From: Bolinopsis microptera
Taxonomy: Eukaryota > Ctenophora > Tentaculata > Lobata > Bolinopsidae
Reading direction: 5' to 3'
DNA length: 60,000 nucleotides
Assembly: GCF_026151205.1 (NCBI RefSeq)
Contig: NC_087074.1
Location: forward strand, 19,452,740-19,512,739
This document shows, piece by piece, positions 1 through 60,000 of the stretch. A program made the translations under genes and the position numbers. The notes below the pieces were generated by a model. The model did no database searches, was not told the origin of the DNA, and worked only from the letters and a program-made list of their open reading frames with translations. The stretch's first letter is position 1; the number at the start of each line of letters is the position of its first letter.

Positions 1-163
1 AAGGCTACCAATTTGGCGAATTGTCCAGCTCAATTGCGGTGTTTTTTGTCTCAAATTTGCCGCACATAAAAACGTTTTGGGCAAGTATGGAGTCGCATTA
101 AAATACACCTACATGCTGCCTCTATCAGTTGTCACATGTTTATTACAATTTATCAAAACAACA
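1..163. other. Intronic sequence of the MORC-like gene
   Basis: No feature is recognisable in this stretch. It must be intron of the MORC-type gene whose downstream exons begin at 1286, because the first visible exon starts inside the GHKL/S5 part of the protein and the N-terminal ATPase exons are outside the window. Confidence 0.6.
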
Positions 164-1305
164 GCAATTACTGACATATCTTTCAGAGACAGGAACGTAC
201 ATATTGAGCAATTACTGACATATCTTTCAGAGACAGGAACGTACATATTGAGCAATTACTGACATATCTTTCAGAGACAGGAACGTACATATTGAGCAAT
301 TACTGACATATCTTTCAGAGACAGGAACGTACATATTGAGCAATTACTGACATATCTTTCAGAGACAGGAACGTACATATTGAGCAATTACTGACATATC
401 TTTCAGAGACAGGAACGTACATATTGAGCAATTACTGACATATCTTTCAGAGACAGGAACTTACATATTGAGCAATTACTGGCATATCTTTCAGAGACAG
501 GAACGTACATATTGAGCAATTACTGACATATCTTTCAGAAACAGGAACGTACATATTGAGCAATTACTGACATATCTTTCAGAGACAGGAACGTACATAT
601 TGAGCAATTACTGACATATCTTTCAGAGACAGGAACGTACATATTGAGCAATTACTGACATATCTTTCAGAGACAGGAACTTACATATTGAGCAATTACT
701 GGCATATCTTTCAGAGACAGGAACGTACATATTGAGCAATTACTGACATATCTTTCAGAAACAGGAACGTACATATTGAGCAATTACTGACATATCTTTC
801 AGAGACAGGAACGTACATATTGAGCAATTACTGACATATCTTTCAGAGACAGGAACGTACATATTGAGCAATTACTGACATATCTTTCAGAGACAGGAAC
901 TTACATATTGAGCAATTACTGGCATATCTTTCAGAGACAGGAACGTACATATTGAGCAATTACTGACATATCTTTCAGAAACAGGAACGTACATATTGAG
1001 CAATTACTGACATATCTTTCAGAGACAGGAACGTACATATTGAGCAATTACTGACATATCTTTCAGAGACAGGAACGTACATATTGAGCAATTACTGACA
1101 TATCTTTCAGAGACAGGAACGTACATATTGAGCAATTACTGACATATCTTTCAGAGACAGGAACGTACACATGAGCAATTACTGACATATCTTTCAGAGA
1201 CAGGAACGTACATATTGAGCAAATACTGACATATCTTTCAGAGACAGGAACGTACATATTGAGCAATTACTGACATATCTTTCAGAGACAGGAACGTACA
1301 TATTG
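164..1305 (+). repeat. 44-bp minisatellite spanning a splice acceptor (about 26 copies)
   Basis: A 44-bp unit is repeated about 26 times with few changes. Each unit contains the intron end CATATCTTTCAG followed by the exon start AGACAGGAACGTACATATTG. The last copy is the functional one: after the AG at 1284-1285 it runs on into the MORC exon. The array therefore lies on the intron side of the exon and offers about 26 near-identical acceptors. Marker variants (G to T giving GAACTTACAT at about 457, 677 and 897; TTCAGAAACAGG at about 532, 752 and 972) recur every 220 bp, so five units form a higher-order repeat. As 44 is not a multiple of three and an upstream copy runs into a stop soon after the exon start, only the last acceptor keeps the reading frame. 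Confidence 0.95.
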
Positions 1306-3583
1306 ATCTACAACCTGCGAAAGAGTGCCACCGGAGAGCATGAGTTTGACTTCAAGAAGGATGCAACAGATATCTGTATTGTGGAGGACGAAACAACAAC
1401 AGATAACATGCTGTACGCTCCCCAGGATAGGATCAACACTAATCCTACTACCTATTACTCACTTCGGGTACCTTCCTTGATTTAATATTGCTTCTTTGTG
1501 TGTTCTATATTTCCTCTCTTTCTATAATGCTACTCTGATTTAACTATTAACGTTTCAAACTTTCAGGCATACTGTTCAATCCTGTTCCTCCGACCAAAGA
1601 TGCAAATATTCGTGCGGAGCGTAAAAGTTAAAACTAAACTTATAAAGAAGTCACTCTCTAAGACACTAGTGGATACCTATAGGCCTCAAGGAGTAGACAG
1701 ACTCCAGAAAATAGTGTTTGGTTTCAGTCCTGAGACCGAGAATTATGGGATCATGATGTACTACAGGAACAGACTTATTAGAAGTTATGTCAGAGTCGGA
1801 TATCAAACTAAGGTACGGGCTGCTTGTTGTGATCTCTTACATAGGATATTAAACATTACAATGCTGATATCTTAACGCAAGTGCTACATTGAAGCTGATT
1901 CTCGTTATTTCAGCCAAACAGCATGGGAGCCGGTGTAGTCGGGATTATTGAGTGTAACTACCTTACACCAACTCATAACAAACAAGATTTCGATTACAAC
2001 AAACATTACCGCTCAACCATGTTCGCTTTAGGACAGAAACTCAATGATTACTGGTATGACTTTTTCGTATTATAAACAAATCATGCTATCAGCTGCTAAT
2101 GAACATGGTCCCAGAAATATATTGAGACTGCAAAAACTTTAAATCTGGGCCCTTTTGTGTATTAATAACGAAGAGAAAATAACGGTTGTGTTTTTACAGG
2201 AACGAGAAGTGTGGTGACCAGGAAATGCCCCCGGAAACGGTTTCAGAACTAGTTCCAGACCAACTGTGGGTTCAGTGCGAGAACTCTGACTGTTTGAAGT
2301 GGAGGAAAGTTCCTGGTAACCTTACTCCAGATGACCTTCCTGAAAAGGTGCGTTCTAGTATAGTGCTCTAGTATAGTGCTCTAGTATTAGTATAGTGTTC
2401 TAGTATAATACTCTCACTCAGACTATTTGGAAAAGTTTATTTTTACATTTACGTAGAGTTACCTTACTCCAGATGACCTTCCTGAAAAGGTTCGTTCTAG
2501 TATAATGCTATTTGGAAAAGGTTATTTTTACATTTACGTAGAGTTAAATATGATTGAGCGTTTTTCTTCTTTTTAAAATCATAAAACATGAAACTATTTT
2601 CAGTGGTATTGTAAAGATAACTCGGATCCCAACTATGCGAGCTGTGATTCTCCAATGGAGCAGGAGGAGATGGAACAGGATTCTGAACCTTATGTCAAAA
2701 CCTTTAAACGAAAGTGAGTAATTAATAATTTCACATAACAAATTATTATTAAGATCAATATTTTCACAGTTTACTAATCCTTGAAGAGTCTGCTGATCAT
2801 TTTTTGGCAGATATTTTGTTGATGTTTTGACTTTGCAGTAAGCAGAGGGCAGCAGAATCACAGAGAGTAGCAGACTTGATCATGGAGAGACAAAGACAAG
2901 CTAAGATCATGGAACAAGCGCAAAGAAATCAGAATCAGATTACTGGTGGTCCCGTTTTCACTGTTAGTTTTATTTTCTCTATTATTTTCCCATTCTGTCA
3001 ACTAGAAATAAGGTTTTGAACCTGAAACAACAGCTTATACTTTGCCAGATCACAGATCGTTTTAAAGCCATCATTTGATGTTCAAATAGCGAGTTTGTCA
3101 TGAGCTGTTCCACGTCAGGTTGGTAGCATGCAACGTATCCCGAACGGACCACAAAATGGAGCTAACGGGACAGCTATATCAGTTGATGATGACGAGATTA
3201 GGATTCTACCCTCCTCCCCCGCTGCTCGAACTTTCAACTCTAACCAACCCATCACTTCGCAGGTACTTTATTTGTCAATCAGTTTTTATAACGTGAAAAC
3301 TGAACGCATTACGATCCAATGTTGCTCTATAATAGTAACCCTTATTTTATATACGACATTTCGATGTTCAACACCGTCCAAATATCCCCCCGACAGTAAA
3401 TATTATTTTCTGGGATACTTTACTGTTTTAGGTTGTGTCACAAAACGCGGCAGCTGTAGCCATGAAACAACGCAAACCTAACAACGATGACGATGAGCTC
3501 GTTGTAACAGCTGTAACACAAGGTAAACACAGAGAGACACATTTAGTTTAGCAGTATCGACCAGTAGCGAATGACCGTGTATC

Positions 3584-3617
<34 letters not shown>

Positions 3618-4865
3618 TATCAGGTTTTACCTCCTACTTTAACACATTCTTCTCCCCACAGCGAGAACACCCCTCACGAAACGACCCGCCCCCCAAACCC
3701 CAGTCAACCTGTCTAACAAGAAAAACAAAACAGCCAGCGCACATCTGTTTATCGTAGACGGTCCCAACACGATAAAAGAAATGGGGCTGACCAGCCCTGA
3801 GGACCAACAGATAGTCACTAAACTTGTGAAACTTCACCCTAAAACCAGATGGAATCTCTTAGTTAGCAGAACTCTGCAGCTTAGGGACTTGCGAAGTCAG
3901 GTAACTAATCTCTTAGTTAGCAGAACTCTGCAGCTTAGGGACTTGCGAAGTCAGGTAACTAATCTCTTAGTTAGCAGAACTCTGCAGCTTAGGGACTTGC
4001 GAAGTCAGGTAACTAATCTCTTAGTTAGCAGAACTCAGCAGCTTAGGGACTTGCGAAGTCAGGTTAGTTAGCAGAACTCTGCAGCTTAGGGACTTGCGAA
4101 GTCAGGTAACTAATCTCTTAGTTAGCAGAACTCTGCAGCTTAGGGACTTGCGAAGTCAGGTAACTAATCTCTTAGTTAGCAGAACTCTGCAGCTTAGGGA
4201 CTTGCGAAGTCAGGTAACTAATCTCTTAGTTAGCAGAACTCTGCAGCTTAGGGACTTGCGAAGTCAGGTAACTAATCTCTTAGTTAGCAGAACTCTGCAG
4301 CTTAGGGACTTGCGAAGTCAGGTAACTAATCTCTTAGTTAGCAGAACTCTGCAGCTTAGGGACTTGCGAAGTCAGGTTAGTTAGCAGAACTCTGCAGCTT
4401 AGGGACTTGCGAAGTCAGGTAACTGCAACTAACTAACTATGTATAAATTTAGATTATTTGCTGTATTTGAGTAATTGCTAAGAGTATTCATTATTGACGT
4501 TTGTTGTTTGAGGTTTCAGTTTGAACCATTTCACAGTTCATACCATTGTCCAAATCATCGTTGCAGCTATTCGGTCCCTTTCATCGACTATTTGTTATTT
4601 TCAGGTTTGTGCTTTACTCCAAATGCTGGTTCCAGAGCTTGATCAGAATGCTGTAGGCGTCAAAACGGAGCCAGTGGACGGAACTAAACTCGTCTCACTC
4701 CTAAACCAGGTTTTAGAGGCTAACCAAGCCGGCGACGACGGACCCTCGTCCCAACTCACGACCTCATCAGAGCAACCAGTCAATTCACAAACTGCAAATT
4801 CCTCTAGTTCATCAACCGTAAAAACAGAAATTTTTAATCCATCCAGTTATAGGGGCGCCATTTGA
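1286..4865 (+). CDS. MORC-family CW-type zinc finger protein, 3' part (MORC3/4-like)
   Basis: MORC proteins are nuclear GHKL-ATPase chromatin compactors; MORC3 and MORC4 read histone H3 through a CW zinc finger. Exons read by eye: 1286-1467, 1567-1812, 1914-2053, 2200-2347, 2604-2713, 2839-2962, 3119-3262, 3432-3522, 3662-3900, 4605-4865. All phases join. The first exons encode the S5-like part of the ATPase module ([46 protein letters not shown]). A CW finger follows ([16 protein letters not shown], then WYC and ASC across the next junction), then a charged helical stretch ([19 protein letters not shown]) and a disordered tail. The tail has two acidic-hydrophobic patches ([15 protein letters not shown]) and two psi-K-x-E sites (VKTEP, VKTEI). 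The N-terminal ATPase motifs lie outside the window. Two minisatellites in this gene contain its own splice sites. MORC3 versus MORC4 cannot be decided by eye. Confidence 0.93.
2318..2547 (+). repeat. Two-copy duplication of a MORC exon end plus donor site
   Basis: The end of the CW-finger exon (2318-2347, ending CCTGAAAAG before GT) and the following intron bases are repeated from about 2462 with the same exon end, donor (GTTCG instead of GTGCG) and CTAGTATA stretch. The flanking TTATTTTTACATTTACGTAG is also present twice (about 2437 and 2524). Between them lies a short CTAGTATAGTG-type repeat (2353-2412). This is a single duplication of an exon-intron junction, in the same gene as the two larger junction arrays. 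Confidence 0.85.
3586..3616. repeat. Poly(C) tract, 31 bp
   Basis: An uninterrupted run of C in the MORC intron, about 45 bases upstream of the exon starting at 3662. The exact length may be unreliable in an assembly. Confidence 0.9.
3853..4422 (+). repeat. 54-bp minisatellite spanning a splice donor (about 11 copies)
   Basis: The unit starts AATCTCTTAGTTAGCAGAAC and ends GCGAAGTCAG followed by the donor GTAACT. Copy 1 is the 3' end of the MORC exon 3662-3900; the other copies extend into the intron. Copies begin near 3853, 3907, 3961, 4015, then a shortened 43-bp copy, then 4108, 4162, 4216, 4270, 4324 and another shortened copy. Because 54 is 18 codons, the frame stays open through the first four copies, each encoding an 18-residue repeat (core [15 protein letters not shown]). 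The shortened fifth copy brings a stop at 4069-4071. Using the donors at 3954, 4008 or 4062 would thus add 18, 36 or 54 residues. Confidence 0.95.
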
Positions 4866-5880
4866 TTGAGGCCGAATGTTTTTGTGGCTATTATCATATG
4901 ATAGATTGAAGTGCCTTTTTTAATCAAATTTAAATTATTTTATATATTGGAGCCGTAATCGTAACTTCGTTACTACGTTGTGAAGCACCCTTACTCTGCC
5001 ATTTAAAAAAAGAGTAACATTAAATTCGTATTTGGAAGATTATTTGTATTGAGAAAATGGCGTTTTAAAAATTAGTTGACGCACTTGAAATAGTCATGTT
5101 GTTTTCAGATAGCTATCTTGATCAGCAGATTCAAGTAAGAATTTACGTTGATATCATAATTCATAATTAGCTTTTATATTGATCAGGATCTGTCCACTAA
5201 GTTTTCAACCAATTTTATCAAATAAATAAATCATGTACTATTAAGTTTTAGAGTAGGTTTTCGTTAGTTGTTTCCTGAGTCATGAGTAAACATCAGTATT
5301 TGTATCAATCGCATTTGTATCAATCGCATTTTTACATATTTTGGCTGTATGTATAAAATTTTGATTGTGATGACACTAGTATTAATATGATGGCATTCAA
5401 ATAAAAGTTATATTTAACGATAGTCCTAGTTAATAATCTCATATTTTATCGATTCACTCTATTTATTTATACCGTTACACTGTCAACTGTAGACGTAACT
5501 ATGAAAAGAATTTTCTTTGTACTTGATTTCCTTATTTGTTATTATCTTTGTGCGCGCTTACACAGTTCGCTGGCCTATTAGTATTGCTCACTCCTCTCAT
5601 TACATGGATAGTTACAGTCTGCGAGCGGAGAGGGAAGAGAAATAAGAAACGAATGCGCGCAGAGGGCAAAGTCTATGTTCTATTATATCCTGGTGCACAC
5701 CAGTTTCTATGCGCGGCGCTCTTTTCTTACCTGGGGAAGTGGGGACCTCAGGCTATCATGTTCATAAACATAGAGATTCGGCGGAATGACAGGCTGAGCG
5801 CGCCCAGCAGACCTTACCGGCTAGCGATATATAATATTACTACAGGGTGATCGCCTTTTCACAGCTTGTTGAGCTCCGCG
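4866..5880. other. MORC 3' flank and intergenic DNA
   Basis: AT-rich sequence after the MORC stop. AATAAA signals occur at about 5219-5230 and 5399 and could serve MORC 3' end formation. A GC-richer patch from about 5550 has open frames, but I recognise no protein in it. Confidence 0.5.
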
Positions 5881-6069
5881 CGCGCTCGTGAGTTCATTGC
5901 ATTTGCACGCTTCAAACATTCCAAAGATGCAATTGTACCGCGTACCACGTGATACGATTCAGCCAATCAGAGAACAACAATCTGCAAAGTTAAAGCTGCG
6001 CAGTTTTATATGGCCTAAAATTGAAAATATGACTTTTCGCGATAATCCAAAATCTACGTTGTTTTCAAT

Positions 6070-6610
6070 TTTCCTCATTGACGATGTCAATCCGTCAAGA
6101 TCGTTGCTCTGCGAAGCAAGAATGCTAGTTCGCGCGGCGCGTCGAAGCGGCGAAGTCCTCCAACCTCCTGGGGAGGAAACGTTATTTTTACAAGGCGAAC
6201 ATTTTATTGAAAACCAGACGTTTCTATCTCTTTTACTTTCAAAGTTAGGCCCCTAACAGTAAGGTTTCCTGGGCGGCCCAGTAACTCTTTTCAAGCTGTT
6301 TGCATACTGCATACTTACTTGTTACTAGTTACTACACGTTGTATATCTCTCTCGTGCGCGCGATCTTCAAAATTAAAAGGGGTTGCAGCGTGTGTCAACT
6401 GCATACGTAGTGAGAGTTAATGGATGTTACCGCTCCCACTAAATCGCCCGCCCAAATTTTAAGAAAATTACTGCGAAAAGGCCTTGGAGGACTTCGACGC
6501 GCCGCGCAAACTAGCATTCTTGATTCGATCGACCGTCGTCGATCGTTGCTTTGCTTTGCTGAGCAACGATCTCGACGGCCGGATTGACATCGTCAATCAA
6601 GAAAAGGCCA
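6070..6610. repeat. GC-rich imperfect inverted repeat with internal hairpin
   Basis: The segment 6072-6172 (containing GACGATGTCAATCCG, GATCGTTGCTC, AAGAATGCTAGTT, GCGCGGCGCGTCGAAG) returns inverted at about 6484-6602. Each arm is about 100-120 bp and imperfect; the right arm carries an additional small hairpin at about 6539-6580 built on GATCGTTGCT and AGCAACGATC. Its composition differs sharply from the AT-rich surroundings. It looks like a foldback or MITE-like element, but no target duplication or transposase was found. Confidence 0.7.
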
Positions 6611-6644
6611 TGATGGTATGAAAGTAATCTAATTCGGTGTATTT

Positions 6645-7499
6645 TTGAACGCTGATTCCGAATCACCATCCATGATCGGTAAAAGCAATAAGCATCCTAC
6701 GGGAGGATCTGCAATCACTCAAACCACCCTGCCGAATCAATATAACCTTTACACATTTTGCTGGGCACAAACTGAACAGATATATAGGAACACCTTTCGT
6801 TTTAACGTGGATACTCTTATTAATACTATTGATTTTATTTTAGATAATTTATATTTTAGCATGGGGAATATGACTTTTAGACAAATTATTGGTGTCCCTA
6901 TTGGGGTAAACCCAGGACCCTTTATTGCTAATCTTACACTTTTTTATTATGAGTATAAATATTTAGATAAACTCTATAGGATTGATTATTATAGCGCTAA
7001 GAGACTTAATAACACGTTTAGATTAATTGATGACATTACTACTATTAATTCTGATGGTGTCTTCCAGGAGCATGCAGCCAATATTTATCCTGATAGTTTA
7101 ACTCTTAATAAGGAGAACACCGAGGACACTAGTGCTCATGTCCTAGATTTGAATATCTCTATAGTTGAAGGTTATTTTATTGTAGAAGTTTATGATAAAC
7201 GGGACGATTTCCCTTTTAATATAGTCCAATATGCCCCTAAATGTAGTAATATGTCCAGAGATGTTTTTGGGTCGCAACTAGTCAGATTTTTTAGAATTTG
7301 TAATCAGTTTGAAGGTTTTAGGAAACGGGTTGAACTGATGTTAAACGCGTTTATTAAATTAGGTTTTGATAGGAAGCTGTTGAGTAACAAATTCCGACGA
7401 ATAGCTGAAAAACATGGATTTCAGAAGAAGTTTGACATGATCAGTACACTTGACTACTTGTTTGAGAACCGATTACCCCGTCACCTCACTTGCTCCTAG
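6645..7499 (+). pseudogene. Reverse transcriptase fragment of a retroelement
   Basis: An open frame of about 284 codons with the palm and thumb region of a reverse transcriptase: GVPIGVNPGPFIANL, then FRLIDDITTIN (the catalytic DD motif preceded by I), then the block YPDSLTLNKENTED, LDLNISIVEG, VYDKRDDFPFNIV and SQLVRFFRICNQFEGF. These blocks are familiar from RT-bearing repeats common in marine invertebrate genomes, probably in the Penelope-like group. The N-terminal part of the RT and any endonuclease are missing, and the first codons before about 6730 are probably unrelated sequence. It is a truncated copy; intactness of the remaining frame suggests moderate age. The exact clade is not resolved. 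Confidence 0.7.
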
Positions 7500-7812
7500 T
7501 TCTACATTGTGATGCATGACGTGTAGCGGTGTAGTACTGGAACTGGGAAGGTGACTGTGGTTGTTAGTTTACACTAGTTTTGTGTGCTGTGTTTTGTTGG
7601 AATCCCCTGCTGTCGTGTTTGAAGTTGTTCTTTTGTAATTATTATTATTTTTGTTTATCGTAGCTTTATGAACGTATAACTTTATGAACGTATGATATTT
7701 GGTAATTAAATTATTAATATATTTTAGGAGAAAAGTGAGGGAAAGATGATAGTTTGGCCAGTAATACTTGTATAAGTCGCCAATGCACAATCTAAAGTTT
7801 GTGGACCTCAGT

Positions 7813-8961
7813 TAAGCCTTTCACTTTTTTTTTTTTTTTTTTTTTTTTTATGTTGGGGCACCCACTTTACCTCCCTATTGGGAGGCTACGTCCGTCATTA
7901 GTGACTAACGTCTATTGGGGTTCCTCTGGTTGTAGGTGTCAGTAGGTTTGGGTCACTTGGCATGGGCTAGTGATCCCGCCCCTCCAGAGGATAAAGCCTG
8001 GTGAGCGACGTTTCCCGTTAGGGAAACTGTCGTAATGCTCGGTCACGGGAGAACACCACCCATGCCTAGATGTTCTCCCGGGTACTCGATAGAACAGGCT
8101 GCCCCCTGTCATTCTAGTGGGCTGACAGGAACCTACCAGGCATGCCTGAGCCTCTGATGGAATATACCCATCTCCTTTGTTATTTTTGTGTTAATTTTGT
8201 CTTTGCGCGGCTCAATTTCCGCGCTATACTAAAGTGCTGACTCACGAATTTACATTCGATATTTGCATTTTGAGTAGACCCTTTTGCTGTCGCAATTTTG
8301 CAATTTCTTTGTTCACGTAATTATTGCTAATTTTACGTTTGCTGGAAATAATCTAGGTGCTATATCTCCAATAGCTGGCAGTTTGTCTGATTGTTAGATC
8401 CCCTCTAACTGGTAGCGGCCCTAAGGCTGGCAGTTTGTCTGATTGTTAGATCCCCTCTAACTGGTAGCGGCCCTTAGGCGGCATGTGAGTGAATGAGTGA
8501 GTAATAAAGTGAGGTGTAGGAGAAATGGGGAAGAAAACATGAATATGAAAGTATGGTACACTGTTGCCAGCTGACTCACCAGCAACAATGCAAGTCCAAG
8601 AAGAAAGAAGGAGAGACACCGTCCGTTATCTGGGTGAGCCACCACAGACAGTGCTCCCACTTCTGTGGGGCTGAGGGTGTTGGCTCCAAGAACCAGCCGT
8701 AAGCGAACAGCGCCTGACCCCCTCTATGGTTAACTTGCGAATAACAGGACTATGCCTTTCTCCAGGCCAATCCGTTCAGTAACCAGCTGACCCAGCACCA
8801 TCTCTGATGGAAGATGTGGTTCGGATTGGACTTCGCTAGGATTTGTCAGTTTTTCTGTAGACACTAATGCTCCCTCGAGCAAAGACATGAGCCCCGGCGA
8901 AGCTGACCAAAAACGTGGCAGGGATTCTCACCCTACGATTCTCACCCTAAGCCTTTCACTT
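7813..8961 (-). mobile_element. Poly(A) retroposon with 14-bp target site duplication
   Basis: A poly(T) run (about 7825-7849) marks the 3' poly(A) tail of an element on the minus strand. The identical flanks TAAGCCTTTCACTT at 7813-7826 and 8948-8961 are a clear target site duplication, giving an element of about 1.12 kb (7827-8947). Inside is a tandem duplication of about 51 bp (about 8376-8477) containing GATTGTTAGATCCCCTCTAA. I see no long open frame, so it is a non-autonomous or heavily 5'-truncated LINE-driven copy. Confidence 0.8.
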
Positions 8962-8977
8962 GTTAATATTATATATA

Positions 8978-10264
8978 CAGGGTGGCCCATAAGTGACTAC
9001 CCACACGCAACCTCTTAATAACTCACGTAATTCGTCTCCAAATTGCACCAAAATTTCAGAGATTATAGATATGGGTCAAACTTAGATTTCCTGAAAGTTT
9101 CGTAAGCCACGCCCAATTACAGTGGGCGTGGCGTGACACTCCCTCTTTTTCACTATTGTCTTCATAAAATGAGAACGCTTTAAGCTAAGAACTCAAAATT
9201 TTTTGCACACATTTAGCTTGATAATTGAAAACCTTTCCCAAAGTTTCAAGTTCATTGGTTAAAATATGGCTAAGTTATGACCATTTCAAAACTCATCGGA
9301 TACGTGATCCGAGTACTCAGTCAGTGATCTCGTCACTTGGTTAATGGCCTGCACATGCACCGCTTGATTGGTTGCAGCCTGCTTATGGGCCGGCCTATAC
9401 AGCTGACTGCACCTAAAACGCTATCACACGAATTTATGATGGTGTCACCATTTCAGGGCTTGTTAGCCCTGCTAGTCACAGGTTCCATACAATCAATAAA
9501 AAGGAATGAACCATCCATTGAATCATCGAACCGGGCCTACCGAATCACAAAGAAACACAAACTTTTGGACCGTGATTTCCAATCGAGGATAGATTTCGCC
9601 AACACATTCCTGTCCAAGCAGAATGTGGATCCCTACTTTGAGGACGAAATCTGGTACAGCGACAAGGCCATATAAACGGATATGTCAACTCCCAGAATGC
9701 AATTCACTGGGGCTCTACTAGACCGGATGAAGTGGTGGAGAGAACGGCTTTTCCTGAAAAGTCACGATCTGGTTTTTATCCAAAAAATTTGTGTTTCCCT
9801 TTCTAGCAAAGTCATCATCGGTATCCAATCAAAGCCTAATGAACCTCATTAATACACGCTAACGCCTTACTCTTGATCAGATTGGGTGACGAGATCACTA
9901 ATTGAGTGCAAATATCACTGACTGAGTGCTCGGATCACATATCCGATGGATTTTAAAATGGTCATAACTCAGCCATATTTTAACCAATGAACTAAAAACT
10001 TTTGGAAAAGTTTTCAATTATCAAGCCAAATGTGTGCAAAAAATTTTGAGTTCTTAGCTTAAAGCGTTCTCATTTTATGAAGACAATAGCGAAAAAGAGG
10101 GAGTGTCACGCCACGCCCACTGTAATTGGGCGTGGCTTACGAAACTTTCAGGAAATCTAAGTTTGACCCATATCTATGATCTCTGAAATTTTGGTGCAAT
10201 TTGGAGACGAATTACGTGAGTTATTAAGAGGTTGCGTGTGGGTAGTCACTTATGGGCCACCCTG
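8978..10264. mobile_element. IS630/Tc1-mariner-like element with about 350-bp inverted repeats
   Basis: The element starts CAGGGTGGCCCATAAGTGAC at 8978 and ends with its reverse complement at 10264, flanked by TA on both sides (8976-8977, 10265-10266), as expected for this superfamily. The inverted repeats are unusually long: about 8978-9330 pairs with about 9895-10264, with scattered mismatches. The interior holds only a decayed piece of transposase, described separately. Confidence 0.92.
9480..9790 (+). pseudogene. Broken IS630/mariner-type transposase fragment
   Basis: Frame 1 reads ...RDFQSRIDFANTFLSKQN, DPYFEDEIWYSDKAI and stops at 9673-9675. Shifting frame just there continues NGYVNSQNAIHWGSTRPDEV...EKSRSGFYP. 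Together this matches the family block around the second catalytic aspartate (IW.SDEA, then NGYVN..N...WG). The first and third catalytic regions are missing and the piece is frameshifted at about 9670, so the copy is inactive. The open frame upstream of 9480 has no recognisable transposase. Confidence 0.8.
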
Positions 10265-10266
10265 TA

Positions 10267-10760
10267 TTTGAATGCAACTTTTAAAGCAAAAAATGCCAAA
10301 AAATGTGCCAACATGCCGCATGCGACGTTACGCCATTGTTGTTAAGCTGTATAGATCAAATTTAATCGATACAATTTTCGTACGCATCGTCAGTAATAAA
10401 AATCTAATGTTTTGATAAATTCTTTGAAGATGATTTCTCTTGAAAAACAAACAGAATTGTAAGTACAAAGGAGTATACTGCACAGGTATACTCTTTGTCA
10501 TCCGGTATACTTAGTAGTCATGTCATGTCTACTTCGTCTTTGTTGTGCATATCTATGTAACATGCTAATAGTAAAGGTCATTCAAACAATATATACATTC
10601 AATTAAATCAAGTGATGCGATTAGCAGAGCACAATCAAATCAAGATCACAATACAGCACTGAGCACATAGGTAACGGAAATGGTCCATTGCAATATGGAC
10701 CAACATTTTTGAACTTCAAACAATTAAATATATACACACAATTCTTCAAAACACATGGCC
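10267..10760. other. Intergenic, no gene seen
   Basis: AT-rich sequence between the Tc1-like element and a transposon-derived coding remnant. Only a small palindromic stretch around 10470-10495 (AGTATACTGCACAGGTATACT) is noticeable. Confidence 0.5.
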
Positions 10761-10769
10761 TACTCTATC

Positions 10770-10995
10770 ATAGGGGCAGGGATGAGATTGTATGAGACTT
10801 CTGATAGAGGGGTCTCATGTTTGTTGTCCATCTTCTTTCCTCTGTACCCATGTAGCGTAGAGCAATAAGAGTTGTTCTCAACATTGCAAATCTTATCCTC
10901 GTCCTCACATGTCTTACCACATCACAATATCGCTCCTTCATCTTTCTTGCTAGATCCGCTAGTCTGTTGACAAACTGTTAACACTGCTTAGACAT
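10770..10995 (-). pseudogene. Transposon-derived coding remnant
   Basis: On the minus strand one frame reads AGMSKQC, a stop, then RLADLARKMKERYCDVVRHV and RTRIRFAMLRTTLIALR. This resembles the C-terminal block (small-residue motif, R/K-rich helix, R.R.RF.LLR..L.A.R) of repeat-encoded proteins I have seen across invertebrate genomes, but I cannot name the family. The in-frame stop and absence of the rest of the protein show it is a relic. Confidence 0.35.
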
Positions 10996-11156
10996 GCCCG
11001 CGGATGTTAGAAATACAGCCAGGGTGACACTAACTAACATTTTAATAAAACAGCAGGGTTGAAAACTAGGCAACCAGGTTGAAATTTGTATAATAATTCT
11101 AATCACAGATTTGCTCCATAAATTATAAACATATTTCTCGTTTTAGGTTCAGGGAA

Positions 11157-13056
11157 ATGAGATTAAAAGACTTTTCTGCGCTTTGTTTTGACATGGACTT
11201 CACTCTTGTGAACTATTCTCTGAACAAATTCCTACCGATGGTGTACGATGTCACAGCCCAGTTTTTGGTTGAGAAAAAAGGGTATCCAAAGACTCTCAAA
11301 CATCGGGATGAGTCTGATGTAAGTCTATTTAACCAGTTTTCAGCATGTATATTGAATATTCTTTTGTACAATGTGACCAAAAATTAATTCCAAATGTTCA
11401 ACTCTGCAGCAAAGCAGTTTAAAGTTGTTTCAAAGATAAAGACTCAACAGTTCTACTTAAAGAGGCGAACATGTACATATTACCGAAGTCCAATCTTGTT
11501 TTATAATTTCTTTTTATTCAGCTGAAGCTGATTCGCCAGGGACTTATATTGGATAAAACAACACATCATTTCCTGGATATATCATCTACTGGTGAAGTCA
11601 TTTCAGCTTTTGACGGAAACAACTTTCTTAGCCACAAGAAGGTAAATCAAATCAAATAAAGGTACAAAATCTATTACCAGTCGTACAAATTGTATGATTG
11701 TTTTTTGATATTTCGGCACAAATGTCAGTATAGTCTCCCAGCCGTGTTTTGGGGGCCGAAATAGTTCTTAAAGATGTTTTTCATACATTTGTTTCACTCC
11801 GCTCCAGTTGCAGTCTGGTAGTGTTAAGCTTCATAACTATTTTCAATTTTTTCCTAACCTTCCTATACCATCGTAAATATCTTGGTCTTGTGTAAATGTA
11901 ATTGTACATCAAACAAAAACTTATCTGAGAGACCCTTGCCTATAACAGGCCTGATATAATGAGTGAATTCTATATTGAAGATATTTTAAAGTATCACAGT
12001 ACAGCTGGTTGACTATGTAGTAAAGTATTGAACTTAATATATATCAAAACAGCATAATTTCAGATATTGGAGCTCTATCCAGACAGAAGGTGGTCATATT
12101 TTGACACGTTTTACAAAGGGTTTGAATGTGATGTAGCTACTGTATCACATGATGAGCTACCTTACTTCTTTTACGACTCTGCGTTTGTATCTCCGGTTAT
12201 TCCAGTTATGGCCAAACACATGAAGTCTCTTAGCCGCTGTGAATCTGATTTCAGTGAAAAATGCAAAACTTTATACAAAGATACGTTGGAATCTTTTAAC
12301 TTTAATTTCCATCCAGATAACTTTAAGAGAAATACAGGCTTCTTTTTCCCAGAAATGATGAAAAATACCGATTTGTACATTGACAAAGCCTCCCCAAAAT
12401 TCAAGAACCGACTTAAAGAACTAAAAGATAATGGTGTAAAACTTGTACTGGTAACAGCATCACATGTTGATTATACTGAGCTCCTCATGAATTATTCATA
12501 TGGTTCCAATTGGAGGGAGTATTTTGATATTGTCTGTTGTCGAGCCCGCAAGCCAGGTTTCTTTACATCAAGTCCAGTTTCTCGTCCATTCTATCGATGG
12601 AACTTTAAAAACGACTCCATAGGCAATGAAACAATGCCAGAGTTAAACTGTAAGGATATATTTTTTGAAGGACATTGGACATGTGTGGACAAGTGGATCA
12701 AGTGTAACGCAACAAGACCAGGACGTGTCGCGTATGTTGGAGATTCTTTTAAATCAGATATCATTCCCACAAAACTGTTTACTTCTTGGGACCAAATGGC
12801 AATTGTTTGGGAGGGTCAGAAATATTTGAGAGAAAAATCTAGTGAAAAGCTTGATCACGTGAATAAAAAGGTCCACCTTGAAGAAAATGAGGAATGGGGA
12901 AGTTTCTTTGGAAGTGAGAAACAATTTACTATGACTGCTGGTAAATTGATGGCTCATTCTGATATTGTCTTTAGTAATGTTGAAAGTCTTGCTTCATTAG
13001 AAATGGATGAAAATTTTGAATCCGGTTGTTTTTACGATTTTGATCCCTATGAATAA
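11157..13056 (+). CDS. NT5DC1: 5'-nucleotidase domain-containing protein 1-like (HAD superfamily)
   Basis: Three exons join in frame: 11157-11318, 11522-11641 and 12064-13056, giving about 424 residues (human NT5DC1 is about 455). It has the haloacid dehalogenase motifs in order: DMDFTL near residue 13 (nucleophile and acid/base aspartates), VTASHVDYTELL (motif II), RKPGFF (motif III lysine) and GDSFKSDI (motif IV aspartates). WGSFF near the C-terminus is a further family landmark. The family is assumed to act on phosphorylated small molecules; the physiological substrate of NT5DC1 is not established to my knowledge. An acceptor-like TTTTAG lies ten bases before the ATG, so a 5' untranslated exon may lie upstream. 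The stop codon sits inside an AATAAA hexamer (13052-13057). Confidence 0.93.
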
Positions 13057-13569
13057 ACAGAAAACATTATTCGTTTAAGATTCATCAATATTATCACTAA
13101 ATCATTTCTGATATACTGTATTTATTATTATTTAGCTTTTTAGGCTTGATAAGCATGTATAGTTTAAATAATTTTTATATAGATTGCAATTTTTATAATT
13201 ATATATTGGGGGTTTGTATTCAAAATGCAGTATCTACTTGAAAAGATTGCTTGTTTATTTTTTATGTTAATACGATATTATTTAAAGTAAATAGCATGTT
13301 ATCAGACAATGTTATATCGTCATTAACTCACCATAGCAGTGCATCAGTCATTGAAATTAAGTTAAACCTAAACAGTAAGTTTTGAGGTTGTTAAAATACT
13401 GCAAAATCCACTTTCAGTAATATATCCTAAATTTAGCATGACGTGTTAAATGACACAGTTCATTTTAATGTTCTATCTGTTCAGGTCAGTTTAATCTTTT
13501 TTAAATAATCAGGCGACTATCTTAGCAGGAAAAATGTAGCCAGACAACGTCCTATAAAGTTGTAAAGCC

Positions 13570-13881
13570 ATGGCAGTCTCAAGAGTCATCACCTCCAAAC
13601 TACAGTCCCACTTCATACCCTCCTTCTTAGAAGTTATAAACGAGAGCTACATGCACAATGTTCCCAAAGGATCAGAAACTCACTTCAAAGTTCTGATAGT
13701 GTCAGAAAAGTTCGAGGGTACACCCCTAATAAAGAGACACAGAGAAGTTAACAGTTTGCTTGCGGAGGAGTTACAGGGTGGTGTTCATGCGCTGAGCATT
13801 GTTGCTAAAACTCCGACTCAGTGGGGTTCTGATCCTAATGTTGTGAAGAGTCCTCCATGTTTAGGGGGTTCTAAGTTGTGA
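13570..13881 (+). CDS. BOLA1: BolA-like protein 1
   Basis: A single 103-codon exon. The BolA fold is clear: an N-terminal helix (RVITSKLQSHF), NESYMHNVPKGSETHFKVLIV, FEGTPLIKRHREVN and the C-terminal VHALSIVAKTPTQW then SPPCLGGSKL, a close match to metazoan BOLA1. BOLA1 is a mitochondrial partner of monothiol glutaredoxin GLRX5 in iron-sulfur cluster handling; the conserved histidine in VHALS and the H of RHREVN are the expected cluster-ligand region. The N-terminus is short and gives no strong targeting signal by eye. The gene lies 514 bp after NT5DC1 on the same strand and shares nothing obvious with it. It has no intron although its neighbours do, which is not enough to suspect a retrocopy. 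Confidence 0.93.
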   Translation: MAVSRVITSKLQSHFIPSFLEVINESYMHNVPKGSETHFKVLIVSEKFEGTPLIKRHREVNSLLAEELQGGVHALSIVAKTPTQWGSDPNVVKSPPCLGGSKL

Positions 13882-14186
13882 ATCATTTTCAGGTTGATCA
13901 TTGTTTTTTATTTTAGAATCGTTTTTTTGTTTTGTTTGGGGTTTCTGTGACATGTTTTATTGAAAACTGTTCCGCTTCACAAAATGAGGAAGCATGATTA
14001 ATGGCATTCAGCTGTGAAAGTTAATTGGATCATAAGAATTATGAGCTGTATCCTGTACAGCACTAAATCTTTTATATCAAAGGGGAAGACGATCTATATT
14101 CATGTTTTTGTCATTTATTTATTACACTTGACTAGTTGTTCGTTAAAAATTTGTTGGCATTCAAATTCGAATTGACTTTGAATAGA

Positions 14187-14718
14187 CCTGTGACGGGGGG
14201 GATCAGGTACCAAGTGCCGGACATCACGTCGACTAAGTGTAGTTTTGGATATTTTTCACTAGACCCACCCACCCCCTTTGTGGTACTAACTGTTTTTTTG
14301 GATAATACGTAAGACACCCACCCCTTTTGCCGCCTTTTGCGGTACTAACTGTCGAAAAATCGTGGTACTAACTGTTTTTTGGTATATAGAATAAGATACC
14401 CACCCAGAAGTTGCTTTTTTTAAAGAGCTCATTTAATTTTTAAAGGAAGACTTTACAAAATTTTAAAAATTAAAAAAAAAACCCACAAAATTTTTTTTAA
14501 AAACCTCAAAACCCATTCCCAAAATTGAAATTTGAGGTAAAATGGGTTTTTTTGGGGTTAGACACCCCCTTTAGTACCATGTACTAACTGTTTTTCTGGA
14601 AAATGGGCAGTAGACCCACCAGTTAGTACCATGTACTAACTGTGTTTTTAGAAGAAAAAATGACCCACCCACCAACGTGATGTCCGGTACTAAGTGTATG
14701 ATCTCCCCCCGCCTGTGA
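14187..14718. mobile_element. MITE-like element, 0.52 kb, 7-bp target duplication
   Basis: The left end (CGGGGGGGATCA..., with GCCGGACATCACGT) is repeated inverted at the right end (ACGTGATGTCCGG ... GATCTCCCCCCG); the element is about 14194-14711. CCTGTGA flanks both sides (14187-14193, 14712-14718). The interior has several degenerate copies of GTACTAACTGTTTTT followed by ACCCACCC, so it is largely built from a short repeat. No coding capacity. Confidence 0.8.
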
Positions 14719-14790
14719 TGATATAAATTATAAATATTAGACGAAACAATTTTATCAATATAATATAATTTATCATTTCATTTAGTGAAT

Positions 14791-17700
14791 ATGGAGAGTG
14801 AGACTCCAGATAATATATTCGAGGATATGGAAAACGAAACTCCAGAACAAATATTCGAGGAGGAAATACTGGAGGAGGTCTCTGAGAAGGTTACTGAGAA
14901 AGAAGTACCAGTTGAGGCAGCTCAGAATGAGACACCTGACCAAGTTAAGGCAGTAGTGGAGGAAGCTGCAGAGAATGTACCTTCAGATTTTTTGTCTGAA
15001 GAAAAGCATGTTGAGTCAGCAGTGCAAATGGCTGCGCAGGAAGACGCTGAGATTGCCGATGAACAAACTGAAATTACTGAGAAAGGAGATGTAGAGGAGG
15101 CAGCGACTGATCAAGACGTTTCTCCATCCGAGGCTGAAGTGGAACCAGCAGAACCTGAGAAAGAGCCAGAAGAACAAATTGTCACAGAAGCTATAAAATG
15201 TACCGAAGAATCTGAGGATCTAGCTGAAGTTGCTGAGACAGGACATACCATCGAGACAGCAGATGCAATTGTTCCTGAAGCTGTCCACGAAGCAACAGAA
15301 CCAGCGGAGTCCCTCAGGACTGACGAGACTTTAGATAAGACCAGCTCAGACGAAGGCTCTGATAAGCCTGCGTCTGATGTGGAGATGACTGAGCTGACAG
15401 CTAGTAGTGATGATGGTTCAGTTGGAGAGATGCTAGGAGGGGAGGGTGATGGTGACATGGGTCCTGCCGAACCTGAGCTGATGGAAGTTGAGGAGTGCGT
15501 ATCTCAAGAAGAGGTAATTAATAGTTGTTTGAATTATAGTGGTTGTTGAGTTTTTAGGTTTGTTGACTTATATAAAGCAAAAGTGGAGTCTTTGATCTTC
15601 CAATTTCGTAATATCAAACAATTTAAACTGCGACTAACCGAACTCTTTGACCATAAAAGTGATAAACTCTTTTATAAAAGTTTAACTAAATTATTTTCCA
15701 CAGGATCTTCAAAACCTGACTACAATCGCCGTCTCAATAAACGGCAACGTGGTACAAGCCGAAGTGATCGAACAAGGAGATGAAGCTGTGATGGAGCCAG
15801 GGGAGGAGGCGGATGAAGAGGAGGAGCAGGCCACGGTGGAGGAGAACCAACACGACGAAACGGATATTGTAACGGAGATGCCGGAGACCACGACAGTGCC
15901 TCCCCATCCTCGACCTCAGGTGTTCGCTGAGATTATTGAAGAAGAAATCATTGAGGAGGAAACTGTTGAGGTAGGTTTTGTTTGAATTGGTTGTGCACAT
16001 TTGACATGTCAAGTGTCAATACATATTTTCAAGAGGTATCTACTGTTAACTTTGTTCTGTAAGTTCTCTATTGTATTTTATTAATCGACCATTTTTGCAT
16101 TCATATACCGTATTATGTACATAGTTGTACATATTTTATAGTAATATTTTTCTAGAATTAGCTCAATCACAACACACATAAGTCAACACCACCACCAACA
16201 CCCACACCAGGTGCTAAACAACAAGCCCTCCTCACAAGAGCCACCCCTCCACTACAAACACCTATCACCCTACTACACCACGGCCGGCTCTAACCACATG
16301 CACCAGCACTGTAACCCCGGGTTTCGTGCTGACAGCGGTTATCCGGGTCAGCCAGTACCTCAGCACTCACTCCGCCCTCCACTTCTTCACCACAACTACC
16401 ACCCACAATACCCCCAACAGCAACATATTTACTCACAGTCTGGGGGCCATGTTTATTCCGAACATTTTTCTTATTCTCACGATGATCAGCGTAATTGTAA
16501 TAATGTTGGCCGATGGTTGTTTGAGAAACCCAAAGAAAATGCAAATGTGAGCAAGTTTAGATTTTTAGAGATTCACACTAAATTCACGCTACCAACGATG
16601 TTCATTTTCATTCATGCGTTTTCGCCATTTCATTCACATAGTTTACTTTGAGGTGCTACCGTCGCGTAGGATACACTAGTATAGACAGTTCATATAATCT
16701 AATCTCCGGAGGGGTGCTCAGTGAAACCTCTAGAAGTAATGAAATATAAAGATCACAGAACCCTTATATTCTACAGATGATAAACAACCGCGAAGAGAAG
16801 CAAAGACACCAGTCAGACGACATTATTACCTCTCTGGACGCACCAGCCCCTCACTCCACCACTTCTAGGTACCCAGCTTAGTGTTTATTTGCTCTTCAGA
16901 AGTTCACACCTTTTGAAAGTCCTAGAAATGTTGCTAAAGTTTGTGCACATCCCTTTTCAGCTGCGCATATTATGATTATATTGTGTCTAAATATTTAGAA
17001 TATTCCCCGCTGGATTACAACTCACAACACCGTCACTCTTGGTTCTTGCCCTTTTTCACTCATAAGCAGTTTTAAAATTCCGTGTATTCAGGAGGCTACA
17101 AGCTCGAGAAGATGCAGCTAAACGCAAGGACGAGTCTATGTTACTTTCCACTAAGAAGATTATCGACAGTACAGATGATGTGCTCCGCTCTGCACAGGCT
17201 CTTTTGAAGAGTACTGAGAATAAGGATGGAGTGGAAGAATCAGCTGGAAAACAACCCAGCAGATACCCAGGTAAACCAATTAATTTACCTTCACTAAAAA
17301 CCCATTTTGGCCTACCTCTATTCTCGAGTCATGAGACACAGGCCAGGAAAGTGGAAACCATGTTTGAAAGATTGAATTACTCATAAATTTGTTTTCAGCT
17401 GGTGACATTTATCAGCCTCAGCCACGCGAAAAACGACAGAAGAAAAAGAAGTCTAAGGTATGCTAAATATGGTTGATTGTCTTACTTAGCAAGACTATTG
17501 CTAATTTTACCCGTACGTACACTGCGCGGCGCAATACATGTGAGAAACACCGATGCTTACATCTTTTGCTTAGAAATAAGTGCGCGTTTTCATGCAAAGT
17601 AAATATTGTCAGTGACCAATTAAGTTATAGTGGGGGCTTGCGATAGCATGCTTTAATCTTCCCGCGACTGGCATGAAATTTTGTTTTTACAAAAAATAAC

Positions 17701-20700
17701 ACATCACATCGAATTTTTCAGCCTGATCTCCAAAAAGAAAAGGAGATTGACCCAGATTACGATCCTGAAGACGATTTCGACGACAAAGAGTTCTTGTCTC
17801 CTAAAGGTACGGATGTGTGGAAAAAATCGATATATACCACTTCAAGACTCATATCTTGATTCTTTGTTGACCCTCAACTCAACAAAACCAATTTTCTCTT
17901 TTTTTTCATTATAGGTACATCGATGTCACTGTGATTTCATGAGTTTTGATGTTACAAAGAACCCAATTTTCGTAATAACCGTCTCAATTTTCAAATCTTA
18001 CCATTTTCAGATCTTGAGTCAGCAGCTTTCGCAAGCAGATTACCTGCCGATCGTATGACGAAACAGGAAGCCATTAGTTTCTCTGAAATTTTCAACGTGA
18101 AGGATTCCCAAGCTCACTTTCTTTACATTAGAAACAGACTGGTAAGTTGCTAGTGTTGCTTTTATATTGTCTTTTCAGCTTTCGACGTTATTGGGTCGAT
18201 CCATAATCCATAATCCATTCCGACAAGACCTTTCTTGATTCGTTCAATTGATACAATCAGAGGCTCATACACATTGAACGCCCGCCCCCTGGCCCTCCCA
18301 CATTATCTGATACATATTCTGTTAGTTGTTTGTCTGGTTGGAAGACCCGAAGAACAAGCTCACTGTTGAAAACGCTCTGCCCAGAATAGAGCCTCCTCAC
18401 AACGGTTTAAAATTAAACTATTATATTTGATTAATGACGACAATTATGGCAAAATATGTTATATATATTACTATTAAAAATCATTTGATTACTTCGGTTC
18501 AATAGCATTGACATACAATCACTGTTATTTGTACTGATGTGTCTTTTTCAGAGGATGAGGAGTTGGTAGAACGTGTTTATGAGTATCTGAACAGATACGG
18601 GTTTATAAACTTCGGAGTGTACGCCTCACCCAAACTCCCAGAACCCTCCTCGACCGCTCCTAAAGTTCTTGTTGTCGGTGCTGGTATATCAGGTAATACA
18701 GCGTATCAATTTTAGTTGATGACTGTGAGGGGGATGGAGCTATAAACTTTTTTCATCTCCTCGGATTAAGTAAAGCTATAATTACTGCACTGCACGTCAA
18801 CTAATTACATTTATTTAGGTCTTACAGCTGCAAGACAACTCCAAGAATTCGGAATTAACGTGGATGTTATCGAAGCTCGATCCGTTGTTGGCGGCAGAGT
18901 TTGCACCTTTAAAGACGGAAACTACGTTGCAGATCTGGGTGCAATGGTGGTAACAGGCCTTGGAGGGAACCCACTGGCAGTGCTCGCCAAACAGCTGAAC
19001 CTAGAATTGATGCCAATAAAACAAGATTGTCCGCTGTACGAATTTACAGGACAGATGGTTCCCAAAGAGCGTGATGAGCGGGTTGAGCGGGAGTTTAACA
19101 GGTTGTTAGAGGCTACAACCTACATGTCACACCAATTAAATGTGAACAGCATCAACGGTAGGCCGGTATCTCTTGGTCAAGCTCTGGAGATTATTATTAA
19201 GTTGCAGATAAGGCAGGTAAAGGAGAAGCAGCTGAAGCATGGGCGTGAGAGGTGCGAGATTCAGGAGAAGTTGAACCATATTCAGCAAGCATTGTTCCCT
19301 CTTCACGAGAAAATCAAAGACTCTCACTCCAAATACTTGGGTAAGCAGAACAGATCATGAATTTTATCTTATGAAAGGGTTTTAATGATCCACTTATTAA
19401 TTTCAGTAGACCAAGTTCTGTTGGCTTTCATTACCAATCTGTAATCGAAATGAGCTCACTTTCAAAACTTTTTCCTCAGAATTAAAAATGAAGCATGAGG
19501 AACTCTCAGACCAACTTGGTGAAGTTATCCGGGACCAAAAGGCCGAGTTTGAAGTCAAAGCAGCCTACAAGGTCATGTTGGAAACATTCGCTGAATACGA
19601 CGCTCTCTTGAAAGAACAACAAGAGCTTGAGGTTCAGTTGACAAAAATGGAGCAGATGGTCCCCAATGAGATTTACATGACCCCCCAAGAGAGACATGTT
19701 TTAGATTGGCATTGTGCCAACCTGGAGTTTGCAAATGCGGCCCCTCTCTCGGCACTATCTTTAAAACACTGGGACCAGGACGACGATTTTGAGTTTACTG
19801 GAAACCATCTCGTTGTTCATGACGGGTAAGGATTATTGTGTATTAATTTCTGGTAAAATCAGCAATATTTTTTATAAATAAAAAATTTAATTTCTAGAAC
19901 CTAATAGAAGTATACTATTTTTACTATTTTAAGCGATCTCGTATGCCTAATAATGTTATAACGTTATTTTTCAGGATGTCAACAATAACAGAAGCAATGT
20001 CCAAGGGTCTAAACATTCGCCACAATACCGCGTGTGTCGGCATCAAATACACGGACAGTGGAGTTGAAGTAGCGACAAGAGAAGTGAACCAAGTTAACAG
20101 CAGCTGGGCAACCAACACCACAAATACCATCACTGCAGATGCTGTGCTGTTGACAATCCCTCTGGGGGTTCTTAAGAAGGAGAAACTGAAGTTCGATCCG
20201 CCTCTGCCTGAGTGGAAGACGTCTGCTATCAAGAGGATGGGATTCGGCAACCTCAACAAGGTATTTTAGTTCTATTTTTTCTTAACAATAACATTCTCAT
20301 TTTTATTGTAAAATAAATAAAATATTGTATAATTAAATAACTTTATTAATTAACTTGATGGAAAAGAAAGAACTTCAACAATGTTAAACAATTACTGGCT
20401 TCTATTTTGGTTTTTCGAATTCATTCTGGGATATATCTGAAAAATGAAAATACGTTCTCAATATCTTTACTGTGAACATTGAACACACTCGTAAGACGCG
20501 GTCTTTGTACAATGTAATAGACTCATTGCTCATTACAATCCAGTATCTCCAAGCCACGATACAGCATAAGGACATAATATAAGGTGCAGCGGTAACCCGT
20601 GCTATGCTAATGTGAAAGAGGAGAGTCCGTTATCGTGACTATTCTTGGTCTTATGCACTTTGATACTCGATATCATCATTTTCATCCGTTGAGATATTAA

Positions 20701-23700
20701 TTTCCTTTTTGTAGTCAGTTGTTCTCTTCAATGATTCAAGACCTCTTCTGCTGTCTTTTTCATCTTTAAAGTCCTTTAACTGATCTTGCAGCTTTTTGAT
20801 GAGGGCATCATTCTCGACCTTTTCTTTCGAAAGTTTTTTGATTTGGAAATATTTTTTCACTGCATATACAACCAACCCTATACAAATCAATGTCATGAGA
20901 GATACAGCTAAGGAGGCATTCTTGTCCAAATTTTCGGTGTCTATCCTTTTGGTGTCGTTGACGGGACAGTTATTTTGAACAGTTATTTTGGGACAGGTAT
21001 TTTGAACTACAAGAGACTTGCAAGATAAATATACATCTTTGCTGTGGATACAATCATGGGACGTGGTGTAAGAACACGACTTCCAGTTCCCCTCACTGCA
21101 TATCACGTCGTCGAGAGCTACACGATATTCTGACTTCTCAAACGAAGTTCTCCAACTCTGTACTCCAGCATAACCCATCTCCCTACAAATAGCATCAGCG
21201 GAATTGTCACTAAAATAGTCACTGCAGACTGTACCACCATTATAAAGGAGTAGGAACTGTTGATGACCGGAGACTTGCGCTCCCGAGAAATTCACCAGAG
21301 CAAACGGGCTTCGATTTCCAGAACAATTGAGGAAAACATCTTTAGTGTGATCATTGCAAACTTGCAGCTTTATGGCGCTCCTTAACGAGCAAGATGACCA
21401 GTCATTTTCTAAACAAGTTAAAGTGTGAGAAAATATTTCATAATCCTCTTGAATTTTCCATATTTTACCGGAAACCCAAGATGACGCTCCCTCAAACCCC
21501 ATAAGTTTACAAACAGCGTGTGCGGCAGTGATATTGAAGTTGATATCGCATAAGGTGCCGCGATTATAGAGCAAAAGACCATTTTGTTGACTTGTAATGT
21601 AGTGTCCTGAAGCATCCACTAATTGGAATTGATCTGAAATATATCATGGTTTTGGTCCTAAGTTAATGGTACATGCTCGGAAATTAATTTGATCTTATTA
21701 AAAAACATTGAACTTCTAAAAATGTTCTCCAACCATTAAAAATGTTCTCCAAAAATGTATAGCAGAAAATCAAAGACTCTCACTCCAAATACTTGGGTAA
21801 GCAGAACATATCATATTTGAATGACCTTTAAAAGGTCTTTATTAGTTGTGATAGACTTGTTAATGGTGGATTTTGATTCTTCCCCGGGGAAGCTTGCGTA
21901 AAATTCTAATTTCGTCGTCATTTTTCCGGGAAAAATCTTTGTAAGTTGAAAGTGAAAATGGCTATGAAAGAGCCATAATAATTTGATTATCAATTTATAT
22001 AACAAAAAATGGTAATTTAAACGAATTCTTATCATATTGAGTTTTTTAATTACTGCTAAAACTCCCAATGCTTACTTTTTCTAATTCCAACGTCACGACA
22101 ACGTTTGTCTTTAGTATTAGATGACCAGAGAATGTTTCTCTTTAAACCATCAGTACTGTACAACACGACCTCATTGTCGTCCTGTACCACTAATTCTATG
22201 TCTTCAAAATGGCCTTCCGTATCAGTACTCCATACTTGACCATAGGATGGATCGTACAGCACCAAGTTACCGGCATCCTGGAAAAATCGGGAAATGGTGA
22301 TTCACATATTGCGTAATTATCATACTCACTCGCCCCCTCAGTAATCACTTTGAAACATAGTTTTGGTGTAGAAATAACGCCTAACCATTTTAAACCCCTC
22401 TTCCCCCTTTCTCTGAGTGATACCGTTGTAAATGAACGTAGTCACTAGTCGTATAGTTCACACTTCGCTTATTTTCAATATGAAGACATTTTCCAAACCT
22501 GCATTTCAAGTCCTCGGTCAATGCTTTTTCCCTCTGTGCCCGACGACCATAATGTTTCGTCATTCTCTGTACAGTAAAGTACTAGATTTCCATCTTGTTG
22601 CAACTCAAAATTAATCTTTCCATTCTTTGATGTAAGTTTGCGACCTTTCCTGAGTACCTCTGTCCTTCCTCTTTTTCGCACAATTCTATCGGATGTAATT
22701 GTAATATCTGAAACGGTAAGAATAGATGTATTTTCTCAGCCCGGGTTCATAATCAGTTTGTGGAATCTGGATCCTATGGCAATAGTTAAAAAACTTATAA
22801 AAAAGGCGCATCTCCCTTCCGTGACCCCGTTTTTTTCGCAAGTAAAATCCTTGGATTGATGCAGCGTTTCTTGGTATTAGTTAGCGCGATAATACAAACT
22901 GAGTGAAAGTGCAAAACACAGATTTTTAGATAGTAGATTTTATCAAGTTTTTGGTTAAAGTTTTTCTCATAAAACGATATTCCATAAAATAATTTTTTCT
23001 GTTAAAAAATATGCTAACTTGATGGCTCACCTGCTGCAGACATACCAATCAGCGTTACTAACAACAAAAACATGGCACTAATCGAACAACTGCGGCGATC
23101 GTGTCTGATTTTCATGATTATCATCTGCTATATGTACAGTTCTAGGGGTTTACATTAAAATATATTATATAATACAAATGCGATGGTAATCTCTCGATAA
23201 CACCATCTCTAGTAAATTGTAGCGTTTTAATAACTTAATTGTTCTATGATTTATCGTTGTACTTCTAACTCAACTTAGGTACATTTTATGTATGTTCGTT
23301 ATCTCAATAATTATCTCAATTAAGAAAATTTCAACTTTTGAAGTGAAGGCAAAACATGCATAATATCATGTACTAATGAAGAGCATAAATACTACTAAAA
23401 TCGGCAAGCATTAACAACCTATTTACAACTAACTACTAAGACAACAGTAAGAGAACAGACCTGAACAGACCTGATTACATCTACACTCTACAGCGTTACA
23501 CTAAAAACTCGATCAGAGCATATTATTACATACGGAGTGTTATGTTACAGAATTTAACTCAGTATGAAAGTACAAGTTGGTTACATGTGGCTGACAGTGA
23601 CTTGTTCTCTATAATAATAATAAGATTAAGCTTATTTGCTGATTCGATGTCTGCAAAAAACCCTTGGCCTTGAGCACGTCTTATATTACATTTAAATTTT

Positions 23701-26700
23701 ACTTACATGTTTAAGTTAAATATTAATGCAGGGTTTGCAACACTATGATCATTGATCTGCCTACGTGAAATCAGTAATAAATGTGACCGTATCAGCTATA
23801 TACTCAACTAAACTAGATATTGGCAGATGAACAGGCTTGGTGATCATTTAATTTGATGACTTTGGAGATTTTATAAGTTGGTCGTTTTTCTTATCTATTG
23901 AACTTGCATTATGTTACAACTTATCTCCTTTTTATTTCAAATCTTGTTAAGTTCCTTTTTATTTCAAATCTTGTTAAGTTCCGCGGTAAAATAATTTGAT
24001 AGAAACACAACTTTGTTTAAAACTGTTAAAACTGTTCAAGATCGTGACTAGGCGCCCGCATAATGAATTTCGTCCATTCAATTAATTTCACACTTCAATC
24101 CAATACTTTGATGTTCTGATCGTTGTCATCTGAGCAATCTGTAAGAACTGACTTGAGGTCTATCAAGTCTCTATTTTGCAGTTCCTTCAGCTGATCTTGA
24201 AGTTTCTTGACAAGGGCGTCTGTATTAGCACTTTTCTTTGATAAACGGTCAATTTGAGAGTTTTTCCTGAAAACAATGACAACCAGACCAATGCAGATTA
24301 AAGTCACAAAAGCTGTCGAGGTATTTTCTGTTGAGGTATTCTCGAATATCTCTACCGAAGATGTGTTGTTGTTATGATCAGGGATAAACATACAGGAGAG
24401 ATATATAACTTGACCATGTTCGCAATCATGAGACGTTGTGTAAGAACATGCTTTCCAGTCCCCTTCAGTACAATTAACATCATCCAAAGCGATGTGGTAA
24501 TCAACCTTCGGGTTACCCAAAGACCAGTTCGTATCTTCCATTCGCCACCTTTTTGCCCCATAGTAGCCCATATCCCTGCAAATAGCATCAGCAGAATTAT
24601 CACTGAACTGATCACCACAGACTGTGCCTCCATTATAAAGGAGTAGGAACTGTTGAAGACCAGAAACTTGCGATCCAGCAGAGTTTACAAGAGTGAACGG
24701 GCTACGATTTCCCGAACAAGTCAAAATTACGTCTTTAGCGTGATCAGTACAAGCTTTTCCATTACTTCTGAACGTGCACGATGACCAATCTCTCAAAGAA
24801 CAGACCAAACTGTGCGAAAATACTTTATACCTTTCCTGAGTTCTCCAAATTTGTCCAGACTTCCACGATAGTGCGTTTTTGAACCCCATGAGCTTGCATA
24901 CAGCATGCGCGGCTGTGATATTGAAGCTACTATCGCACAAAGTACCGCCGTTGTACAGTAAGAGACCATTTTGTTGTCCAGTGATAAAGTTTCCCGAGGA
25001 GTCAACCAACTGAAACAGATTGGCTGAATCTGAAATATACGATTAAATAATCTTGCATCAATTAAAAGTATATGTATAATTGAAGTTTTCAGTGTTGGAT
25101 TGCATTTTAGCACAAAAAACAAAAAGAAACCGCATCGCATCCAAAATAGGGGGGGGGGGGCCCCCCCCCCCCCCCCAAAATACCAATATTGAACTATATT
25201 ATAGTCAAATACTGTAGTTAATTAACGACAAGAGAAAGGCCATTTTCGGACGTGAGGAGAGTGAGGACTCCTCAAACTACATGTATTAAATAAATTCCCT
25301 TTGTAACGTCCTCAATAATGTAATAGATGTGTAGAGTTGTAATTATTTTATGAGAATCTCCATGATATGAATTTTAATAAAGAAATTCAAACCTTGTGAC
25401 GGTGCTTGGTCAAAGCACTTCCGCTCCGCTGTTCTAGCATATCCGTTATTACCACTAATTATACTATACCCTGATGCATAAACATTGCACCTTGCACTGT
25501 AACTATTTATTGTAACTGCCCCGCAACTGAAAGTGTTTTATCAGCGTAAGAGAGATCACTGCGAAGCGACTTTGATTCGAAAATCTACATATAGATTTAT
25601 ACTGGTATAGCGCGAGATCTGTTTTTAAATCATCAACTCACTTCGGATACTGTTTGCAAAGATCAATACATCCCTGCTCGTCGTTGACTCGTTGTTGTGC
25701 GATCAAATATCCCTGGATATCTAGATTGGCGACAAAACAACCCTTATTCCCTGAATTTAAATGCAATATGTTTTCATTGTGCATTTTGTAATACCGAGCT
25801 CTAATAGTTAGAACTCATGGGGATTTAAAAATAAAAATCTAAAACATCATAAAAAGATACCGCATCGCATCCAAAATACGAATATTATTGAACTTATATT
25901 ATAGTCAAATACTGTAGTTAATTAGCGACAAGAGAAACGCTATTTTCGGACGTGAGGAGAGTGAGGACTCCTCAAACTACACACATTAAATAAATTCCCT
26001 CTGTAACGTCCTCAATAAATGTAATAGATTTGTAGTGTTGCAACTATTTTATAATAATCTCCATGATAAGAATTTTAATAAAGAAATTCAAACCTTGTGA
26101 CGGTGCTTGGTCAAAGCACTTCCGCTCCGCTGTTCTAACATATCTGCTATTATCACCATATATGGACACGTTCATTGAAGTTTGAGGAAATTGGTAAATT
26201 TCTAAAACAGCGTTTTTGACGATAGTGGTTTAATTTTAACATATATTAATCTAGCGTGTTCATAAGTTCTGAACATTAGCCACGTGACCCATACTCCCAT
26301 ATGCACTGCTCAAAAATAAAATGTATTGCTTTTAGGCACTATTATGTAAAAAATGTCACATTTTTGTGACATTGTTTACCATAGCTGCCCAATTAGCATT
26401 TTTTGGTCTTAGATATAGTAGATTAGGTGAATCTAACAATTATGATACAATGTAGGCCTAAAGGGCAGTGATCGAACGGCTTTAAGGCAACATTTCGTAA
26501 ACTTTGTCACACTCAGAATACGAGACCTCTTTTCTACTGTGAGGTGTCCATAAAACCCTTTCAACTCATTATTTGATAGTTCTTCTGCTAATCATAGCCC
26601 TAAAATATGTTGTTTTGAAAAGTTAACTTGAAATACATGCACTTGGCTATTGGGAAATGATGTAAATTCTGTCACATTATATGGAATTTGAAATTCTGGG

Positions 26701-29700
26701 TGAATTTCCGAAATCATTTATGTCTGATTTTGGTTTGGAAGGCGGGAAAACTCTATATAATGAGGACGATACACGGATACAGTTGATTGAAGTATAGCCC
26801 GGCAGTTGATGTAAACATCGTCACAAAATGATACAAAATCGTAAATGGACACGTTCATGTTGAAGTTTAAGGGTATTGGTAAACCAAAAAAAATAGCGTG
26901 TTCAGAAGTTCTGTACATTAGCCACGTGACCCATACTTCCATATACACGGCTCATGTCAGAAATACAATTTATTGTTTTTAGGCACTATAATGTAAAAAA
27001 TGTCACATTTTTGTGACTGTGTTAACCATAGCTGCCCAATTAGCATTTTTTGGTTTAAAATATAGTAGATTAGGTCATTCTAACAATTATGATACAACAT
27101 TTGGCTAAAGGGCAGGGATCGAACGGTTTTAAGGCAATATTCCGTAAACTTTGTCACACTCAGAATACGATACCTCTTTTCTACTGTGAGGTGTCCTCAA
27201 AACCCTTTCAACTCATTATTTGATGGTTTTTCTACTAATCATAGCCCTAAAATATGTTGTTTTGAAAAGTTAGCAAATACATGCACTTATTGGGAAATGA
27301 TGTAAATTCTGTCACATTATATGGAATTTAAAATTTTGGGTGAATTGCCGAAATCATTAATATCTGATTTTGGTTTGGAAGGCGGGAAAACTGTATATAA
27401 GGACGATGCACGGATAGAGCTGATTCAAGTTAAGGGCAGTTGATGTAAAAATTGTCACAATAATAATAAGGGCAGTTGATATGAAAGAAAATCTATCTAA
27501 CTAATGCAATGGCTGATGTGACGAAATTTACATTTCTTGACCTTATTTTGAAGAAACATGCCTCGATTAGAATTCAATATTCTTCCAGGAATTATTAGTA
27601 GGTTATTATTCAGCAAATCAGAACTCAAGTTTAACAATTCTGAGTTTAATTTTACTGAGTTACCGAAATGTGACGAAATTCACTTTTCCTGCCCCAACAG
27701 TATAATTTCAATGTGATGAAAAATGGGCATGGGTTTCTATATTTCCTTATCTCTGAATTAATCATTTCAAACTATAATTAGGACTGTTGATGTGAAAGAA
27801 CGTGTATCTAAATTTTACAATGACGTATGTGACAAAATTTACATTTCTTGACCCTATTTTGAAGAACCATACCCCGATTAGAATTCAATATTCTTCCAGG
27901 AATTATTAGTAGGTTATTATTCAGCAGATCATCAGAACTCAAGTTTGACAATTCTGAGTTTAATTATACTAAGTTACCGAAATGTGACGAAATTTACTTT
28001 TCCTGCCCCAACAGTATAATTTCAATGTGATGAAAAATGGGCATGGGTTTCTATATTTCTTGTATAAATCCATTCCAACTATAATAAGGGCAGTTGATAT
28101 GAAAGAAAATCTATCTAACTAATGCAATGGCTGATGTGACGAAATTTACATTTCTTGCCCCTATTTTGAAGAATCATACCTCAATTAGTATATAATGTTA
28201 CTTTATTACCATCACTATGTCGATAAATTAGTTATTTTGCCAACACGGAGCAAATAAAGTTATAATATTTTTTGTGACGAAATTTACAAATTTTTACCCT
28301 GTTCAGGTGTTGAAATTTATCCAATGTTAACATATCACTGCCATATAATAATTTATATGACCGGCGTATGGTTGAAATATTGTTAATTGATCCATAGTAC
28401 GTAATATAGGGTGTTTAAGTTGGTACACTAATATTTACTCAATTTCACACATGTTGAGATATCATACAAATTTATGTGACTAAATTTACCTATTTCTGCC
28501 TTCTGTATTTGTATTTGCGTATAACAATGAAATATGTGAACAATTCCAAACACATTCAGCTCACAAAATAATGCTAGACTATTCGGCATTTCTTGTCAGG
28601 ATGTCATAAACATCCCTCATATAAATTTATTAAATGTGTGACGGAGTTTACATGGTGCTACCATTTAAGAAAAAAAGTCGCTAAATATGTAGATAATAGT
28701 CATATACAGCTATTCTATGAATTGAAAATTCGAAAATTTGGTCAAACACGGCAACAAGGGGTCCATATAAACTCCGTCACGTTTTTATAGTGTGACAAAG
28801 TTTACAACTCACTGCCGGCCGCATTTAAGCGATATCTTATCGTCTGATAAAGATATCGTTATGCGACAAAGTTTATCTAAAGGATGAAACGATTATCTTA
28901 GGGTTAGAGGGTTTATATAGTTTCATAGTGTGACACATTTTACATCATCGTGCCATTCAGTAGGGTCACTAATATTTACCAATATCCTCAAACTTCAATG
29001 AACGTGTCCATATACTATACCCTGATGCATAAACATAGCACACATTCTTTTTGCTATTGATTGTAACTGCCCCGCAACTGAAAGTGTTTTATCAGTGAAA
29101 GAGAGATCACTGCGAAGCGAATTTGATTCGAAAATCTAATATTTACATATATAGATTTATACTGTATATATATATATTTCGTTGCTGTACTCCTACACAT
29201 TAAAAGTCGGTGTTGATTAGATCCTCGAAATAGTTCTTTGCATCATTTTATTAAACATCGTTATCTCAAATTATTTGTTATATAGTAGTGTTGAAAGTAT
29301 TAAAATATATATATCATCAACTCACTTCGGATACTGTTTGCAAAGATTAACACATCCCTGCTCGTTGTTGACTCGTTGTTGTGCGATCACATCTCCCCGT
29401 ATATTTAGATTGGCAACAAAACAATTCCCTGAATTTAAATGCAATATGTTTTCATTGTGCATTTTTGAAAAGCCTACCTCTCTAATAGATAGAACTAAGG
29501 GGATTTCTAAGAATTGGTAGAAAGAATGATTTTTTTTTTTTTTTTTTAGAGAGGCTGGGCCTGGATGGCTAGTAGTGGCAACTGGCACATCGTCTTCTAA
29601 AATTCTTCAAATTGTTCACCCACAGACCAGTTTTACGTGCTCTATGCGTAAAATATTCATAATTGGATTGTAGTTTTTTTCTCATAAATTCCTTTATTTT

Positions 29701-32700
29701 GACTTAGGACCACAATAAAACCACGATGTACCACCCTGTACACTAAATAATAGAATAGGGGTTACCACTAGCGGACTACCAGTAGTACCTTTTGAGTCTC
29801 TTGTTTCTGACTTGTAACTATAGTGTTCTGCGGCTCCTGAAGATGATACATGATGTTAGAACAGATAATTTATCTGATGTCAATATAAGATACGATAAAT
29901 TCTCTATACCGGCCCTCTCTGGGGGAGCGGGCCTCTCGCAGAAAAGGTTCACATGATCTCAAACCCAATCAATTATATGCACGTATTGCGATGCAATACA
30001 GCTCGATAGTACTCAAATCACCACCAAATTAGCTTTATTTACATGTCATTCTTGTTCCATAATGCTGGAAAGAAACTAAACCCCCAGCATCCCCCTTACC
30101 GATTAGTCGAAATTTGTTCGTATTAGTTGGGTTTCAAGAATATTAAGCATATTACTGCTTTTTCAAACAAATCATACAGATTGAGTTTTTGAGGCCCTGG
30201 ATATTTTAACTTACCTTCATCTTCAGGAGCTAATTCCCGTGAGTCATCCCATTGACATAACGCGATGTAGTGACCAGTGACTAAAATTACGAATATTTTT
30301 CTTAACAGAATCTCCTTCATTCTTCCTTTTAATAAAAGAGGCGGGTATAAATTTGAACGATGAAAGTGAACATGGTATCAACATCACGGTGATTCAATCG
30401 TTGAGATTTCAACCATCATTCAGTATTTTGATTTCTCTTGGAGAATTTCTCTTTAGACTCTTAACTTGCGAACAAATTGAAGCAGCAAACTTTAGGCTAG
30501 AAACTTTATTGAATTGAAATAATCATTGGCTTGGTTAGTTACCGACATTATCAGTCCTTTGTTGAGAGAAGTACCTACTCATATGTACGATATCTACAGC
30601 CACCTGGACATCCTCTGTAGGCTACCAGAGAGTGAACTTAAAGGTTTACAGTTCTTTACAGCGGATGTATCAGCTTTGTATACGAATTTGAATATCAATG
30701 AGTGTATTGAGACAGTTATTGAATTTGCAGAAGAACATTGGAGTAAGTTAAGTACGTATTGTTTAAGTTTATCAGAAATTAGAGGTATCTTTACAGTAGT
30801 TTTGACGAATTCTTATTTTACATTTAATGGGAGACTTTATAAACAACTTTTAGGTTTATTCATGGGTTGTAGACCATCCCCTCCTGTAGCGATTATTAGA
30901 ATGTGGAAATTCGAGCGTAATAGTATATATTTAGACAGTTATTACATCAGTAACCCTGTTCGGTTCTTATACAAACGGTATGTAGATGATGCTGGTTCCT
31001 TAGCCAAATCCAGAGAAGAAGCACTGGATATGTTACAACGCATAGCCGACCAGGATCCCGATAACAGAATCAAGTGGGAGATCGAGTTCCCGTCTACCCC
31101 TGCGGATTTTGTCCCGTTCCTGAGTACGGAAATCCGGATCGATGAGGAAGGAAAAGTGCACCACAGATTCTACAGGAAAACCCAGAACAAGGGGATAACA
31201 TTACACCAGAAGTCACACCACCCGGACTCAGTGAAGGAGGAGTGTAAGAAGAACTTCTACCGTAATGCCACCATTGCTTCCTCAGGACCCCAGGAACTCG
31301 ATCATTCAGTTAAGATCATCGATGATCTCTTAAAGAAAAATGGACACCAACCTCTGAGTCATAACGCAAGGAACAGGAGGACTAGGAGAAGACGTCAAAC
31401 CACACCTGACTCTGTCCCACTCACCTTACCATTCATCTCTGGAACAGTTTGTAATAAGATTCGCAACTACATCAAATCTAACAAACTCCCCATCAGAGTT
31501 ATTTTTACACCTGGTAAGAAGTTACAGGACATCTTCTGCCGCTCTCGTCCACTGGATAAGAAGACTTGTGACCTTGGTAACCCTAACAATTGTGAGATCT
31601 GCCCTAGACTCACAGGAACAACATGCTCAACAAAAGGAGCTATTTACTTAGTTACTTGCGAGTTATGTGGTAAGAGATACTGTGGGGAAACTGAGAGAAG
31701 CCTCCATGCTCGTCTGATGGAGCACAGACAGGCTGCTAGGAATCCTAGAGCACATCCAGAGAATGGGGTTGGACAGCACTACGCATCTCTACATCCTAAC
31801 CGAACCCCAGTTTTATCTTTTAAGTTACTTGATTTACAGAGTAAAACTGTTCGTAGAAAGATTGTAGAAGCGATGTATATATTGAGATTAAGTCCTGAAA
31901 TGAATGATCGTTCTGAGTTGAGTTATTTGTACAAATATTTAGTCGATGTTTAACTAGTAAATAATGTATTGATAGGACTATCTTGGATAGTAACCATGAC
32001 AACCGAGTTATCGTTGCTTAAGTGCTGATTTTATCATTAGTTTTTACACATGAACTGTGAATTCTGAACAACCAGTTTTACGTTTACTAATTAGTTTAGT
32101 ATCATGAGTAGTACAGTATTTAGTTGTATTAGCTTACATTTCTTCTTGTCGTATTTTTTTTGTTGTTTTGACATTTTTTGCAATTACATTTTTTGGGTCA
32201 TATTTCGTAAATTTTATTTCTCTGTTTTTGTTTTAATGTTATTTTAAATTTCTTTCCGTCGTTAATTTTTACACATGTTTAACAATTTTATTACAGAACT
32301 GAAGAAGACGTTGTTACGTGGAATGATTATTTCAATTCAATAAAGTTTCTAGCCTAAAGTTTGCTGCTTCAATTTGTTCGCAAGTTAAGAGTCTAAAGAG
32401 AAATTCTCCAAGAGAAATCAAGTTCAAATGCGACTCATAAATATAGCCCCCTTGAACTATTCAGTATTTTGTATGGAATAATAAAACGTTGCAAAGTTCA
32501 AGTCAATTCGCGTAACAACACGAAAATTGTGCACGTTAAAAGTGCTATAAATATAAATACTCATCTAAGCATTGGCTTAGTTTAATTATTAAACTAATAT
32601 ATAATTTATCTTCTGTGTTAATGCGATGTTTCTGAAATATGAGCCTGCAATTTTCGCTATAAAGGAAGTAGAATTCCAAGTCGGAGGGGCGCTAATTGTA

Positions 32701-35700
32701 CGAGTTAGAATTTGTCCATGGAACTGGATAACAGATACTAGATCTACAATTAATCTGGAACGAGCAAATGCAGTATACAGTACAAACGGATAGTACAAAG
32801 AAGGAATTTGTTAAGAGTTATAGTTGCACTTTTATCGAGAGAAATCTGTCGTCAAATACAACTATACAATATATTATATAGTATGGCCTCACATGCTCAG
32901 TTAACATGAATTATTTAGAGATGTATAGCAGCGAACAGAACGTTCAACACAGACTGTGTTTTTATTCCGGCCCTCTCCCTCTAATCCTCGCAGAATGAAT
33001 TTCAATCAGTGGAATAAATTGAAATCGGTCAATAGTAGGACTGGACCCTCATGATCCCTGAAGCAAAAACTCGATAAAATAGCTTTACCTCACCAAGAGC
33101 TACCTTCGAGTACTCATTCAATTAATTTCACACTTCAATCCAATACTTTGATGTTCTGATCGCTGTCATCTGAGCAATCTGTAATAACTGACTTGAGGTC
33201 TATCAAGTCTCTATTTTGCAGTTCCTTCAGCTGATCTTGAAGTTTCTTGACAAGGGCGTCTGTATTAGCACTTTTCTTTGATAAACGGTCAATTTGAGAG
33301 TTTTTCCTGAAAACAATGAAAATCAGACCAATGCAAATTAAAGTCACAAAAGCTGTCGAGGTATTTTCTGTTGAGGTATTCTCGCATGTCTCTATTGAAG
33401 ATGTGTTGTTGTTATGATCAGGGATAAACATACAGGAGAGATATATAACTTGACCATGTTCGCAATCATGAGACGTTGTGTAAGAACATGCTTTCCAGTC
33501 CCCTTCAGTACAATTAACATCATCCAAAGCGATGTGGTAATCAACCTTCGGGTTACCCGAAGACCAGTTCGTCTCTTCCATTCGCCACCTTTTTGCCCCA
33601 TAGTAGCCCATATCCCTGCAAATAGCATCAGCAGAATTATCACTGAACTGATCACCACAAACTGTGCCTCCATTATAAAGGAGTAGGAACTGTTGAAGAC
33701 CAGAAACTTGTGATCCAGCAGAGTTTACAAGAGTGAACGGGCTACGATTTCCCGAACAAGTCAAAAATACGTCTTTAGCGTGATCAGTACAAGCTTTTCC
33801 ATCATTTCTGAACGTGCACGATGACCAATCTCTCAAAGAACAGACCAAACTGTGCGAAAATACTTTATACCTTTCCTGAGTTCTCCAAATTTGTCCAGAC
33901 TTCCACGATAGTGCGTTTTTGAACCCCATGAGCTTGCATACAGCATGCGCTGCTGTGATATTGAAGTTACTATCACACAAAGTACCGCTGTTGTACAGTA
34001 AGAGACCATTTTGTTGTCCAGTGATATAGTTTCCCGAGGAGTCAACCAACTGAAACAGATTGGCTGAATCTGAAATATACGATTAAATAATCTTGCATCA
34101 ATTAAAAATATATTTATAATTGAAGTTTTCAGTGTTGGATTGCATTTTATCGTTTTTTTAAAACCGCATCACATCCAAAATACCAATATTGAACAAGTAT
34201 ATTATAGTCAAATACATAGTATATTATTATTAGCGACAAGAGAAACGCCATTTTCGGACGTGAGGAGAGTGATGACTCCTCAAACTACATTCAATTAATT
34301 CCTTCTGTAACGTCCTCAATAAATGTAATAGATTTGTAGAGTTGTAATTATTTTATGATAATCTCCATGATATGAATTTTAATAAATAAAATCAAACCTT
34401 GTGGCGGTGCTTGGTCAAAACACGTCCGCTCCGCTGCTCTAACATATCTGCTATTACGATATATACTATAGCCTGATGCATAAACATAGCACACTGCATT
34501 TTGACTATTCATTGTAACTGCCCCGCAACTGAAAGTGTTTTATCAGTGTAATAGAGATCACTGCGAAGCGACTTTGATTCGAAAATCTAATATTTACATA
34601 TAGATTTATACTGTATAGCGCAAGATCTGTTTTTTAAATCATCAACTCACTTCGGATACTGTTTGCAAAGATCAATACATCCTAGCTCGCTGTTGACTCG
34701 TTGTTGTGCGATCAAATCTCCCCGGATATCTAGATTGGCGACAAAACAATTCCCTGAATTTAAATGCAATATGTTTTCATTATGCATTTTTGAAAAGCAT
34801 ACCTCTCTAACAGATAGAACTAATGGTGAATTCTAAGAATTGGTAGAAAGAATGATTAGTATGTAGTAGACTAGTAGTGGCAACTGGCACATCGTCTTCT
34901 AAAATTTTTCAAATTGTTCGCGTAAAATATTCATAACTTGGATTGTAGTTTTTTCTCATAAATTCCTTTATTTTGACTTAGGACTACAATAAAACCACGA
35001 TGTACACTAAATAATAGAATAGGGGTTACCACTAGCGGACTACCAGTAGTACCTTTTGAGTCTCTCGTTTCTGACGCGTAATTATAGTGTACTGCATCTA
35101 CTACATCGTCTTCTTCTGAAGATGATACATGATGTTAGAACATATGCTTTATCAGATGTCAATATTATAAGATAAGATAAAAAATCATACATATTGAGTT
35201 TTTGAGACCCTGGATATTTTAACTTACCATAGGCACTTACTCCTTCTGCATTTACTAACGCGATGTAGTGACCAGTGACTAAAATTACAAATATTTTTCT
35301 TAACAGAATCTCCTTCATTCTTCCTTTTAATAAAAGAGGCGGGTATAAATTTGAACGATGAAAGTGAACATGGTGTCAACATCGCGGTGATTCAATCGTC
35401 GAATAATAAAACGTTGCAAAGTTCAAGTCAATTCGTGTAATAAGACAAAAAGTATAATGGTAAACAGCAATAGCAGCAAATCTGGGGAAACTTGGTGGAC
35501 ATTGACTTTTTTCACACAATTTGAGTATGTTGACTTCAACATTATGTTGCAGCTCATTGTGGTTAATCTCAATGTTGGAGTGATGTTTTTCTGGTGCACA
35601 AAACACTGCAGTACGGTTATGTTGAATAATTGTGGTTAATGGGTCATCTATGTGGCCACTATGGTGGTTAAAATACCAGTTTTAGGGTTAACCACCATTT

Positions 35701-38700
35701 TGAGATGTGATATTATGAACTGAGTAGTCATTATATTGAGATCATATCATGGTGCAACTATCACAAAAGTTTTCAAACCTCATGGGGGTCATTTTGTGGT
35801 CCTAATGGTGGTTAAATTGAAGATGAACGGTGAGCTATAAATATTGCTCTGATTATAGATGTATAGTGGTGGTTGTTCATTTGTGCATGGATGATAATTT
35901 TTTATCACAAATGTGCAATTTAATAGTATGGTTGATTTGAGGTGGTTAATATTCGTAAAAAGTGCTAAAAAGATGGTTAAAATGTCAAAATTTGTTGTTA
36001 ACCACCAATCAAAACATTATTAATGGTTTTAGTCAACATTTTATGGTCAACAAAGGACATTTGAAGGGTCTTGATAAAAGTTATCAAGAAATGTTGTCAT
36101 AAAAGTGGTTAAAAGGGCTATATTACTTGCTAGGCTGTTGAACAAGGCATCTATTAAAGTTAAAACTAACCACAATATGAACTTCAGATAATGGTTTGCT
36201 ATCCAAATGAGTGTATATTTGTTTGCAAATGCATCATTGACCCCAAGTTCATGCATTCCGATCAATGTGCAGCTAAGGTGGTTAAAATGTCTCGAAAATA
36301 CCCTATATTTGCACTAATTAACCATTTTTAGAGCACATATTAGCTTTGTAAAGCTATAGCTGGCCATGCTACATTATCTAGATATAACTACCTGCTCATT
36401 TATATGACCAGAAACATTGCTGAGTCCTATGTTGCGTCCATCATGGTTAATAAAGGTCTAAAATTGACCAAAATCAGTGTTTTTGGTCGTTTTAACCGCC
36501 ATACGGCCACACATTTTGTTGCATTATCTTTAAAATCACTTATTATCCTTCAGCTATCTCTCATAATCAATTATCAAAACAAAATAAGGCACCAAAAGTT
36601 CGGATGTTGCTGAAAATGGTTAATTTGTGATGGCTTCTGTTGACCGAAGGTCCAAAATCAACATGTTTTAACCACATTGAGGCCACATCTAAGGTTTTAT
36701 GGTATGGGGACCATAGCCAAAAGTTTTGGGCACCTGGATGGTGTCTTCTGCTTTTGGAATTTTGGTGATAACTCAATGCTGTGCTATACCAGGTGGTTAA
36801 GTACGCGCGCGCGCGCGCACGCATACACATTTGGTGTTTTTTGATATACCACAGTTGGTGGTTAACTGTTTCACATCAGACCTTCACTAAAAGTATTGGG
36901 CACCATGGTGGTGACATAATATATAAAGAAATTAAGCATAAACTAAATATGTTGGCCTACAGATGGTTAAGTGCGCGCGCGCGCGCGCACGCATACACTA
37001 TAACATAAACACATATATACCACTCCACTGACCACATTTATTAACTTTTTGAATTTCCTTCTTCAACTATGTGTCAATGAACCATTTTTGTTCAATAATG
37101 AGCATCAATTTTAACTGTACTACTCATATCTTCACTGTAGTAAGGGTTTGGGTGTTAGAGGTATGACAAAATGTCCACTAACAAATCAGTCATATTTCGA
37201 CTACTTAACCACCTAACTCAGCACCAAAATGTTCTGAGATTTTTTTCGTTGCACTATCATGAAGCTATGACATTTTTGGACCTATGTCAATATTCAGATT
37301 ACTAGAATTCATAATCTGTGATTTTTAAGGGGTGGTTAAATGCTTCAAAGTGGTGTATTTCAAAGTTTCCCCAGATTTGCTGCTATTGCTGTAAAAGTAC
37401 AATGCATACAAATCTAAGCATTGGATTAAAACCAATAGAATTGATCTTCAGTCTTAATTTTATGTTTCTGAAATGTGAGCCTGTAATTTCCAACAAGGAA
37501 GTAGAATTCCAAGTTGGAGGGACGCCAAATATATGAGTTAAAATGTGGCCATGGAACTGGATAGCAGGTACCAAACCAACAATTAATCTGTAACGAGCAA
37601 ATGCAGTATACACGGATAGTATAAAGAAGGAATTTATTAAGAGTATTAGTTGCACTTGTATCGAGAGAAATCTGTCGTCAATTACAACTATACTGTCGTC
37701 AATTACAACTATACATACATCAATAGGTAGGTACATAGTATAACCTCACATGAGAACATGTATTTAGAGATGTATAGCAGCGAACAGAACGGTCAACACA
37801 GAATGTTTTTTCATTCCGGCCCTCTCCCTCTAATCCTCCTATTCTCCAGGTGGTGTTGTGTTTCAACAAGGTATTCTGGGACCCGAGTATCCATCTCTTT
37901 GGTCACGTGTCTAACAGCACCATATCACGTGGCGAGCTGTTCCTCTTCTGGAGCGTCTCTAAAGCTCCGGTTCTAATAGCGCTAATAGCGGGGGAGGCTG
38001 CCACTGTCATTGAAACTGTTCCTGGTGAGACTTAGAGATAATTATATATTTTTAAAGATTATTTTTCAATATTCATTATGATCATCAAACTATTAAACCA
38101 ATTTGTTTAAATTTTTGACGCAACAAATTTGGTTTGTTAGAATGTTAGAGGTAATATCGATAGTTATTTTTCATATTATGAACCTTAACACTACTTTTTA
38201 CAAAATGAATATACAACAATAACAACCAAACTTTCTCCCCAGACGAAGCGATAGTCGGCAGAGCCATGACGATCCTCCGAGCCATATTCGGTTTCCAGAC
38301 TGTTCCTCAGCCCAGCAAACACCGAGTGACGCGCTGGAGAGGGGACCCCTGGGCCCTAGGCTCCTACTCTTATGTTGCTGCTGGATCTTCTGGTAGTGAT
38401 TACGACGATCTGGCAAGACCTGTAGCTCCTCAAAATGGTAAGGGAATGTTTATCTATCTAAGAATATTTGTGACAATTTTCCTTCTGTTACCTAATATTG
38501 TTTTTGAGAAAATAATTTATTTATATACCATTCATTTCATTAATATACTTTGAGAACATAATTAAGGTAATTTTTAATCAATCAGTCGAACTAGAAGATT
38601 TAGAGTAGCCACACATATAATAGGCTAATAATTAGTGCGTCAGATTTTAAAAAGCAGCGAAACAAATTAATTGATCTAGGATTCCTCAGACTGAGACTAA

Positions 38701-41700
38701 TCCTGCAAACGTAACACAGTTTTATTTGAAATCATAGTTACTAAAAATAAGATTTAACCTAAATGATGAATAACCTCAAATATACACGGGAGCTCATTGA
38801 TATCTGGAAACGGTAAGGAAAATATCATGCAGTATATTGTACAGCAAAATTAAAGTGACCGTTTGCGTCGCTCAGCCCAGTATCTTGCACCTCCTGATTG
38901 GAGACCCCTCACCTCATGGCCATATGAAATGTAAGGAACATAAAATGATAAAAGTAGATGATGTCATCAGCATGTTGATTTAGCGTATGTGTAAATTAAA
39001 CAGTGGATTGTGTAAGTATGATCATGTATGTTTGAGCACGTTCTGAAATCTCTATCCTCGTCCTAAAATACTCACCTCCCAACACAATGTTTTCTATCCT
39101 CATCTGATCCTCCCAATGAAAGTTCTCCCTCCCCCCGTACTCTCTGAGTTCCATCTTGGTTACTAGGCTGGAGTTTAGAGTTGGTAGCCCAGTAACCATC
39201 TCTGTTGTTTCTCCGTGTTGCTCTATCTCCAGTATCAAGGTATCTTTAAAATTGATGGTCAGTAGCATTTCACCTTCACTGTAGTTAGCCATGTTGAAAT
39301 GGGGCTCTATGAACTGAAAGATTTATATTCGATATTGATGATGATATCTCAAGGTTTGGCGGGTGCCAACATTGATATGATTCACCTGCATTCTGCGTCG
39401 GGTTTATTGAAATGTTGATCATTGATATTATTATTATTTGCTCTCCCAAGGCCTACTTACTTGCCACTGGTCACTGTATTTTGTGCTGAACACAATCACC
39501 CTGTTAGCCAGACCCACGTTCGCCATTTTATCTGCATCGAACCTGTAACAATGACAGTTTGTAAAAAGAAGTCTGAAAATAGCATTTCAAGGTAAAACAC
39601 GCACTGTTGTCTGACCAATGGATGAGGAGTTATTTAAACATTGAGCATTGAAAATGATTTTTGATTCGGAGTCGCCACCACGCGTAGCCGTGATTGGACA
39701 ATTTACCCCCAATTTACCGAACTTGCTCAAATGAAAAGTCGTACCGGAAGATAGTGATTTTCACTGTGATATTTTAATTTAACTAATATTATAATTTCGA
39801 AAGCGCCGCAAAGTTCTAGAATCCTACCTTAGAGCAATTCTGAAGACTGTGTCGCCAGCATCATTGAAGAAATCCACTCTAGCTACTCCGTGATACTCTC
39901 CTGTGAAGTGTCCTTGTATTTTCATCTTGCTTCCCATCGTTAAACGCCCCTTGTACACGTCGTAGGAATGTAGATCTTTTGCGAATATGACGGTTATTCC
40001 TGTAATAATTCACCATCATCATGATTCTTGTTATCAGAGGTTTGGTTTAGACTTTAGATGTCAGATTAATCTTAGTGTCAAAAATTCGGGGCTAGGACGT
40101 CAACCCAATATTTATACGGCAAAAACAAAACAGATCGTTCACTAAAAATTGATAAATTTTAGACCTCAAGTAAATCTAGATTAACTTACCGAGTTGGGCT
40201 ATAACCAAGATAGCGGTTATAAGGCTGGAAGGAGCTCGATCAAACAACATGGTTGTACAGCGATAAACGCTACTTCAAAGCAGTTGTTAAATGTGCGAGT
40301 TTTGTTCATACCAAGTGAAATGTTCGGCAAAAATAAGAGAAAAGAACTATGATACAACTATGAACTAAGCTAATATAATACAGCGAATCCGCGAATCGTT
40401 AAGATAAGTAAGGAAAATGCCTTCATTTTATAACTTCGTTAAATGCACTGCTAAAATGTGGTGTAATTGATTTACTTTTTTGGCTTCTCCGTAATTAAGT
40501 GAAAATTGGCGTGAAACTGTTAGGTTGTGTCATGGCCATGTTTTCACCATTGAACACGAGAACGTCGAAAATAACTAGGGCTGAAACTCACAGGATTGGT
40601 TCTAGGAATGGCTGAAAATGTTTCGCCGCTTTTCATGAAAATTTTCGATTTGTTTGAACAATTTTAAAACTCGGTTAAAGGCAGGAAAGATTTCTCTTTC
40701 TAAGAAGCAAGAATCGTGCTAAATTGGATTTGCATTTCCTACTCCTCATTTCACAAATAAAATGTAAGTTCTTCATAGTTTTGGGAAGCAACCCAGAACA
40801 GTGGAAAGCCCTCAAAGAATGGTCCAGGTGCTAGAGTTAATAAGCCTAGTCCGCGCTAGCGAGTTACCGTTTAACAAGAAACCATTAAACAAGAATTATT
40901 ACCCTCCGCGCGGTGCATTCATGCGGGATGTCTTAATTCAAATTGCTGTAATGCAATTGTTGCGTTTTGGGGCTTTGTAATACGATGACGGCATTGCTTT
41001 GAATTTGAATTTCTGATGATATTGATTTTCAGTGCTATGTAACCTGGCAGTAACGTTGTAAAGGACTTTGAGGGGGTCTGTAGTCCCCCCGCTTAGTATG
41101 TTTGTGTTTCACTGATTTGTAAACTGAAGACGTAAATATATTTTCTTGCACTTTGTGTAATATTACGAAAACATAATTCGCAATTTTTGTTGCAAACAAA
41201 TAGTGCCTCTTCCTCAATAAAATGGCGGAACTCTGCAAAATGCCGTCCCAGACGAAAAAAACTGACTCTCAAGCATGTTTAACGAATTAAAGGCGTTTCT
41301 TATTTTACCACACCCTTACGGCATATTTCTGTAATAATAAATAGAATCGGACAAAGGAAATTGGGATCTTAAATCTATAAACTTGAATAACTCGACAGAA
41401 CATGACGTTATATGTCGCGAATATAATGAACAGCTGTCTGTTTAATAGACTCTGCTGACAGTCTGACTTAATGTCGCCTAATATATTATACAGGTGCATA
41501 AAATAGCATCATGCTACATTTGTGTGAGTATGTTAGTGGTAAGAAAATAGAAATAAGTCTAAAGGGAAGCCGTATTAAAGGCAAAACATTTGTTATATTG
41601 GAAGCCTAGATAGTATCCCCGGAGGCTATAGCGACAGTTGTAAGGAATATTTGTACTGCTCAGGAACAACTGCTCTGATAAATGCACTTGCCGACGATAT

Positions 41701-42125
41701 TAAGATATTATAATTATATGACGAACGCAAACAGCCCTCCCTTTACAATCAGAGACAGTAATATCTTGAACTATATTTGTCCTATACTCATATTTGTTAC
41801 TTTAAGACCGCGTCACGGTACTGAGTCTAAAAGGATTTTGGTTAGAAGGGCCGACAATTTATTTTTATCTGAAACTTTTACTAGGTAAGATCCATTCTCT
41901 ACCTCAAAAATCTCTGGAAATTCCCAAATAACCCCAAATATTTCAGCGTCAGGAGCACATCCCCGATTATTCTTCGCGGGAGAGCACACGATCAGAAACT
42001 ATCCGGCCACAGTGCACGGTGCTCTATTATCCGGCCTAAGAGAAGCTGGCAGGATATCCGACCAGTTCCTCGGTCCACCATACTCTAAAGACACCACCGT
42101 CAACGTCACTACTCCAGCTCAATGA
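14791..42125 (+). CDS. KDM1A: Lysine-specific histone demethylase 1 (LSD1)-like, with nested antisense genes
   Basis: FAD-dependent demethylase of histone H3K4me1/2, partner of CoREST. Exons joining in frame: 14791-15513, 15704-15970, 16211-16546, 16777-16868, 17092-17270, 17399-17457, 17722-17806, 18011-18141, 18326-18404, 18552-18692, 18819-19340, 19480-19825, 19975-20260, 37850-38024, 38243-38437, 41947-42125; about 1264 residues. SWIRM domain: [17 protein letters not shown] to [13 protein letters not shown] site: [38 protein letters not shown]. Tower: two long helices at 19140-19670. Second oxidase half: [66 protein letters not shown]. The lysine of GFGNLNK (equivalent to the catalytic lysine) is the last codon before the 17.6-kb intron. 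The acidic and His/Tyr/Pro-rich region (first three exons, 442 residues) is phase-compatible but unlike human LSD1; it could be a separate upstream gene, with LSD1 starting at the ATG at 16777. A basic NLS-like KRQKKKKSK precedes SWIRM. Confidence 0.92.
20651..23115 (-). CDS. Membrane receptor: signal peptide, bulb-type lectin, two SRCR domains, TM, coiled coil
   Basis: Four exons on the minus strand join in frame: 23115-23031, 22707-22499, 22277-22076, 21633-20651; about 492 residues. Exon 1 is a signal peptide ([13 protein letters not shown]). Exons 2-3 form a B_lectin (mannose-binding, monocot-type) domain: [12 protein letters not shown] fits the QxDxNxVxY sugar-binding motif exactly, a second copy spans the exon junction (QDAGNLVLY) and a third is degenerate (QDDNEVVLY), each followed by W-S-S/T. 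Exon 4 encodes two SRCR domains (residues about 170-380; Cys-rich, with C.LMGF and [12 protein letters not shown] blocks), a TM helix ([18 protein letters not shown], about 407-428), then a Lys/Glu-rich coiled coil tail. The gene lies antisense inside the LSD1 17.6-kb intron. It probably binds glycans at the cell surface; function is inferred from domains only. Confidence 0.88.
21764..21814 (+). repeat. Displaced copy of an LSD1 exon-donor junction
   Basis: These 51 bases match 19308-19358 with one visible mismatch. The source is the last 33 bases of the LSD1 tower exon (AAATACTTGG end) plus its donor GTAAGCAGAA. The copy lies about 2.4 kb downstream in the LSD1 intron, in the same orientation, which places it antisense within an intron of the lectin-SRCR gene. 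It retains an intact donor but no acceptor, so it is not a usable exon. Confidence 0.9.
23116..24074. other. Intergenic DNA between nested receptor genes
   Basis: AT-rich sequence upstream of the lectin-SRCR gene and downstream of the next SRCR gene, all within the LSD1 intron. I see only a small two-copy repeat at about 23925-23980 (CTCCTTTTTATTTCAAATCTTG then CCTTTTTATTTCAAATCTTG). The promoter of the lectin-SRCR gene should lie in the first few hundred bases. Confidence 0.5.
25149..25176. repeat. G12-C16 homopolymer junction
   Basis: Twelve G are followed directly by sixteen C in an intron of the PAN-SRCR gene. The paralogous positions (about 25868 and 34180) lack it. It could fold into a perfect GC hairpin; an assembly or sequencing artefact is possible. 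Confidence 0.85.
26162..29013. mobile_element. 2.85-kb TIR element with mirrored internal motifs, inserted in a PAN exon
   Basis: The ends are an inverted repeat of about 40 bp: GGACACGTTCATTGAAGTTT at left (from 26164) and its complement ending at 29009, each flanked by ATAT. The paralogous exon at 34450-34480 shows the empty site. The inside has no coding potential. It has about 20 copies of a motif close to TGTGACNAANTTTACA, often next to a GGGCAG or TGCCC word. From 26349 to about 27450 the motif reads as its complement (GTAAACTTTGTCACA), and from about 27516 to 28930 it reads forward. Larger tandem duplications are visible too: 26160-26840 versus 26845-27470 (including a second copy of the end sequence at 26846), and 27475-27780 versus 27785-28090. 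Superfamily unknown. Confidence 0.85.
30418..32471 (+). mobile_element. Penelope-like element, 5'-truncated, 13-bp target duplication
   Basis: ATTCAGTATTTTG occurs at 30418-30430 and 32459-32471 and is single-copy in the related flank near 35390, so it is the target duplication of an element at about 30431-32458. The left 95 bases (30431-30525) are an inverted copy of the right end (about 32323-32422), after which the coding frame starts abruptly inside the reverse transcriptase. Inverted terminal copies with 5' truncation are typical of Penelope-like elements. The sequence CTGAAGA, then an ACGT-TGTT-ACGT stem-loop, then GGAA at about 32300-32327 is reminiscent of a decayed hammerhead ribozyme core. 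Confidence 0.88.
30526..31953 (+). CDS. Penelope-like reverse transcriptase with C-terminal GIY-YIG endonuclease
   Basis: An intact frame of about 475 codons. It starts inside the RT palm: motif [12 protein letters not shown], then YVDD (motif C, about residue 148), then the thumb. The linker has a basic patch ([10 protein letters not shown]). The C-terminal GIY-YIG nuclease shows [17 protein letters not shown], the arginine in SLHARLMEH, and the glutamate in RKIVEAMYI; a Cys-rich segment ([15 protein letters not shown]) precedes it. Complete Penelope-like proteins are longer (about 700-900 residues), so the RT N-terminus is lost through 5' truncation. The element lies upstream of the antisense PAN-SRCR copy A gene and could affect its promoter. 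The uninterrupted frame points to a recent insertion. Confidence 0.92.
   Translation: MAWLVTDIISPLLREVPTHMYDIYSHLDILCRLPESELKGLQFFTADVSALYTNLNINECIETVIEFAEEHWSKLSTYCLSLSEIRGIFTVVLTNSYFTFNGRLYKQLLGLFMGCRPSPPVAIIRMWKFERNSIYLDSYYISNPVRFLYKRYVDDAGSLAKSREEALDMLQRIADQDPDNRIKWEIEFPSTPADFVPFLSTEIRIDEEGKVHHRFYRKTQNKGITLHQKSHHPDSVKEECKKNFYRNATIASSGPQELDHSVKIIDDLLKKNGHQPLSHNARNRRTRRRRQTTPDSVPLTLPFISGTVCNKIRNYIKSNKLPIRVIFTPGKKLQDIFCRSRPLDKKTCDLGNPNNCEICPRLTGTTCSTKGAIYLVTCELCGKRYCGETERSLHARLMEHRQAARNPRAHPENGVGQHYASLHPNRTPVLSFKLLDLQSKTVRRKIVEAMYILRLSPEMNDRSELSYLYKYLVDV
33135..35318 (-). CDS. Membrane receptor: signal peptide, PAN, two SRCR domains, TM, coiled coil
   Basis: Four minus-strand exons join in frame: 35318-35228, 34753-34651, 34528-34398, 34069-33135; about 419 residues. 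Signal peptide [20 protein letters not shown]; one PAN/apple-like domain (about residues 31-105, Cys pattern NCFVANL...C...C...CGAVTMN...CYVY); SRCR1 (about 112-208; [11 protein letters not shown]) and SRCR2 (about 212-322; [12 protein letters not shown]); TM helix [15 protein letters not shown] (about 345-363); then a coiled coil ([18 protein letters not shown]) and an acidic cytoplasmic tail. Several NxS/T sites precede the membrane ([16 protein letters not shown]). It is the intact paralogue of the gene at 24095-30320. Likely a surface recognition protein; no ligand can be read from the sequence. Antisense in the LSD1 intron. Confidence 0.88.
35449..37402. mobile_element. 1.93-kb TIR element rich in GGTGGTTAA motifs
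   Basis: The ends match inverted: ACAGCAATAGCAGCAAATCT at 35464 and its complement ending at 37392, about 30 bp. The imperfect direct repeat AAAAGTATAATG / AAAAGTACAATG lies at the two borders (about 35449 and 37394) and may be the target duplication. The paralogous flank near 32520-32560 lacks the element. The inside is non-coding and has about 20 copies of TGGTTAA or TTAACCA, mostly as GGTGGTTAA, in mixed orientation. Two of them lead into near-identical (GC)n tracts followed by CACGCATACAC (36795-36828, 36965-36998). Confidence 0.8.
38438..38990. other. LSD1 intron, no feature seen
   Basis: AT-rich intron sequence between the LSD1 exon ending at 38437 and the 3' end of the antisense galectin-like gene. 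No repeat or coding signal recognised. Confidence 0.5.
38996..40250 (-). CDS. Secreted galectin-like protein
   Basis: Minus-strand exons: 40250-40190 (signal peptide [20 protein letters not shown]), 39999-39828, 39542-39461, and a last exon from 39313 to the stop at about 38996; all phases join, about 210 residues. The strand pattern is galectin-like: [68 protein letters not shown]. The usual H-N-R / W-E-R sugar-binding residues are only partly visible, so ligand binding is uncertain. A classical signal peptide is unusual, as most galectins lack one. A strong donor GGAG/GTGAGT at about 39080 in the last exon could mean a further downstream exon. The gene is nested antisense inside the last LSD1 intron. 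Confidence 0.65.
40251..41946. other. LSD1 intron upstream of the nested galectin-like gene
   Basis: No coding exon or large repeat seen. The region just above 40250 must contain the promoter of the antisense galectin-like gene; I see no clear core element. The intron ends with the acceptor TATTTCAG at 41946. Confidence 0.5.
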
Positions 42126-42415
42126 GAGGAAGTTGTAGTTCAGCTTGATTCTACTACGCGCTATCACGTGACTATAACGCCAATGTCAGCTTGCTGTTCA
42201 TGATCCACAATGCTTTAACTCTTTGTAGACGCGGATGTGTCTTCAACAGAAGGAGACCTGTGCTTGCCGTCGTTAAAATGTGTTATTTAAGTACGATTGC
42301 TAAGATTATACTGTATATGTTATCGAGCAGTGAGTTTATTTGATATCCAGAACTGGTTTATAGATCAGCAGGTTATCTTATGATGATCCCTTCTTCAATT
42401 TTAAGCAGACGATGG

Positions 42416-43151
42416 TCACGTGTCTAGCAGCACCATATCACGTGTCTAACAGCACCATATCACGTGTCTAACAGCACCATATCACGTGTCTAACAGCACC
42501 ATATCACGTGTCTAACAGCACCATATCACGTGTCTAACAGCACCATATCACGTGTCTAACAGCACCATATCACGTGTCTAACAGCACCATATCACGTGTC
42601 TAGCAGCACCATATCACGTGTCTAACAGCAACATATCACGTGTCTAACAGCAACATATCACGTGTCTAACAGCACCATATCACGTGTCTAACAGCACCAT
42701 ATCACGTGTCTAGCAGCACCATATCACGTGTCTAACAGCACCATATCACGTGTCTAACAGCACCATATCACGTGTCTAACAGCACCATATCACGTGTCTA
42801 ACAGCACCATATCACGTGTCTAACAGCAACATATCACGTGTCTAACAGCAACATATCACGTGTCTAACAGCACCATATCACGTGTCTAACAGCACCATAT
42901 CACGTGTCTAGCAGCACCATATCACGTGTCTAGCAGCACCATATCACGTGTCTAGCAGCACCATATCACGTGTCTAGCAGCACCATATCACGTGTCTAAC
43001 AGCACCATATCACGTGTCTAACAGCACCATATCACGTGTCTAACAGCACCATATCACGTGTCTAACAGCACCATATCACGTGTCTAACAGCACCATATCA
43101 CGTGTCTAGCAGCACCATATCACGTGTCTAGCAGCACCATATCACGTGTTG
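42416..43151 (+). repeat. 22-bp minisatellite with an E-box in each unit (about 33 copies), derived from an LSD1 exon
   Basis: The unit is CACGTGTCTAACAGC plus ACCATAT, repeated about 33 times with minor variants (TAGC for TAAC, AACATAT for ACCATAT). Every unit carries the palindromic E-box CACGTG. The same 22 bases occur once in the LSD1 exon at about 37903-37924, where CACGTG also flanks both sides (coding [10 protein letters not shown]). The array begins about 290 bp after the LSD1 stop and ends at CACGTGTTGCAGG. Confidence 0.95.
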
Positions 43152-45557
43152 CAGGATTGCATGAGAATCATATTTAGACGAAAGTGGAAAGACTTTCAAT
43201 CAAATATCCTTTTTATCTTGTTATTTGTTAACAGTCTTAAATCTTTTACAATGCAGGTATTTGTGTTATGTTATTTTATTGAGTTCCGTTATGTTGTGTG
43301 GTGATTACCAGTTACCACATGACACTAGATTTTGTGGTTCTCACTGGGCTATATGAGCAGTTTATAGTTGGACATGATAGGATTCTGAAACCAGTTCACG
43401 ATATACCCATACATTTTTAATCGTTCAGCGACCCGCAATGTTTAATGCTATTAGATCTGGTGTTTTCTTTTCGAATCATATTATCATGTATGATGTATAT
43501 CATGTATACATATTAACTATGTATCGAGGAAATAACCATATTTGAATCACATACACTGCTAAGTTTTTCAAGTCTGGACATGTTTTTAAATTATATTGTT
43601 TATGTATTGACTGTTACTTTAAAATTAAATTGTCAACACTTTACTTCTTTTGTCAAATTTGTCCTTTAAAAACGGGTTATTAGGTGCTGGTTTTTAATAA
43701 GAGTTGGGGCTTGCAAGAACTCTCTGGCATTGCACGTTAACACATTTCGTGGCACTAAAACAACATATGGTGCATTTTTCCTAATAATATGTTGTTACAC
43801 TAAGGGAAACACACAATTCACAGTAGATCTTCGTTAACTACGCCATGGGAGCCTCTAAAACATTTGAAAAATTTAGCGGGGCAGCTCATAGGTGCGTTTC
43901 ACCACTGCCTAGCAATGCCTTACAATGTTATCTTATCTGTGCAAAGATTCGTAGGAGCTAGGCTATCGGGTTCTGTATTAATGACTGGCCGTAAGACCAG
44001 GAACTTATGTCTCCGTAAGGCCATGACTTATCTTAAGATTATTATAGTTGATGCAGATGACACAGATGGATCGTACCCTGGCTAAACTATATTGTTGTCA
44101 AAATACGGAAAATGACACTGTATCCTGATTACTTCAACCTCATTGGTGACGGGTATATTACGTGGGGGTATGGTAAATAGCATTCCCGACCATAATATAC
44201 TCACGGCTGGATTATTTCAACTTAAGACACAGTATTAGTAACGGAACATTTTTTAAAGAAGGGCCGGGCAAGTCTAAATTGCAAATTGTTCGTTACGTTA
44301 CACTGAGGGAACGCGCGGCTCTAACTTCACATGTTTAACTTGGACTGCCGCTGTTTTTGTTCATATAATTGATTTAGCGTGCTACAAAAAGTACAATAAA
44401 ACGTTTACATAATTGCATCTCACAAATTTGTCCCAGTATCCTTTAACATTTAACATCTGCCACTTGTCAGTTTCCCTCAATACAGTTTTGTTGTGTAAAA
44501 AGTAAATCTAGACATGGGTGTTGAGTACATTTCTTTGTTAAAGTTGAGACCAGACTGCAGACACGACGCTTAATTTGAACCTGAGATATTGGGGTTTCTT
44601 TGTTTATTAAATTGACATCACATCATCGTGTGGTACTTTTGACAATGTTGACAAAATAGGAGACTTTAACTTGTATAGAATTCTTTGAGGTATGATTCAA
44701 ATTATCAACAGTCAAAGATACATAATTGTTCGCAACAACACTTTACAACTCCAAATGTTTGTCTGACATGAAATTATTGAAAAGTGATTAATAGTTAATC
44801 TTTAACTTGACAATCCACAAATTACGCATAGCATAGTCTAATAACTTCGTCTTATACGGTTAACTTGATACTATAATACGTACAGATATTGAATAAAACT
44901 TCTCATACTTTAATATACAAATTTAAAACTGTTAAATATTAATTGGTACCTGAGGTTTGCGTATCATCACCCGCATAATATTCTAATTTGGAATTCAAAG
45001 TCAAAAGTATGACTATATCCAAAAGGCTTTCTCTTTTCTAATATCTTTAAGGATAAGACAATGTTTAAAGATTAGACGATTCTAAATTTGATAAGGGTGA
45101 TAAAATACGGGTAATGATATCGCGATAGTTCCATTCCTAGAAATATGAATATTTATGAGGTTTTACAATATGAGAGAGATAAACATATTATGAAACGAAT
45201 TATTTAATCTGATTAATTATGATATTGTAATTTTATCTCGTGATAAGTTGAAAGGAAAGAATGATTGGCAAGGGCCTATTTCAATGTAGCCCCGTCAAAT
45301 GACATGCACGTGTACTGGTCAGGATAACCCCACAAAGTTAAAAACAGGATTTATAATTAGTCCAAAATAAACTTTAAATTTAAAATCAACATTCTACTTC
45401 AACAGGAAGCAATAACTTCACCTACAAAACTGAAATGATAACACACCTCAGCAAGAGTCTTGCTAATCAGCAGAGTAACCCTGGGGGGGCTCTAAATTAA
45501 TATTTCCTGACAAAGGAAGTTGTACGAAAACCTCCAAAACCCATAATTCCCTGTCCT
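43152..45557. other. Intergenic region between convergent LSD1 and NAD kinase genes
   Basis: 2.4 kb of AT-rich DNA holding the 3' flanks of two convergent genes. A small open frame at 43864-44085 has no recognisable similarity. No RNA gene or element was identified. Confidence 0.5.
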
Positions 45558-48500
45558 TTATTTCTTATCCAGCGGTTTCTGAGCTACACTCCGACCGTTC
45601 CACTGTAATGTGTTTTGCAGTCCGTTAAACCAGTCCTGCATTGAGCCCTCTTTGTCTATACATGGTAATGGGTACTCTGAGGCGCTCATCTCAACTCTGG
45701 AGTGGGAGGAAGAGTTATTAGTTTCAGGGGGGGACATACACCAAAACCTTTTTTGCCGGGACCCTTGATTTGACTTCATATTATGAAAATAAATATAAAG
45801 ACAATATGATTTGAAACAGTAGTTAGAATGATGTTGGCCTTTTAGATAGCTGACAATGACACTATATTCTATATTTAAATATTCTATATTTGTAATGAAA
45901 TGAAATGAAATGAAATGAAATGAAATGAAATGAAATGAAATGAAATGAAATGAAATGAAATGAAATGAAATGAAATGAAATGAAATGAAATGAAATGAAA
46001 TGAAATGAAATGAAATGAAATGAAATGAAATAAAGCATTTTTATCCCGCTTATATCAACAATCCAAATAAAAAATAAAGATTGCCGATGTCAAAGCGGCT
46101 GGCCTCGCGATATAATCCAAAAACTAGATACTCAATATATGAATATACTAGTAACAAATATAAAAACCAAAAGTACTTATTTGACATTTTTTTAAAATAA
46201 ATTATCACACACGGTAAAAACTTATGGACGTATATCACTCATTATTATGTATCACTCTCTAACATCTTGTCCTCACTACAAATGTTACCACTTCTGATAT
46301 AATAATGTTTTTTAGTGTCTTCTTTGGCTATCTGTTTCATTTCAGTCTCAATTTTTTGGCATTTACTAATATCTGATGAACGGTACTAGAATTACCTAGC
46401 GAAACTTTGACTGGTCTCGTCTTGTCGGCTGATTTCCTCCCAACCCAGATAGCTGCAAAACGTGGTTTTTCATCAATCTGCTGAAAAATCACGTCAACTT
46501 TATCGCACTGTTTCTCTTCATCAGTCTCCTTCAAACCAAAGATGAGCACATTCCTACTGCGATCCTCTTCCGATACAGCATTCTGTACAACCTTTTTCAA
46601 ACTCTCTTCTGTAAGCACAGGTGCAGTTTTAGTCACAGCTTGACTGTATGACTTCATCTCAGCTTGGACAGTGTCTTGAACGGCGGTCTTGACGGTGGAG
46701 TGCACGGATTCCAACTGCTTCGATTTAGTTTCCAGAAGTTCAGCCTGCAGCTTGATAACAGTATTTTGCGATCGGATAAGATCGCTCTTCAACTCCTCCA
46801 TATCTTTCTTTTCACAACTTACAACACTATAAATAAAGTTAAAAGCAAAGTACTTGGAGTTATCACAGCTACACCAACTATTTTACACTTTCTTTACCCA
46901 CATCAGAGCTGGTCACCGCACACATCATTTGCCCACTATGGCTACATAACGGGGACCTAGGTTTGTTATCCAGATAACACCACTGTTTGAACAGTACAAC
47001 ACAGAGTCCGCACTAAAACATACATTGTATTCAGGTTACAGTAACCGTGGTGTAATTGGCGTGGTAGCGGTGACGGGGTAGTGTCAGGGTAGCTGTGTAG
47101 TGTACAATTAGCCTGTGTATGCAGACAATTGTCCACCTCGTTCTACTGAGTGCAGGTGGTTCCAGAACCTTCTCACTCTACACTGCAGGTTTCTACTGAG
47201 TGCAGGTGGTTCCAGAACCTTCTCACTCTACACTGCAGGTTTCTAACTCAGTGCAGCTGGTTCCAGAACCTTCTCACTCTACACTGCAGGTTTATACTGA
47301 GTGCAGGTGGTTCCAGAACCTTCTCACTCTACACTGCAGGTTTCTACTGAGTGCAGGTGGTTCCAGAACCTTCTCACTCTACACTGTAGGTTTCTACTGA
47401 GTGCAGGTGGTTCCAGAACCTTCTCACTCTACACTACAGGTTTCTACTGAGTGCAGGTGGTTCCAGAACCTTCTCACTCTACACTGCAGGTTTCTACTGA
47501 GTGCAGGTGGTTCCAGAACCTTCTCACTCTACACTGCAGGTTTCTACTGAGTGCAGGTGGTTCCAGAACCTTCTCACTCTACACTGCAGGTTTCTACTGA
47601 GTGCAGCTGGTTCCAGAACCTTCTCACTCTACACTGCAGGTTTATACTGAGTGCAGGTGGTTCCAGAACCTTCTCACTCTACACTGCAGGTTTCTACTGA
47701 GTGCAGGTGGTTCCAGAACCTTCTCACTCTACACTGCAGGTTTCTACTGAGTGCAGGTGGTTCCAGAACCTTCTCACTCTACACTGCAGGTTTCTACTGA
47801 GTGCAGGTGCTTCCAGAACCTTCTCACTCTACACTGCAGGTTTCTACTGAGTGCAGCTGGTTCCAGAACCTTCTCACTCTACACTGCAGGTTTATACTGA
47901 GTGCAGGTGGTTCCAGAACCTTCTCACTCTACACTGCAGGTTTCTACTGAGTGCAGGTGGTTCCAGAACCTTCTCACTCTACACTGCAGGTTTCTACTGA
48001 GTGCAGGTGGTTCCAGAACCTTCTCACTCTACACTACAGGTTTCTACTGAGTGCAGGTGGTTCCAGAACCTTCTCACTCTACACTGCAGGTTTCTACTGA
48101 GTGCAGGTGGTTCCAGAACCTTCTCACTCTACACTGCAGGTTTCTACTGAGTGCAGGTGGTTCCAGAACCTTCTCACTCTACACTACAGGTTTCTACTGA
48201 GTGCAGGTGGTTCCAGAACCTTCTCACTCTACACTGTAGGTTTCTACTGAGTGCAGGTGGTTCCAGAACCTTCTCACTCTACACTGCAGGTTTCTACTGA
48301 GTGCAGGTGGTTCCAGAACCTTCTCACTCTACACTGCAGGTTTCTACTGAGTGCAGGTGGTTCCAGAACCTTCTCACTCTACACTGCAGGTTTCTACTGA
48401 GTGCAGGTGGTTCCAGAACCTTCTCACTCTACACTGCAGGTTTCTACTGAGTGCAGCTGGTTCCAGAACCTTCTCACTCTACACTGCAGGTTTCTACTGA

Positions 48501-51500
48501 GTGCAGGTGGATCCAGAACCTTCTCACTCTACACTGCAGGTTTCTACTGAGTGCAGGTGGTTCCAGAACCTTCTCACTCTACACTGCAGGTTTCTACTGA
48601 GTGCAGCTGGTTCCAGAACCTTCTCACTCTACACTGCAGGTTTCTACTGAGTGCAGCTGGTTCCAGAACCTTCTCACTCTACACTGCAGGTTTCTACTGA
48701 GTGCAGGTGGATCCAGAACCTTCTCACTCTACACTGCAGGTTTCTACTGAGTGCAGGTGGTTCCAGAACCTTCTCACTCTACACTGCAGGTTTCTACTGA
48801 GTGCAGCTGGTTCCAGAACCTTCTCACTCTACACTGCAGGTTTCTACTGAGTGCAGGTGGATCCAGAACCTTCTCAATCTACACTGCAGGTTTCTACTGA
48901 GTGCAGGTGGTTCCAGAACCTTCTCACTCTACACTGCAGGTTTCTACTGAGTGCAGGTGGTTCCAGAACCTTCTCACTCTACACTGCAGGTTTCTACTGA
49001 GTGCAGGTGGTTCCAGAACCTTCTCACTCTACACTGCAGGTTTCTACTGAGTGCAGGTGGTTCCAGAACCTTCTCACTCTACACTGCAGGTTTCTACTGA
49101 GTGCAGGTGGTTCCAGAACCTTCTCACTCTACACTGAAGGTTTCTAACTCAGTGGATGTATCCGTGTTGTAGTTAAACAAGGGAGCCGGGAGGCTCTGTG
49201 TAGACCACACTTAAGAACAGCTACCCTCCTGTGTCAGCACAGTGGCTCTGTGGAATAGTCAATTCTCATAATTATCATCTTTGGCTTGTAGCTCGAAGTC
49301 CGATGAAAGGAACCCTTAGTTTTACAAATTGACCTTGACCATGGGTACCTTCTACAGAAAATGTTTGGTCAGTGAGAGAACTTATCCACCCTGTTTAAAA
49401 GTATAGGGATCATCATTTGTAAGTTATCGGGTCATCGCCGAGATATTACCATGAAGTTGCAGTGAAGCAGATGTCTACTTCAATCTCATGATGAGTTTCT
49501 CGTCTCATCTTTACTGGAAATTAATATGAAGCATATGTGTTTAATAAACATTACCGTTAATATTACGGGTCTTTAAATTCTATTTCAGCGTACCAGCAAA
49601 ACAACAATTCTTCTTATAATATCTTAGTTCGGAGATGGAGGTTGGTTATGAAGTTGCGCAATGCGCATAAATCAGCCCTGGGTTGGACTAGACCCTTCAA
49701 GTTCAATCATGATATTGAGCTTGATGGAACTAATCTACGGGCCATAAACTCATAAACATAATACTCGACGATTAGAGCTTATCACTGGTCGAGGTGGCCG
49801 ATTAATCGTCCATTTATGAAGAACAAAATTTACTTCACTACTTTTACTAATATGTGTTACTGAACGTCTTCATACAGGGATAGCAGCTTATTGAGTGTTA
49901 TTGAGATGGCACTAATAATATAATCTAATAGCTGTTGTTCGTTATTCATTTGAAATCTTTTTTTCATTCACTTGACAAACATAATATTCAATAAGTACAA
50001 CTTATTTAAAAAACTATTTTAAAAACGTGGTTGTAACTAGAAAGTTCTACATTATTCAGTTACTGAATAAGTAATATGTAAATTTGATAAGTAAATCTTA
50101 ACTTACACATGATTTTTGGTGAAGTCTTGTCTGTGTCTGCCGTCGAAAGAGATAAGAGCATCTCCTCTCGCATCATTGTTGAGCTTGCACTGAAAATAAA
50201 TCCTGTTAGATGAAACATCGAATCCTATGAAACTGTCGTAACAACTCCCATTCATTCCAATATTAATTTGTAACTCCGAGGATAATGAACGTGCAGCATA
50301 GTTTGAATATCAATCATATGGAAAGGCCATGTAAGGTGTAATAAATCACATAAATTTGCAAACATGTATTACGTGTTGTATATTACGATGTATGCGATGG
50401 TGGATTTATCAAAAGACAGTGACCAAAACTGCTCAAATATTTGTAAACTGTAGTCTAGGTAGATTTGTAACAAAGCAGGTTTGACAATGACAGGATGATG
50501 AAGATGCCAGGTGTAGGAGTCGGACAAAGAAATATTATAGTATTCGGTAAAGAGAGACATTGTCTTCTTATAATACTTGTGTGCTGACACCAAAGAATTT
50601 GATTTCAGCATCATTACAAGAGAGGAATACCGGCCCACTAAACCTGACCATTCTTAAACACATTTTCGTAATCTGAGCTGTTCTTACAACTCAACAAAAT
50701 GGGATCCAGTCTCACCTTCAAGATGCAGTTAAGAGGTACCATGATTGGTCTAAAGGAGAGGGAGTGAGGACAGATGGGGGTAATAATAGAGCAAGGAACA
50801 GAGGGTGCCACAATGCTGGCTCCAGTTGCTGCTGCGTACGCGGTGCTGCCGGTCGGGGTGGCTACAATAACACCTGTCAGGAAAGGGGTCGTTAGTGGGG
50901 TGTGGCTTCAAAGTGTGGATAAGTTTATAATGTTATATTAATCGTAAGTTTAATCAGTTCGATACAATAGGTTACGAAAAATATCACATTCCATACAAAT
51001 ATTTTTAAAACTACGTTTAATGTGACTTTTAAAGCTCGAATTTCAGAAGTTTTCTGCTCAGAAGTATGGAGGAACTGGCGTGATTTATTCTCTGATAAAG
51101 ATGTTGTGACTGATGTGATTTGAATGTCATACATTTAAGTTCTGCTTTTTAAGGGGAAGATATAAGATTTGGATGTCATACATTAAAGTTCTGCTTTTTA
51201 AGGGGGAGATATAAGATACGCATTTACCGTTATTGAGACCACTGATGATTGATGGATGAAGGTAACATTACACCACTTTTATGACGCAAGGTTCGAGAAT
51301 AAATGACTTTAGCACCAAACTACATTCTATATCCCTACATGTATACTGAAAACTGATGTATAGCAGTAAATACAGAAAGCTAGGAGGAGCATGCATTTCC
51401 CGTAAATTATCTTTGGCCTAGGCCTAATGAGGCACTGGGCCATAGTTATTAGTTAATTGCCTATGAAAGAGTGTGGGAGCAATTCTATGCTACAACCTTT

Positions 51501-54500
51501 TACCTCAGTTAACCTGTTCAATTTTTGGTATAGTATTAATAGATTATAGATTGATTCCATTGCTAACGTGTATAACAGAAACTTTTGCCAGTTGTAAAAC
51601 CATCTTGTTGTACAAACTAAATCGTGCTTGTTAAAATGACTATTTAAACAAACCAATTTAGTTTACCATCAATGTGACCGATGCACTTCACCCGTTTGAA
51701 ACGTAACTTAAGACTAAGTAATTGACCGTTTATCTTTGATGTGACACTTGGCATGGCAATGGAAAATGTTAAAGCCAATTGAGAAAACTAAGGACCACTG
51801 TCAGACCACATGCGGTTATAAGAAACCAATCAGAAATGTGGCACAAAGTTGGCAGTTTCATCACCTTACCGGCTGGTGTAATTTCTCAGGGAACGTTAGG
51901 TGTTTGAACTTTGAAGGTCTTATTTTATCCCCTTTCATCTCATCTTACCACGTGAAAATTTACAAAAGCGTCATTCGAATTTCGAACATAAACGATAGTA
52001 GCAATATTGTGGGAAGTTTCACGATATATATCTATAGAGTATAGACTCATTTTAATAACGCTTTAGAATTAAAGATGTATTTTATATTATGGGACTCAAT
52101 AATTTTAATTTTGAGCAAGTTCAAATTTGCAAAATTTGCCACACCACGATAAACAGTATTAAGTGAAATAACTATTAAAAGTGCGTCCCCTGCCAGACAA
52201 AACGCTAAATCTTCGTACTGGCAAGTTCAAGCTATCAGAAACACATGGTTTGTATCTGCGATTTAAAGCAAATCTTCTAGTATATAATCATCTAACATAA
52301 ACATAATGAAAACCAACCATCGCCGATGACTGTGGTTACGAAGAAGTCGTCGCAGTAAATGTCGATCATGCAAACTCCGGAGTAGATTCCTCGGTGTATC
52401 ACCACCTCGTTCAATACCTGGTGACAAGGGTGTACTTTTAGTAAATACTTCCTACACTAGTAATCCTCGGTGTATCACCACCTCGTTCAATACCTGGTCA
52501 CAAGGGTGTACTTTTAGTAAATACTTCCTACACTAGTAATCCTCGGTGTATCACCACCTCGTTCAATACCTGGTCACAAGGGTGTACTTTTAGTAAATAC
52601 TTCCTACACTAGTAATCCTCGGTGTATGACCACCTCGTTCAGTACCTGGTGACAAGGGTGTACTTTTAGTAAATACTTCCTACACTAGTAATCCTCGGTG
52701 TATCACCACCTCGTTCAATACCTGGTCACAAGGGTGTACTTTTAGTAAATACTTCCTACACTAGTAATCCTCGGTGTATCACCACCTCGTTCAATACCTG
52801 GTGACAAGGGTGTACTTTTAGTAAATACTTCCTACACTAGTAATCCTCGGTGTATCACCACCTCGTTCAATACCTGGTCACAAGGGTGTACTTTTAGTAA
52901 ATACTTCCTACACTAGTAATCCTCGGTGTATCACCACCTCGTTCAATACCTGGTCACAAGGGTGTACTTTTAGTAAATACTTCCTACACTAGTAATCCTC
53001 GGTGTATCACCATTCACCACGTCGTTCAATACCTGGTCACAAGGGTGTACTTTTAGTAAATACTTCTACACTAGTAATCTCCTCGGTGTATCACCACCTC
53101 GTTCAATACCTGGTCACAAGGGTGTACTTTTAGTAAATACTTCCTACACTAGTAATCCTCGGTGTATCACCACCTCGTTCAATACCTGGTCACAAGGGTG
53201 TACTTTTAGTAAATACTTCCTACACTAGTAATCCTCGGTGTATCACCACCTCGTTCAATACCTGGTCACAAGGGTGTACTTTTAGTAAATACTTCCTACA
53301 CTAGTAATCCTCGGTGTATCACCACCTCGTTCAATACCTGGTCACAAGGGTGTACTTTTAGTAAATACTTCCTACACTAGTAATCCTCGGTGTATCACCA
53401 CCTCGTTCAATACCTGGTCACAAGGGTGTACTTTTAGTAAATACCTAGTCACAAGGGTATACTTTTAGTAAATACTTCCTACACCAGTTGTTGAATAGAG
53501 TTGGAGGTTGAGATCTCCAATGGAAATTTAAATTAAACTCATAAGGCTTCACGAGGTTGTCATCTTCAATGATTTTAACCGCAAATTTTATTGATAACAC
53601 TGCAGTTTTGTGTCTTTTTAAGGTATCCACGCATACAACCATGCAACTTGTGCGTCACATTTCTTATTGTACGGTTTTATGGATAATTCTATAATTTTCC
53701 ATGCGATCAATGTTTCTAAGCAAATACAATACCTTATCGGACCTTATTTGACTGGACATTAAATGAACGGACATAATTATGAACGGACATTAAAATGAAC
53801 GCTCGAAGGCATTTAAAACCATCAAAAATCCTGATTTTTAATTTTTTTTGCGTTTTAAACATTTTAGCAGATAATTTGTAAATTAATTTTTCATACAATG
53901 AGCAAGAAAGGCAGTCGTTAAGCAGTAAAAAATGTCAAAATATCTGTAGATCAGTGTCTATGATTATGAAAGTTGTGTAAAAACAACAGATACGAAATAT
54001 GACCAGATTTGATGATCATATCACAGGTCATCTTTCTCAAATGGGTTATCGTGCATTAAATATTCCATGCTTAAAGCATCATATCAGTAATACCTGCTTT
54101 TTGAAAACAATTATTTATTTGACCACCTCGGTCCTGCATTTCAGTGTAAACTTTTACAAGATGTGGAGATAAATAATAACTCCGAAGAAGTGAACGAAGA
54201 AGCCAAAGATCAAGAAAGTGATCATGCCATAGTGTGATACTTAGAATATTTAAATTGTATAATAACTCGTTTTTCATTGATCCAATGATATAGTTTAGTC
54301 CGAATCCGATGATAGAAATTACAATTGACTGAAATTAAAAAGTTATCAGATCCTAAACATGAGTTCGCAGTGGAATAATTTTGGAAAAATCTGGACGGAC
54401 TTTAACTTGGACGGACTTTAACTTGGACGGACTTTATTTGAACGGACATTAAGATGAACGCTAGGACCGCCAGCGTTCAATTAATGTCCGTTCAAATAAG

Positions 54501-57500
54501 GTCCGATAAGGTAACTTAATGCTTTTAAATACACTGTTAACTACAGCCAAATTACAGAAAAATCTAGACTAAAACCAAATCTAAGTTTGTCTGTACCTGA
54601 ATTGACTCGGGAACTATGATGTGATCCTCGTTGTCTTCATCTGATTCCCCAGTTCCCTTGTTCCAGAGAGTAGATTCCAGTCTGTTCCTCAATGTGAATC
54701 CCAACGTTCCTGTAAATTAATTAAGTATTAAAGAAATGTATGAGTTTTAAATATAACTCCGAATAGATCAATGTTAAGTGAATGTAACCTTTTCATAACG
54801 TAACCTTTATCTCCATTCTCCATAATGTTTACAATTGGAATTGTCCCAGGACCATTCGATTTGTCTCGACGATTTCATTGTCTCAGCGGTTATGTAACCA
54901 GCGTTGTCTGTTTGAAAGCTGCTAATATTTAAATGCACTAGCCACTAGTTATTTAATAAAGCAGGCTCTCATGGTTATCTGTCAGATCCGGGCGGCTGTA
55001 CCTCTTGTACCTCTTGTACCTCTTGTACCTCTTGTGTTATCATCATCACAATGACGATGTTTATCTATTTATAAATTAATGGATGGTATTTATAATTTTG
55101 TTGCAAATTTTGCACTTATGTTATCTCTAATCTCCTCAAATACATTATATGGATAATGGATATTTCTCTTACGATAGTCGTGCTTTAAATATTTTATCTC
55201 GACATCATAACAGCAAGAGTAAACAGTTAAAGTATCGTCATATTTTTCACTGCACGGAAATTACTACAGAGACTACAAACAATGCAAATATTTATTATGT
55301 TTACATTATGAGATAGGGCTGGTGTTACAATAACAGTGTTACATACAGTCAATAGTCAATCGAGTTGCAAACAATACACAAACAGGCGTACTAGCATTAT
55401 TAAAATTCAAAACCGGGCGACAAAATAAATCAACTGAGCAAAAGTCACAAATATTCGAGTTTTGAACATTTGGTTTTGAGAAATTGACTGTTAATGACTT
55501 CATTAAATCAATCTCAGGCTCGAAAAGTCAAAAGGTACATACAATAAAAAAAGTGAATAATGTCCATTCAGTGAAAATAGATACGTAACTTTTTGTTGTT
55601 GTTTCAGTTTCCCCGATACCCCTGTTTCACCATCGCACATACAGGGTGTGTAGAATGTAAAAATCGATAATTTTTTATGAAGGAGCAAATTTTACATGGT
55701 TTATAACAGTACTATTCCTTCTTACTCCATCGTAATACATAGATCCAAAAGGTATAAATAACCTCGGCTGCGCACACAATTTCCATCATTATCACAGTCA
55801 CCACGCACACAATTCTCAATTACCAGCCGCATCAAGATCACGATTGAATAATCTAATAATTATGTAATTATGTAACACGCTTTTTTTTATTACTCTGATT
55901 CATCTGCACCAGACTCTGTTTGAGCGTATGTGATCGATTAAACGAGATTTATTATGACACCGCATAACCATTAACCATGGCTATTTTATCTCAGCTGTTC
56001 TAAAAAATACTCCTCCATGGCTTACAAAACCAGTTCTCACAAAAACTACCTTTTGGTTGCGACTTCATTGACGTCGGAGTGATTTTGTAATTGTATAATG
56101 AGTCGCACTTATGTAATGAGTTCCACATTTTAATTGGATTGTTCAATGATCATGTTCGCACTTTACCATAGTGTAAGCCATAAAGGAGTATCTCTGAGAG
56201 TAGCTGAGGTAAATAGCCCTGGTTATTGAATATTGATCATACGCTTGAACTGAGGCTGGTGCAGACGAATCACAGTAATAAAAGCGTGTCACATAATTAT
56301 TAGATTATTTGATCGTGATTTGAAATGGTTTTGAATGCCTTCGAGCGACGAGCGTTTATCTTAATGCCCGTTCAAAATTATGCCCGTTCACGCAATATCC
56401 GGTCAAATAACATCCGATAAGGTAACTCACAAGGTCTCTTAAAGACTGTCTTATACTGAGTTTCCTGACTATTCAAGATGTATAAACCTAGAATTATCCT
56501 CATGTCGACGACAAGGCTGCTACAATTGCTAGTATGACCAATAAACAAATAATTTAATTAACCAACATTTTACTAACCTTTGAGAACTTTATTAAGAATG
56601 GTTGGGAACTCCTTGAAGTCGAAGGGGGTGAGAAATCCCAGGGATCCCAGACTGAAGGCGATGATGGGGGGAACGCTGCGCTGCAATGCTGCATTATATT
56701 ATCTCGTCAACAAACCTAGTCAGACTAAAGTAATTATAGCATTGTCAAGTTGAGTTTACTGAAGGAGGAATTTGTGGGTGGAGGGAAATAATGTTAAATA
56801 CAAACTTGAAAGAGTGAAGAGGCGTAGAGTAACGTTCCGTCACCACCCAAGCAAGCTATGAAGTCTATTTTGTCGTTCAACATATCTTTACCTGATATTA
56901 ATTGTGTCATTTCACAGATAAATTACATTTTACATTACAAGTTAAAATTTAAAGTTTTATAAAACTTTAAAAACAATGTATCTAACTCTCATACCAATTT
57001 TCCAAACTTTAATCTTCTCGATAAGTCCTACAAATTCTGTATCCAAGTTTTTTGTACTAATCGACTGGAAGTTATCGTAGCTGGAAGATCTGGGAAGGTC
57101 ACCAGCTTTTATCGTCTGTAACTCTTCAAAATCCTTCTCTTCAACATAAACATCCAGTCCTCTAACCTGAGTTAGAGGATGTATATAGAAATCATAAATA
57201 CTGCCGCTACATCATTCTAAAATCCTGATAATTAAAATCCTGACGAATAGAGAAATGTGTGCTCTAGTACTGACCGTTATGAGCCAGATGCACATCATCT
57301 TGAACTTTTTGAGTACAGCAGAATCATGATATTTCTTTATTACCAGACAGTTAGAAGGCGGTCTGGTCCAAGAGAGATGTAGTTGCTTGTAGAGAGGTCT
57401 GAAACAGAGTGATAAATTAATCATAGGAACAGTCGAACCATGTTCGTGCATCAGCTATTATATATAGCTCAATTAAAAGAAATTGCAGAGAATTTTAGAC

Positions 57501-59421
57501 AAATGCAATCTCTGAATACGAACCATTCATTCAAAACATGAGACTATTAATGACCAGCAGAAAAGGCAATTTTGTAAATAGTAAATACATACACAGAAAA
57601 AAGCTAATTTATCTCGTGGTTCTATAACCTGACAAAGAACGTGGTGGCATTTATACCACTAACCACGGACCCAACTCTTTCACTCCCCCCAAAGATACCT
57701 ATATTATCAGTGACCATGTTGTTAATTAATATTACTGAGTTATATTATTATATCGTGTATTGCCGGGAAGGCTGTTAATTTAGGATAGAGTTTTTGTGGC
57801 ACTTATCTTTTTGTTCTTTTGTAGTTTTTCTCACACAGCTGAGTAAAAGTTTTTCAACTTAAAAGCAGTGTTTATAATTCAATTTATTATTATTATTATT
57901 ATACAGTAAACCTAACTTCTTATAAAATAGAAATCATCACGTTTAGGAAACACCTGACTAACGCGTAATGCGAGGTATTAATTAGTTATGTCTATTGTCC
58001 ACCCTATTGAAGAAGTCTTACAAGATAGGAACATAAAGCCATTTTGTGTTTAACGTCGTCTATGGAATGACAAAACTTCAAGATCAGCTCATCTATTATA
58101 TCTTCATAACATGGATCAAACAAAGCCAATTCTTTAGATAAAGAAAAGAGATAAACGACTTATTGTTAGATAAAGAAGAAGAGACCTCTTGATGCAAAAA
58201 CTCCCTTCACAAAACGATCAATACGCCTATAACCAGAATGCCTGGACAACAGAGGTTATGAACCGCGACAATACTCATCTTGTTTAACTTTTTGTTTATT
58301 GTCCTGGTTTATATAGGAGCTATTTAACCACCTGTTAAAAAGGCTGACAAGCCCACACAACAAAAGGGACAAGAACTTAAACGGTTAAACCTTTAAGAAA
58401 GGCGGTGGTCAGACAATGGGCAGAGGGTATGAATGGAAACTAAAGAATGGATCACTGAAAACTATTTGATATCGCCATGGTACCATTGTTACTTCCCAGC
58501 TGGGCGGGATACTCCTATGGGATACTCATATGGATATCCTTATATCTTAGAAAAATAGAGCACTACATGATCTTAAAATGGTTGTCTAATTCCTACAACC
58601 CTGAGTTATGAACATTAATGTCAGCTCCTAATATTATGATCATTGTAAATTTACAAAAATAAAGAATGTTTCAGTTTGACAAGAACACAGTTTTCACTGG
58701 AATGTATATAATATAAGTACTTGAGTACGGCTTAGTACTTAATTCGCTGTACTTGCAAACTAACAAGTCAACGTAAGGTAACCTGAAGACAGGTGAAAGT
58801 GGGTACACGAGCACATCTGAAGACACAAGACGCCCCATGATTACAACAAACATGGACACATACTGGCAAAAGAACAAGTCAAACGACGAACTTACAATAA
58901 AATTTCTCTCCTGCTTAACGTGTTTAACAAACGTGATTTCATTAAAAATGCGGTAAATTCCGATCAACGATTGAGTCCAACAGTTTCGAAACTCCTGAAG
59001 ACCTATGTTATTCGAAGTTATGTCAGTTCTCATATGAAATTAGTGAAGCTCTGGGCGGCTAGGTATTTTATCTTGAAGATTCTCTAAATTCCGGGCCCTG
59101 TTAAACTCCTTCACATCACAATACTTAAACAACATACCACTTCACGTACGTAACTACGTACTAACTACTATTATCTATTAATACTAATATTACTAGTATT
59201 ATTAATTACTCTACTAGGATTCCTGTACTAAACCTTTTGTCGTACTGATAAGGAGGTGCTCTGCTGCAGCAGTGATGAAAACCATTTCTTGTCTCCTGGG
59301 ATGACTCAGTGACGACGTTCATCAGAGGATCGTCTATTGAAGAGATCTTTTCGTGAGACAAGTTGAGACACGAACTGCGTTGAGACATGTCGAGACCAGA
59401 AGAAGTATGAGGCCCTGTCAT
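45558..59421 (-). CDS. NADK: NAD kinase
   Basis: Phosphorylates NAD+ to NADP+ in the cytosol. Ten minus-strand exons join in frame: 59421-59234, 57398-57275, 57166-56995, 56891-56806, 56680-56578, 54709-54597, 52417-52318, 50873-50716, 50189-50107, 45696-45558; about 421 residues (human about 446). Landmarks: a variable N-terminus; WTRPPSNCLVIKKYHDSAVL; IDFIACLGGDGTLLYASSLF (the GGDGT motif); PPIIAFSLGSLGFLTPF; VLNEVVIHRG; GDGVIVATPTGSTAYAAATG (substrate-binding loop); ITPICPHSLSFRPI; ISFDGRHRQDF; and C-terminal SEYPLPCIDKEG...DWFNGL...LQWN. The ATG at 59421 is the first in frame; the first exon has a donor AAAAG/GTTTAG that fits the next acceptor. The acceptor of exon 7 is duplicated about 14 times upstream in a 76-bp array. 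The last intron is 4.4 kb and holds another minisatellite and a LINE fragment. Confidence 0.95.
45892..46031. repeat. (TGAAA)n microsatellite, about 27 copies
   Basis: Perfect pentanucleotide run, ending GAAATAAAGC. On the minus strand it reads (TTTCA)n and follows a LINE ORF1 fragment about 300 bp away, so it may be the simple-repeat 3' end of that element. Confidence 0.95.
46337..46801 (-). pseudogene. LINE ORF1-like fragment
   Basis: An open frame of 154 codons with a coiled-coil start (MEELKSDLIRSQNTVIKLQA) and an RRM-like start RNVLIFGLKETDEE, then RKSADKTRPVKV, the pattern of ORF1 proteins of CR1/L2/L1-type non-LTR elements. It ends soon after, and no reverse transcriptase follows. It lies in the last NAD kinase intron, in the same orientation as that gene. 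It is either an internally deleted LINE or an ORF1-only non-autonomous element. Confidence 0.65.
47143..49145. repeat. 50-bp minisatellite (about 40 copies) in the last NAD kinase intron
   Basis: Unit: TTCTACTGAGTGCAGGTGG then TTCCAGAACCTTCTCACTCT then ACACTGCAGGT. Variants (CAGCTGG, TTTATACTGA, TGGATCC) recur in blocks; the CAGCTGG/TTTATACTG pair at about 47606/47641 returns at about 47856/47881, five units later, so there is some higher-order structure. Both GCAGGTGG and CTGCAGGTTT contain CAG/GT words. I could not connect the unit to any nearby exon. Confidence 0.95.
49146..50106. other. NAD kinase intron, no feature seen
   Basis: Unique AT-rich sequence between the 50-bp array and the exon at 50107-50189. 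No coding or repeat signal recognised. Confidence 0.5.
50874..52317. other. NAD kinase intron
   Basis: No gene. A short two-copy repeat (GTCATACATTTAAGTTCTGCT and GTCATACATTAAAGTTCTGC, about 51126 and 51175, each followed by TTTTTAAGGGG.AGATATAAGA) is the only structure noticed. Confidence 0.5.
52389..53480 (-). repeat. 76-bp minisatellite spanning a NAD kinase splice acceptor (about 14 copies)
   Basis: Read in the gene's direction, each unit contains the intron end ACACCCTTGTGACCAG and the first 30 bases of exon 7 (GTATTGAACGAGGTGGTGAT...). The copy nearest the exon (52389-52464) is the real junction; the others extend upstream into the intron. Units are very similar, with G/C variants in CTGGTGAC/CTGGTCAC; one near 53010 has an extra CCATTCA and the last is truncated. 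76 is not a multiple of three, and after the 30 exon bases each upstream copy soon meets a stop, so only the innermost acceptor supports the full protein. Confidence 0.95.
53731..54512. mobile_element. MITE with CCTTATCGGACC termini, 0.78 kb
   Basis: The left end ACCTTATCGGACCTTATTTG (53731) and the right end CAAATAAGGTCCGATAAGGT (ending 54511) are exact inverted repeats, followed inward by repeats of GAACGGACATTAA. Near the right end GGACGGACTTTAACTT is tandemly repeated three times (54395-54445). No coding capacity. It sits in a NAD kinase intron. Confidence 0.88.
54710..55835. other. NAD kinase intron
   Basis: No coding signal. A 9-bp microsatellite (GTACCTCTT, four copies) is at about 55000-55036. 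The rest is AT-rich unique sequence. Confidence 0.5.
55836..56320. mobile_element. MITE with about 90-bp inverted termini
   Basis: ATCACGATTGAATAATCTAA at 55837 is mirrored by the complement at 56319-56290 (TTAGATTATTTGATCGTGAT), and the inverted match extends inward through ACACGC...TTATTACT.TGATTC.TCTGCACCAG and GCGTATG. Length about 0.48 kb, non-coding. It adjoins an end fragment of a different MITE family at 56327. Confidence 0.82.
56327..56420. mobile_element. End fragment of the CCTTATCGG-type MITE
   Basis: Reads as the reverse complement of the left end of the MITE at 53731 (GGTTTTGAATGCCTTCGAGC, then TTAATGCCCGTTCA, then CATCCGATAAGG). The other end is not found nearby, so the copy is truncated, possibly broken where the MITE at 55836-56320 lies. 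Confidence 0.75.
57399..59233. other. First NAD kinase intron
   Basis: 1.8 kb of AT-rich unique sequence with a short (ATT)n run at about 57883-57903. Open frames here show no recognisable protein. Confidence 0.5.
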
Positions 59422-60000
59422 TCTATAACACTTTCAACCAACTAATACAGGACAGCGTGTCTTTTTGAGTTACATTTAACGTGGCAAACGATAAAAATAA
59501 ACACATGAAAAGATCAACAATAATATGTCAGGTCGTGACAACAAATATCGATTAAGGCAATGAGATGACATTAGGGATAATTACAATGGTTTAGCTCATA
59601 GCTGCTGCTTAACAAGCTCACACGATCACACCACGTCCAAGAATAACACAACACCTGATAGTACATGGTAAACCGTGCATGTGCAGTTTATAAAACGCAA
59701 TAGTGGGAACTGAGCAAGCTGTTAAATAGTGCATGTCTCCAATTAGGCTAATTACAGCGTCATCAGTTGTTCCCTTATCAGAAGTAAAATTCTAAAGAAA
59801 TAGCACTTCAGGTGACTAGGAGGCGGAGGAGAAATGTGGGTATTTATAGGGTAGTATGTGTAGTATGTGGACTTGACGGTAGCACCCTGACAACTCGTAT
59901 CACTATTTATCTGAACTAATTTTAGGAATTTGTAAATCATGGACAAGGGAGCAGGTGTGCAACTATTTTTCATATAATATATCGTACGATTTGTTGTTGG
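59422..60000. other. NAD kinase 5' flank
   Basis: Sequence upstream of the presumed start codon, expected to hold the 5' untranslated region and promoter. I see no convincing core promoter element or gene. Confidence 0.4.

Follow-up and report, generated by a model that had tools for sequence, protein, structure and literature searches.

Minisatellites across exon boundaries

With reference to earlier reports, minisatellites that span an exon boundary are already a named class, the 'mirages' of amphioxus. They are described there as minisatellite-like tandem duplications across the intron/exon boundary, at acceptors as well as donors, with the true junction kept; they occur in Adh3, the globins BflGb6 and BflGb9, PGBD5 and troponin C, and the copy number of the BflGb6 mirage varies between haplotypes (PMC3087553, PMC3902484). 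Internal tandem repeats also overlap exon-intron boundaries in human genes of segmental duplications, some of them tied to altered splicing; these were chosen for an exon/intron change between paralogues and have an average unit of 30 bp in about four copies (PMC2812944). For the potato RdRp gene, a duplication across an intron-exon boundary is described, with a new intron that is spliced (PMC4974935); unlike that case, the protein models of MORC and NAD kinase (NADK) given below need no new exon or intron.

In this study, a window of 60,000 nucleotides from Bolinopsis microptera, meaning the whole stretch of DNA analysed, was found to carry arrays of 44-, 54- and 76-bp units which, like the amphioxus mirages, span an intron/exon boundary and keep the authentic junction beside an intact exon (for the 54-bp array, most likely). 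They differ from the amphioxus cases in reaching up to 26 near-identical units, in that one gene holds two splice arrays, and in having an analogue at a stop codon. For the amphioxus mirages, RT-PCR is reported to show undisturbed regular splicing, and somatic length instability is given as a feature of the class. What was observed directly is the make-up of the units, which junction copy preserves the protein, the confinement of the units to the locus and the differences in unit number between locus copies. These arrays are regarded as further cases of amphioxus-type mirages, a kind of repeat already described, and the data do not establish a new mechanism.

Anatomy of the arrays in MORC and NAD kinase

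The features on which the analysis draws are as follows, with arrays delimited by TRF where stated.

163-1306, plus strand: 44-bp array of 26.0 copies, acceptor side of a MORC exon (TRF)
1286-1467, plus strand: MORC exon after the 44-bp array (in-frame join, gap-free alignment)
2319-2367, plus strand: MORC donor piece, duplicated once at 2461-2509 (49 bp, 95.9% identity)
3662-3900, plus strand: MORC exon before the 54-bp array (donor frame tests in the window and the second locus copy)
3853-4424, plus strand: 54-bp array of 11.0 copies, MORC donor side (TRF)
19308-19358, plus strand: LSD1 exon end with donor, source piece (also in the second locus copy)
21764-21814, plus strand: copy of that LSD1 donor region within a long LSD1 intron (51 bp, 98.0%)
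37900-37931, plus strand: LSD1 coding segment matching the unit of the 22-bp array (match to the array from 42413)
42416-43149, plus strand: 22-bp array of 33.4 copies, exon-derived, 3' of the LSD1 stop codon (TRF)
47141-49154, no strand assigned: 50-bp array of 40 copies, last NADK intron (placed by homology)
52318-52417, minus strand: NADK exon after the 76-bp array, starting at 52417 (in-frame join, alignment)
52388-53444, minus strand: 76-bp array of 13.8 (about 14) copies, NADK acceptor side (TRF)

By reading, the 44-bp unit consists of 24 intron and 20 exon nucleotides, and each unit displays a TACTGAC branch-point-like motif and a CTTTCAG acceptor, followed by the first 20 nt of the exon. 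The sequence TCTTTCAG precedes the exon start at 1286. The frame stays open when the nine MORC exons are joined, and the product aligns without gaps across this junction to MORC3 (5ix1 and 6o1e), so the last, exon-proximal unit is predicted to supply the working acceptor. The 76-bp unit was likewise read as 46 nt of intron end with its acceptor plus 30 nt of exon. Joining the eight NADK exons also leaves the frame open, and against 9cr4 the residues flanking the junction are adjacent, and a gap of two residues lies one residue upstream of the junction; the predicted working acceptor is again that of the exon-proximal unit. At the donor side of MORC, the 54-bp unit comprises the last 48 nt of the exon and 6 intron nucleotides (GTAACT), two units being 43 bp long. 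In the second locus copy the frame is open from the first of the nine donors alone, the other eight (donors 2-9) leading to a stop, and for this reason the first, exon-proximal donor is favoured and most likely the working one.

It had been proposed in the preliminary description that these three minisatellites are built of a splice site plus adjoining exon bases, and TRF together with the in-frame exon joins bears this out. Its placing of the arrays on the intron side, with the functional junction at the exon-proximal end, agrees with the open joins, the alignments and the stops behind the decoys, the 54-bp case being most likely so. The single duplications that it listed for a MORC donor and an LSD1 donor were also recovered; the duplicated MORC donor reads GTTCGT, and the duplication (2319-2509) is present in the second locus copy as well.

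The arrays might be functional, either as redundant splice sites or by giving rise to new exons or introns through intron gain by tandem duplication. In the 44- and 76-bp arrays every unit has an AG acceptor behind a branch-point-like motif, every 54-bp unit has a GT donor scoring like the curated donors, and earlier papers report intron gain through duplications of this kind in potato RdRp (PMC4974935) and propose it for the amphioxus globins (PMC3087553). Moreover, donors 1-4 of the 11 in the window leave the frame open, the remaining 7 leading to a stop; donors 2-4 would give in-frame 18-aa insertions, and therefore the 54-bp array need not be silent. However, the upstream acceptors tested (2/2 in register for the 44-bp array and 3/3 for the 76-bp array) run into a stop soon after the exon-derived part of the first extra unit, as do donors 2-9 of the second copy into stops, the stronger acceptor variant is limited to 3 of the 14 76-bp units, the exon-proximal one among them, with the weaker variant in the other 11, and the unit number is unstable between the locus copies. 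A functional role is thus considered extremely unlikely. Splicing is assumed to be silent across the arrays, in which case the correct protein requires a donor to skip 25 decoy acceptors and an acceptor to skip up to 10 decoy donors. Boundary minisatellites would then provide natural tests of spliceosome choice among many near-identical sites, as well as a visible first step of the intron gain that has been proposed to follow tandem duplication.

The 50-bp array in NADK, which is absent from the finding of the preliminary description, has no exon recognised inside it (47141-49154) and is a counter-example to the exon-border pattern. Its reading as an NADK exon or as a stop-codon array was ruled out, as the C-terminal exon lies further on at 45591-45695 (tblastn, E 1.1e-05, with a human fragment as the query).

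Chance, seeding and the stop-codon array

According to the preliminary description, ordinary minisatellites should take no account of exon borders; this leaves out that in genes with short introns a random unit often touches a border. For the two MORC arrays the chance of junction overlap is 0.28 and 0.34, and for the 50- and 76-bp arrays of NADK it is 0.09 and 0.13. In the two curated host genes, 3/6 arrays lie at junctions against 0.93 expected (P = 0.040, with these genes chosen post hoc); counting just the arrays whose units are at least 10 bp long and present in more than 8 copies, there are four, and three of them straddle a splice junction. Beyond the window, 160 kb yielded 24 further arrays; with an imperfect gene finder, and most of these arrays not curated by hand, no splice-junction array was seen among them, and one straddles a stop codon. 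This finder was home-made, trained on the curated exons of the window and rebuilt with stronger penalties; it fuses neighbouring genes and misses the 76-bp junction of NADK in all three settings, which makes its counts a rough control. For all 30 arrays, 0.99-1.63 are expected at junctions against 3 after hand correction. These figures speak weakly for an excess at junctions and do not establish the overlap beyond chance that had been suggested.

Preferential seeding at splice junctions, for example where exon edges with R-loops, pausing or co-transcriptional nicks give rise to short tandem duplications, would agree with the three of four larger arrays and with the two further single copies that involve donors (MORC 2319-2367, LSD1 19308-19358). 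Against it stand the chance overlaps just given, the 0/24 count outside the window, and a similar array at a stop codon without a splice site, and we consider such seeding unlikely. Hence, of the two readings offered earlier, selection that spares arrays leaving the product intact fits best, while seeding at splice junctions is unsupported. Even so, the nominal excess of 3/6 may leave room for some true seeding bias.

The stop-codon array, 34 bp x27 and outside the window, has as its unit the final 34 nt of a zinc-finger-like frame, TAG included. This case needs no splice-seeded mechanism. Translation ends at whichever stop comes first, so the polarity of such an array is given in advance, and all that the case demonstrates is that a splice site is not required for a border array; it suggests defining the class by the coding/non-coding border rather than by splicing.

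Pure chance, with random array positions and no need of selection, would be in line with the 3 seen among 30 arrays, with the post hoc choice of the window, and with the fact that the 'non-coding' side depends on the site that one takes to be in use. On the other hand, nearly all tested decoys would break the protein, and therefore the arrays must be spliced out. Units not divisible by three (44, 76 and 34) lie on the non-coding side only, and a predicted wholly exonic 117-bp array is a multiple of three, in what is a small sample. Chance of this kind is judged very unlikely.

Origin, turnover and extent

The arrays are probably mirage-type minisatellites that arose from tandem duplication by chance and were shaped by array turnover and by purifying selection. 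Some chance duplications of 30-80 bp would straddle a coding/non-coding border (acceptor, donor or stop codon), and the outermost coding-side copy would still join the same exon or still end the frame. As the protein would be unchanged, the duplication would be tolerated by selection on the non-coding side, after which unequal exchange or slippage would expand and homogenise the array; duplications wholly within coding DNA would survive mainly when the frame is kept. We infer the duplication mechanism, the selection and the passing of splicing over decoys alike. Microhomology at the array ends, judged by eye, was none or 1 bp.

A separate route is proposed for the LSD1 copies. Templated insertions at repaired breaks are short copies of nearby local DNA, which the 51-bp and 32-bp LSD1 copies resemble. 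The 51-bp copy and the 22-bp array would originate as such insertions, and the latter would then expand via a 7-bp direct repeat; the segment 37900-37931 indeed holds TCACGTG...TCACGTG. Its match to the array confirms the exonic derivation claimed earlier, although the array lies about 4.5 kb from the source exon and not at any junction. Among short local copies, with array-internal pairs set aside, a curated exon is involved in three source-copy pairs and in none of the rest, against a background of 8429/63000 bases (13.4%) in curated exons; exonic sources are not clearly over-represented.

It is doubtful, though conceivable, that boundary minisatellites are abundant genome-wide at acceptors, donors and stop codons, above random placement plus selection; if true, mirages would be a general class, a peculiarity neither of amphioxus nor of splicing. 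The Rfam search of the window gave no match. A dispersed satellite or introner-like element was rejected, as no unlinked locus was returned for any unit when the 264.65-Mb genome was searched for exact matches to one piece per unit, a method blind to diverged copies. By the same exact searches, the 44-, 22-, 50-, 76-, 54- and 34-bp units are confined to the locus, those of 44, 50 and 34 bp occurring also in its second copy, at a distance of about 260-280 kb. The two copies may be haplotypes or a duplication. In the second, the LSD1 3' end falls within a run of N, and both MORC arrays are present, giving no empty site. Between the copies the 50-bp array has 40 vs 99 units, the 34-bp array 27 vs 10 (the last of the 10 partial) and the 54-bp array 11 vs 9 donors, and some differences in unit number may be errors of the assembly, because the second copy has error-rich stretches, that of the NADK 76-bp array included. 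The 44-bp array has 26 vs 22 units, with G26A as the sole variant type in common.

Working junctions and decoy sites

Within the window (C3:19452740-19512739), part of a genome of 264,652,675 bases in 232 contigs, the minisatellite arrays named in the preliminary description were recovered with TRF, and reading of the sequence confirmed that three of them have units composed of a splice site and its adjoining exon bases:

44 bp, MORC: TACTGAC motif, CTTTCAG and 20 exon bases
54 bp, MORC: 48 exon bases and GTAACT
76 bp, NAD kinase: 46 intron bases with a terminal acceptor, and 30 exon bases

Nine joined exons of MORC and eight of NAD kinase gave frames that are open across the array junctions. 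The MORC product aligned with MORC3 (5ix1; E 2.2e-129) free of gaps over the 44-bp junction, and in the alignment of the NAD kinase product with 9cr4 (E 1.2e-73) the residues flanking the 76-bp junction are adjacent, with a 2-residue gap one residue upstream of it and a poorly aligned upstream exon. For the 54-bp array, the searches gave no solved structure spanning that part of MORC; each of donors 1-4 out of 11 in the window leaves the frame open, while in the second copy of the locus on the same contig only the first of nine does so and the other eight lead to a stop. Judged by these frame, alignment and donor results, the exon-proximal copy, already proposed as the functional junction, has the best support as the working one in each of the three arrays.

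The remaining sites, or decoys, were scored with a matrix trained on 21 window acceptors and 18 window donors, the 44-bp acceptor and the 54-bp donor being excluded. In the 44-bp array all 26 acceptors scored 2.9-4.1 (training sites 4.0-11.2, high by construction), and the working one, at 3.9, therefore does not surpass its decoys. The 54-bp donors scored 5.1-6.1 (training sites 4.3-7.6, likewise high by construction), and the working 76-bp acceptor 3.2 versus 0.5 in most decoys, the stronger variant being present in 3 of 14 units. Computed use of upstream acceptors led to a stop soon past the exon-derived part of the first extra unit in both 44-bp positions tested in register (a 43-bp unit put the third position tested out of register by one base) and in all three 76-bp positions tested. 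Donors 2-4 of the 54-bp array in the window would each add 18 in-frame residues; use of any of the seven beyond them leads to a stop.

The MORC and NAD kinase border arrays belong to an already described kind, the boundary-spanning tandem arrays of amphioxus known as mirages. PMC3087553 describes mirages of globin genes, quotes unit lengths of 10-72 bp for Adh3, considers duplication possible for both boundary types, reports RT-PCR suggesting undisturbed regular splicing, and notes haplotypes differing in one globin array; PMC3902484 extends the cases to PGBD5, with a mention of troponin C, and according to PMC2812944 human exon-intron boundaries carry tandem repeats. The earlier observation of junction-derived arrays stands; of the two readings offered for it, selection is the better one, and a mechanism seeded at splice junctions found no support. 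The main additions of this study are a stop-codon case, the comparison of two locus copies and the computed outcome of decoy-site use.

Origin of the units and the second copy

Exact whole-genome matches, searched with one piece per unit, were confined to this locus and its second copy for the 44-, 50- and 34-bp units and to this locus for the 22-, 76- and 54-bp units, the second copy's 54-bp array differing from the searched piece; no dispersed family of array units was seen elsewhere in the genome by exact search. Because of this restriction, the simplest reading is that the arrays arose in place.

A region extending from some 15 kb to the left of the window (-15008) as far as about 52311 is repeated at C3:19690000-19789999; the offset is 259 kb where the 44-bp array lies and larger beyond it. 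The pieces listed (at least 300 bases at 85% identity or more) have 88-99% identity, with gaps and differing insertions between them. The second copy has 22 units in the 44-bp array, a 99-bp higher-order form of the 54-bp array and 99 units in the 50-bp array of NAD kinase. The two 44-bp arrays have nothing in common but the consensus and one variant type, and that of the window shows a 5-unit pattern repeated three times. Since it contains a run of N and error-rich stretches, the second copy is probably an uncollapsed haplotype, and possibly a real segmental duplication.

A scan for short local copies bore out the single duplications of donor pieces in MORC (2319-2367 to 2461-2509) and LSD1 (19308-19358 to 21764-21814). 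The exonic origin claimed for the 22-bp array downstream of the LSD1 stop was also confirmed, as exon piece 37900-37931 matches the array from 42413; the source reads TCACGTG in the window, like the array, and TCATGTG in the second copy.

The stop-codon array and frequency against chance

One border array lies in the right flank:

72263-73177 in window coordinates (L016 2263-3177), minus strand: 34-bp unit, 27 copies

Its unit is the final 34 bases of a reading frame, TAG stop included. The frame has a zinc-finger-like end, with Pfam zinc-ribbon matches weak and below curated cut-offs; by eye we take the spacing, W-x-C-x2-C-x3-N-x6-C-x2-C, to be of RanBP2 type. The second copy (L035) has 10 units at this border, the last partial, versus 27, and the coding part shown differs by one base, by eye. 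The polarity of this array is automatic because the first stop always ends translation; a border array can exist without a splice site, and the case shows this and no more.

In the curated host genes six arrays have units of 10 bp or longer and no fewer than 2.8 copies; one of them lies immediately to the left of the window, and an AATGA microsatellite was excluded. With one unit per length placed randomly and wholly exonic placements excluded, 3 junction overlaps were observed against 0.93 expected (P(3 or more) = 0.040) in two genes selected for showing the pattern. The wider set was drawn from 220 kb (202 kb collapsed), made up of the window with its 100 kb of flank plus 40 kb from C1 and 20 kb from C5; it holds 30 arrays, with the second copy and a GGA array excluded. 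Three gene-finder settings gave 2, 2 and 3 overlaps against 0.99, 1.18 and 1.63, values derived from the same imperfect finder, which missed the NAD kinase junction in every setting and whose third match was the stop-codon array. Hand correction leaves 3 of the 30 arrays at splice junctions, all among the six of the window; with this finder, and L014, L016 and part of L018 read by eye, none was found among the 24 outside, one of which is the stop-codon array. The excess at junctions is weak and post hoc, because the genes were picked for the pattern and an imperfect finder underlies both counts and expectations.

Other features nearby

The 17.6-kb LSD1 intron (20262-37849) contains minus-strand SRCR-domain genes:

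20651-21643, minus strand: SRCR ORF, Pfam PF00530
24095-25042, minus strand: SRCR ORF, Pfam PF00530

An apparent further copy lies at 33135-34082. Long open frames at 30523-31953, 6633-7499 and 46337-46882 had no Pfam matches and by eye resemble reverse transcriptase or other retroelement pieces, the first ending in a stretch we presume to be GIY-YIG-like. The LSD1 N-terminal reading frame carries a 36-bp duplication (14789-14861; 2 copies, 12 codons), and a 117-bp array of four copies (88813-89283, L017), its unit divisible by three, is predicted wholly within one open exon. On C1 (5002491-5018214, L029-L030), one 19-bp unit forms three arrays of about 74 copies each, spaced about 7 kb, an arrangement suggestive of a repeated element carrying them. 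By eye, 9000-10260 is DNA transposon-like, with long inverted ends (about 8990-9300 and 9950-10265).
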